64,000 bases of DNA from NCBI RefSeq assembly GCF_008831285.2, contig NC_045140.1, positions 907,528-971,527 of the forward strand. Reading direction: 5' to 3'. Shown one piece after another: positions 1 to 64,000 of the stretch; the first letter of the stretch is position 1, and each line of letters opens with the position of its first letter. Source of the DNA: Nymphaea colorata (Eukaryota; Streptophyta; Magnoliopsida; Nymphaeales; Nymphaeaceae). The notes under the pieces were generated by a model. It had not been told where the DNA came from and did not search any database. It saw only the letters and a program-made list of their open reading frames with translations. The translations under genes were made by a program, and so were the position numbers.

Positions 1-250
1 CTTAATTTTACTTTGATTTAATTTTTTCCACCTTACTTTTCATTCTATTCTTAGAGTTATTGTTCATTAACATACTAATGTTTTTATTTATATCACATGT
101 TTACTAAAATGTTCCTTTCATTTTGATTTTTTTGTGTTATTTTGCATATATGTACACATATATCCTGTCGTACCCCCGTAGCCACATTTTTTAAAGTTGT
201 CGTACCTGTACCCATATCTCCGTACCCGTACCCGTACCCATGTGATTTAG
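1..250 (-). mobile_element. hAT-like non-autonomous element, copy 1 (truncated by window edge)
   Basis: The segment ends GTACCCATGTGATTTAG at 250, and read on the minus strand it opens with CACATGGGTACGGGTACGGG. It is a close reverse-complement match of 10025-10290 over its whole visible length, including the shared runs CAAAATAACACAAAAAAATC and TGAACAATAACTCTAAGAAT. The other terminus and its target duplication lie left of the window. It sits in a BTAF1 intron. Confidence 0.8.
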
Positions 251-1008
251 ATTGGGGCAGATTTGTGGAACATTTACATACTGTTCCAGCTTCCAAACGG
301 CCTGTGTGGTACTTGGCACTGAAAACAAATCTTTGGAATGACTTTTCAATTGTTCAGCAACTATATCACATGGGCATGGCTGTGAATACATGCGCAGGTG
401 CAGGCGAGGGTGCAAAACGATTTGAAACAGTTTGGGCAATGGGTGTGAAGCAATGTTAAAAAACCTGAGTCAGGGACACACACACACACACACACACATT
501 TTTATATATGTATGTGAATTGTTAAACCTTTTCATATCAAAAGCATGACAAAAATTAGGAACTGTACATACCAAAATGAAAACTAAAATTGTTTAGGATC
601 CTAAACAAATGAATGTATGAAACTGTGGCTCATTTGACAACACCAAACTTGAGCCTGGGTGAAGTTTACCTTGCATGTTTGTGGTTGACCATGCTTTTAA
701 TGTCTGACAATTGAATTTGGTAGTTGGAGAAGCACCAGTACCCATTCCAAGTATGACTCAGGTGTGATGACCTCCTTAAAGAGTTTGTGTTACATAGCTC
801 ATTTGTCTGCTGCTAGAGAATAAATTGGTTTAGTACCATCTTGGTGAAAGCACAGTTTTTTAATGTTGAAAAAAAAAGTAATTGGTTATTATCAAGGTCA
901 TTTAAACTTTTGTTGCTTGGACTGTTGGCTGTAAATCCTTCATTTAATTATCTTGGATGTCTCAGACCAACTTGGTTGCTAATGTTTGAAATGTAACGAT
1001 ATGAACAG
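251..1008 (+). other. BTAF1 intron remainder with (AC)n microsatellite
   Basis: This is intronic sequence before the first visible BTAF1 exon. An (AC)n run lies at about 476-498. The acceptor is the AG at 1007-1008. I see nothing else recognisable. Confidence 0.7.
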
Positions 1009-4000
1009 GAAAGGTTGCTTGAAGCTGCGCATAAAAGCTCATCAGAGTCCAACATTACTAGTTTCTGGCCTGCTAGTATTTTAAGTGAGACATTTCGGAT
1101 TGTTTTTCAGAACTTGCTTCTTGAAGCAAACAATGAGATTTTACGATGTTCTGAAAGAGTCTGGAGGCTTCTCCTTCAGGTTTGTTTCTCTGTAATTTTA
1201 ATTGTTCATCTAGTATTTTCTGTTCATTTGATTCTTTTATATGTTTAGTTGCTTCTGATTTCTACACTTTATTTTCAGTGTCCCAGTGAGGAGCTGGATG
1301 TTGCTGCGGGTTCATATTATTCGTCGTGGCTGGAACTGTCAACAACTCCATATGGTTCTGCCTTAGACGCTACAAAAATGTTTTGGCCTGTAATACTACC
1401 CAGAAAAAGCCAGTTTAAGGCTGCTGCAAAGATGAGGGCTGTAAAAGGGGAGAGTGACTCTGGTGGAAATTTTAGTTTACAGGGTGCAAGAGGGATTCCC
1501 GAGCAAGAGCAGAATGTCGATGTTTCTACAAATTCGACAAAAATAATTGTGGGTGCAGACAGTGAAAAGTCGGTCACCTATACGAGGGTAACTACATCAG
1601 AGGCATTGGGCATTTTTGCATCAAAGTTGTCAGAGTCATCAATGCAATATATAGTTGATCTACTGTTAAATGAGCTGAAATCTCTATCAGGGGTTCAGCG
1701 TCAGGTAACTTGGTCTTATTCATCAATTCACTTCATTTTTTTTGGTGAGATATGTATCTCTATCTTCATTTTAGGTGACTTATATTTTCTTGGACTAGGT
1801 GTCTTCAATGATTCTTGCTGCCTGGTTTAAAGAGCTCAAGTTCCGAGATCAACCTAAAATGCCTGCTCTTATGCTTAGCCTTGTCCACCCTCTTCAGAAA
1901 CTATTACTGGATTTGCTTTCATGTCCTGATCCAGCATTTCCTACAAAAGATTTAGTTCACCCTTATTCTGAACTGACAAGGACATACATGAAGATGCGGA
2001 ATGAGGCAGCTCTTTTACACCGAGCGGCTGTTTCATCGGGACTCTTTGACGATATTTTGTCATCTCTCTCTTTCTCAATGGAAACAATTATTGTGGATGA
2101 AGCAATCTCTTTTGCTTCGAAACTTTTGCTGCCAAGCGAGTCTTCCCATGAAGATGGTACTACAGAGAGGCATGGTTTGGAGGATGTGGAGTCATCCAAG
2201 CAACGTCTCTTGTCAACTGCTGGGTATTTAAAATGTGTCCAGGTGCTTGTCACTTTTATAGTCTCGTCTTCTTTTTCAATGTGCTGCTTGATCTCTAGCA
2301 GCACTTCGGTTGATCTATGGAAGAACTTGTTTTATTCGAGATGTAGCAAGTGTTAGCTGTTTTCTTGCATGCTTTTGCCATATAATTAATTGTATTTTCT
2401 TGCATTCTTTTGCAAAATATAATCATTGCTTCAGTCCATAGAGTATGAACTGTTCTACCTCATTCTAATGCTATCAAGTATTAACTTAGGCTGTCATGTT
2501 AACCGCATTTTTGATTTTGCTCATACATTTTGGTAAGTCATCATACTACAGTTGGCAACCGTGGGTCTTTATTTATTGTAGAATAACTAGCTGACAGTAA
2601 GGTATCACTATCATTTTTTTTCCATATGTACTCTTGGAAGCAGATTCTTTCCTTCAAATGTTGTAATTGACATTTTTTTCTGCTGATTGCTTTTCATTTT
2701 TCTGTATCTAAATGGTCTTGCAGAGCAATTTGCATGTTACAGTTACAGCTTTAGTTGCAGGAGCTGTTACATGGATGTCAGATCTTCCTGCTAAATTAAA
2801 TCCAATAATTCTTCCTTTGATGGCTGCAATCAAAAGGGAACAGGTGAACAAAATTCAGACGCAGCAATGAACAATGTTCTTCTTGGTTTATTTTCATATT
2901 CATGCTAATGGTTCCTTCTGTTGCTTGTTAAACTACCTTTTGCAGGAAGAAATATTGCAGAAAAAGGCAGCGGAAGCTTTAGCAGAGCTTATTTTCTGTT
3001 GCATTTCTCGTAAGCCAAGTCCAAATGAAAAGTTAATCAAGAATTTATGCACTTTAACATGCATGGATCCTTCTGAGACGCCCCAAGCAGCTGTGATGAA
3101 GTCAATGGAGATTTTGGAAGATCAAGAATTATTGTCATTGAAGAAAACTCGACAAGGTGAGAAGGCCAGAGTCCATATGTTGTCTGCTGGTGATGAAAGG
3201 TCAAAAATGGAAGGCTATATAGGCAGGAGGGGGTCAGAGCTTGTGTTAAAGTGCCTATGTGACAAATTTGGTGATTCTTTATTTGATAAACTTCCTAAAC
3301 TATGGGATTGCCTTACTGAGGTACTTAAGCCAGCTGTCACAGAAACTACACATCTAACAGAAGGAGCACCAGCAGCACAAAACACTGAGTATATAGGCGA
3401 TCCTCAAGTCTTGATCAACAATCTACAGGTTTGTTTTGATTTAGTCTTGAATGATTGCTGTTCTTGCAATTTGACCATTTTGGGCACCTTAATTTGATTA
3501 TTCTAATTTCAAGGCAGGCAATCTTGTTCTTATTTTTTTCCACAAGCTATTTCTTTGCGGAGCAATCTACCAGCATTCTGTTTTTGTTATTCTGATCCAA
3601 TGGCAGATTATTGCACTGTTGTTGTATCTTGTATCACATTTTTTCTTTGTTAAGGGTTGTTCCTCCTGTTCATGCTTTTTCAAATTGAACAAAGAGCACT
3701 TCTCTGTTCATTAGGACATTTGGTGGAATGATTTCTTTGATTGCATTTCCATGTTTTGGCTCGGGAGATGGAGGAGGTGTTGAACATGTACTCTTCACCA
3801 TGCTTACCGTGTGTACTAAAAAACATGGGTAATATTTTTGAGGGCGTTTTTAAGAAAACAAGGAGGTTGTTGAATATTTGAGTTGTTGGAGCAGGCTTGG
3901 CAATCAAAGGTGCAAGCTGCACAAAGGTGATGGTCTCTAAGCTCTAAATTTCATTATGGAATAAACAAATCAAAATAAGATTGAGGGGATAAGTTTTCTT

Positions 4001-6117
4001 TTTTGTTCTTTTAAAAAGTTCATGTATAAACATCTTCTTTTGGTGTCAAGGGGCAGGCACTTGTTGAAAACACATGTATCAGAGATTCCTAGGAGACTTA
4101 AGCTTCCCACTTGGAAAGGTGAAATAAAATGGAACCATCTGAAGGTGAAAATATCTGCAAATGGTGTTTTTTTGGTGCTAACCTGCTTAAATCAAATATA
4201 TAAACATGGATATGCAAAGAGACGTAACGTTATTAATTTATTAGTTGTTCTTTAAAATGCCACACAGACACATGGTATTAAGTTTATATATATATATATA
4301 TATATATAAATATAATATAATATAATTATATATCTATATATATGAAAATATTTGTACGCTTCATGAGATATGCAGAGTTGCAGACTAAGTAAATATGAGG
4401 ATTTTGATCTGATTAAGAGGTGTCAGATCAAACTCAATTGACAGTTAACAATTTGCCATGCATATTATATGTATGTATCTATGTATATATAATTGTGGCT
4501 ACTCAATGTGTGTCTACTGTCCTTATGCCTTTAAGGAGGTGCCAGTGGTGGGTCTGGGTCTGGTTAACGACTGGAAGTGGGCAGAACTCACTTTACATAT
4601 ACATGTATATGTGTGTGTGTGTGCAGGGACTTGTGGCTGGTAAATGTATGTACTGTTCCTATGCCCTTGAATAGAAAGGAAGTGGGCAGAATTTACTTTC
4701 TGTGTGTATGGAAAGTGAACTGTGGGTACTCAATGCCTGCCTACTCTCCCCATGTCCTTTATTCAAGGAGGTGCTAGTGGTGGATCTCACTAATGATTAA
4801 AAAGAAATGAGCAGAAATTAACTTTTGAATGCTGAACTCCCATGTTATAAAGTTTTCTGGTGATATCATAAGTTGTTATAATTAGGAGTTGAGCATACAT
4901 CAGCCAAGGTCCTAAAAAAGTCTAGTCAAAAGTAAGTAACTAGTAGTAGCCTAAGGGAGATATCTATCTGTGTGTGTGCCACACACAAGGGAGAGAGAGA
5001 GAGAGAGAGAGAGAGGGTGGGGGAGGGGGTTCTCGGAAAAAAGGAAGAAAATGCACCTAAGACCTGTAACTTACCCAATCAACCAATCGGTCATGAACCA
5101 TGGCCAATCTGAGTTGATGATCTTGTAGTCGGCTGGTCATTGATTCAGTCAACTAGTCACCAAGTTGACAGCAGAGATGATGTCCAAAAAGGCAAAAACC
5201 AATGGCTGAAAATGTAGCAAAGCCTTTGTGCATAAAAAACACATTTTCTGGTTAAAATACATGTAAAGGGGATTTTTCATCTGTTGGTCATGCTAAACAA
5301 ATTTACACCATCAGAATATGTAAAACCATCTTTAATGGTGAAATCCAAAATTAAATTAGCAAAAGAAGAGGGTGGAGGCTATTTAACATTGTATAGTATG
5401 TAGGGCACGTGTCCGAGTCTATACATACAAACATGTAAATAACATCACCAAGTGCAAGACCATGTCTCTCCCTCCTTGAACAATGCATATGATAGATGAA
5501 GTGTTAGACAAGGCAAGGTTTGTTGTATAGGCACGGATATGGGCGTCAGACACAGGTATGAACTATGAAGTATTAGACACAGTAAGCTTGAAAAGAGAAA
5601 GTAGGTACTCGAACACGATTTTGTGTGTGTGTCATTTCAATTTCTTTCAAAATCTAAAAGATGATCTCTTTATAAAATTTGCAAGGAACAGATAGTATAA
5701 TTTTACTTAGCTCTCATCCTCCAGCAACTGGAAGAAAGGAGAGAGACCCATGTTACTCCCTCCCTGATCTCTCTGCCCAAGAAAGTCTCATGGGCAAGGA
5801 AATAGCTCTTCTTGCACAAGAAAATAGCATATTTTAAGTTAGTGTTTTGTCTTTTTGGGAGAGAAAATAACCTCTTTTTGGGAGAGGCTCTTTATTTTGA
5901 GCAGTATGCTGCCCTTCTTTAGCTTCTTTTTTCACTAAACAAGAGAGAGAGCAAGAGAGAGAAAGAGAAATTTATTTTAGTCTATTAGACTAAAAAAACA
6001 CACACACACACACACATATATATATATTTAAATCCACTAGACACATCTTGTCTGTAATTTTGGATGCTGTGTAAAAATCCATGTGCCCTAGCAGTGTCTG
6101 CTTGTCGCTGTCAGGGA

Positions 6118-6156
<39 letters not shown>

Positions 6157-9100
6157 CCACATGTAATGAAGTTATTTTTAGAAAGGCAGCAATAAACCAG
6201 CCCATAGATCACATCTATAGAGAACAATAACTAGGTTCAAATAATTTTAGCATCTCTCTCTGTCTTTATAAGTTTATATATATACACACACACACACTCT
6301 CCCTTACTCAGTCATGGTTCTGAAGTCAATGGCTAATCCTTTGACTATGGTATTCATGAAAAAGAGAGAAGGCTTATTTTTGTATGGTCAAAATGGATCC
6401 CCTCTTCCCTCTGTCCATTCTTGCAACAGACATGTATGTTTCCTTCTCTGTTTTTTTTTTTTTTGCTATTTTTTCTTTTCTTTTTTCTTCTTGTTCCTGT
6501 CGATGTGCTGCCACCTGCTTTGTAGTTCTTCTTCTCATCTTTCTATCTGCTTGCATTCCCTTTTTTCCTTTTCCATCTTCTTTTCCTCTTTTTATTCTTT
6601 TTGTCTTGCTTTCATTTTCACTTTTTCTTTTTAGCCAAATTGCTGTTCTACCCTTATTTTTGCTCTGTCTTCTTCTTCTTCTCCTTTCTATCGTGAAAGA
6701 AGATTTTTTGTCTCCTCTTTTGTCATTATACTGATAATGTTATGTGTAGTCTCTTAAGGAGCTTTTGACGTTCAGAATTTAGTCTACCAATGGGCCATGT
6801 TATGTACACTGAATCTTGACAATTTAATTGTTGTTATTTTTGTCCATTGTTTTTTTTTTGGAACTGACTGACTTCGACAGAGTAGTCCTTACGTTATATG
6901 TGCCTAACCTACAACTTGGGCTGCATAGGCGCCATTTTTAATGCCCCCACTCATACTGACTTGGGTGCTGGTCGCACAGACATCATCCTAGCTTGTAGCT
7001 GAGTTTGGTTTGTACATGAAAAACATTATGTTACAAAAGAGTAATATTGAGATTATTGTAGATGATATGGCTATTCACTTATCTCAATATTTCAAATACA
7101 GGACCTTGATTGTGCCAATCCCCACAGTTCAGATATTGACAATCCAAATACCTTAAGAAACACCCGATCTCACCTGTTAGGTTCTAAGTCTACATGTTGA
7201 ATATTTTTATGATACCAAGTTACCAACTGTAAATACTTGATGCAAAACTGACCCGAGCACTTGGTGTGATTGATACACATGGTTTGTCACCACCTTCAGT
7301 TGGCACACTGAAAAGGGCTACAATCACAGCATTAGATAGTAAGAGGCCAAGTTATGTATAGTCATTCAAGTGTGTGTGTGGGAGTGTGTAATGCCCACAT
7401 AGAAGGGCAGGGATGATAATCCTTTTCTGGAAAATGTAATAAAAATATTGGATATTTAAATACGGCATGGCGATCTTTAGCAGCCACAAATATGATAAAG
7501 GTTTGAATGATTAAATATGTGGTGATAACGATCTTTATGTACTGCTGTTAATGATTACACCTGGCATTGCTGCAAAGAAATTTTTATGATATGTGTACAA
7601 ATTAAAACACTATTTAGTTTAGAAGATGGTTTGCTTAATTTCATATGGTGGAGATCTTCATTAACTACAAAAAATCTGGTGCAATATATGACATTCTTAA
7701 TTGGAACACACTTCAAAAAACTTACCATCATTTTACTTTTATCAACTCAGTTGATCATTGATTGCTAATCATTGATCATCAACTTTGAGGCGCATGGATC
7801 ACATTTTTAAAGGTTACCAAGGCTGAATTTGATCTGTCCTACTTTGAATCATGAACTCTTTTTACTAGAATTCAGTTTTAAGTCCATAATTCCATTTTTT
7901 TGCTTATGCTTAAAAAAAATCTTATTTGCCTACTTATGCTGCTGAAGTACAGTTTTACTAGCTTGTACATGTTTCTAAGTAGACCAACTCCTTTTTTGAG
8001 CTGCAGGTTGTTCGCTCTATTTCACCTTTGCTGTTGACTACACTAAAGAAGAAATTGCTCTTGCTGCTACCTAGTATACTTAGTTGCTTGCATCATCAAC
8101 ATGTTGCAGTTAGGTTGGCAGCTTCAAAATGTATTACTACAATGGCAATAACAAATACTACCAATGTGATGGAAGTTGTGATGGAAAGAGCGCTGCCGAT
8201 GTTGAGGGATTCTACATCTGTCTATGCCAGACAAGGCGCTGGCATGCTTATAAGCTTGCTTGTACAGGGATTAGGAGTTGAACTTGTGCCTTATGCACCT
8301 TTGCTTGTTGTGCCTCTTCTAGGTTGTATGAGTGATAGTGATCAAGCTGTAAGACAGAGTGTCACAAGCAGTTTTGCAGCCCTTGTCCCTCTACTACCAT
8401 TGGCTAGGGGTCTTCCTCTTCCTACTGGACTAAATGAAAGTTTATCTAAGAATGCAGATGTTCAATTTCTCGAGCAACTGCTTGATAGCTCTCATATTGA
8501 TGATTACAAACTTTCCACCAAATTGAAAGTAACCCTGAGAAGGTACAAAATGCTGGATTTATCATTCATTTACTAGACATGAATTTTTATGATTACTGTG
8601 ATATGATTTGTCTTTCTTGATGTCTTGTTGTTTGCTCTTGTAAGTTTCCACATGTTATCGAAAGCTAAGAAGCATTGCGTGGAATTTTGATGCTTATAGG
8701 TATCAACAAGAAGGTATAAACTGGTTGTCCTTCTTGAAACGGTTTAAGCTTCATGGAATTTTGTGTGATGATATGGGGCTTGGCAAGACACTTCAAGCAT
8801 CTGCTATTGTGGCATCTGATATAGAAGAACAGCGGTCTTCTAATTCAAAGACGAGTCAATTTCCATCTTTAGTTATATGTCCCTCAACATTAGTTGCACA
8901 CTGGGCCTATGAAATAGAGAAATATATTGATGAATCTGTAATCTCACCTCTCCAGTATGTTGGTTCAATTCAAGAGCGCCAGTCCCTCCGCAATAACTTC
9001 AGCAAGTTCAATGTTATCATAACATCATACGATATTGTCCGGAAGGATATTGAGCATCTCCACTCAATTTTATGGAATTATTGTATCTTAGATGAGGGGC

Positions 9101-12100
9101 ACATTATTAAAAATTCAAAGTCAAAAGTTACATGTGCAGTGAAACAGTTGAGAGCTGATCACCGCCTCATTCTCACTGGAACTCCTATTCAGGTCAAAAT
9201 TTCACATGCTACCTTGTAATTTGCTTTTGTGGATGAAGATGTGCTTGTCAATTTTCGGACTTATTTTATCTGGTGGTTGCAGAACAACGTCTTGGAACTT
9301 TGGTCACTTTTTGACTTTCTAATGCCTGGCTTCCTGGGGACCGAACGTCAGGTATTTGTTAAACTTATGGTACATGAAATCTGCAATCAGTACTTGTTTT
9401 CCTGAGGTTTTTGGCCTTTATTTGATTGATGTTCTGAGAGGAAGGAGAGAAATTTACCTTAAAATTTGAAGGGGATGTGTGTGAGAGGGATTGAGAGAGA
9501 TGGCCTTTTGACTTTTTATTGCCCTCAGAGTGTTATTTTTAGGAATTTGTAGCCAGTTTTCCCTCCCCTCATTTTACTTCTGCTATTTATGTGAAGCGAC
9601 TAGGCTGTTCTCCTCAAGCCCTCAATTAGTTTCTTAAGTGGGGAACTTATTTACAGAATACCGGATTGTCTAAAACCTTCTCATTACTTTTGCAAGAGCG
9701 TACTAGGCATTTTAATGTCCAACATTAAATTATAAGTAAATGTGAATAACCTCCCTGGTTGGAAACCTCCACATTACTCTTGGTAGGTTACAAATGCTAG
9801 TTATCTTAGTCTCCACAGTTAAAATCCTAATGCCGAGTAAACAACCAGAAGCCTTAGCTTTAGTATTTTTAGATGCAAGAAGAACTAGATATTCATGTTA
9901 TTAAAATGAGAAATGGTTGTTTATTGTTAGATATCATCATGTCTGTATATTTAGATGCATGTGTTTCTGGTCCAATCCTATGCAGTTGCATTTAGAAAAA
10001 TCTTTTCAAAGCACACCTTTTAGTCTAAGTCACATGGGTACGGGTACGGTTTGAGTACGGGTATGGGTACAAAGATACGGGTACAGACACAACAACTTTA
10101 AAAAATGTGGGTACGAGGGTACGGTAGGATATATGTATGTATATATGCAAAATAACACAAAAAAATCAAAATGATAGCAACATTTTAGTAAACAAGTGAT
10201 ATAAATAAAAACATTAGTATGTCAGTTAATGAACAATAACTCTAAGAATAGAATGACAAGTAAGGTGGAAAAAATTAAATCAAAGTAAAATTAAGTAGTT
10301 TGAATCTAAAGGTACCCGAGTGTGTCCAAGTACCCATTTTGGGTTCGAGTACGACGACACGGGTACGTGGACCTTACTGAAGTACCCATGTGACTTAGCT
10401 TTTAGTATATATTATGTGTGTGTACTGTGTTTGCTGAAATGATGTGTCTCATATGAACCAGTTATTGCTGGACGGTATGTACTAAAATTGCTTTGACAGC
10501 TGACTCACTGTTTGTGGCATAGGATTCTGGTTATATGATAAATGGTTGACCTTTAGCATCATCAGTAGGATCTGCATATAATATTGTCTTTATGCTTGTA
10601 AATAATCGTATAGGTTGATTAGATAGTGTCACATATTTTTTTCTAGCTGCATGTGCACAAAGAATGGCTAAGTGAACCAAAGGGAAGTATCAGGAAACTA
10701 ATATTCAAGATCATGTTGACATAATGAGATTGCTAAATAAATTTGCTCTTAACATGGATAAGCTTGTAAGCAGCTCTCTTGAAAGTTTACCTTATCTCTG
10801 TATAATGGTTGTTCAAGCGCAGCCATAATATATTGTATTAGTTGCTACCAAAGAGAGTACTCAATCCTATTTCTTTATCTGAACAGTGTGTTCCTATTTC
10901 TTATCTGAACAGTGTGTGCTTAGTGTCTCACCTTGATGCGTTTGAATTGTGTCCTAAAATGTTCGACTTTCCAAAATGAATAAACAATGTACTCATTTTA
11001 TGAATATTCATTGGTACTTACTTTGTTATTGGCCATGTCAGTTTCAAGCCACTTATGGAAAGCCGCTGCTTGCAGCCAAAGATTCAAAATGTTCTGCCAA
11101 GGATGCAGAAGCAGGTTGTTTAGCTATGGAAGCACTGCATAAACAGGTCCTCTTTTGATGTTGATTTCTTATCCATGAGAAAGCTGAGCTCCTATGGTGT
11201 GTGTTAAGTCGAGTGTTATTGTCAATTGAACAGGTTATGCCTTTCCTACTTCGCCGAACAAAAGATGAGGTTTTATCTGATCTTCCTGAGAAAATTATCC
11301 AGGACAGGTACTGTGATCTGAGTCCTGTTCAGATGGCACTTTATGAGCAATTTTCCAATTCTGATGCAAGAAGGGATCTCTCATTACTGGTCGAATCAGA
11401 GGACCAGCAGAGCATAGCAGATGTAGCGGCTCCATCAAAAGCATCTACCCATGTCTTTCAGGTACAAGTGGGAGCTGATTTTCAAAGTTACTGGAGTATT
11501 TTATTCCAGTGCTCGTCTGTCCAAGTTTTTAGGAGATTACTTATGTTGAATTATGAATCTCAGGCTATCCAATACTTGCTGAAAGTGTGTAGCCATCCAC
11601 TACTTGTCCTTGGTGAAAAGCCTTCACGGTCTCTTGTGCATCAAATCTCTGATGTCATTCCTGACTGTGCTGAAAATTTGTCATGTCTGCATGAACTTCA
11701 ACACTCTCCCAAGTTAGTTGCTCTTCAAGAGATCCTGGAGGAATGTGGAATAGGCACAGATAATGCAGGCGATGAAGCTGCTATAGCTGGCGGCGGGCAA
11801 CACAGGGCTTTAATATTTGCTCAACATAAAGTATTGCTAATACTGTATTTCGATGTCTGTAGGTGATACAAGTAACTTTTTCATTGCTGACATGCTTACT
11901 TGGTCTTTTTCAGTCCTTCTTGGATATCATTGAGCGAGATCTGTTCCAAGCACATATGAGGAGGTTAGCAAGAAAACAAAGAACTTCAATTTGCATTTGT
12001 TATCATATCTCTATGCTGTTGACTTAGGAATTTCTTTGAGCTTTTTGGAATTTAAAAACTTGAAAAGAATTTAAGGTTGCATTTTCTAATTTTCTTCTTT

Positions 12101-15100
12101 GATGTTCCAGAGAATAAACATTTATAATCCTTAAAAGGCTATGTCACATGGGGCTTGCCAAATAGGCTGCTGCAAGCTTACAACTGGTTGCAGCATGGGT
12201 GCAAAAGGCACCTGGCCATTACAAAAGTGGGCTGGACTTATCTGATATTTCATATTATATATATAGGACGTTGGTTCCGGACCATTCAGACGGACGAGGA
12301 TTTCAGCTCCTCTATATGTATATGTATATGTGTGTATTATATGTATGTATTTATATATATTAGATTCTTTAGTGCACCTGCACTGAAGTTGTTTTAGAAA
12401 ATGCTGGACCTGCACCAGCACTCATGTGAGTTAATCTTGAAGCAACAAATTCATAAATAATACTTTAATGTTGGCCTGTAAAAGTGGCAGGAGAAACTAT
12501 GTTGTTAAGTGTGCACCCAGCTCTAGGCTTGGCTGATTGCCTAGGCTGGCTGTTCCTAGGTGTTCTTTCATTGGGAGATGCGTAGGTCATCATCTTGGCT
12601 TTGCAGGCATTCCTAGGCACTCAATAGCCTAAGCTGTTTTTTCCTACAATCCTATGTCACATGGGTACGGGTACGGGTACGGGTACGGACCATTTTTAAA
12701 AAACTTGGGTACGGGGATACGGCCATACACACATATATGTCAAAAAATTTCAAACATAATAACATATTCGCACATATATATATCAAAAATTACAAACAGA
12801 ATAACATATTATCATATTCATAAATCATAAACCAATAGAAACAGGGATCAATCCAAATAGACGAATCCTCTCATGAAATGATATATCACAACAATAATTA
12901 GGGAAGACGCAGATTTGAAAAATCTGCAATAGGAGACTCAAACATGTCTTATTGCCGAACACATTTATCAAGCCATATTTTTAGCTTGCAAGATGTCTTG
13001 GAGGTTGGAACACAAAACAGCCCCTGGTATAGACACTATAATCAACTTGACTATACCGAGCGGAGCAGCTGAAGCACAATCTCATTCTTCTACTGCAGAT
13101 TAGAGCTTATCAGCTATAACATGGAAAGCAATAGGATTATAGGACAGTAAATGAGGTCAAATCTAAATATTCAGATTCTCTCATATAGTATTGAAATATA
13201 ACGTGATTAAAAGAAATCTAGGCTGCCTTAGACAGTCTGCATCTACTCGGGCATGGAAAATCGGTACAGCAAGCAACAATTTTACGAATACAAAGAAAAG
13301 GAAAAAGAAGAAATGGGACAGAGAGAACCATCGGTCGACAACACTAGCAAATAGAACAGGGGTGGCCGTCATCGTCGTCGTCGTCGATTGTCGCCGGCGG
13401 CGAAGGCAGGGGTGGAGCCGATGAAAATGAAAAGAAAAATGAAAAAAACGAAAAAAATACCGTGACAGTCGCTCCTGCCGTCGCCGTTCCGCCCCTGCGT
13501 TCGCCGCCCCTGCCTTCACTGCTGCTGTCTTCATCGCCGGATGTCGGTCGGTGAGAGGTAAGAGAGAAACTGAAACCCTTAACTTTCGTTTTAAGTTTTA
13601 AGGGTTTCGAACATTCTTTTTTTTTTAACGTTAAAATGGTTTCGTTAAAATTAAAAATGACATTTTTGAACTCAGTCAAATTTGACCGTGTCCAAAAAAG
13701 GACGGATACGGCCTCCGGTGCGTTGACCGTACCCGGTACGGTCAACGCCGCACCATAGGCGTACCCAAGCCCGTACCCGTACCGGTGTCGTACCGGTACC
13801 GGACGGGTACTTCACCTTCACAGGCGTACTCGTGTATCATGGCTACAATCTGAGGTAGTTGAAGTAGTTATTTTTTTCTTTTATACTTTTTCGCCAATTT
13901 TTCTTTTCCTCTTTTCTTTTTGATGCCGACTGTGATTTTGCCTTAAATATATATATGTGTGTAGATTTATATATGCATGTATATAGTCACAAATATCACT
14001 GATATTTTTGTGCTTTTATCACCAAAAAAATAAATATTTTTGTGGGGAAATATTGCAAGATTTTCAGTTTATCACCAAATCGTGATATTACTGCAATATT
14101 TTCACGAGAATAGAGTGCACCATTTCTTGGAAAAATATTTTTCTTGAAGATATTTTTTTGATTTTTTGAAAGTGGCAATGCTGTACAAAGGGAAAAGTTC
14201 TGAAAGCTGAAAATGTATAAAGGCTTAAAGCTTTTGTAATTTGAAAGTTAAAGCATTGACTTTGAATCTTGTTGATGAATTACTATATGTTTTATGCAGC
14301 AATTTGTTGATACTTGGTATGGCAGTATGACGTCTGAGTCATCTGGTGAACTTGTGGTGCTTATGGTTGATTGTGAATTTGTGATATTTGTTACATGTTA
14401 CTTGTTAGTTATTCACTTGTTTCTTAATTGTTATTTGTTATGCAACTTACTTGCTTAATTAGCAAATTCTAACTCATTTCTTTTAGCTTGACATTTTTCA
14501 TGCCTTCATTTTAGCTTTCAGTTATTTTTATTATTTTTTAGGGTTTTTTACTTTTTTTTTGGAAATTCTCAAAAAATAAGCTCACAAATTGAATTTAGGT
14601 GTTCCATTTCCATTCAGTGCATGTGTTAACCACTATATTTTTGCAAGATCTTTTTCTCAATTCTTTTTGGTTGCTTAACGTTAGTTTTACTGTATTTTGT
14701 TCCTTCACATATACATTTTTCGTTTCTTGGAATTTCTGTCATTTAGTGGATTGTAACACCTTCTTTACCGTACCATGTTATGCATATAATTCATGAAGCA
14801 TATGAACAGATGCTATTTCACAATTCACAGGGATTACCTGAGTCAAATCTATTTTGGTAATCTCCATCATACTAGTATCGCCTGTGTTTTTTAGAGTGTT
14901 TTTTTTGTCAATATATGGTGCTTACTATGTTATAACTTGTAAAGGATGGAAGCTTGTTTGTCTTCCAGTTCTTTTTAATGAGTTATCAATTAAAGTTAAA
15001 ATGGATGTTGTGGACACCCTGAGATAGGGAGAGACAGAGTGTGTATACATATATATAAAAGGTGCGTGTATGGGTCCTGAATATTTAATAAAGAAAAACA

Positions 15101-16785
15101 TAGGTGCCCTCCATGACCACGTTTGTCTGTATGAACAGTAAAATTATAATTCAACAATACATTCACTAATTATGAAACATAATTTGTACGAAAAGACACC
15201 ACAGTTATGATACTCTGTCACTCTTGCGACTCTTTTGTTGCTGGAGAGAGAGAGAGCGATGTCTTCTCCAAGGGGGTTGCTGAAGAGAGGGCCCCCTGCA
15301 GACATGGGGAGAAGAAAAAGGAGGATTTTCTTGACCGATCCCTTGCTTCCATAGCTGAACCCTAAGAAAAGGATGATTTTGTATGGGTTAGATTAACTAG
15401 GTTGTTTAAACAAATACATGCATTATGCATAGGTGCATTGACTGCACCTGACATGTTTCTGGCCATGCCCATGGCATGTTTGATTTCTGGCCATGTCCAT
15501 GGCATGCTTGATGCTGAACCTGTACCATGCATGCATGTTGGGCCATGTCAACATGGGTGTAGCTGCCTGGTAGCCATTTTTGTGTGACATAGCTTGAGTA
15601 GGGAAGTTGTGGATTTTTTTGATTCACAATTAACTATGGAAAGCAGCATTTGTTTCCAGCTGTCCTATAGGGCATTTGGGTAGATTGTTGCCTATTAGAG
15701 GGGTCTGAACTTTGGAACAGGAGATTGCAGTAATGGCTGTGGCAAGTAGATCATGGTAACTGTTAAGTGAGGATTTGCATTGCTGTCATGTCTCCAAATT
15801 CAGGTTTCCTCTAATTTTGTCGAGATTAATCACATGTTTGAGTAATTAAGTTCATTCCTAGTTTGTTTGATTTGGTAGCTTGTTTATTAAATGATTGGTA
15901 TAAAAATAGATTCGTTCCTGTTTTCCACATTCATGTGCCCAGTCGGAAGGTCAAGGTATCTAAAGTTTTGCTAGCAAAGCTGTTAGGTGCGCATAATAGT
16001 ATAATTTTCTATTGTCAAAGGACAGAATGCAACTTGCTGAAGTTGCTTGTTTGTGTAACTTATGTTGGTGATCCCTACTTTGTTTGCTAGTTTTATCAAA
16101 ATGCTGAGTAGGAAGCTGTTGAACTTGAGACTGTGTATAACATGCCTTTTCTTTTTCTCCATGGGCAGTATCACGTATTTGCGTCTCGACGGATCGGTTG
16201 AACCAGAAAAACGTTTCGAAATTGTTAAAGCTTATAACTCTGACCCTACTATCGATGTTCTCTTACTCACAACACATGGTATGTAGTGCTATTCTTAACC
16301 AAGTTGCTGTCTTTTAAGTGTTCACTAGAACATCATTGCCATTTTGCATGTATCAACAGTTGGAGGGCTTGGATTAAATCTTACATCTGCGGACACCCTC
16401 ATTTTTATGGAGCATGACTGGAATCCAATGAGGGATCATCAGGTATCTCACTCTTCCGTTCTTTGATGATGAGTTCGCTGAAGCTTCTCTGTACAATTGT
16501 TTTCTTTTTGCTCCAAAAGTTTCTCTGTTGGCATCAATTTGTTCGCTGCCACTCATGAAATTATCTGTACGGGAGGACTGCTGGAACAACAGTAGCACAG
16601 AACGGGTTATTGAATACTTGACCGTAGACTCTCCTCTCTCCAGCTGCATACGCGATGTAGGATTAACTTGCTATCTTGGTTTTTTGGTGAAATTTGCTGC
16701 TGCATGCTTGTGTTTGGGCCGCCAGATGCCCTCTTTCACACCCAACAAAGGCCACCATATCATCCAATGAAAATTCACTTGTGCA

Positions 16786-16833
<48 letters not shown>

Positions 16834-17479
16834 CACAATAGTTTGTAATGGTTAATTTGTCATCAATTTAAATAATTAAAGCTTGTGCAGAAAGAGACTA
16901 TATTCTCATGTACGTTATTGAATAGAAGCGGTATGTCTACTCATTGATTACTGTTGTTGAACTTGTTGCAATGCTGAGGTTCTAACATGTTTCTGACATT
17001 TATTAGGCTATGGATAGAGCCCACAGGCTCGGACAACGTAAGGTTGTCAATGTTCATCGCCTTATCATGCGGGGAACAATAGAGGAGAAGGTCATGAGCC
17101 TCCAGAAGTTTAAAGTATCAATTGCAAATGCTGTTATTAATGCAGACAATGCCAGCCTGAAAACAATGAATACTCACCAATTACTAGATTTGTTTACTTC
17201 AGCAGACACTGGCAAGAAGGTAAGAATTGACTGTTTCTTTTATCGTACATATCTGGCAGTGTGCATCAATTTCTCACTTGGATCACGATGTTTTGCTCAA
17301 AGCAGGGTGCAGGAAAGCCAGGTTCTTCTGATGCTGACCAGGATATGATTGACAAGAAAACATCAGTTGGAGGAAAGGGGCTGAAAGCCATGTTAAATAA
17401 TCTAGAAGAGCTCTGGGATCAGTCACAATATACAGAAGAATACGATGTCAGCCAATTCTTGGCAAGACTAAACGATTGA
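1009..17479 (+). CDS. BTAF1: TATA-binding protein-associated factor BTAF1/MOT1 (RGD3-like), Swi2/Snf2 ATPase, 5'-partial
   Basis: Mot1/BTAF1 proteins use ATP to remove TBP from DNA in the nucleus; the Arabidopsis form is RGD3. I place 16 exons: 1009-1179, 1279-1704, 1799-2242, 2724-2843, 2946-3428, 8007-8542, 8700-9192, 9283-9351, 11042-11146, 11234-11461, 11564-11830, 11914-11963, 16169-16278, 16360-16442, 17007-17219, 17306-17479. All introns are GT-AG and phases join, giving 1323 residues and TGA at 17477. Visible residues 1-727 are the HEAT-repeat part. The ATPase follows: motif I DDMGLGKT (about 750), motif II DEGH (about 858), motif III TGTPIQNN (about 886), [14 protein letters not shown], and motif [10 protein letters not shown] (about 1198). 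The C-terminus is conserved ([13 protein letters not shown]). By comparison with the roughly 2000-residue family, about 700 N-terminal residues are off-window. Introns 3429-8006 and 11964-16168 are long and carry repeats. No broken exon is seen. Confidence 0.96.
3429..8006 (+). other. Large BTAF1 intron (4.6 kb)
   Basis: The donor GT is at 3429 and the acceptor CAG ends at 8006. The intron holds microsatellites: (TA)n near 4285-4309, (GA)n near 4990-5015, (AC)n near 6000, (TA)n at about 6123-6153, and a T/C-rich tract at 6440-6700. A decayed tandem repeat at 4491-4830 is listed separately. Short ORFs in the T/C-rich tract are low-complexity and not convincing. Confidence 0.75.
4491..4830 (+). 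repeat. Decayed tandem triplication in BTAF1 intron
   Basis: Three diverged units begin near 4491, 4625 and 4718. Each carries a 'GTGGCTACTCAATG'-like start, then a 'CTACTGTCCTTATGCC' block. Each ends with 'GAAGTGGGCAGAA..ACTTT'. Units one and three also share AAGGAGGTGC[C/T]AGTGGTGG. The middle unit is shorter. No coding content. Confidence 0.65.
10025..10398 (+). mobile_element. hAT-like non-autonomous element, copy 2 (complete, 374 bp)
   Basis: The termini are a perfect 17-bp inverted repeat, CTAAGTCACATGGGTAC at the left and GTACCCATGTGACTTAG at the right. A perfect 8-bp target duplication, CTTTTAGT, flanks it at 10017-10024 and 10399-10406. The subterminal DNA carries repeated GGGTAC/GTACGG units. 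There is no transposase ORF, so it is non-autonomous. The 8-bp duplication points to the hAT superfamily. It sits in BTAF1 intron 9352-11041. Confidence 0.9.
11462..11563 (+). other. In-frame, stop-free BTAF1 intron (102 bp)
   Basis: The interval from GT at 11462 to AG at 11563 is exactly 34 codons, and it reads through without a stop in the BTAF1 frame. Family comparison supports removal: STHVFQ joins directly to [12 protein letters not shown]. If retained it would insert 34 residues, including [14 protein letters not shown], without shifting the frame. Confidence 0.75.
12139..12433 (+). mobile_element. hAT-like element, copy 3 (diverged)
   Basis: The left end is CTATGTCACATGGGGC and the right end GCACTCATGTGAGTTA, an imperfect inverted pair matching the family termini. 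Subterminal GCATGGGTGCAAAAGGCACC and CCTGCACCAGCACTC echo the GGTGCA subtype. The interior has a TA/TG-rich tract. No clear 8-bp target duplication remains, so the ends may be off by a few bases. Confidence 0.6.
12652..13842 (+). mobile_element. hAT-like element, copy 4 (1191 bp, long internal region)
   Basis: The left end is CTATGTCACATGGGTACGGG followed by four tandem GGGTAC-type units. The right end reads GTACTCGTGTATCATGG, a decayed inverted match. A perfect 8-bp duplication CTACAATC occupies 12644-12651 and 13843-13850. Inside, a roughly 45-bp unit is repeated twice near 12725-12810 (ACATATAT..CAAA..ATAATAACATATT). GC-rich islands lie at about 13330-13560 and 13680-13810. A 29-nt palindrome (14-bp arms, 1-nt centre) is at 13720-13748. 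ORFs in the GC-rich parts resemble no transposase that I recognise. Confidence 0.85.
15400..15594. mobile_element. Possible hAT-like element remnant, copy 5
   Basis: The right edge GTGTGACATAGC resembles the family terminus, and AACATGGGTGTAGC plus repeated CATGCCCATGGCATG and CATGTCCATGGCATG units lie inside. I cannot define the left end or a target duplication. It lies in BTAF1 intron 11964-16168. Confidence 0.3.
16788..16830. repeat. (TA)n microsatellite in BTAF1 intron
   Basis: Uninterrupted AT dinucleotide run of about 43 bp in the intron before the exon at 17007. Confidence 0.9.
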
Positions 17480-20477
17480 AATGTGTCAGTTTGTAAAAAG
17501 TGTATATTCGAGTGAGAAGCTCATAGGCTCAAGAATTTTGGCAGTGGTGATTTTTGTCTTTTTTTAATTTACTTGTAATCTCATGTAGAGCTAAGGGCGC
17601 GGATGCAGGAGTTTACAGGAAGGTGCACGCCAAGTGTAAATGAGGCATATTGTATATAACAATTGTTTTTTAGTTCAAATAGAGCCATTGATTCCTCAAA
17701 TGCTGTTGTCTTGCTGCATTTGCACATCACTTTGCTCGTTGCTGAATGGTTGGCTTCGGTTAGAAGGCCATAGTTGCTGCCTGCAAGCTGTAAAAGTTAT
17801 GGCACGAAGCACGTTTTTGGCCAAAATTCTTTGTCTATGAGAACGGTTCGAAGATACATGAACGAATGAAATTCCATCAATGTACCATTCCTTCTAACTT
17901 TTTTCAAGATTTATTAAACACTTACTTGAAGAAACCATTACTTTTGGTTTTGACTTTGGACATCTATACGCACCCTATTGTTTTTATCTATTTTCTATAT
18001 TTTATATTTCCAAGATTTCTTAAAAGCTTTAGGTTCAATATTCAGTCACTCTCCATGCTATAGTATCTTTAGCTTCAATGTAGAGCGTTGGTTCAAAGTA
18101 TCAATGAACCATTCTCATGCAAGCCCTAGACCTAGGAGAGAATTACTCGTAGGTGTCCGACCTATGTCTAATATTTCTTTTGGTCCAACGAATGATAGAA
18201 CGATTAACAAATGCAAATGAAGAAAAATCTAATATCATATTCAGATTTGACTTCTAAACTCACAACTAAATCTGATTTGAAGGAATATTACATTTATTTA
18301 ATGTAAACAAAGTTCCTTCTATGTGGCCAATAGTTCCGTAGGATGCCCCAGAACCTTGACATTCAATTTGATTTTTCTTATTTCCCCATTTGTTTCAATA
18401 GCTTCATCACTATACGAGTCATTCCTGAACTTAGGAAACAATTTAAAGAGAAAAGAGCAATCCACATTTCATCATGAGCCTTACATTCTTAAAAACCATT
18501 TTCATTTTCCACAAAAGATACAAGTTTTGACACATGTAACTTGCGATTCCTATGATCTCATCACCTAACTCTTTTTCAAAAATGACCGATGAAAGTGAAA
18601 AACAACTTGAATTGTTGAGGCGTTTTAAAACAACATTTCGATGAATAACTCCATTAGCTTTAAGATAGTATATGAAACTATTAGAGAGTATTCTCCTCTT
18701 GAATTTGCCTCCTGTATTTTGAAGTTTGAATTAAATTGATTTCATTTACAATATGAAAACTTTGAAGCTGCGAATACCTCGTGCTTTTATACTTGAGAAA
18801 GTATATCCAACATTAGTGAAATCATTTGTCTACTTGAATCAACTTTCAACTCATCCAGTTCCAACAACTCTATGTTAGCAGTCCTAAGCTCAATGGCTTT
18901 TCTTTGTGTATTTGCAAGTTCAGATCAAGTTCGTAGCTGCAAATATGATTAAGTAGCCCAAATATAGCAAATCAAACCATTTACATATATGGTTGAAATG
19001 AGAGTGCGGTGGATCTTCATGGTAGAACACGCGAGATCTCTTAAGCCATGCATGATGTCCTTGTGATGGGCATTTCAATCCCTGGCGCTGGAATGAAGGT
19101 GCTTTCGCACACCAAGCATAGAAGGTTCCAATACTTGAAAAAGATGTGAACTTTCATCAGAATCCTGTTTTAAGTATGAAACCATGTGGGGATATCATTA
19201 TAGGAAGTGCATTTGCTTTTCCTTAACTTCTGTTCAGGCTCTTCGTATAAGGCCCAATTGAACTTCTGTGGGCAATTGACCACACAGACCCACACAAGTT
19301 TTTTGGTAATCCATTTCCATGGATTCCATGCACGGCTTAGAATTGATTCTCTTCCACATCCGTGGTCCTACTGTCTGTTGCTCACATTGAGAAACGCTTT
19401 CTGATTCGTTTTGTTTGGACATTTGCTAACAAATCCATCTGCTCCTCCACGTGGTACATTTCCCATGTCTCATTCATTTTCATTTCGAGCCCACTCGCTT
19501 TAATCGTACACTGGAGCAAGACAATCCCACTTTCTCCGTATGCACTCTGACATCGACAAACCAAGGCAAATGTTGTCTCGCTATTGTCCATCTTACCTGA
19601 GTCAAAAGCTGAGGTTGAGGAAACTCAACCGCAAGTATTTGTACAAGAGTATACAGGAAAGTGCAGAGGTATTTGTGCCTGGCAATGATGTTCTCTACAT
19701 TGTTACACCAGCAGGAGCTCCATCTGCTCGGCGACGGGATTGCACTCGAGACCGTTGAGTTCAAGGAGTTCAATCAGTGAACGCCATACAGAAAATGAAA
19801 ATCTTACATGTTTGATCTGAAAATAGTTCAGATGGACCACTGATAGTCGGATGAAGGACCTAATTCTGGAAAGCCAGGCTCCTTGAATGTGTTAAACTAA
19901 TACATTCAAGTGATAAGAATTTCATAATTCATTGCCTATTCTATTCATGAATACTTCATAATACAATTGACCTCTTGTACAAATCCTATAACCTGGAAGG
20001 CTAGAACATGCAGTTGGATCAGTGCTACCAAAACTTCTGGTTTCTGACACCACTGGAACGGAAAATTCCAAACATCAGAAAAGCATGAAAGCATCATCCA
20101 TTTATAAGTGGACGTGCTTTGGCCAAATATGTATGAAAATAATCAAGCCAAATGGGGACCTCATTTCTGTCCCACAGATTCATCCAGTTGTCTCAGTTAT
20201 TTGGCTACCTGGTGCCCACAGGAAGATGAGAAAATATTAAACATAGCATGTGCAGCTTTCTGAAATCAACTCTCTGGGATGCATCTGTGGGTTTAACTTG
20301 CTCCTCCTTCACATGTTTTTTGTCTTACTGATTGTTGGACAAAAGGAGAAAGATATTCTGGTTTCTCTATGGTATATTCTGACAGGCATTTGCTTATCCA
20401 TATGATAATGTTCCCATGTCTCATTCTGTTTAGTCCCCAGTCCCCACTTCAATAGAACAAAACCAGAGCTCCATCTC
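17480..20477. other. BTAF1 3' UTR and intergenic spacer
   Basis: The 3' UTR begins at 17480; its end is not evident because I see no clear AATAAA. Stretches near 19430-19500 and 20400-20460 share ACATTTCCCATGTCTCATTC-like sequence with DNA upstream of the SAUR genes, so this spacer includes duplicated SAUR flanks. An ORF at 19540-19758 (72 codons, with VLYIVTPAGAP) and a minus-strand reading near 18320-18420 match nothing that I recognise. Confidence 0.5.
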
Positions 20478-20485
20478 TATATATA
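20478..20485 (+). promoter_or_regulatory. TATA box of SAUR pseudogene 1
   Basis: TATATATA lies 123 bp before the ATG. It is followed by CTCAGGCTGCAG, exactly as at the intact SAUR at 23524. Confidence 0.65.
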
Positions 20486-20600
20486 CTCAGGCTGCAGCAT
20501 ACCATCATCAACTTAACAAGCCCTCTCTAAAAATACAGCTGCAACCTATACCCACTTGGCTTTTGAAGCAACATCCAGTCACCAACCTCATCTTGCAAGA

Positions 20601-20799
20601 ATGATCAGTGAAAAAAAAACTAGTAGAGATGGCCAGAAAATGGCAGAATGTGGCAATAAGAGAAAGAAGAAGAATCTCTTTTGGTGGAGCAGTAGTTCGG
20701 AGGAGCAACATAGGAAAAACAATACACGAAGTTGCTGATAAGGGCCGTTTTGCTCTAAAAATTGCATGTATCAAGCATTTAGATGACATCCAAAACTAA
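20601..20799 (+). pseudogene. SAUR-like pseudogene 1 (frameshifted, C-terminally lost)
   Basis: The ATG at 20601 starts MIS as in the intact copies. A run of nine A residues after it holds one extra base compared with the sister gene at 23524, which shifts the frame. Downstream the original frame reads KLVEMARKWQ...RRRISFGGAVVRR...VADKGRFA, clearly the SAUR N-terminal half. After GRFA similarity ends and a stop comes at 20797. The core SAUR domain is missing. A GTG at 20608 would keep the frame but is an unlikely start. Confidence 0.8.
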
Positions 20800-23085
20800 T
20801 TTTTGGAGGTAAAAAATGGTTTCCCTTTTAAAAAGCTGTTTGAAGCAGATTTGGATAACATCAAATTGGTAAAAACTATTTTTCACAAGGGAGTGAATAA
20901 CCGGCAAGCCCCATTTATTCATAAAAAATGTGTTTTAGCCTTATCATCCAAACATATAAACCAATTTTGATGACTGATTAAAAATTAATTATTTAAAAAA
21001 CTAAATTTTAGAAAACCAATTTTTTATATGTCATGAAAATGCTACATAAAAAGTTCCAGGTATCTTTTTCAAAATATATACGTGACCTTTTTTTTTTCTT
21101 ACATTCTCAACTGGTTGAGATTGGAAGGAACCTTTAGATTTATAGAACACTTTTTAAAATGTTCCATGAATGAATTAGGTTCGTGGGAAGTTTTTAAAAG
21201 TGTATCATGAATCAACGTGATTTTTAGCACAGATCCATTAAACAATAATGTATTGAAGCAATAATATGTTATTACTGTTCTAAGGGTATGAGGAAGGGAG
21301 AGAGTTTTATGGGGTTTCCTTTTTCGGGTGAGCGAGACACTAATCCCACTGCCCGCCGAAACTTTCTACCTTCCCCTCATCCCCTATAGTCAAAAGCTGC
21401 TTTGGTGCCTTGAGGTAGTTAGGCACCCGTTATACACTAGTTTATCTTTTTAGTCACCACAGTTTATGTTCAATAATGTGTACATGACTATCCAATTTGG
21501 CGAATGTCCAATCAATATTTTACTACTTTAAGTAGTGAAAGTGATATATCTTTTAATCTTTTTTTTGGGCTGAATTTGATCATAGTCACGAACTTCGTTC
21601 TCTCATGTCAAACAATAAAAAAGAAAGCTTCCAGTGCTATAAGCATTCTGTCTTGAATGATTAATTGGAACATTACCTTGAGATAATTGCCTATTAGAAG
21701 AAATGAGTTCCTATTAGTGAACTAAATTCCATAGGGATAAACACTAGAAAAAAGGTACTGTATGTTGGCACAAGCGACAGGAAGATATTCGAAGTCGAGC
21801 TAGACAAAAGATCTGACAAGAAAAAAGTTTGAGTGTATGTTGGCTGGTACAAGACTTTCACCCACTTTTTTGACACAGAACATAGCGGTCATGGGCTTGA
21901 AACACATGAACATAGCGCCCACAGGCTTAAAATACAGGAACATAATGCTCACCCCCCCGTCCGTTTTGCAGAGTTGGGAACAAACAAAAAATGACCATGA
22001 GAAAGGAAGTGTCAAACAGGATTCCCTGACTCGATTCCTGGTGTCAGCATAGTGGCATGGTTTGGGTTCCATCTACCCTCACGCTGCTGCCATCTTCCTT
22101 CAGTTCCTGTTTTCTAAAAAGCTAATCAAATTTTGTAGGTCACATATATGGACTGAATTATAAATAACCATCCCTGAAATATCATCAAGGTAGCAACTCG
22201 TTTGTATAAGCTTTGACCATGCAAATGTAATTTGTAAGCTTAGTTCGACATCCATGTATGCGTCTTGGCTCTAGCTAGGGGAGCTAAATACCTGGCAAAT
22301 CGGCTTCCGGATCTGGTACAGAAAAGACGATACAGTAACGGATCTGACCCATTTTAGTTCCGTATTTTTATTGATGCTTTCAGGTTGCTCCGTTTGAATT
22401 ACAGACTAATTGTTCGAGTTCAGCTCAGTTTTTTTCCCGGCGTTTCTCTTTCCCTATCTTGTTGATAAGAATGTACATTGTAGTCTTAGAAGACATATTC
22501 CTGAAATACATGTTTTGAGAGCTAAGCTTGTTACTTTCTGTTGCCAACAAGGGCTTTCTTTGCCTAGATAGGAGGCTGAAGGGGGTCAAGAGTTGAAGAC
22601 GCAGCCCTTCCATAGATGTGCCCTGCTCAACCACAACTTGCCAATAAAAAGAAAAGGGGGAAAAGGAAAAACATTGTATTACCAGTATGCAACTATTGAA
22701 GATTGAAACCAGGCAGCTATGTCATGGAACAACTTTCAGAAAGCTATGTTCTGAAAAAATGTGTGAAATGAATACCTTCAAATGAAAAAAGCATAATCCT
22801 TTCATAGGGTCTGTATTTGATGAGACACTTGGTTTTCGCTGTACAAGTCCGATCCAACGCATGTAGTGGGATTAGTGATACCAAAAGATGTAGATTTCTG
22901 CACCATGAGTCAGAAAAGTTCCATGGCGGATGGTTACATCTTCCTATGTGCGGATTTAATCAAATCCTGAAACTTCCAGATTCCAAGCCTCAGATAAACA
23001 TCAACAAACATAATCCACTTTTAAGTGGATGCCCCGCATGCTAGAGTCCATATAAGAAGCAAGTCAAGCCAAAATTGGCTCTTCA

Positions 23086-23129
23086 TGTCGGTCCTACTAA
23101 CTCATTGTGCCAGTTTGCATAGTTGTCGG
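23086..23129 (+). promoter_or_regulatory. Paired TGTCGG auxin-response-factor sites upstream of SAUR
   Basis: TGTCGG occurs at 23086-23091 and 23124-23129 in the same orientation, about 400-440 bp before the intact SAUR ATG. TGTCGG is the high-affinity form of the ARF-binding TGTCNN element (established knowledge). Use here is inferred. The matching region of pseudogene 1 has TGTCCC and TGTCTC instead. Confidence 0.4.
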
Positions 23130-23396
23130 CTAGCTCATTTCCTTAGAGGATCCATGACAGGCAATATAATAGCAGTCAGAGTTTTCTGAACTCCATTCTA
23201 TGGGATTGGGCAGTGGGCTTAGCATGCTCCTCATCCTCATTGTTGTCTTACTAATTGTTGGGCTAAAAGAGAAGGACTTCCTGGTTCCATTGATAGGATG
23301 AGTACAAACCAAGCCATGTGGTATGTTTCCCATGTCACGTTCTATCCACCTCCCTTGCTTCACATGAGCATGAGAATAAGTTCAAAACTTCCTCTC

Positions 23397-23404
23397 TATA
23401 TATA
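23397..23404 (+). promoter_or_regulatory. TATA box of SAUR gene 2
   Basis: TATATATA followed by CTCAGGCTGCAGC lies 127 bp before the ATG at 23524. The same block stands at the same distance before pseudogene 1, which shows that promoter and coding region were duplicated together. Confidence 0.75.
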
Positions 23405-23523
23405 CTCAGGCTGCAGCCCGAGATTATCATCAACCTGACAGGCTCTATCCCTAAAGAACATCCGCAGTATCCCAACGATAATATCTACTTGGATTTCAAA
23501 ATAGCGGGCCTTGTCTTGCAAGT

Positions 23524-23970
23524 ATGATCAGCACAAAGAGGCTAGTAGAGATGGTCAGGAAATGGCAGAAGATGGCAATAAGAGGAAGAAGAAGAATCTC
23601 CCTTGGTGGAGTAGCAGTGCGGAGGAGAAATGTCATAGGAAAAGCAGCAGAAGGTGGTGAGAAGGGCCATTTTGCAGCTTATGCAGCAGATGGTAAAAGG
23701 TTCATGATTCCCCTCACATATCTCCATCTGCCCATCTTTCAGCAACTTTTGAGGATGGCAGAGGAGGAGTTTGGGTTGGACATCAATGGTGCAATCACAT
23801 TTCCTTGTGATTCTGCACTTCTGGAATGTGTCATGTTGCTGGCACAGAGAGGCAGACTCGTAGAGGTGCAGAATATATTGATGGTCTCGTTTAGTCACCA
23901 GAGTTGCTCATCATCGTCTTCATTGCAGCAAATTCAGGCTTCTCGACAAGTACTGTTCAATGTCTGCTAA
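23524..23970 (+). CDS. SAUR family auxin-responsive protein (SAUR61-68-like clade), intact
   Basis: This is an intronless 148-residue ORF that opens MISTKRLVEMVRKWQKMA, the signature start of the SAUR61-68 group. A basic RGRRRISLGG segment follows. The SAUR domain runs from about residue 47 to 113: KGHFAAYAADGKRFMIPL, LPIFQQLLRMAEEEFGLD, and ITFPCDSALLECVM. A serine-rich tail (SCSSSSSL) closes the protein. SAUR proteins of this kind inhibit PP2C.D phosphatases at the plasma membrane and so promote cell expansion (family knowledge; not shown for this gene). Length is normal for the clade. The ATG is the first after the TATA box and matches the sister copies. Confidence 0.93.
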   Translation: MISTKRLVEMVRKWQKMAIRGRRRISLGGVAVRRRNVIGKAAEGGEKGHFAAYAADGKRFMIPLTYLHLPIFQQLLRMAEEEFGLDINGAITFPCDSALLECVMLLAQRGRLVEVQNILMVSFSHQSCSSSSSLQQIQASRQVLFNVC

Positions 23971-26033
23971 GAGAAACAGTCAATGCATCCACACAAGTGG
24001 AGCAAAAATACGTTCATACAATTACCTTAAAGAAATTTTATGTTATACTCCAGCAATTCTTGTACAAACATTCTGAGTTGTCAGATAGGAAAAAAAATTT
24101 CATCTGTCTTATAGTTTCCCATTTTAAGTGGTACTAAATCCTGCATCCAAGAGTCGATCTTTTAATGTGAATTACCATAGACAATCGATACAATACTCAA
24201 TAGAATACTGGGGGGGTGTTTGATAAAATGAGCACAATACATTCCAAGAATACCATGTTTTCGTTTCGAGAAACATAGTCTGACTATATCAAAAGCATTT
24301 AATTCTTGGATATAGAAGCAACAGCCACAATCACATTAAGCATTTTATAATACAAGAGCATGATGTCCTTAAAACATTTCTTTATCAAGAACAAAAATGT
24401 TTTTCTTACGAAACACTGGTAGGGATAGGCACATGGGTCCCACCATAAGGGCCCCACCAGGCAGCTGTAGATAGAAGTTCAACCATTAACTCTACCATCT
24501 TGAGAGTGGCTTCTTGGTTATTGAGTAAAAGAATTGTCCTCTTCCTTTCTTGCCTTATTCGATGTATAATTGCTCAATCACCTTTTTACCATGTATGCTG
24601 CTACAGCTTTCCCCTTTGAATGAAAATTTTGTCTTCTCTTAAAGAAGAAACAAGTAGAGGAACAAAAAGAACAAATACTGATTGAATCACCATGTTAGAT
24701 AAATTAATACCAGGAAAATAACATCAATGAATCACAACCAAGGCTCCTCCGTTGCCCTTACTCATGGTGTTCAGAGAAAGTTGATGTCTAAAGAAATCGA
24801 ACCATTAATCGGCTACAAATCAGCCATTGGTCTGACCAGCTATGCCAAACCCCTTGTGCAACTTTGGTTCACGTTTGTCCATCCATTCATAATGAAACTT
24901 GTCCAACAAAATGATTAATCACAATTTTAGAGGCGAAGAAAAAAAATAGTTCATTATCCATCCATTTAGAGCCATTCATTGTTTGATGTAACTGTGCGAG
25001 TATTCCATGATTGCTTCATCTTGGTGAATAATATCATATCACACAAAGAAGGATAGCGATGCATGCATGCATATGTCAATATCAAAGTGCCCTGCTACAC
25101 TTCCTCATGTGAGAGGAACATGCACATGCCATTGTTCTTTTCTCTCAACTGGGAATGATTTTCAAGGCAAACATTTGCTTAATTTCCAAAACAGACGGCC
25201 AATAACTGTTGCCAAAACCCATAATCGAATAAAAACAGCACAGTGGCTGAGTTGATTCAAGTACCACTCTTAAAATATTTTTATTATCATTTCATAGTTT
25301 ATTATTTTGTCTGCAGTTTCCACCATTTTGCTTCCCAATTTCTTATCTCTCATGCCCACTGCCAATCGGGTATCCAGATTCTTCTTCTGGTTCTCATACT
25401 AGCTATTACCTTTGCCCCTTCCTATCCATCCCCTACTATCCACTTTCTGCTGATCATAGGCAACAAATATGGGCTATGTTTTGAAAAAAAAAAAACTGCG
25501 ATAAAAGCATAAAAACGAGTTAAACGCAAAAGTATCACAGTAATGTCACAATAATTTTGTGGGTTTTTTCTAAAAATACATTTAAAACATATTTTGAGGG
25601 TTTAAATAACAATTTTAGATTATCATCACCTTTTTTTTTGGTAAGAGAACTAGTTAAAACGTTATAATTTATAATGCAACGAAGCTTTTCCAAGAATAAT
25701 AAGCATTCTTGTTAATACCCAAGAAATGCCTTGCCGTTATTTGGGACTATGGTGCTGATCATTATATAGAATCGTGGATATGAGAATGATTAGTCTTAAA
25801 AACAAGGTGCTTTCTGGCTATATTTGAACTCGGAAAATAAAAATGAGTTGTTATATAGCTAGCTACAAAAACTGATGCTGTCAAGTTTTCCTTCAGAATA
25901 ATATTTATAGTGCTCTGTTTCGGTTTTTGCTGAGAACTGTGGGTCCAGCACCCAGAAACGCCAGTAAATCTACAAAAAATGTACAGCATAGCACCCTTCA
26001 AAACTATGGACGGTATTGTAACATATTCCTATA
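23971..26033. other. Intergenic spacer, AT-rich
   Basis: This is spacer between two SAUR loci. It contains poly-A/T tracts (about 25484, 25630) and no ORF with recognisable similarity. I see nothing I can name. Confidence 0.6.
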
Positions 26034-26210
26034 TAGGGGTGGAGCCACAAATTTTTCCTAATTATAGTTTTAAAATTTTAATGAGAGCCAAAATATATTT
26101 TTTCAAAATGATTATATAAGATAAATAATTTTTATTTTAAATTCACATGTAAAGTTCTATCTTTTTTTAGGAGGGGGGAATCTGCCAGCCCTCCCTTGGC
26201 TCCACCCCTG
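26034..26210. mobile_element. hAT-type MITE (177 bp)
   Basis: The terminal inverted repeats are TAGGGGTGGAGCCA and TGGCTCCACCCCTG. Flanking target duplications TTCCTATA (26026-26033) and TTCCTACA (26211-26218) match at 7 of 8 positions. The AT-rich interior has no ORF. CAGGGG..-type ends and 8-bp duplications are typical of hAT MITEs. Confidence 0.8.
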
Positions 26211-27914
26211 TTCCTACATCGTCCAATTGAGGCATGTTTATATGAGATGCCAATGATGCAATGGGCTAGGAGCGCATGACGATACACAACCAAATGGTAG
26301 CAAATTAAAGGCTATTTAGAATGCTTGACAAGGCACAAGTGGCCCCAGAATGCAAAGGCCCAACATAATTTTTGGTGCTTGTTTAGGCTTTTAGGGGTTA
26401 TTTGGTAGTTGAAACAATATGCAAGTATTTCATAAATCTACTCAAAAAAATAAAGGAAATTCATTGGACACTAAAACTAGTTTTTCATGAATCTATCTTA
26501 CCTTTGAACTGTATTCATAGAACACTCATATATTGTTCCATTTTCCAATGGTCCCTTAGGGGTTGTTGTGCATATACAACAGTTTGTTATTGTTTTACGA
26601 ATCTGTCAAAAAAAATTACAAAAAAAATTATGACAGATCAAACAACTCCTTAAAAAAGGATGACCTTGGGTAAAGAGAAACCCGGGAGTGGATAGATGTT
26701 GGTGGGTGTTTAAGGTCGAACAAAAACCATGGCATGCACGACGCCGTCACAACCCACCACGTCGCCCTTTATGACGAAAAAATGGGAATATAATGTTTCA
26801 TTTTCTTATTTTGGGGGCTTTTCTTTATGCCCTTCACAAAAAATGACTTGGCCATTTTTATAAATTTGAGTGCCCGATGTGTCGCAGGGCAGTGGCTTGG
26901 GCAGCCAATGGGCTTGATGTGGCCTCCTACCGGAAGTTGTAACAGATCTTTAGTTCATTTTAACCAGAACCACAATTGAATAGTAAGGGCAATGAATGTT
27001 CCTCCGTTCACCATCCTAGATGAGGTGACATGATAAGTTCATCTTAGTGGACATTCAGCCATGTATACCATTCCATAATAGACACACTTATGTTCATGAT
27101 CGACAGATAAAACTTCAGTGGCATGAACTCGAGCTCGAATTTTTTTGGACACAAAATACTTGATTCACAGTTGGGTCTGGACGCAGCTGCTGCAACCAAC
27201 CATAACTGTTCGAGCGAGAGATGGTTAATCATAGAAGTTGATGATTCGATTCTGTAGTCTTCCCCTGTACTAGTGAAACTTGAAGCAGTCTGGAACAGAT
27301 ACTTAGTTTAACTGCATCAACACAGTGATGAAGTCGAAGTTATCTCTTGACCAGAAATCCATGTCTTTGAAGAATGATTAAGCATTATCCAACGCTCCAA
27401 CTGGATGTGGGTCATACTAGGACAGACATGCAAGTCGGCCCCTCTGGTTACTGAGCCATGTACCTTTGAACAAATCTGTGGTACTTCTTGTCCTCGTATA
27501 GAATGACAAAGAAGGTATAGCAGCTCGTTCTTAGTGTTTTTTCCATCTATTCAATTTTGTCCTTATAGGGTAAGGGCCTTTCGATTTCTTAGTGTAATCT
27601 TCTCATTGAGGGGCATTTTGGTCATTTGACATTCAAACAGTGGGACCTGAAAATTTAATCTGCTTCCAACAAGATGTGGGAGGGGCTATGTAGCGAAAAT
27701 GAGAGTGATGCAGCCTTTCTACCACGAAATCCAGTTCAAGAAATTCAGTGGCCCTGGTTGCTTCTCATTCACATGGGCTGTCCTATCTACCTGCATTATA
27801 TGGGAAAGAGCAGGAGACCTATACGCTTGCCCACATGCTATGTTCCTCACGTCACAGTCTTCTTGCTCCCACTTTGCTTTGCTTGTGTATAGAACGGCAT
27901 GCACCTTCTTACTC
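26211..27914. other. Intergenic spacer and SAUR 3 upstream region
   Basis: The right part, from about 27440, resembles the upstream regions of the other SAUR copies in its order of motifs, with an ACATGGGCTGTCC-type stretch near 27772. No other gene is seen. Confidence 0.45.
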
Positions 27915-27922
27915 TATATATA
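27915..27922 (+). promoter_or_regulatory. TATA box of SAUR gene 3
   Basis: TATATATA lies 101 bp before the ATG at 28016, within CTCTATATATAG. Confidence 0.7.
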
Positions 27923-28015
27923 GTTAGCCCAACAACCAGAAGATTATCATCCACAGCACACAGACACAATCTTCTAGTTCTATAACATATATTTGGCGTT
28001 TGAGAAATTGCAAGA

Positions 28016-28459
28016 ATGATCAGCGCAACGAGACTAGTGGAGATGGCCAGGAAATGGAAGAAGATGGCCGCCATGGGAAGACGAAGAATCTCGCTAGGCA
28101 AAGTGGTGGAGAGGAGCAACAGCAGAAGAAAAGCAGTAGCAGTTGCGGACAAGGGGCATTTTGTGGCTTATGCAGCAGACGGCAAGAGGTTCATGCTTCC
28201 TCTGGCTTACCTCCAACTGCCCATCTTCCAACAGCTGTTGATAATGGCAGAGGAAGAGTTCGGATTGGACATAGAAGGAGCAATCACGTTTCCTTGTGAT
28301 TCTGCATTCGTAGAGCATGTGATGGCACTGCTGAAGAAGGACAAGTTGGGAGCGGTAGAAAATGTATTGTTAGTCACGTTAGCTAGCAGGGGGTGCTTGC
28401 CATCTTCTTCATTGCCTCCAAGCCATCCCTCCCGTCACGCGCCCCACAATGTGATTTAA
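28016..28459 (+). CDS. SAUR family auxin-responsive protein (SAUR61-68-like clade), intact
   Basis: This is an intronless 147-residue ORF starting MISATRLVEMARKWKKMA, a close paralogue of the gene at 23524. The basic segment GRRRISLGK comes before the SAUR domain: DKGHFVAYAADGKRFMLPL, LPIFQQLLIMAEEEFGLD and AITFPCDSAFVEHVM. The tail is rich in Ser, Pro and His (SSSLPPSHPSRHAPH). It is probably auxin-induced and growth-promoting, as for the clade. The two paralogues differ mostly in the residue 30-45 linker and the tail. Confidence 0.93.
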   Translation: MISATRLVEMARKWKKMAAMGRRRISLGKVVERSNSRRKAVAVADKGHFVAYAADGKRFMLPLAYLQLPIFQQLLIMAEEEFGLDIEGAITFPCDSAFVEHVMALLKKDKLGAVENVLLVTLASRGCLPSSSLPPSHPSRHAPHNVI

Positions 28460-28823
28460 AAAGAAAAAGAGTTAGTAGATGATGTATACATGTCAGTAGC
28501 AGAACATTTTTGTACAGAAAGATATATATTCTTTCAAATATATGGAAGAAACTTTCAATTGCTTTCATGTTTTGAGTTTAACGCTTGGACCAGACCTCTC
28601 TCTCTCTCTCTCGCTTTGGATGTTAAGTTCTAATCTGAAGTTGGTAGACACCATAAAATTTCCTCCATTTCAGTGTGAGGAATGATTTCCTGCGGAAATC
28701 AAACTGTTTTAAATAAAGAAAAACATGCCAAATAAAAGAAAACTAATTTGAACTTCATGTGGCGCATCCATGTGAAGAAAGTTTCCTACAACATCTCCTT
28801 GTATTAGTCGATATAGGAGATAT
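28460..28823. other. SAUR 3 3' flank with (CT)n
   Basis: Downstream sequence holds a short CTCTCTCTCTCTCTC run near 28597-28611. Nothing else is recognised. Confidence 0.5.
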
Positions 28824-28892
28824 GATGCCCATGAGAATGCAACCAGGACGGCCCATCTGACAGGCATGCTCTACCGCTATGCACCAACCATC
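28824..28892 (-). repeat. tRNA-Asp-like fragment, possibly a SINE head
   Basis: The minus strand reads an A-box-like TAGCGGTAGAGCATG, then GCCTGTCAGATGGG, which resembles the Asp anticodon arm CCTGTCA. A decayed B box GGTTGCATTCTC follows. The acceptor-stem ends do not pair, so this is not a functional tRNA. A tRNA pseudogene or the head of a tRNA-derived SINE fits. Confidence 0.45.
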
Positions 28893-29840
28893 TGGGTCAC
28901 ATAGAGATCAATTAACTTGGGAAGCAGATTATCAATACCTTTTCCTTTCCTAACAGTTCATTGAGTTGTTGAGGCAGTGGTTCATGTGATCATGCTACCA
29001 TGCCCGCGATTAGCACTAGATGTGTGACTACTGAGATAATCTCAGCATGCATGCATGAATCAGGAGCAAGTGGTCCACCTGTTAGTCCTTGCATATTCTA
29101 CCAGTTCAGAACTTTTGGAATGATATGAATGGTTTCTTTTGCTAATGGATTACAAGACAAAAAGTCTTATTGTTCATGATTCACTGGTTCAGGACTGGTT
29201 CCTCCAAGGGTTTCGATGTGCTCTTGAGACACATTTTCTTTTTCCAATTTGATTCTTCCTTCCAATTTTTCGAGGTTGAAGCAGACCAGATACAGGAATT
29301 TAATGTCCCCTTCGAACTTGGCTTGTTGAGCACCATATATATATAGTATATATCCTTAAACATATTCCTTTGAATTCACAGATAGATTCTACCAGCAGGC
29401 AGCAACTTATGATATCCCTCTGTATGCTATAAACGTATTCGATGCTAAGATCATACCAGAAACCAGTGCAGATTAAGCATTTTCAGATTTACCTTCATCG
29501 ATTCATCTGCATTTAACTTTCATATGCATATGTAACATGACAATGGGCAATTAATATGTTCCGGAGATGAACACTACTATACTGAAGGCATTTTGAAATC
29601 CACTGGAACCCTACTAAGGGCTGAATAGTATATTAAAGAAATGATAGCAGAATGAATCTTAAAAAATTTCACCAGTAGAACCTTGCAAAAACTTCCAGGA
29701 CATCATCATTTGACAAATCTAAAAGCGAAAAATAACTAATTAACACAATCCATTGCCCACAACTAAAGTTTCAGTACAATGGTGATATAACATTGGTCAC
29801 CAGGGCAATACCCACATGGCTACCAGTTACAGTATGTGAA

Positions 29841-29930
29841 CCATTGGCAAAGGTCATAGAGCTACATCTTCTGAACGCAAAACAACCATTGGCAAAGGTC
29901 ATAGAGCTACATCTTCTGAACGCAAAACAA
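29841..29930. repeat. Perfect 45-bp tandem duplication
   Basis: Two identical 45-bp units, each starting CCATTGGCAAAGGTCATAGA, abut at 29885/29886. The lack of any difference suggests a recent event. Confidence 0.95.
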
Positions 29931-30160
29931 CCTGGAGATGTTGATCAATGAAACTATTGCTTTCTCAGGTCCAGTTTGTAATTCATCTACTCTAGGATTG
30001 TACAAGAATTTTTCTGCCTTTCAAAGATAAATCCAGTTGTAATTTAAATGCATCTTGTACATGCCAGGAGGGACAGGGTTAGTCCCTTTTTTACAACTTG
30101 CAGATTGATATCAGCAAACTTGCAAATTCCTTAATCTCCTCAAAATTTTCCCGTTTGCAG

Positions 30161-30166
<6 letters not shown>

Positions 30167-30194
<28 letters not shown>
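30167..30194. repeat. (AC)n microsatellite
   Basis: AC dinucleotide run directly left of the truncated hAT-like copy 6. Confidence 0.85.
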
Positions 30195-30199
<5 letters not shown>

Positions 30200-30202
<3 letters not shown>

Positions 30203-30327
30203 TGTAAGCACACACATGCACATATGCCCTGCCGTACTCCTGTACCCATTTTCTTTTAAATTGCTGTGCTTGCACCTGCACCACCATACCTGCACTTGCA
30301 TTTAGTACTAGCACCCATGTCGCTTAG
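30200..30327 (-). mobile_element. hAT-like element, copy 6 (5'-truncated, GGTGC subtype)
   Basis: It ends GCACCCATGTCGCTTAG. The order of motifs CCCTGCCGTACTCCTGTACCC, TTTTAAATTGCTGTGC, then CACCTGCACC parallels copy 1 at 140-250 block for block. Only one terminus is recognised; the other side runs into an (AC)n tract. Confidence 0.55.
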
Positions 30328-33110
30328 CATTCACTAGATGAAACTAGCACTTTCATCAATGGAATGTTACCACCAGAGGAAAGTAAACATCACCAAGTGT
30401 GAATCCAATCAATTGCCATAGCACGTAGGAGGGAAACATTCAATATCATTAAGAAGGCCGGTGATGAAAAATTCTACATTGTTTTTGGATCTTACAGATG
30501 CTAAAGCGACATATTCTTTACAAAAAGAAGAAAGTAAGATCGCCTCCGTAACCTATAAAATAGTTATTTACACCAGCAATTAGAAGACATCCAATATGAA
30601 AATGCAAACAACTTTATGCACATACGATCTAGCCATACTAAAATTTACCTAAAGTTATCTGCCACCGTGATCTGCTGTACCAAAGGAGCTTGAAGATGCG
30701 AACAATCAGCTGTTGGTTTCATGTAAGTGAAAATGCCTATTGATAGTGCCATGAAACCCTTGCGTAGATTGGATTTAGTGACGAAGATTACTGGTAAAGA
30801 GAACAAAATTCAGGTTCTTCCATGTTTGAAAGCATATTAGGGACTGAAGAAAATAATGGGGTCGTGCATTTGGATCGAATATGTTGTATCTTAAACATGT
30901 AACATCCAAATACCTGCTTTTCACATGCTGTGGTTTCGTTGGAAAATTTTCAACGTCTTGGTAGATCTTATGAATTCGGGATATAGTTTTATTTTTTTGA
31001 CTCTGAATTGTTCTCATGATAATGTAGCTCCATAAACCATCTAACTGGAATTTATTGGCAAAGATAACTTCCAGAGGTTCACGCTGGATGTTGTTCCACA
31101 TTTGAGTCCCTTGTAAGGGTGCAACAGAAGCGATAGGAACCGTACAGATGGGGATTCCATGGAACAGATACTTATATACGATTGAACCGCACCAGGATAC
31201 CATATGTACTGGCCGATCTCTCCAATCGAAAGATCCTGGAGTTCAGTTTAGCGGAGTTTTGATTTCCAACGAAATGAAAAAGCAAAACCTAGTACAGAAA
31301 TCATGCCACCGAAAACCAACCAAAAGAAAAACCTAGAGGAAGAATCTTTTTCATATTTCGATGGATGCTCAGACGAAGAATGCAAGCCTAGAGAAATTTA
31401 GCCCATGTACCAAATCAAAATTGGATGACAGGAAACTCGTCACCTAATTGATCAACAGAAGTCCAATTTTTTAAGGAAGAAGAAACAAGATGATTTAAAA
31501 AATAAAGATCAGCAGATATTTGCCACAATCTCTGCCGCCATCTGAATATTGTCATTTGTCAAGCAATGGCAACCAACTTCAGGGATGATCGAAAATGATG
31601 ATGACAACGAACAACAGAGGAAGGCGTTAACACAAAAACAACATGAATTGACAGAGGGACCATCTGACAGAGTTCTTCTTGAGGTCAACGACGTTTCCGG
31701 AATGGAATCGGTGGTAGACACGTTGTTGCTGGTGGTGGTGATGCGATGATGCTCAAGGCGTCGTCGGAATGGATTCAGATGTGCGGTCGGTGGCGATGTT
31801 CGCTGCTGTTGACAGACGATGACGGCGGAGTGCTTGGGCAAGAGAACTTAGCGGGAAATCGTTGTGGGGAGGCTCTATAGCCCACGGTTTAATCCGTGGA
31901 AAACTTGTCAAATACCGTGGCAAAAAAACATTGGGTTGAAAACATTTTGGCCTCTTTTTTTTTTTTCGTTTTCCATACTATTTAACTCCAATATGGCGTT
32001 TTTTTGGGGAAAAAAAGCGATATATGTGGCTACAGATCATAGCCTGGTCCAGAACTACGTCCTAGTGGGATAAGTCTGAATCCTTATTTCGTTTTATATC
32101 CACAACTGCGATTCATATCTATGTCTAGAATTGAGGTCATTTGGATCTTCTATCAGTTACAGGTCAACCTATTTGGATCTTTCATTGACTTTGGTGTCAT
32201 GGGCAACATTCACAGCCCGATCCATAGCAATTGCGATTCCCACCCCTTTTTAGATTGCTTTACCCATATTAAACCAACTTTTGCTGTAACCGAAGCAATA
32301 TTTCATCAAAGAAGAATTAGGTAATTTCACAAATTTGTAAGACTTAAAAAGTACAGGATATATGATAGGCCTTAAAATCTTCAGTTTACAATTTGGTAGG
32401 CCTCAAAATTAATAGATTTCCAAAGATCTGGACTCAGACATACGAAAATGTTATTTAAGAAACAGCTAGACGACATTATAACATTCCAGAAAGCTATCAC
32501 ATACCATCAAAGTCACATGCCTATCTAATCAGATGTTCCTTATTTCTTCACTGTGCGTTTTGTAAATGAGTCTGTCTTTAGGCTGACTTCTCACTGAGTT
32601 CCTTCTTTACATAAAGAAACTTTGATCCCCTCCCCTTCAATGCAGTTTGGTAATTTTGAAGTGACATTAATTATGACTTCTGTTGCAAGCTGTAACAGGG
32701 CTTGGTCTAGAGGGCCCTCATGTTCTCTTAGAGAGATCATGTGCACAGTAGGCCATTATGATGTATAGTGTACGTAGCACAGTGATAAGAAAGACATTGA
32801 GACCTCACAGCATATTCTCAATTATTTAGATCAACTATAGCTTAGCAGTATCATTTTGTGCGTTAGCTCCCACCTCAACTGTAATTGAGGGTACTATCTT
32901 GTAGTTATGATCGCTACCATCTTAACATGTGGCTCTGTCCCCCAAATGGGAGAACATCACATCCTTCTCAAACCGCTTCTGCAATTACCGAAGTTCAAGA
33001 CCAACAAATTGATATCAATACTTTCTCCTCAAACTATAGTATATGTACTCTATCCTTGACCTTTTATGTAGCATCGTCATCAGATACATCTTGAATATCA
33101 TCTTGCAAGG
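30328..33110. other. Intergenic spacer
   Basis: No gene recognised. A less AT-rich patch at about 31500-31870 has a 110-codon minus-strand ORF without recognisable domains. A poly-T tract lies near 31955. Confidence 0.5.
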
Positions 33111-33410
33111 GCGATCAGCGCAAAGAGATTAGCATAAATGGCTGCAAGAGAAGAATGATCTTACTTGGTGCTGCGTACAAGATGTATAACACCAAGTAAA
33201 AAGCTACAACAGTTGCAGGAAAGGGCCATTTGTGGCTTATGCAACAGAAAGGAAAGGATGCATAGAGTCTTTGATGTAGCTCCAGAAACCCATTTACCAG
33301 GAGCCACTAATTATAAGGATGGTCAGAAGAAAAATGCGGTTTGAACATCAAGAGAACAAGTACATTTTCTTCCAATTCTGGAACCCTAGACCACATTATG
33401 GTTCTTAAGC
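33111..33410 (+). pseudogene. SAUR-like pseudogene 4 (start lost, stop and frameshifts)
   Basis: GCGATCAGCGCAAAGAGATT stands where the intact copies have ATGATCAGC...; the ATG has become GCG. An in-frame TAA follows at 33135. Later pieces still align with the intact SAUR domain: GGAAAGGGCCATTTGTGGCT at about 33209, and TTTCTTCCAATTCTGGAACC near 33367 for the ITFPCDSA block. Several frame changes separate them. Confidence 0.75.
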
Positions 33411-33813
33411 ACACTAACTCGAATAAGGAATGCATTCATCACAGTTTTTAAGAAGTAGATGTTTTCATTCTTTGAGCTGCGCCAGGGCCACACCTCCGAA
33501 GATGTGCCTTTTCAAGAATTATGAGTATCTTACCCATGAAATACGCATGTACAGATTAAATTTTGACAGAAATTCCTTTTATTTGGTAAAACAACACCGA
33601 TATCATTGTAATATCTTATCCATTCTAAATGAGAGTGATTTGAGGAGAGAAAATAGAAGATTTTCTTCCTTCTTCAGGTAGTTAATTCAAATTTTAGTCT
33701 CCAATATTGGTAGATAATACTCTTGAAAAATCTTGCTTTTCTCATGTTAAACATGAAAGATCCAGTAGAGGAAATGTTTTGCTACCTGAAAACCAAAATA
33801 AAAAGAAACAATG

Positions 33814-34062
33814 TGTTGGGAACGAGGCCCTCCCTCTCTCTATCACTTACGACACCAAGAGAAGAAAATGAAGGAGGGAATGAAGAAGAACACACAGATT
33901 TTACGTGGTTCCAAGACAATGTTCCCCTACATCCATGACTGCACAGAGTTTTTTTCACTGTCACAGAAGAATCAAGAGAATACAAGAAACCACACCCTTC
34001 TTAAATATGGGGATTAGGGGGAACCCACAAAAAGCAAGATTACATAAGCTCATATTCCAACA
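33814..34062 (+). mobile_element. Solo LTR A (249 bp)
   Basis: It begins TGTTGGGAACGAGGC and ends ATATTCCAACA, so the ends are TGTTGG...CCAACA. A perfect 5-bp target duplication CAATG lies at 33809-33813 and 34063-34067. The interior contains ACACACAGATTTTACGTGGTTC. No internal retroelement region or second LTR in direct orientation is nearby, so it is a solo LTR, or possibly a very short non-autonomous element. Confidence 0.85.
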
Positions 34063-35567
34063 CAATGTTACAGTTAGCAGTTCTCAGTTCTTATTCTTTA
34101 ATTTTTTCTTCAAGAAATATGCCTCACAAGCATTGGTAAATTATACCAGACTCTATTGTCTCACAATGAAAACTTATAAGTTTCATTTAATCATTTCAAA
34201 ATTAAGATTGTGGACTATGCAAATATAGATAGAAACAATTTGCTGGGCACACTGCACATCCACACATCGATCATGATCATGAGTACTACTTGCACATGCA
34301 CTGTGACGCAGATCATGATGCCGACCACCTCACAATCCATTTAGGGTCCATTTCGTGATTAGAAAACTATATCTCTTTTGTTCATTAAATATGGCATACC
34401 AAGTTCAGGTACAAACTCTTAACTGTCAGTAATGAATTTGAATATTCAAAGAGGATGGCATACAAGGGACTGCCTTGACGGAGTCGGAGACTAAAGGCAA
34501 GAACCAAAAGAGAGCCGAAGAAAATTCTGGTATGTAGTTCAAGAAGGCAATTGTACATGCCAATGATTTTTTTTCTTCATTTAAAATTACTTTTGTCAGT
34601 TAACAAACTAACAAGCCATGTCCAGCTTCTTCCTGGATTGGGGTTTTCAGCATTCAACTATAACATGAAATCATCCAAACCGTCCATGATAATGCAAGTG
34701 GCTTTGTCCATATCCCAGCTAGTTATTTTCATTTCGTTATGTGTCGATTTAGTGGCTTATTGATTTTGATATTAGTCACACACATTAGTACTAGCTAGTA
34801 GGGATACAAGTGGGCTGGATTTCTATAGTATGGCATTTATTTTAGCTGTACTTGGATCTGTGTCCAACCCAAGTTCCCAAAACCTTCAGACATAGGCCTG
34901 AAGTCCGAACTGTTTGCAAAAATATTGAGCCCCACCTGCAAAAGGAATCCAACAATCAATTCAAGAGTCCGTCCATTAGCTCACACTTGATTGATGAGTA
35001 ATTTCTGGTAAATATATCTAGCTATTTCTAGGCCAACACTTTTCGTGAACCCGTGAGGAAGAGTGAATATTCTGATGCAGTGGAACAAGAGAAACATGCT
35101 GGAGAAAGGGTTCTGACTGCGGTGTAGATTCCCTTGATGCAAGAAAGGTTTTAAAGCGAACTAAAAATTGCTTAAATTTCATTAATCTCCTCTACTGTCT
35201 TCTATTACCATGTAATATATTTTCTCTTTTAGTTCCTTTCGTTGTTTCTTTATATTTATATAGTAGGTGGCATGCATTGGTGTACAAGTACAAAATACTC
35301 ATGACATATCTGGGATTCTGACAATAATCTCTTTCATTAATTAAGTTCATCATTGCCACGTGCTTTTCCACACATTCTGGGTTTTGACCCTTACTGCAGT
35401 ATGTTGGTTTGTGGTGTCTATAGGATGTTTTGATGTCAAGGAGATCATTGGTTTGTCAATCAAGAAAAGCGTTTACTACTTCGTTGTGATATGACTACTA
35501 ATTTACACATGACCAACGATCCCATGTGATCATGTTGCCTCTGTCGTCACACAGTTCCAAAAACCAC
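34063..35567. other. Spacer between the two solo LTRs
   Basis: No ORF with retroelement or other recognisable similarity. Because each LTR has its own target duplication, this is ordinary genomic DNA and not the inside of one element. Confidence 0.6.
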
Positions 35568-35572
35568 ATTAC

Positions 35573-35860
35573 TGTTGGAGTGTGGAGCCTGATCTGATAG
35601 GCTTCCTTAATTTTAATAAAGGCATTTATGTAATCTTACATTTGCGGGATTGCCCTAATCACCATCTTTATGAGGGGAGGCGGTTTCCTTTGTACTTTTG
35701 ATTCTTCTGTGGTAGTGAAAAAACCTCTGTGTAGCGAAGATAAATGTAGGAGAACTCTGTCTCCTAACCACATAATGTTTGTGTATTCTTTTTCTCTCTT
35801 ATTTGGTTTTCTTCTTTTGGTGTGTTAAAGGGAGAGTGGGAGAGAGCCTCGTTCCTAACA
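35573..35860 (-). mobile_element. Solo LTR B (288 bp), same family as LTR A, inverted
   Basis: On the minus strand it begins TGTTAGGAACGAGGCTC and ends CACACTCCAACA. A perfect 5-bp duplication ATTAC flanks it at 35568-35572 and 35861-35865. It aligns along its length with LTR A on the opposite strand, for example at CACAGAAGAATCAA and AAGATTACATAA. It is an independent insertion of the same family. Confidence 0.85.
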
Positions 35861-36707
35861 ATTACCGTCCTCTATTTACACAAGCACATCTCTCTCTCTC
35901 TCCCCCCTCTCTTTCTCTCCCTCTCTAGTTTCTCTCTTTACTACCTGAAAAGAACAATGTAGTTTCACAAGTTGAGGCCCAATCCATTCAGACTTAGCTT
36001 TTGGATGTTGATCAAGTTCATGGGCGCAATTCTTTCCCTTACTTTATTCACACCAAGTTTGGGAAGAGACGAGCTGATCAACTACTGGTAGCATATCTAG
36101 TGGTTTCCCTTACTTTTCCCTTCATTTCCAGACTTGTTTAGTCACTAGGTCATATCATACTAAGCCCTGGTCCAACTGCATGCGTATCTTTCAGTTTAAT
36201 TTGTTCGCTTGTGTCTTGTGAAAGCTGAACACGCTATCAAGGCATCAACATGCTAATTGGTAGTAAATTGAAGAGATTCTAATGCAAGTGCTTGCACCCT
36301 TCATCATTTAAATTTTTAGATGCTATTGTGAGTCTCGGCTTCTTGGTTGAATTCTTAATTTCGTATTAGCTCTGTCCTAGTTGGTCTCCATGACTGAACC
36401 TCTTGCTCTTGGCTCAACCAGTAATTTTACCACAATAAAAATTTGGGCTTCTATTTTGTTACTTGTGGTTGGCATTGGCCACATAGGGTTAAGAGATATC
36501 ATTGGATACCAATTCAAAGGTCCATTCATTTGATGCATTTACAGTAAGATTACGCCTACGTTGCCATGGCTGAAAGCAAACCCGTATGTTGGCCATGTGG
36601 CGTTGTCCCCTACGTGCTTACCAGGTCCCACTTGAATTTGAAGAAAATGAAGAACCCAAATCCAATTCTCTGTTTACATTAACAGGAAACGAAACCTATC
36701 TTCGATT

Positions 36708-36717
36708 TATATATATA
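36708..36717 (+). promoter_or_regulatory. TATA box of SAUR locus 5
   Basis: TATATATATA lies 183 bp before the ATG at 36891, further than in the intact SAUR copies. Confidence 0.55.
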
Positions 36718-36890
36718 CCAATGTTCAGCTACCAGAGCTTGATTGCCTTCAGTACTTGAGTTTCGGTTTACCATTTGAACAACATTAATGATCTTCTTAA
36801 TTGGTCAGCATCTTGCAAGGGCAGTGAAGCATTGAGGGAAGGAAAATTGTATAAGGTCTAAGCTGTATCCTAGAAGCATCATATTTGAGA

Positions 36891-37309
36891 ATGATCTGCA
36901 CAAGGAGTCTGATAGAAATAGCTAGGAAGTGGCAGAAAAAGGCGACTAGTGGGAGGAAGAAAATCTCACTTGGTAGTGTCTACAAGAGCAGCAGCAAAAG
37001 AAAAGCCTCTAAAGTCGAAGATAAAGGCCGTTTTGTAGCTTATGTTACAAATGGCAAAAGGTACATGATTCCCTTCACTTACTTGAAGAATAAGTTCTTC
37101 AAAATTCGTTGAGTTTACCAAAAGAAAAGTTCAGATCAAGCCTTGAAGACGCAAACTCACTTGTCATACATCTGTTTGTGCACCGAGACTTGCCTAATGC
37201 AGCTGAAGAATACATGATGGTCTTCTTCAACGACATTTTGCTGCCTATCATGTGGTGTTTCCTGAAACTCACCCGCCTTCAATATGTTCATACTTCAATA
37301 TGGTTGTAA
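36891..37309 (+). pseudogene. SAUR-like pseudogene 5 (truncated, frameshifted)
   Basis: The ATG at 36891 opens MICTRSLIEIARKWQKKA. A basic SGRKKISLGS segment and DKGRFVAYVTNGKRYMIPFTYL follow, all SAUR. The frame then reads KNKFFKIR and stops at 37110, before the second half of the domain. Faint C-terminal similarity resumes in the frame of 37109-37309, where LPNAAEEYMMVFF matches the LVEVQNILMVSF of the gene at 23524. It may still be transcribed as a short protein of 73 residues. Confidence 0.75.
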
Positions 37310-39980
37310 AGTTATCTGCTACTTTATTGCTGCTTCCTTTCTTTCTTCTTTCATCTTTGGTACAAAAGGTAGGACTAGGAATAGCCAACTAACGTTCTGT
37401 TTTTTCATCACAAAAAATTGAAACGAAGAAGCAGTATTAGAGATGTGAATTTTTTTTCTTATAGCGAGGCTAACACAACCATGGAATTCTAGGCATGAAA
37501 AACGTGTGAATACAATGGCAGTGGGCCTGCAAATTTTTCAGTTTCTGAACTGTCTTTAGCGTGGTAGGCTGGTTCCATGGTGGTAATCACAATAAGAATG
37601 ACATTATTCGCCCTTAGCTTTAATGCATAACCTAGTGCTCCATGTATACGTTCAGATTTCCACCTAAAATCACATGTAAAAGAGAAAAATTGGGTTACCA
37701 CAGAATCAAGAAAGGGAAAAAAATGTATATGTTCTGTTGTTGACCCTTAGTATTCATTTCTCATTCCATGCCCCAATCACCACTATCTCCTCACAACTCG
37801 TTTATAAGGAAAGAAGGTGGTAGGAAGGGCTGATTCATATTGCTGTCGATTTTCCATATTCTAGCTCAAATATTTTCCCCTTCACATGAAAGGCTGAGAC
37901 TTGGCCATATCTACATGATTGACTATTGTATTTTAGTGTTTGTATATTTGTAAATGGTTTGTCTAATTTCTGAATGTATGCTGGTTGAAGTAATAGGAAT
38001 GCCCTTATGTGGGTAGGATGCATTTGTGCATGAAGCTAAGTGTGGCCTGGGCCAAATTTATTCCATTTGTTTAGATACATGCAATGACTAAGAACTATTT
38101 GCCAAGCATGCTTAGGTTTGACCATTCGCATATGTTGGCCGTGTTTACAATTGTGTCTCTTTCTTAAAAGTGACCCAATTTGCTAGTAGTGGATGTACGC
38201 ATCTAAGGAACAATAGATTACTTTTTTGCACTATGCATGCCCCTTATATCAAGACTAACTGCTCTGTAAGAGGAAGTATTGTGAGGCTAAATCTGCCGTA
38301 CTTCATGTTAAGAGGATCAACATCAATGTCTATTCAAGACATGACTGGAAGTCATGTAAGGTATAGGAAAAATTTAATGTCTCCATGGACTCGCATAAAT
38401 AAGGAACCTTGGATTTGTTTGGTTGTCTTGTTTGCGCATGAGTTGTGTAACACAATAAGTTTTCTCATTCCAATGGAAGCATATTCTGTGCTAACTCTTT
38501 CTAATTGTGCATATTGTCCATATCAGATCACAGGACATGGGCATGCTACATTGTTTTCACCTGGGAAACTTCTTCCTAAATACATTAAGAGAAAAGTTTT
38601 ATATGCACTGCTAATTCGATAGAGTCAACCTCTCTCCCCTGCAAAATCTCCAAGGATGAAATAGAAGACAAGTTTCCATCCCCCCTGCCTCAGGGGCATA
38701 ATATACCTAGTTGGGCTAAGAGCACATCTTTAGTTTGATTCCCGTGGGTGGTATGTCTCTGCAACTTAAGTGGTAGAGCACGAAGCTCAAGTTGAAAGAT
38801 GCTCCACTGTACCACTGATGCCGACACAGCCTAAAATGCCAGAGGCAGGAGAAATGAGGGGCTTCCCAACTTGTTCTAGGTGGTGGGTACTTGGATGTAT
38901 TCTCTAAAACGTGCATTTCACTTGCAAGGAAAGCTTTAAGTCTTTGCTTATCTTTTTGCTACTGATTTCTCCTCCAAAGGAAAGGATAGATTCCCATTTG
39001 AGCCCTTACCTGTCTGCATTTACCTGGCATATAGGAGTACATGTTTCTTAGCACCTGCCCCAAAACTTAGACCGGAGCATGAGAACTGAGAGCGAAGAAC
39101 AGTAACATGCTCTGGCTTTTTTCAATACAGCTATTTTCCAATTCTAAGGGCGAGACAACTTAAAACAAATATCTTTTTCTAGTTGACAGGCTTCAATTGA
39201 AAGCTTTGCATTTACCCAGTAAAAGAAGAATTAGAACTTGTGGGACACGTCCTTAAGATTAGGAGCAGAAGTTTGATCCCTAAAGCATTCGTTTAAATTG
39301 AATTATTTTTTAAGCAATAGGTTTCTCGAACATCTTCACAACAGCCACTTTTTGAACGTGAAAGAAATAGGCCCATACACTTCCGAGGAAGGTCTGTGTG
39401 GGGTTTTGTCGGGCAAGAACTCTCGAAGTGGGTTCGCTTGAATGGTTTCGAGACCCTTCTATCTAGGGCTGAATTTGTCCCATGTTATGATGAGCGCAGA
39501 CCACACATATTTCAGATGCAATACAGATTCTTCTCGTGCAGCAAATGACGGTTAGTGCAACTGGTCAGGGCAGGGTGGCGTGTTGAACGCATGCCATCTG
39601 TTCTATTTATGGAGGGCGCTCTCCTGATGGAATTGAGGAGTGTAGGTTTGGGTTGCGGGTGCCCTTATCGTTGCCAATGTGACTGGATTTTAACTCCACT
39701 CTCTCTCTCTCTCTAAAAAGATTTGAGTTGACGTTGGAGTTCGGAAACCTTTAGATGTGATAGTGCCTCTGACTTAAATGTCCTAATTTTTTCATTTAAT
39801 CCAGCTTTCCAAAAGATCACACAAAGTAGCATCGACTCTAACCAGTACCCATGGTATTTTAAGGCAGAGGAAGAACATCTGTAGGACGACTGCATAAAGA
39901 TGACATCATAAAAGCAACCTGGAAACAAATTTAGGGTCACAGTGCACAAATAGTTCATGTTGATCACTGAAAATCTACTC
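37310..39980. other. Intergenic spacer with an orphan ORF
   Basis: A 150-codon plus-strand frame at 38170-38622 (first ATG about 38233) is the longest unexplained ORF outside genes; I recognise no domain in it. A tRNA-box-like stretch near 38710-38800 is too weak to call. A (CT)n run lies near 39700. The right part is 3' flank of the amine oxidase gene. Confidence 0.45.
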
Positions 39981-42900
39981 TCAAAGTTTTGAAACCAGTC
40001 CGTTCTGCATAGGCTTTGCAACTCCATTGTCCTTTATATCTGTATCACAAGGAGATGGTGGGACATCAACTGCTGGTGAGCAATTGAAGAAGCCATGGGG
40101 CTGCATACAACAATTTGATGCTGTTAGAAATGGATAACTGCAACACACCAAAGCCCCTCGACCTTCCCTTGAGATGAAATGGTTATACTGCTCTCAATGG
40201 GAAGGATAGAAGGGATAACAATACAAAAAGAATGTTGCATATGCATGATATATAAGCATGACAACATTCAATGGAAGATCTGGTCCATGGATTGAAGCTT
40301 TAAATTTCAAAGGTCGGTGAAGAAATCACCATTTTGTAAAAAAAAAAAAAGAAAAAGAAAAAAGAAAAGAGGAATTGCCAAGAATTTGGGAGAAGAAAAG
40401 CTCTATAGTACAATCTACCACAAGCTATCGAAGGTTGGTATACACAGGCCAAACCTTTCACCACCACAAAGTCTTAGCTGAATGTAAATGCAAAAATGAA
40501 TTAAGTCCCTAAACCATGTCCTGCACCTATCCTGCAGGATTTCTCTTTTCACCAGGTTGGCACAAATATGACAGTCACCGTGAACCTACATTTCTAGCGA
40601 AATGGAACATCTATGTTAGAAAAGAGTATTGCACCATAGATTGTGTGTGTGTGTCTGTGTGCACAGGATTTTTCTTTACACCAGGTTCGCACAATATGAC
40701 ACTGGGAACCTAGATTTCTAGGGAAATGGAACATCTATGTTAGAAAAGAGTATTGCACCATAGTTGTCTGTGTCTGTATGCGTAGATTGGTATTGCACTT
40801 AGGTCAGGGTTCTGCTTTCGGATTCTAAAATAAAGCTGAAGAAAGAGATCTATAAAATTTTCTCAAAATGGCGAGTAAAGAGAAGTGCATCATGGATTTG
40901 GCAAAGAAATCAATACCTATATGACTTCTGGGAGCAAATGCATGCAATTGATACAAAGGAATAAGAAGAAAAAGAAAGAAATACTGGATCTTAGCAATAC
41001 CAACATACCAGTAGCATAAAACCTAGTCTGTCCACAGGCATGACAGGCCAGTCCTCCAATCGAGGGATGTGTGTGATTCCAAAGACATACCTGAAATGGA
41101 TGATCAACGTGATTTTAGATAGTTCACAATGTGGCAATAAATATTTGAAATAGTTAAATCGGCTAAATGGCTAGGACCTAGGTCATTTCAGGATCAGCTG
41201 GTCACTAACCAATATCAGCATTAAGAGAAGATTAGATAGATTATTTGTCTACAATGAAATGCAATCCATGCTGCTAGAAAAGTTAACATGAATGCATACA
41301 AGACACTACAGATTTCCAGCTGCTGTGAAGATCAAGTTGCACTATCCACATGATAGCATGAGTAACAAGTTTAAACCACAATCTGAGGAGTCCACTGTCA
41401 TCTTTTTCTTCCAAAATGAGTTTCAGTAAAAAGAACAGACAAGTTTGCGCACAAAGCATCCACTAGAAAGAAAACCACAAGTACCAAAATAGGAAAAAGA
41501 AAAAGAAAAAAAACACGACAGAAACAAATTAAGGAGAGGGCAGAAAACCGAAAAAACCTAGCTACTAGTGGATCTTCAGAAAGCCACAGCCTTGGGGGAT
41601 CTAATCTAGCCAAATCATGGCCTTCTGATTTTCTTTAAAAGAGGACCCAAGTGCCAGATGATTAATCAAGACTATTGAATTTGTTTGTTGTGGCCAACAT
41701 AACTGAAACATCTTTACTTCAAGCCAAAGAAACCATCAGAAAGCAAAGTTTGTAGCAGCAGGAACTTTTTCCCTTTGACACTCATTCAGGGAGCAAAAGC
41801 AACTAGCTGCATCCAGGAAATTATTTTGTTGTGCTAACGACATTAACAACTGAAAAATTTTATCTATAAAAATAAGAAGTATAACAATTAAGAACAGTAA
41901 ACAACTTTCCAAATATAAAATTTTGTTTTCTCCTTCAGTTATAGACTAAAAATTCAGTGTTTTATGTATCGTTCAGTATAGCAAATAAGTAATGATTAAT
42001 CATAACTCTGGGAGAAACCAACACTGTACACCCTCCAACAAGTTTAACGGACGTAAGTATCCTGTGTCAGGTATCACTTATGATACACCATCTATCTTAC
42101 TTTTCAGGACAATATGCAAGGTCCATTGCTTTATACCTCCAAATACATAAAGAGTACAGGAACTTTGGGTTTTTTTTTTGGTTCCTCTTTGCACTCTGCA
42201 GTTACATATATTATGGGCAGGCTTGGACTTCCATTTTTCTTTCTCGTCTCCTTTTTTTTTTGGAAGCCTATAGTTGCCTCAAAATAAAAAAAAAATGTTC
42301 TTATTAAATTTTCTTTAATCTTGTACATGTTAATTATTGGGAATGATTCAGGTTAAGTTTTAATTACCGTGTGAAAATTTTCACACTACTCTAAAATATT
42401 TTTTAATCATTGTACACTTAATATTTTACGAGATTGAAGGTGTTATGTCTTCTCTCACAATAAAATAAGGAAAAAATAGCAGCAAATGCTTGGCCTTCTG
42501 CCAGATCACATAAAATAAATAGCATAAGTAGAAGTAGAACTAACCAAAGAACAATATCTGTTTCCTCAAGGGGACGATTTTGTTGCACCCATGTGGCTAG
42601 CCCTTCACCAGCGCGTGGATTTTGATTAGGAAACTCGCCTCCAGGATACCTTTCTTCACGATTATAAGCTGTGACCCAGAGGTTGTGCTTCAGGAAGGCA
42701 GCCCTTCGCAAGAACTTTGCTTCAGAACCAGCCAAAGGCAAGCAATTTGAACCAGGCATCAGTTTATAGCCAGTGAGTTGTCCTGTTCGGTTTACAGCTC
42801 TTGTATTTCGAATCTATAGACGCCAAAAAATCTTCTTAGAAACTTCTTATGCTTCCAGATAGCAAAATAGTGCAACCCTAAGATAACTAATTAAATTCAA

Positions 42901-45900
42901 GAAAGCTAATGATGAGGCAGGAGGCAGGACTGGGTTCATGTGAAACCAATAAAATAAACTGTAATAAGTATTTTCCAAATCTAAAGTATATACCCATCTT
43001 CTTAATTTAAGGTATTGAGTAAACAATTGACATTTGTATACAGAAAAACTGCTCAAATTATCAACAATGGTAAATCTACTTCAGAAAACTCAACCAAAAG
43101 ATTTTCCTGTGAAATGCCTCTTAGCCATCATACATTTCCTCAAAGTAAATTACCAATTACCTTCTTTATTGAAGAGAAGCTTCTTGCATGTATGACCCTT
43201 TTGTTCCTTAACAAGGCAACTTATTCCAGCTGCCAAAGCAATTTTTCCATTTTATTTCCCAAAGGCATTTACTTAGTTATATTCTTTCTTTCAAGTGCAT
43301 CTTGACAGTTTCAAACTTTCAACTTTCATCCATGAAATGGATGGTCATGTGAAAACATAGGCTCTTTCATGTGCCACTGTCATCAATTGATAGGGTGCAC
43401 ACTGAACACATACCATGAAAGCCCGACCTTGGGCCTTGTAAGCTTGCCTCAATTACAAATATCAAGGATTATAACACTGGTCAAAGCTTGAACACACATG
43501 CTCAGTCAAACAACCTATCTATGTAAAAGGAAAAAACCATGAGCATAGACATTCCAATAGTAGGATGTTAGATATTAAACCAGAATCTAACATTACTAAA
43601 CATCAAATTTTGATTAGCAAATGAATTTGGATTAGATATAGGATTTTCCTAGATGAATTTTATGATATCCTAATCTGATTATAAGTAAAAAAAAAAAAAA
43701 AAATTGCATTGCATATTGCAATTTGTACATCCAAATCCATACCCAAATCCAAGACTGATTACCAATAGCAAGTTTAGTGGGTGGGATGCTGGCTACACTG
43801 GACCTGAAATGGATCTACTTATCTCCCTACAAGAGAGGAAGAGGGAAGTACTGCCAAGACCTACAATTGTTATTATCTATCCCAGGATCTGTATATGATT
43901 ACCTTCACTAGCAGGACCCTGTATAAGCAAATCATAGAGGTATCCATGTTCTGGATGGCAGCTGAAGAACATTTTTTGAAGTCGGTCTTTGGTCCAGCGA
44001 GGCAGATGTCTGGCTTACAGTAGTGAAAGGAGAAGAAAGGTTTCCTCTTTTTTCTGGGCAATGGATGCTATGAGCTCAGGAATAAGAATGACAGATATCT
44101 TATATAGTGCATAAGAGTCACTTTTATGGTTATCTAGCAATAGTTAAGCTAGCACCTTACTGACAGAAAGAACTAGTGAGCACCAATGGTGCAAAAAGGC
44201 AGCGATGACTTTACAAAAACAGATAAAGCAGGGATTCTTTTGCGAAATAATCAATAAGGCAGGGATTGTCTTGCAAAAATCCCATTTTTTCATCAGCTCA
44301 ATTGCATGGATCACTTGGTCATAAAACTACGGTGGGGATAAAGCCTATCTCAAGTGGTCAGCTATTCAACTTTTTTGGTAATTATTACTCATACACCTAA
44401 CAATCCAACAATCAGGCACAAATCTGCCTTTAATATGATATTTGTGTCATTTTTAGACAGCAAATCGGATGAGTTAACAATGAAGGTTTAGAATCATTTC
44501 ATGTGCTACAGAACAGAAACTTCTCCATTTTCATTCTAAGTTGTTTTAGAATACATGATAAGATGAACATTTAGATAAAACTAAGACCCTTTTTTTCACA
44601 TCCTATGGGTCAGAATTTCTGCATTTCTTTCCCATGTTGCTTTACATTACAGGACAAGATAAATATCTAGCTAAACTGATTACCTTCTGTTTATCAAAGT
44701 AAATTTCAAAAGTTTATGCCTATTGCCTATTCGTTTCCCATAAAAAATACTTTGATCCACAAACCAAAGGAGGGAGAAATAAATGATACAGTCCGCAAAT
44801 GATATGGACACATTTATGTTTTTAGATACATAAAGGCAAGTGATAAACCTCAAAAGACAAGAACACAATTTCATTTGTAACACACAAACAAGTATCACTG
44901 CTTAATTGTTTTCCAAGAGGAGAAAAAGTTCAAATTTAATGACAAGTAAATAAATAGTGCAACAGGCAAATCTTACAATCCAGTGCCGAGCAGTCAAAGG
45001 ATTACAGTCAGACATCGCTTGCAATTCAGATCGAAGCAGCTTTTCTTCTGCATAGAATGCATTATTGTGAATATTTTCCTTCCCAGGCTCTTCGACCATA
45101 ACGTTGAGTTCCACAACCTAAAAGAACACCACATAGGAGCATGAGTCATATTATCTGCAGTTACGGGTTTCTCCAATGAAAATGGATGGCCAAATGTCAT
45201 ACTTTTTCTTAAAAAGTACATAATGTAATGGTCATAATATCTGATTATAAATTTTGCCTTTTTCATCTTTTTAGTACTGTCTAAAGGCGCCTAGTACTAT
45301 TGACTGCTTTTGACTACATTGAAGGAGGAACCTACTTCCCTCGCTTGAGTAAAGGATTATGCATGGATAGGCAATAGTAGCAGGCATGCGTCAGCAGATG
45401 CCTTTAGAGTATTCTATGAAAGCATGAAAGATATATGATATCCAATTTAGAACTATTACACTTTTGTACTTTAATGATTATTACACACATAGCCATAATA
45501 TGCATATAAAAAGCTAATACAGGGTGATGCAATAAGTGCAAAACTGTGGCCACAACGTCTCACTCTGGAGCAGATGATAAACTTCCAACTTTCAGAAGCT
45601 TTACTTGCAAAGTACCTCTTTTCATTGGTTTCTAATGATTAAATATTCATTAGCTTAGGTATCACCGCTTTTCCAAAACTACTTGTTTCTCAAGAACATG
45701 AATGCGCCAGTACTGCTAAGCAAGCATTATTCAGCCAGATAAAAGAAAAATGAATCATGCATGTTTCCTTATTTCATCTCTCCTATTTACTAACCTAAGT
45801 TGTCAAAAGGAGGTATCTGGGAAATGAAAAATGAAGAAAAATCAAACCTACCTGATTGAAAGTCTCACCAGGCTTACAATCAACTGCCATATCCATACGA

Positions 45901-48900
45901 GCGACAAAGAAATGTTGATGAACTGGTGCATATAAGCCTGGGGCAATTGTAGTACCATATTTTCTATACTCGCCAGGTTGTAAAGCTCCTAAGCTCAAAA
46001 TACCTGTAAGCTTAACTTCTGCCTCAATTTTCCCATCCTGAAACAGAAAGGAAGCAGATCTCATTTCAAAGCCCAACTCCACATGTTCCTGAACAGCAAA
46101 AGAAATGACTAAAGAAGATTCTGTAGAGGAGAACATTTATAAATACTTAGCTACTCAATCCATAAAGAAATAAAGAAGGTCCAACATAAATAAGATTCCA
46201 GATTCATTGAAACAAGGAGACTTGTAAACTCAAAATGAGTAAATAACTTAAGAAAAAAGCACAAGCATTTTTTGTTTACAATTTATCCTTCACCATCTAA
46301 AATTGGTCCTAGAAGAGAAACTTGGTTGCCCTTCTAGTATAATGAGAAAACATTAGCAGCATTATGTGGAAAAGTATATAAAGAGCAGCCAAATATTTCC
46401 AGTATATAATTAGCCATTAAATGTTTCATACGAAACATATCAATAATAGCACAGCTGCACAAGAACCAGATTTATAGTTACAAAAGGTCATAACTAAATA
46501 AGATAGCAAACTAACTTCAAATCTGTAGGAAAACCAATTACTGTTTTCACTGAAACAATGACTAGCAGGTTCTGTGTTTTCAGCTCAGTTAACAAGCTAA
46601 ACACAGATATTAATACTGTCAATGGAACATGGTTGATGAAATATCTTTTCAAATTCCTATATTGTTTGTTATTTGTATTTTGCTGCTCATGTTAGACAAG
46701 TATTTCTTTTGCAAGAATCCATGTCCTTGCACCATAAAATGCAAGAATAGACATCAGTGCACCAGGAAGTACAAGAATTAAAGAGAAGCATGATGGCAGA
46801 ATATTATCACAACTTTTATCTGGAATTCGATGGAACGTGCATAAAAGCTAAATAGATCAAGGCAGCAGATATATGTACTTTCATGTTATTGAGCATGCCT
46901 CTCTGCAACTACAAAAGACTGTAGTACCTGCAGACAATCAAACTTCTTAGATATTGTAGTTTCCTCATGTAGGAAAAAGACATTGAAGATGAGAATGTCC
47001 TAATAAAAAACAGCAAAGGCATGCCATGAAAGTATGCAGGGGCATTCACTAATGACAAACTACTCTCCCACATTTGAATTCACTAACCATCAGTACGACC
47101 AGACTTGAGATTGATAACTCTTAGCGCTACTGAGCAGCAGAGGAATGGCTGAGTTTGAACTTTAATCGACCAAGAGAAATGTGTCTGTATATATATATAT
47201 ATATATACACACGCCCATAAAGACTAGTAATCTTATTCCTTCACAAAGCAGCAGAGGCCTGACTGAGTTTGAATTTCAACAGACCAAGTGAAATGCGTCT
47301 GGGTTCAAAATTTATGCAAGTAAACAAATTTTCACACACGCACAGACACATTATGCACGTGTGTGGGTGTGTGTGATGACTCTCAACTTATGATATTCCC
47401 TGCCCTGCAGCTCAGGGCCCACAGTCTTAGTTTACAATCTAGATCACATACAGCCTGTTGTGAACCAGAATTTGACTCCTATTCAAAAAATTCTTATGTC
47501 ATTTCTAATGTCCCAGTTGACCAGAGATCTAACAAAGTGATGCACAGACTTCAGACTCCTTTCAGTTTCAACTAAATCTAACACCTATTTCAATTGGATT
47601 GACTCCTCAGATGCAATTGCTATTCTGGTTCGGGTTGATATGTGTTCCGAAAGTCAATCCACTGACAGACCGATCAATAAAGCACGTATCCTACATAAAG
47701 CTTTTACCTAAAGGATACCTAAAAAATTGCACAAACAAGAAAACTAATGCCACTCTGAACAAGCAGAAAAGGCCATTGCACATGATGCAAGTAAAGAATC
47801 TAAGTCAACAAAACCAACAACATCATGGATACCCATTCCTGACTTTGTAACCAAGGTCAGATGACCTAATACCAAATTCTGCCACGCAAAATCTCTCATG
47901 CAAATCTGAACAATCAAGGCAAACTTGTGTGAAACTGTAAATAGATGAGGCTCTCAGCGCAACAATGAAACGAGCTCCCACTGCCTATATGAATCTAAAG
48001 AGAACTTGCATCAAACATATCCATTATTGTACGGAACCACGCTAAGGGATTCTGATAGCATAAATCCAGTCATCAAAAGGCTAGTGGCTTGGGGAAATGT
48101 TTAAGAATATCTGATTGTTGTTTTCAAGCACTAAGGTGAGCACAGATGCCAGTTTAGACGAGAAAAAACTTTGTGTTAAGAATTAAGATATTTTATTAAT
48201 TATCTGTTTTTGTAACCTCAGGATTATATCTGAGAACTATATCTGCAAGATTAAAGAAAACCAGTTAATTTTAACCATGAGGAACATCAATGAGAACAAT
48301 TAAATCCAGATTTTAGTGACTGGAATTTCTCTATAGTCGAAAATGTGCACAATTGCACATACATTTGGAATGCAACATGTAAAAACAGAATGTGAAAGAG
48401 GCAGCTTCCTACACCCTCCACATTAATCTGTTGCATTTGGAAATTATGCATCAATTTCATTTATATAATTAAAAAATATCCATACAAGGATTGTGAACAG
48501 TAACATTTCAATTGGTCCAATGTTTTTATCAAGCTATTTTATCTTGTATTTTTGACACTTACAAAGTGACAAATGAGATCATCACAACATTCGACTATGA
48601 ACTAAGATCAGTACATCAGCAATTATGTGTTCAGTTCTCGAAGCACAGGAACAGGTTCACAGACCAGATTCACATTTAATTGCATAAAACATGGGGTGAG
48701 AAACTCACCAGCTATCTCCTTTTCAGCATGTTCCACCCTTTGTGAGTCACACCCTAGGACTCAACAGAATGAGAAGGCCCAATAAAGTAAATAGCAACAT
48801 GGATTTATCAGAAAAGGAATGAGAGAATTGACACATTATTTTAAGTGGAAGCAACAAACAATTTGATTGAGACAGCTGATTGATAGAGATCTTTAGGGTA

Positions 48901-50893
48901 CAAAGGATTTTATGGACATGAGGAACATCATCGCTGTTCATTTGTTAATTTCCAGTTGCCTATAAAGTGGTACCAGAAACTAGAAAGATCACAATGATAT
49001 AGAAACTGTCAAAAGAAAATTCCACCCGTTTTAGTATAAGAATTAATGACTTGCCTGATAGAAGTGCCAAAAGAATCCATATTCATAATTTGCAACAGTA
49101 CATATAAATGATACAGACAGACGCCTGGATCGCCTGACTTCAGCTAATCCTGTCCTCCAGTCTTGATGCTTCCACAAAATTCCAAAATCTTCTTCATGCA
49201 AGCAGACACAATTCTCGATTGTCTCCACACCCCCACTGAAATTTGTAAAATGGGCATCAAAGTATTTGATAAACCCCAAACAGTCACACCCCTACATGGT
49301 AAATTAATAATATAAGCTTATACTTGATTGGCTGAATGCAACAATATGCAGCACACTAAATCAGTAATTGATTAAGAAGTGCATACTGAATTAAGAGTAC
49401 CTTCTTAAGAGAGTGAGCATTTTTGCCCAAGCCATCTTCCCCAGCATCAAATGCATTTTTTCGATAATGAGGGTCATTTGGATCCCCATATGGAACAACC
49501 ATTTCAACAAAGCTCAACCTATGCGCCACAGACCTCCGTCCACGACTACCATCAATATATGCAACAGAGTAGATAACCAAACCCTCCCTGGGTGTAAAAC
49601 CAATTCGAAAATTCCACTGTACAACATGAAGTCAGAAAGAGATTAAGAACTTAAAGAAGATTGAAAAGTCGAACTTTTATGAAATGGACCAAATTAACAT
49701 GTTAAAAAAAGGTAACCTTTTGCCACTCCACGAAGTATCCATTAACACGAAAACTAGGACCTTCTGGCTGAATAATTTGCAATGGTTTTACATCACTTCG
49801 GTCAACACCTCCTCTGGTTTCCCCAGGGGTATAATTTCTTAAAGGATCAGCTGGAGGCAAAGGAACAAGTTTACGGTCTTCAAACTCAATAACCTCCATA
49901 TTTTGCATGTCAACAAGTACATGTATGCCTTCAACTGGGCGTGCATATCCATTCTCCATTGGGCAGTCACTCTCAGTTCTGCAGAAAATAAGTGGCTTTG
50001 CAAGCCGACGGCTAGGGGCATCTGCTTCACTATGGTAACCAGCACACCTGCAAAGGATTGTCACAAATACAAGTAGGTTAAAATCCAGAAGAGAAAATGA
50101 CTCGATCAAAAGATGTAAGCAAACATCTAGGATCCTACCATGGGTCCACCATAACAAGATCCATGTCTTCTATTCCCCTTTTCTTCATGGCTTCCCTGAA
50201 GGGTGGGTAATCCTTAACAACAGCTTCACATTCAGCATATTCCTCTGCATCCTGTAATCATGGTTAAAGATGACAGAAAATGCAGACCATAAGCAAATGA
50301 ATCTACATTGCCTTAAGTTGGTGGCATTTAGAGCTGATAGAAGGACCTATACTAGTTCAAAAGCAATATCAACAATGGAAACTCATATGCATGAATGGCC
50401 ATACTATAACTGTAAAGACAAGGAAACAGGAAATATACTTATAAAGGGTCTATACTAGTTAAACGACAATATCATATATAGGAATCATATGCATGACTAG
50501 TCATAGTCATACTGTAACTGTAAAGGGGACAGGTAGCCTCAATTAGCAGTCTAGCAAAGAACTGGACACCTAGTCTATAAAATTTTCTTATTTCAGAGGA
50601 ACTTATATCTGGCATGAAAAAAGGTAGACAGCTGCCTATCGATGAAAATAATACAAGTTCCAGTTCGCCACCAAATCCATGATTTAGTCAAGAATTTCAT
50701 AGGATCCATTAGGCAATATGATATCCTGATGCTTCTGGGTCTCAAAAATGCAAATTATGAGATCATATAATGCATGAAGGGTCATATGAATGTCAATGAC
50801 ATATTGCACGTCTGAGTTCTACCATGGAAAATACAACTCTACGCCTAACTATTTGTGTTAAGAGAGAGACAAATTTCTCAAAAAAATAAATGA

Positions 50894-50992
<99 letters not shown>

Positions 50993-53055
50993 AAGAGAGA
51001 GAGAGAGTGAATAGTGACTCCAGCTATCCAAAGTCTCCCAGCCCACTCATGAGGGCCGTCCGATCTATTATGAGAAAAACAAGGAGAAAAATCTATGAAG
51101 TAAGCATACAGGTTAACGAAAATGCTCGTTACCCTTTTTTCTTGTTTTTCTCTCAATCATCCATCACAATGGATCAACAACTCTCATGAAGGACCTGCGT
51201 GACTTTGGCTATCCAGAGTCACCATTCAATTTTTCCTATATATACACACACACACATGCTGGAAACCTATATCACATGGGTGCTTCTAAATGGCTACCGC
51301 ACCTGTGTCGATGCTGGTGCTGGTGCTTATCCGACACAGCACATCCAGTTAGGTCAGCCAAACTGCCTCAAACTGACCATTTTAAATGTGCACATAACTA
51401 AACTATCTCTAATACATAAAGTTTATACGTATATATAGATAAATAAGGCTAATAAACTGTTAAATAGCTATCCAACAAATGATTCATATGCACACACGCA
51501 CACACACACACACACACACGTGTGTGTGTGTATATATATATATCGCCACACCCCATGTTTTAAGGCCTCACCTAGGCGTAGACTAAGCGTGAGTCCACAC
51601 CCATCGCCTAAGTCCACCAATTAGGTGACGGGACATGTGTTGGTGCCTGGGCACGCCTAGTTCATGGAAAAGTGAAAAGTCACATTCCCTTTCATTTAAA
51701 GTTTATTAATTGAGTATACATTGTTATGTACTTTATTTTGTATTGATTACATACTTTTATGTTGATTATGCCGTTATATGTATGCTGTTATATGTATCTA
51801 CTGTATACTGTTAGTCACTCAGTCCGTTATATAGTATCGTGTTATCTCATACCTGCCATATGTATACATTACTATGGTTATGTTATGTACTTATATCATA
51901 TAGTTATATGTAATGTTAATTTGTTAGACTTATACCTATTATAGACTTATATGTGTATAATATTATGTACTGTTAGTCTGTTTCGTTAACCTGCTGTTAT
52001 ACCTGTTACATGTATTGTAATATCTGTTATATGTATTGTAATTTGTTGTAATATTGTTATAATACTGGCTGTTATACCTGTTATATGTATTGGAATACAA
52101 TTTGTATTCCTGTTATGTGTATTGCAATATGTGTTATATGTACATACTGTTATGTACAGTCTGATGTACCTGTTATATAGTGTTGCAACAACCTATTATA
52201 TGTATATACTGTTAGCCTCTTATATAATATGTAGTATTGTGATACCTAGTATATGTATACATTAATATGGTTATGTACTTATATGTATTATTATTGTTAT
52301 GTACTTATATGTATACTATTATGTACTGTTAGTTGTTTTATTATATTATGTCTTTTTTTAAGTACAAATAGACTAAAGCCTTCTTGCGGATTTACATTCC
52401 TTCTTCTAGAGATTAGATTTAGTTTTTTTTTCTTGTATTAGATCACATTTAATGAATAATATTAAACTTCTTCTATTGATTTTGCATATTCAATGAAGTC
52501 AACAATTAAATTTTTATTGTTTAAGTTGATTATGCTTGTTGTATTACTATTCTCCACATTTCAAATATTAATAATAGACTAATAGTTAATCAAAATAACT
52601 TGTCATATTAACATAACTTAAAAAATTAAAAAAAATTGGTTTGCCTAGGCTCGCCTAGACGCGCCTAAGCGCTAGGCGCTGCCTGCTTGGGTGCCTTGAC
52701 AACATAGGACACACCTGCACCTAAATTTTTTTGGCCGCATCCGCACCCCACACCCATGTGACATAGCTGACAACGTTTATCCAATTAATGCAACATGATA
52801 TATATATATATATATATATATAAACAATGACTTTGGCTATCCAATGTTACTCAGCATCTAACCAGGGCCATCCATCTAAAGCGTATGGATAGTTGATAGA
52901 AAAATAAAAAGGCAAAGGTGTGAACTAATACTAGATGATGAAAATGCCCAGCACCTTTTTCTCTCTGTTTTTTTCTAAAATGTTGATCATGTTGGGTAGA
53001 ACGACCTGGTTAGATGGCTGGATGACTGAAAAATTAGAATCAACATTCAATTTCC

Positions 53056-53101
<46 letters not shown>

Positions 53102-56096
53102 TTACATACTTGTGAGTCTATGACATTCGCTCTTATATATATATATATATAAGAGCGAATGTCATAGACTCACAAGTATGTAAGCACTGATAGAAGCTAT
53201 AGCAGGACACCAATTTTCCATATAATCAAACAGACGAGGTTGTTGATGGAGAATGAATGAATGATGTTGAAGAACATAACTAAAATTAAGGAATCATAAG
53301 ACCAATGAGTGATATAGTTATTTTTATCAAATTTTATTTGGTAAAAAAATTAATTTGAACTTCAAGAATTTGCAAGTAGAGAGTTATTATAGTTCATAAT
53401 TTCCAATATGAAGTACATTAATTGTCAATTACATTAGTTTCATTTGCTTTATATGCGATTTACTTCATGATTTTGATCTGCTATGCTGGCATGCACTTTA
53501 ACATGATTACAGTGCACAATGCTGTATGCAATTCATATTATCAATAGATGATGTTTTTTGGTTGTTAATTTTTATTTTTAATTAGAGCATGCTTTTCACA
53601 GTATACATCCTTGACTGTTATGTGTTTTTCAATACTAACATCATTTTATCAAAGCATTATAAATTTTTAATTTTTACTAGTTTTGCTGAACTTTTTGGTG
53701 CTTCTTTGATCTTTTGAATTTTTGTAAACTTTTCACGAGAAGTTCCGATCTTTTTTATGATTGGTTGCATGTCTTACTTTGTGATCAAGGGATGTGAATC
53801 ATAATGTGCATTTTACATCTTGGATAGCAGAAATTGTAAGTGCAAATATGCCAGTGATGCATCTGCGTAACTCTTTTCTCCAGGGGTGGAGCCTAGGGGG
53901 GCCTGCAGGGGCAAGGGTCCCCCTTCACATTTTGAAAATTAAAATTTACTTATTAAATTTCTCAAATATGTGAGTTTGGCTCCTGTAAAACTTTTGAAAA
54001 ATAGGTATTAGCCCCTGTGAATTTTTTTTAAAAATTATAAAATTATATTCAGTGTGTCGCATGACAGTTCAGTGCACCCCCGCGCCCCCTCCCCCCCCAA
54101 CCAAAGGGCAAAATCCTGGTTCCGCCCCTGCCTGGAAAAAAACGTTAAAGTTGATGTGACATATTGTGGACTTTGCTGTTTTAAAATGAATAGCATCTAC
54201 AGTGCAAAATAAGGCAATTTTCTAATTTATGTTTTCATTTTTTAAGTATTAAATTTGAAAATCTGCAATAATTATAGAAGAATTGAAACAATACCATTGG
54301 AGGCTGCACATCTGGAACCACCTTCGAAGAAATAACCTTTCCCCTGTGATGACCACCACGGGTTGCCGCATGGACTTCAGAAAGTTCAACTATCCATATA
54401 CTTGTCTCATTGGACTTCTTGTTGTACACGACAAGTCTAGCTCTTCTAGGAGGAAGCTTCATGGGGATCACTGGTCCACCTTTGGTCCTTGGAAGGAGAG
54501 AAGGTTGGAAGGGAGGGAAGAAGTAGGCATCAGCTAATGCGACTACACTCTTCTCAGGTTCGTACAACACCACTTCAACAAACCGCATACTATCTCTGAC
54601 CTGTACTTTTAAAATGTTAATGAATCCATGCCAATGACGTGAAAAAGAAATGAACTCCTCAAGAGTCTAATTCAGCACCTCTGCAGTGGCTCCAGCTGCC
54701 CGAACTGTCGCTACTGCTATTGAAATTTCAGCTCCAGACAAAGGATCCAGGGGATGGCTTGTCTGTGCCCTAACCATGGTCTGGATGGGCGCACCTACTT
54801 TGACATGGAAAAATAAAGGAAATGGAAGCACTCAAATGCATATTTTGCATAGATGACAGGAAAAAGGAAACTTAATGCACTTAGTCCAGTTGTCTCATTC
54901 AAGAAAGATCTTGCCAGACTTTCATATTCAAAAGGCTGAACCAGGATACTAAATAGAACAAAGGAATACCTTGTTTTACGTTTTGCAAAATTAAAAATAA
55001 AGAGATTTTCATGAAACAAATACTTTATGAAGGATCCACGCGGATGGAATGGCCGAACGCATGCTAACTGTTCATGGGTACAGAACAACCGATCCAAACA
55101 TTTTGGGGAATGATGACCACTGTGTAAAAAGTAATAGAAGCGGTAGAAGAATATCAATGGGCGATCGATTTCAACCTTCTAAAACGCAGAAGGGCTATGT
55201 GTACGGGTGTGTGCGTGTGGAAGAGAGAAAGAGGGAGAGAGATCAACAAGTTTATCTGTGACATGCATCAAGAAAAAAATTGAATCATCTCGCAAAGAAA
55301 ATCATTGATGAAAAACGCCTTGATTGTCAATTCGATCATATATATATATATATATCTCGATTCGATTCACCAGTAAAAACTGCAGGAGAAAGTCCATCAA
55401 TCGGTAAAAATAAACAAGAATTAAAAAAAAAAGGATGAGTACTTCTTGGTAATTAGCATTTTGGTTCAAATTCCACAATTTACATACGTTCTAAGGACGC
55501 CTGAATGACATCAACCCTGATAGGAAACCACAAAGAAACAGGGAATTCAACGATCAAGGGCCGGCACACGACAAAACGTCGCATGCATGTAGAAGACGAC
55601 GTATTCTCCACACCAGAAACAGAACAGTTCTACGCAGAAAGAAGTCTAAGCAATCATAACTGCATAATAAAAAATTTAACCCACGGCTATGGTAGAAATT
55701 AAAATTCACCGCGAGTAAAAGGGACCCAAAAACGAGAGGGAAAACATAACTTTCTAGATTTGCATGTACAATTACGGCCAGCAGAAAAAAAAAGAAGCGA
55801 AAATGAAAAAAGAAAGATGAAGATGCCGATCAAGAAGAAGGAAACCATTCCAAACCTTTGGGAGCAGATTCGGGAGGTCGTGGCTCGACGATGGGGCTGA
55901 TCACGCTGCTCAACGCCGTCGCGTGCTTGCTCGGAGGATCGCCACCGTCGGCGACGTCCCACTCAGCGGCCTCCCGTCGTATGGTTGACGCCTCCCTCGG
56001 AGGTTGCCGGGCAGAGGCGGAGGAGGCGGAAGAGGGCGGTGGTGGTGCCGTAGATTGGCAGCAGAGAAGCGACGCCTTTTCCTCAGTTGTGGCCAT
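39981..56096 (-). CDS. Peroxisomal copper-containing (primary) amine oxidase, CuAO-zeta type
   Basis: The enzyme oxidises primary amines such as putrescine to aldehyde, ammonia and H2O2. Twelve exons in coding order: 55856-56096, 54679-54794, 54295-54600, 50139-50251, 49717-50047, 49401-49616, 49055-49291, 45852-46037, 44977-45117, 42545-42813, 41009-41090, 39981-40100. They join in phase to 785 residues plus stop, close to the 776 of Arabidopsis At2g42490, which it follows along its length. Catalytic Asp is in [10 protein letters not shown] (about 453). The TPQ precursor Tyr is in TVANYEY (about 510). Copper ligands are HQH (about 560 and 562) and PHGFFN (His about 748). The C-terminus is SKL, a PTS1 peroxisomal signal. 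The N-terminal 70 residues are variable and Ala/Pro/Ser-rich. All introns are GT-AG except the one after 49055, which uses GC-AG. No defect is seen. Confidence 0.96.
40535..40780. repeat. Tandem duplication (about 125-bp unit) in amine oxidase intron 11
   Basis: Two units start CAGGATTTCTCTTTTCACCA at 40535 and CAGGATTTTTCTTTACACCA at 40664. Both contain AAATGGAACATCTATGTTAG and end in a (TG)n-like tract after TATTGCACCATAG. They differ at scattered positions. The unit lies between exons 11 and 12. Confidence 0.85.
46038..49054 (-). other. Amine oxidase intron 7, GC-AG class (3.0 kb)
   Basis: On the minus strand exon 7 ends TTCTATCAG and the intron opens GCAAGT. The acceptor is TTTCAG before GATGGGAAAATTG. 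Protein alignment (FYQ joined to DGKIEAEVK) fixes both sites. The intron is AT-rich with a (TA)n run at about 47189-47210. Confidence 0.85.
47131..47300. repeat. Diverged direct repeat flanking (TA)n
   Basis: AGCAGCAGAGGAATGGCTGA near 47134 and AGCAGCAGAGGCCTGACTGA near 47248 are each followed by GTTTGAA[C/T]TT...GACCAAG[A/T]GAAATG[T/C]GTCTG. The two units are separated by (TA)n and other DNA. This is an old tandem duplication inside intron 7. Confidence 0.7.
50895..51240. mobile_element. Microsatellite-bounded MITE, copy 1
   Basis: A (TA)n run (about 50895-50956) and a (GA)n run (about 50957-51007) lead into GTGAATAGTGACTCCAGCTA. The other end reads GACTTTGGCTATCCAGAGTC and runs into TATATACACACA. 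These ends are inverted repeats of about 30 bp with mismatches. The unique core is about 170 bp. No ORF beyond the simple repeat. Confidence 0.7.
51267..52766. mobile_element. hAT-like element, copy 7 (1.5 kb, GGTGC subtype), carrying a nested element
   Basis: The left end is CTATATCACATGGGTGC; the right end, read inverted, is CTATGTCACATGGGTGTG. Flanks CTGGAAAC (51259-51266) and CTGACAAC (52767-52774) match at 6 of 8 positions. GGTGCTGGTGCTTATCC and CCTGCACC are subterminal repeats. Most of its length is the inner insertion at 51552-52708. Confidence 0.75.
51552..52708. mobile_element. Nested element with CCTAGGCG subterminal repeats
   Basis: The left end is CCCATGTTTTAAGGCCTCAC. The right end, inverted, is CCTATGTTGTCAAGGCACC. 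Both sides carry repeated GCCTAGGCG/GCGCCTAAG motifs. The interior is extremely AT-rich with degenerate TTATATGTAT units. Similar ends occur in plant hAT MITEs as I recall them. The target duplication is not clear. Confidence 0.6.
52795..53099. mobile_element. Microsatellite-bounded MITE, copy 2
   Basis: (TA)n leads into ATGACTTTGGCTATCCAATG. The other end reads CAACATTCAATTTCCCTAT and runs into (TC)n at about 53058-53099. The core shares AGGGCCATCCA and GAAAATGCCCAGCACC with copy 1 (AGGGCCGTCCG and GAAAATGCTCGTTACC). Confidence 0.6.
53100..53185. repeat. Perfect 86-bp palindrome
   Basis: Two 43-base arms are exact reverse complements. Each arm has about 35 bases of unique sequence beginning GCTTACATACTTGTGAGTCT, and the centre is a TA run. 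There is no mismatch. It lies directly after the (TC)n tract of MITE copy 2, in amine oxidase intron 3. Confidence 0.95.
53881..54130. mobile_element. hAT-type MITE with CAGGGG ends (about 250 bp)
   Basis: The ends CAGGGGTGGAGCC and GGTTCCGCCCCTG form an imperfect inverted repeat. It is related in its termini to the MITE at 26034-26210. The interior contains a poly-C stretch (about 54077-54098). I found no matching target duplication. Confidence 0.65.
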
Positions 56097-56430
56097 TGAA
56101 GTGGATTTGCAAGCTCACTGAATCCGCCGTAGTAAGTGAAGAGGCCACCACTACCTGACATACAGCACGTCTCTTTCCTCCCCTCTCTCTCTCTCTCTCT
56201 CTCCCCCTCCCCTTTCCTTCTCTTTCCTTCTCTCTGGCCTCTCACTTCCTCTCTTTTCACCGGAAAGCAACAACACTCACTACCCAAATCTCCTCCTCCC
56301 CCTCCAAGAAGAGCAAGTTTTGCAGATTCAACAGGGGGCGTCCAAAAGGAACTGCGAGACGAGACACCCTCTCTCCTCTATCTCTCTCTCCCTCTTTCTC
56401 TCTCTATATTCTGGTTCGCTGCGTGATCCC
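56097..56430 (-). promoter_or_regulatory. Amine oxidase 5' UTR and core promoter, GA-rich transcript leader
   Basis: The plus strand shows long CT tracts (56180-56240 and 56370-56405), so the mRNA leader would be GA-rich. The start ATG at 56096 opens [11 protein letters not shown]; the next part is in frame with the conserved exons. GC content rises here compared with the AT-rich surroundings. Confidence 0.55.
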
Positions 56431-56440
56431 TCATTGGTTG

Positions 56441-56453
56441 CATATTTATAGAC
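56441..56453 (-). promoter_or_regulatory. TATA box of amine oxidase gene
   Basis: TCTATAAATATG on the minus strand lies about 350 bp before the ATG. That places transcription start near 56410-56420, within the CT-rich (minus-strand GA-rich) tract. A CCAAT motif sits just downstream at about 56432-56440, an unusual side for it. Confidence 0.5.
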
Positions 56454-56658
56454 GAATCACCTCCTTGAGGGGTCCCTTTTTTTTTTATCATTCGGCATGC
56501 TTTGCCGTTCATGGAAAACTTGCCGTAACCTTCTCATCTGTTGAACGACAATGACAACCATTTACCGTGTAAGCGGTTGCTGAGCTGCGTCGGCCTTTTC
56601 GTCCATCCTCTTTCTGCGATTTACTGCTACAAACCCCATTTATCCGGATAAGTGGGAT

Positions 56659-56797
56659 CAAAATGAGATCATCTGTCACGGAAACGCTGGAAATTCACTG
56701 CTTATACCATTTATCTTGACAGGTGAGTACATACCAAAATAAGATCATCTGTCAATGAAACACTGGAAATTCACTGCTTATACCATTTGTCTTGACA
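56659..56797. repeat. Tandem duplication upstream of amine oxidase promoter
   Basis: Two units, 76 bp apart, start CAAAATGAGATCATCTGTCA (56659) and CAAAATAAGATCATCTGTCA (56735). Both contain CTGGAAATTCACTGCTTATA and end TCTTGACA. They lie about 210-350 bp upstream of the TATA box. Confidence 0.9.
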
Positions 56798-57103
56798 AAT
56801 GACATTTTTACTGATAAAAAATTTCAGATGGTTTAGAAGTCAAAATTTTAATAAAAAAATTATAAACTACTATCTTCATACATTATAGCAGAATGTTTTA
56901 TTGAAAAACTATCTCATAGAAACTATTATCTGTCCGACCCACTTTGATATTAGTTTAAACCTTGGTCCCACAAATCACAACGTGTTTGCTAAAAAGTTTG
57001 TTTCAAAGCTATGAATTATGACAATCAATACTTAAAGTTTCTTTTATAAGTTCTTGAAGATCTCACACTAAAAAACTTTTCAAAGTGGGACCTTACAATC
57101 AAA

Positions 57104-57215
57104 GGCGGAGCCAGAAATGAGAGGGGTCGAATTAAAGTTTCTAAATTTTAACATGAACTTAAATATTTATTTTTTAAAATTTTTATATAAGACAAATAAA
57201 GTTTTCTACACACAC
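57104..57215. mobile_element. Possible MITE fragment related to CAGGGG family
   Basis: AAGGCGGAGCCAGAAATGAG followed by an AT-rich tract (TTTTTATATAAGACAAATAA) resembles the MITE at 26034-26210 (ATTATATAAGATAAATAATT). The right terminus is missing. Confidence 0.4.
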
Positions 57216-57911
57216 CAGCATGTGTGAGACAGTGTTGCTGAAACGTGTTTGATACTACTGAAATAACTCAACCTACTCACACACTGGGTTTGGGCACCTG
57301 TTTTGATGGATCCCAACCTTACTCTTAATCTAAAAAGGTTAAGAACTAAGACAACCATCCACTTAACTACATTCTTTATAAGCTCTTAAATATATTTAGA
57401 ATTTTACAACAAAGTAGGGCATTAGGGCATTATATTGTTTATCATTAAGTATACTTTGTATACTACATACCAATCAAATGGTTGTTCAAATTAATGTTCC
57501 TCTTTGGTTTTAATTTTTTTTGGGAAAACTACAAGAACCATTTGGGTGGCACTGGGGCATAGTAAGTATAAAAAATGATTAATCTTATAAATGAAAGTTT
57601 GTTAGAAATTAGAATTGCCCTTGTAACTGGGGCTGGCACTCTTCTTTTTTAACAGCAATCTTAAATAATTCAACAAGAATTTCAAGCAAGATGAGCATGC
57701 CAAAAGCCATTTACCATTCTATTTAAGAGCTTATAATAAATGCCACATTTTTATGTCCACTGTGAAAATTCGACTTTCCTCAATTGATCTTTTCTAATTT
57801 AAACTTTTTCTAAGTTATATAATCCTTTTAGTTGGTGAAGTTCTTTCATTTTTTTTTCTTCCTCAATTATAATTAAAGAAGTAATTTGGTATAATTGACA
57901 ACGTGTGTGTC

Positions 57912-57958
<47 letters not shown>

Positions 57959-58845
57959 CCATGTCGTCCAATGTTCGTCCAACGTAACTTAAATGCAAAG
58001 AACGATTTTAGAGTTTTACGACAATGTAGAAAATTTTGTGATATACATCATTTCAAAATGTGTTGATAAAGAATCTAATTTAATTATTCGATTGGAATAA
58101 TCTAATTTAAGTTAATCATAATTGCTCCAACTTTCATCTTTATAATATTTAAGATTAGATAAGATGAAACAAAGATAAAGATAGATAATATTATTTAGAA
58201 CATAGCTAATTAATTAAGTTATGATGCTTGTCAAGCTAATATCAGAAATGCAGGAGAATTAATTTCTGCAATATAGTTAAGGAACAATTGGTGGGACGAT
58301 AGGTTAATGGGGATGGCTTGCTCGGGACAAACTCATCCATGCTCTGTAAGTATTCATGTGATTTTTTTCTTGCGTTTGAACGGGATAGTGTTTAGATTAT
58401 TCTAGAAGCAATGGTGGAAATTGCACCTATCCCAACACACGGCGATCTTTTAGCTTTACCGGTGTTTGATTAGCAGAAGAAAATCTCCGGTGTACTAAAA
58501 ATGAATGAAACTAATCCCACGCTCGAAAATGCAGCCACGAAGAATAATTCACTTATAACTCTAATCTTCAGATAGTTCAACTTTTTAATGAATGATGAAG
58601 AATTTTGGGAATAAAAATAAGCATGCATAGGGAATTTACAGTCTCATATTTTGAAACAAATGAAAAATAGTGGAAAGTAAGATGCGCATAAAACGTAGAA
58701 TGCATTGTGAATCATAAGAAACACCTAACATGAATAAAACAAGTATACTAATTAAGTTTCAAAATGCTCCATATCAGCAGCAAAAGCTTTGAGAGTCACC
58801 TGTGATGACGGCTTTCTAACATCATCAAGGCTAGGTGGTGAATCT

Positions 58846-58920
<75 letters not shown>

Positions 58921-60239
58921 ATTATATAATTAAAACTAGGGGTGTTAGGGGCATTATTGTAAGTCAATTTAATATATATATGTATATATATATATATATA
59001 TTGTTTTCTTTTCCTTTCCCATCATTCCAATGCAAAGAAGCTTTCATAGTAACATCTTCCCTTTTTGTTTTCTTTGCCTTCTCATCCTTATTGTTAACCT
59101 TTGCTTTTATTTTCATTTGCTTTGCATGATTTCATCCTTCCCCATCTTTTCCTTTCCCTTCATGAAAATGATACTATCTTGTGACCGGAGGGTTATTTTT
59201 GTTACTTCACGTCGTTAAAAATTGTTGTAAAAGGTATATTTGTGACAGCCAGTTACTTGATCACAGCTTTGAGCGATAAAAAAATGTCTCTTAAGGTGGG
59301 TTTTAGCGACACAAGATAAAAAAAATAACCATTTAGTAACAAAGGTAGCAAAATTTTCTGGTTGCCGACAATATGCTTACATGCATGGGTGCCAAAGGTA
59401 ACAAATATTAATGGATCGAGGGGAAGGAATTCGGACCCACTTAAACCAGATCTAACCATTCCAACTCATTTGCACGGATTGCCTGTGGATGCTTAGACAC
59501 CAAAACTTATCATGCATACGCTGTAAAAGCTTATTATTTTCAAAAGAATATTAACATCAAACACGACACCATGTTCAAATTAATTAGCTCTCATAGGAAG
59601 AAAGACTCTCCCACGTCAGTTGCATGTATAATTTTTCTTTTTTTTTTCTTTTTTTTTTTTTCGAGTCACCAGCACATGTGATTTTAAATTAAATCATCAC
59701 AACGATATTGTCGACTTTGCGATTAAATATATACATCTTAATTTTGTGAGTGAGTAGGAAGAGCATTCCATGTATAGAGGAGACCACAATAGAGTAGGGG
59801 TAGGGCACTGTCTCTTGGTGAAAGGACCCACGGGCTGCAACATGCATGAAGGTGGTGCGTGCATGCAGAAATTGTGAGTGTGTGTGTGTGTGTGGAATGG
59901 AATTGTCGTGGAGCAAGTGGTCGCCCATGGTTTCTTCAACAGTCCTCCACAACAGCTGGTTCCCACTAATTTTGTCTTTCCATTCAATTCGACAAATTTA
60001 TTTCTGAAAAAAATCTCATTTAATAGCTCATCTTTTCATCATGCTTTAGCAACCCCACTTTCTTTTTTCTTTAATTTAGTTGTTTCTTTGTACCCGTTGT
60101 GTTTTATACGTCAAATTTTAAAATGGGTGTTTTAATTGTAAAACTAAAGTTCATACCTCCAAAGAATGTAGCTACAAGTATTCATTTCTACAATTTTTGA
60201 AGTAGAGAATATATATATATATATATATATATAACTCAA
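57216..60239. other. AT-rich intergenic DNA with microsatellites
   Basis: (TG)n/(TA)n lies at about 57904-57954, (TA)n then (GA)n at about 58849-58916, (TA)n near 58975-59000, a poly-T tract near 59637-59661, and (TA)n near 60210-60232. ORFs are short and unconvincing. No gene recognised. Confidence 0.6.
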
Positions 60240-60490
60240 GCACAAGAAACCCCAAGGAGTTGTAGCGCACTAGGTGGCAAGACAGTCCACCTCATAAAGA
60301 GACTTGGGTTCAAATCCAAGGGTGACTGTTGCCGCATTCTAGTGGTTTCTCCTCCAGATTCTCATAGATTCTCATAGGTTTCGAAGCAAACTCTGTGAAC
60401 CCTGAGGGTAGTGGGCATGAGTGGGGAGGGGACAGTAAGAAATGGGAGAGACCAGTAAAATCTCCACTTGTAAAGTTACCTTTGTATTTT
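60240..60490 (+). mobile_element. tRNA-derived SINE-like sequence
   Basis: An A-box-like TAGCGCACTAGGTGG at about 60263 is followed after about 40 bp by GGTTCAAATCC (60308-60318), a full match to the pol III B box. The flanking CTTGG...CCAAG forms a T-arm-like stem. The tRNA-unrelated tail runs on for perhaps 170 bp; its end and target duplications are uncertain. Confidence 0.5.
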
Positions 60491-63400
60491 GGGCTGAGGA
60501 GCAAACAGTAAAAATCTTTTAGCGTTGGGAATTTGGTTGTTGGTAGAAAATTTAGGAATGTAAAGTCCTCTTTTGTGGTTATGGTGGGTAATATAGGATC
60601 TTGAATAGAAATTCTTGTCTTATTTTATGTTGTAGCTGACAGAGATCCACATATGAAAAGTTGGTATATTGTTGGAAGGATGTGCAGAGCATTTTTAAGG
60701 GTTAAAAGGTAATATCACAAGTTTGTTTTGGTGCTTCTGCATCACCCTTGACTTTGACTACTGTCTTTTGATAGTTAAAAAAATATATAAAATGCATGTG
60801 GGCACAACTTATTTTGGTTTTACCAAGGAAAAGTTATTCTTTATCCTAGTCACACAGTGGTGTATGAAATATGGGGCCCTCTGCTTGCCTGGCATCTCTG
60901 GTGGAACAGACCAAAAGAAAAAGCATGAGTATGAACAATTGAATTAGATTCAAAAGTATTCGGACACTGGCATTGTCTTCAAGTAGAAGAAGACAATAAC
61001 ATATTGGAAAAACATAGATTCAAGAACTTCATGATGATCCTGAAGCCAATGACAAAAATGGAGCAAAGAAATTAATCACTCTGTTACTTTGCCTTTCCTT
61101 GTCTTGTCATTACAGTAGAAAACTTTTTTTGGAACATATAAAACATATTGCACAAGCATATGAAAGAAACATTGCTAATGGTGGATGATTTGGATGCAAA
61201 GTTCAAGATCTCCCATTAAAGTAGTTGAAGTTCCTCCTCTTTAACCAGTGGCATGAGGGGCCAACATTATTTTGATGGTCTGATATATATGATCTCAAAT
61301 CATTATCTGTTGAACTGGACCTTTTTTTTTAGGTTAATAGGTCAAACAAGTAAGAAATTTTTAATCAATTGAGTTTGAAGAGAGAAAAAAAATCCTAGAT
61401 ACTATGAAAGTATCTGCAGAAGTGATATCTGGAGAGAGGTTTGGTGCTTTCTTATTAAAAAAAAAAGACCAGTTGTTCACTATGGTGGTCCTCACTTTTG
61501 CAAGAAGATGTTCATGTTCTAGCTAGGTCGCATTAAGGTAGGTTGGCTCAGTACATTGTATTTGTAGTTGTGTTGCAAGTGGTCCAGATCTGGTTTAAGG
61601 ACTTTGTTGTTTTCTAATGTGTCGCGTTTGATTCTGGTCTTGTTTCTTTCCTATCCATTTACAACCCTAACCTATGTACTTAGGGGTGAAGGACAGAGTT
61701 AGATTCTTGGGTCTGGCTAGAGAAATGAACATGTAGGATGAGGTTAGGAAACATGGTAAGTGCGATATGGGCAAATGTATGAGATTTATTAAAGGTTGTT
61801 GATCATGCATACTTGAGCAACTTACCACTTTGTATCTTGCTTCGACATTTTTGAATGTTAAATCAAAATTTGCCATAGTGGGATACTTCATGACTGGTTA
61901 CCCTAGGTAGGCACCTAGTTCGGTTTTGGCTTAGGTCTTTATAGTTAATTTGGTAATCACTTTAGCACTATTTAGATGTGAAAACTAACTTGTGATAGTA
62001 ATTTAAGTGGGATGAAGGGGAATCAACTATAGTATGTTGAAATAGACCGTCTATCACCATACATGCCCAAGTTTTTTACTACTTATATCTAAGTTCTTAG
62101 TACATTTATATGTCAAAACAAAGTAAGTTTTGGAGTGAGTTAAAATCCATTAGACTAAGTATTTGTGCAAGCTTTGACCAAGTTTTATAACTTAGGCTAT
62201 TACATGTACATATAATCATTTTTCCAGCTATGATAGTTCCTCAGTGTAACAAAAGAATGTTTGCAATCTCCTTGAGTTGCTTGACTTCATGCATATACTA
62301 TGCAAAGTGGGAGATAAAATTTAAGTTATGGGCTAGATGAGGCTTAATGTACAGTTGTTAAACCATTGAACAAGTTTTGGTAACAATTGGAGGAGGAGGG
62401 TGAAGTAAAAAGAGAGACAATGACTATTTCAAAGAAGAAATCCTTGTTAAGATAAAAACTCCCAACAAACCACTGAGGGTAGACTATATACAACTTTTTT
62501 TGGCAACCCTAACTAGGTTGAGGCAATGACACCCACCTATCCGACCTTCTAGTAAAAAAAAAAAAAACCTGCTTTAACATGCTCTTCTTTAGAAAACACC
62601 TTGCTCATGAGGTAATGCTGTAACATTTTAGACCTTCTTCCCAAAGTACCATATTGAAGTTTCTTATTTTGACATAATGCCAACTCCTTTATTGCAAAAC
62701 ATTTTTATCTGCCTTTTTTGGCCTAGCACATGGAAGATGATGGACTTCAAGGATCAACTTTTAGCGGCATAAGGGTGACTTTTGAGTTGTCCTCTTTATA
62801 TAAGTTCAAACTGTGAATCCTGGGTAAAGTGCTACCTTTTGGGAGAATAAGTTTCTACAACAGGCATGAAGCCAGATTAGTTAAAAACTTGAAAAACATC
62901 ATAATATCACAATGTGAGTTGTGTTGATAGATTTCACTAATGGATCATTGTCAATACTATGGAACTTTACTTTCCAGATTAGACAATGTTGTGATTGTGA
63001 TCATATATAACTTTTTCATTCTATTTTGGTCATCTTCATAAAGAGTCAAAGCACTTTTAGAAGGGGATGGTCCTGATAGTGGCAAGGTATGTTGATAAAG
63101 ACCGTTTCACATATTTCATGCTTAAGCCTATCATAGATACCACATTCGTAGTTCGGTCTCTCACACATGCAAACTTATAGGTGAGTTTCTAAACATTTGT
63201 TAAATGTTTTTGCCTATATATTTGACTATAGTAAACAAGTAAAGTGCATTGTGAATGAGTTTCTTACCTTGAAAGCTACTTGTGCTAAAATTAACTTTTA
63301 ATTTTAGGTCCTTATCACTCATGATGTTTGTGTGCACACTATTATCTCAACAATGTCTTGTGCTTAAGCATTATTCACATATTTATAGTAGAAGTATAAG

Positions 63401-64000
63401 CCAATCCCATGAAATAGTTGTACTTGGAGAGTTGTTTAACCAATATTATTATTATTATAGTATATTTGAGTTGTGACATATAGAATTGGTTTCTATAAAG
63501 TTCATGAACACTTCCTCACTTCAATATGCATTATTGCACCGACAAAATGCATAATACTTTCTTGAGCTACTCATAGGTCTAAGTTGCCTTATGCATCCAA
63601 TTAATGGTGTCCTTCAATAAGCTGGTTAGAGTTGACATAATTGAACATATCCCTCGACAAATTGATACTATTTCCATGTTAATTGTGAAAAGCATTAGAT
63701 TGATATGCCAGAAGTTAGAACGGACCACTCACACTACCTTGATCATCTTAGGTTGCTATCTGCTCCCTTATGTGAAACTAGATGTCCCAACTAGCTGATG
63801 TAAGTTTGCCTTAAAGTGCACTTCAATATCTCTAGTGATAGAGTGTTGTCCCAACTAACTGTGTTGACAGAGTGTTTAACTTGCAACATATTATAAACAT
63901 GTTCTTTCTATGTCTTATTGTATATAAACATTTGTAAGAAATACAAGATATGCCTCATGAATAATATGAAGTTACCATTTATGAGATTTTAAAATGTTGT
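60491..64000. other. Intergenic DNA, nothing recognised
   Basis: ORFs are all under 80 codons and show no family motif that I know. Poly-A tracts lie near 61457 and 62550. This could include a decayed element or distant exons of a gene to the right, but I see no splice-linked coding pattern. Confidence 0.5.

Follow-up and report, generated by a model that had tools for sequence, protein, structure and literature searches.

The closest described systems are hAT transposons that carry short repeated motifs just inside their ends. In Hermes of the house fly, as described in PMC10368747, a quasi-palindromic pair of subterminal repeats lies by the terminal inverted repeat (TIR) at one end while the other end carries repeats in one sense, and the same source describes a palindrome immediately after the TIR at one end of Tol2 of medaka. 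Ac/Ds of maize is described as having subterminal hexamers near both ends, an 8-bp target duplication, and heterogeneous short non-autonomous copies (PMC3260210), and complete hAT elements are given TIRs of 10-25 bp and lengths of 2.5-5 kb (PMC3942097). The family that we describe here from Nymphaea colorata shares with Hermes an 8-bp duplication, a similar division of the ends, and a hAT transposase whose C-terminal region is related, but its motif is RGGTRC rather than AAGT/AAGC, its inverted pair is centred 21 bp apart, its transposase is of the DUF659 type, and its host is a plant. The Hermes asymmetry was characterised biochemically, whereas that of the Nymphaea family emerges from a comparison of its copies. 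The features of Ac/Ds listed above recur here as well, but the family, likened to Ac/Ds by its ends and copies, has RGGTRC and a 17-bp terminus, CTATGTCACATGGGTRC, in place of AAACGG and an 11-bp TIR. The likeness to Tol2, whose motif is AAGT, is one of description and not of sequence.

The window, meaning the whole 64,000-nt stretch that we analysed, covers positions 907,528-971,527 of the forward strand of N. colorata NC_045140.1 (GCF_008831285.2). The original prediction, made from this stretch, was of a hAT-like family whose segments share one terminus, and CTATGTCACATGGGTRC does occur in it nine times with up to 3 mismatches, against an expectation of 0.17 (100 shuffles, maximum 2). GGGTAC/GTACCC was found 25 times in the 3,839 bases of the window elements versus 8 times in the remaining 60,161, and GGTGCA/TGCACC 8 versus 32 times. 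Six-base periodicity reached shuffle p < 0.05 at 8 of the 12 window ends tested, the ends at 12139, 12434, 52766, and 15592 falling short. Four end pairs were examined for target duplications at lengths of 4-11, and for three elements (10025-10398, 12652-13842, and 51267-52766) the match was restricted to length 8, with the two exact duplications and the one of 6/8 that had been predicted (Table 1). Other predicted segments held in part. Segment 1-250 has one end, in reverse orientation, the other lying beyond the window, and at 90.6% identity over 244 bp it is a second copy of the element at 10025-10398; 12139-12433 is a family copy, but its right end is corrected to about 12434; 30200-30327 has a family end at 30327 but lacks a second one; and the possible seventh segment near 15400-15594 has a recognisable end at 15592, for which no partner was found on the left or via a target duplication. 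The end at 361 on the forward strand is an addition to the predicted list, and no partner for it was found within 3 kb. The element at 51267-52766, which matches a 377-bp copy (L019) at 79% over 224 bp, looks enlarged in its interior by a nested repeat.

Table 1. Family elements and ends in the window (L, end beyond the transposase stop codon; R, promoter-side end; GTAC and GTGC, hexamer variants)
Feature	Position	Strand	Ends	Flanking duplication
Element fragment, GTAC type	1..250	-	L end at 250 (match 234-250); rest past window start	
L-type end, GGTGCA-like units	361..500 (500 nominal)	+	3 mismatches; periodicity p 0.04	
Complete short copy, GTAC type	10025..10398	+	L at 10025; R, bearing the inverted hexamer, at 10398	10017-10024 and 10399-10406, CTTTTAGT, 8/8
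Short copy, GTGC type	12139..12434	-	12434 L-like, 12139 R-like by eye; inverted hexamer decayed	Flanks match 3/8; none preserved
Internal-deletion derivative of L122-type autonomous element	12652..13842	+	L end 12652; R end 13842	12644-12651 and 13843-13850, CTACAATC, 8/8
R-type end, GTGC type	15460..15592 (start nominal)	.	Inverted hexamer at expected place	
L-type end	30200..30327	-	GTGC hexamers outside, GTAC inside; remainder merges with (AC)n tract	
GTGC-type copy	51267..52766	-	R at 51267; L at 52766, with a low profile score (4.9)	51259-51266 and 52767-52774, 6/8 (CTGGAAAC/CTGACAAC)

A search of the 408-Mb genome with the 17-bp terminus, which the original prediction had recommended, gave 612 exact occurrences and none for the reversed-sequence control. 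The prediction had also staked the family on further copies with 8-bp duplications, and these exist. Among the first 100 places listed of the 612, a non-random sample from contig C1 and part of C2, 39 ends had both an inverted partner (cut-off 11 of 17 matching bases) and an 8-bp duplication agreeing at 7 or 8 positions, 25 of these exactly; duplications of other lengths gave 0-6 per 100 ends, and swapped flanks 3 of 500. Under this rule, with a span of about 680 bp inward for 80 ends, no partner with duplication was found for the other 61, and L022, whose duplication is exact but whose partner matches at 10/17, was left out of the 39. L016 and L018 share 98.7% identity across 9 kb, flank included, and because the identity extends into the flank they are taken as segmental duplications; no partner end of L016 was found within 10 kb. 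Decayed pieces of transposase are present in L016-L018. A viral-contig scan found nothing.

The transposase search of the genome gave 280 matches, and in N. colorata the ends of the family number in the hundreds and its transposase copies are many. A family end lies just beyond the transposase gene in 11 of 12 sampled copies (15-17 of 17 bases; shuffles reached at most 14), the sole exception being L113, where none was found. The long copy with a hAT transposase and the same ends that had been sought was found in the form of three complete elements of 3,450, 3,543, and 3,890 bp, each with an open transposase frame, matching ends, and exact 8-bp duplications. Two of these are L121 and L122, and the third, with GAGCGAAA flanking both sides, was predicted from its ends and then confirmed. 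The hAT dimerisation domain (PF05699) was detected by Pfam at E 3.7e-13 in L121 and 1.5e-14 in L122, and both of these, like another family-ended element, contain DUF659 together with PF05699. The transposase matches Hermes at E 1.2e-7, and its C-terminal SER motif aligns with that of Hermes; our assignment of the acidic (DDE) triad is presumptive, and the structure model is poor (mean pLDDT 38). The first long copy found, L014 (6,693 bp), was rejected as an autonomous element, as it is instead a short element with nested insertions, namely an L121-type relative and a 1,368-codon frame that we read as a retrotransposon-like polyprotein.

Because 8-bp duplications and a hAT transposase occur inside elements with these ends, the predicted membership of the hAT superfamily is confirmed at the level of sequence, and we regard this as a candidate new family of a known superfamily. 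Both the 17-bp ends and the lengths of the complete elements fall within the ranges given for hAT, and a literature text search on the end strings found no plant transposon family named in titles among the matches listed, while a narrower one, restricted to texts on transposases and target site duplications, gave no paper. The consensus start of hAT TIRs is YARNG, from which the start CTATG departs by a T at position 2, at a boundary fixed by the exact duplications, and 8-bp duplications occur outside hAT too. Both points would suit another superfamily with such duplications, or repeats without mobility, but the dimerisation domain inside complete elements, the match to Hermes, and the transposase copies bearing these ends in effect refute such a reading, which we consider extremely improbable.

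Comparison of copies showed that the two ends of the hAT elements differ. The L end carries direct RGGTRC hexamers, while the R end carries a terminal GGGTRC and an inverted GYACCC with their centres 21 bp apart. The 42 paired elements (39 plus 3 from the window) include three, L048, L083, and L094, that are unassignable as L or R, and the 39 assigned ones together with L121 and L122 gave 41 elements for counting; five assignments score below 10 bits (L034, L055, L086, L101, and w51267), L055 being without any score. The inverted hexamer was present in 33 of 41 R ends and in 5 of 41 L ends, a quasi-palindromic pair at one end as in Hermes, and in 28 of the 41 elements the hexamer and its inverted copy at R were centred 21 bp apart. 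Genome-wide, 30 of 40 ends had one spacing out of the 21 allowed, and of the 100 sampled ends, 30 satisfied neither the L rule nor the R rule. A stem score was higher at R than at L in 34 of 39 paired copies and lower in 4, but gave no R preference in the complete copies (L121, L 6 and R 5; L122, L 6.5 and R 6), perhaps due to GTAC being self-complementary, and was rejected as a test for hairpin formation at R. The position of the inverted hexamer took its place, a measure chosen after the result for L121 and L122 had been seen, and because of this failure we term the R end an inverted pair of sites and not a folded hairpin.

Taken as a whole, the window copies very likely represent one diverse hAT family with asymmetric ends, in non-autonomous and largely decayed form, and we propose that they are mobilised in trans. 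The element at 12652-13842 matches L122 at 93% over 188 bp at its L end and at 67% over 522 bp on its R side, and because both sides match, it is read as an internal-deletion derivative; such alignments show that deletion derivatives of complete elements exist. The transposase of complete copies would mobilise the short ones, its putative N-terminal zinc finger binding the hexamers by analogy with Ac and Hermes. Pfam gave no match to a BED zinc finger at E 0.1 in the L121 and L122 transposases; N-terminal C-x2-C, H, and C residues are conserved between the two, and most of residues 31-100 have block pLDDT values of 73-81 in the structure model (49 for residues 41-50). The R-end pair, spaced by two helical turns, may be bound by two fingers, and R would therefore be the first end to be captured and L the second, an order also proposed for Hermes. 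The inverted hexamer could instead reflect ancestry from a few founding R ends, with the transposase recognising the 17-bp terminus only. The copies are indeed related, with 23 of the 41 elements forming one cluster and 10 a second, the motif is missing from 8 of the 41 R ends, and the stem score fails to tell the two ends apart in L121 and L122, all of which would fit such descent. However, one position is kept in 28 of the 33 R ends possessing an inverted hexamer, though the 15 bases between it and the terminal hexamer vary among lineages, and its variable base tracks the terminus in 29 of 33 R ends and in 37 of 40 genome-wide. On balance, we judge ancestry by itself to be a rather unlikely account.

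The two hexamer variants, GTAC and GTGC, were suggested in the original prediction to mark subfamilies served by different transposases. Two lineages do emerge, as the variant at one end agrees with that at the other (Spearman 0.74, n=37; 30 of 33 in the inverted-hexamer count), which supports GTAC and GTGC as sequence lineages. Moreover, 17 of 39 paired elements lack a match to L121 or L122, most GTGC copies among them, as would be expected if each lineage had its own transposase. That part of the suggestion fares less well, since some copies mix both hexamers (window 30327, L016-L018, and L119), no purely GTGC end occurs among the 11 read from the 12 sampled transposase copies, and a G terminus accompanies mostly-A arrays (18 ends) and mostly-G arrays (20 ends) alike, making separate transposases doubtful. 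In our preferred account, the lineages would have arisen as the recognised hexamer drifted jointly at the two ends. Tentatively, and with no greater confidence, we raise a co-evolutionary shift in recognition, in which the hexamer would change between GTAC and GTGC in step at the array, both inverted arms, and the terminus while the lineage was still moving, continued movement being indicated by the exact duplications. The mixed copies would be intermediates of such a shift.

What had been a set of short repeats can now be defined as a plant transposon family that includes complete copies, which may have been mobile recently. Its natural copies reveal an asymmetry of ends of the kind characterised biochemically for Hermes, and two lineages with concordant hexamers at their two ends would make a natural change of transposase-DNA recognition traceable. 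If the recognition shift proves true, the switching of hAT binding sites could be traced within one genome.

The 17-bp terminus that the original prediction recognised in the window is real, with nine matches there (at most three mismatches) against 0.17 expected, and the 407.8-Mb, 783-contig genome holds 612 exact matches and none to the reversed pattern. The 8-bp target-site duplications claimed for two window pairs are exact, and that of a third pair matches at 6 of 8; a duplication was looked for at the window pair 12139-12434 and none was found. As an end sample we took the first 100 listed of the 612 exact genome ends, with 10 kb of inward sequence for 20 of them and about 680 bp for 80. 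Using a pairing rule of an inverted partner at 11 or more of 17 bases plus a duplication at 7 or 8 of 8, we found that 39 of the 100 ends had a partner and an 8-bp duplication, 25 of these exact. Duplications of 5, 6, 7, 9, 10, 11 and 12 bp (at most one mismatch) were found at 5, 6, 0, 3, 0, 1 and 0 ends, and 3 of 500 control combinations with flanks exchanged among loci passed the duplication rule. Read from the L end, which lies beyond the transposase stop codon, to the R end on the promoter side, the 24 distinct exact duplications lean to nTTnTAnn (T at position 2 in 15, at 3 in 16 and at 5 in 14; A at position 6 in 18).

One of the first 20 loci, L016, has the family terminus with an open frame about 450 bp inside it on the opposite strand. 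PF05699, the hAT dimerisation domain, is found in this frame (E 6.1e-10), and a frame upstream of it has a DUF659 match (E 9.9e-18). A genome search with the 201-residue L016 frame, in which 150 of 977 candidates were scored, yielded at least 280 matches at E ≤0.001, and among the matches listed at least 21 loci combine a stop-free match with an open frame of 620 residues or longer. For 12 transposase copies, eight from these 21 loci and four with shorter frames, we scanned the 651 bp past the C-terminus in the expected orientation only. The family terminus was present at 15-17 of 17 bases in 11 of them, most with a direct hexamer array following it, against mostly 9-11 and a maximum of 14 in shuffled stretches (n=240); in the twelfth, L113, no family terminus was found within that distance and orientation.

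Two complete elements, L121 and L122, each carry a single open transposase frame from stop to stop (670 and 698 codons) with both DUF659 and hAT dimerisation domains. Their transposases are 58% identical, and both match Hermes in their C-terminal region (E 1.2e-7), with the SER motif in alignment. A third complete element was predicted from an R end (C11:2784421), a transposase match (C11:2787081-2787746, where the listed open frame has 709 residues) and the L117 L end. R is the promoter side in all three, and lies 916 bp ahead of the open frame in L121 and 1,009 bp in L122. Fairly recent movement seems probable from two observations: a transposase copy on C6 and another on C5 share 97.5% identity across 408 bp but differ in their flanks, and E-values for one protein stretch are common to several open-frame loci (5.4e-57 in 8 of the 21, 1.0e-56 in three more). 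The family fits the hAT features for which a check gave a clear outcome, except for YARNG, the consensus start of hAT TIRs; its catalytic fold and a BED finger are putative. Among the matches listed in a literature search for the family's end sequences, there was no report of these ends.

Complete elements and other features of the loci and the window
Feature	Location	Size	Remarks
L121 element	C6	3,450 bp	exact duplication ATCCTAAG
L122 element	C2	3,543 bp	exact duplication CTTCTACT
Third element	C11	3,890 bp	exact duplication GAGCGAAA on both sides; known from ends and transposase match
Microsatellites near L ends	window 480-500, 30162-30195, 51491-51519; also L025, L027, L034, L083		CA/TA
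CCTAGG-rich inverted stretches	window 51556-51680, 52640-52710		seen by eye
Related stretches	window 20613-20708, 23535-23630, 28027-28122		second and third 85% and 68% to first
Near-perfect palindrome	window 53091-53194	54-base overlapping arms	94% complementary
Tandem duplication	window 29839-29932	45-bp unit, twice	zero mismatches
Tandem duplication	window 40535-40777	124-bp unit, about 1.9 times	87%

The two ends of the element differ in their hexamers. L and R were assigned with a profile built on the bases internal to the L terminus, which was possible for 39 of 42 elements (five on scores below 10 bits), and these were compared together with L121 and L122, giving 41 elements. The inverted hexamer GYACCC (at least 5 of 6 bases, starting at base 28-39 from the tip) occurs in 33/41 R ends versus 5/41 L ends; its start is base 33 in 28 of the 33, and its centre (33-38) therefore lies 21 bp from that of the terminal GGGTRC (12-17). 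A direct RGGTR within 23 bp after the terminus is found in 37/41 L ends versus 10/41 R ends. When 21 spacings were permitted in a genome-wide gapped search, 41 matches representing 40 distinct ends were recovered (control, 0), and the 21-bp spacing alone accounted for 30 of the 40. Taken unpaired, 55 of the 100 sampled ends follow the L rule and 11 follow the R rule; 4 satisfy both rules, and the remaining 30 fit neither of them. A plain stem score was higher at R than at L in 34 of the 39 paired copies and lower in 4 (27 and 4 among the 32 copies outside training); in L121 and L122 it does not agree with this pattern.

In the original prediction the two hexamer variants, GTAC and GTGC, were taken to suggest subfamilies served by different or diverging transposases. 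The A-fraction of the hexamers is correlated between L and R ends (Spearman 0.74, n=37), the L array majority equals the inverted R hexamer variant in 30/33, and the R terminus has the variant of its inverted copy in 29/33 elements and 37/40 gapped-search ends. Clusters comprise 23 mostly GTAC and 10 mostly GTGC elements, plus eight single copies, and because much of the concordance rests on these two clusters of related copies, the number of independent variant changes may be very small. Array composition does not depend fully on the terminal base alone: L-type ends with a G terminus have arrays that are mostly A in 18, mostly G in 20 and equal in 4, and those with an A terminus mostly A in 14 and mostly G in 3. 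Intermediates exist, and at the window end 30327 the outer hexamers are GTGC and the inner ones GTAC. The two variants are lineages of one family, and it is possible that separate transposases serve them.

Among the window copies, 12652-13842 matches both sides of L122 (93% over 188 bp at the L end, 67% over 522 bp on the R side), and is therefore an internal-deletion derivative that retains DNA upstream of the transposase gene. The same short element is present twice, at 1-250 and 10025-10398 (90.6% identity across 244 bp), and 51267-52766, a GTGC-type copy, groups with the 377-bp copy L019 (79% over 224 bp); the CCTAGG-rich stretches inside it suggest a second, nested repeat. At least one stretch aligns with L121 or L122 in 22 of the 39 elements paired in the genome sample; the other 17 have no match. 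A mid-element 45-bp piece in L035, L039, L043, L076 and L077 lies in inverted orientation and is 91-96% identical to the L121 element at 1700-1744. Microsatellites adjoin or sit just inside many L ends, and short CACACATATATA seeds are present in family copies at these sites. Three decayed transposase copies, L016, L017 and L018 (C1, ~3.90-3.98 Mb), have one flank in common; identity between L016 and L018 is 98.7% across 9 kb, suggesting a segmental duplication. Open frames in the window match DUF3535, HEAT and SNF2 domains (presumably a MOT1/BTAF1-like gene), an auxin-responsive (SAUR-like) family and copper amine oxidase. As the frame at 28004-28459 encodes an auxin-responsive (SAUR-like) protein, the three related stretches within 20613-28122 look like a small local gene family.

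In hAT transposition, the transposase binds both ends, excises the element and integrates it at a cut staggered by 8 bp. The Ac transposase binding site is the hexamer AAACGG in the terminal 200 bp (PMC3260210). In Hermes a quasi-palindromic repeat pair beside one TIR is bound cooperatively by two fingers, capture is proposed to start at that end, and the opposite end carries one-sense repeats (PMC10368747). The ends of the present family are similarly divided, with an inverted pair at one and direct repeats at the other. Because of this likeness we propose the same order of events for the present family, in which RGGTRC would be the putative motif bound by the transposase and the end with the inverted pair may be the first to be captured.
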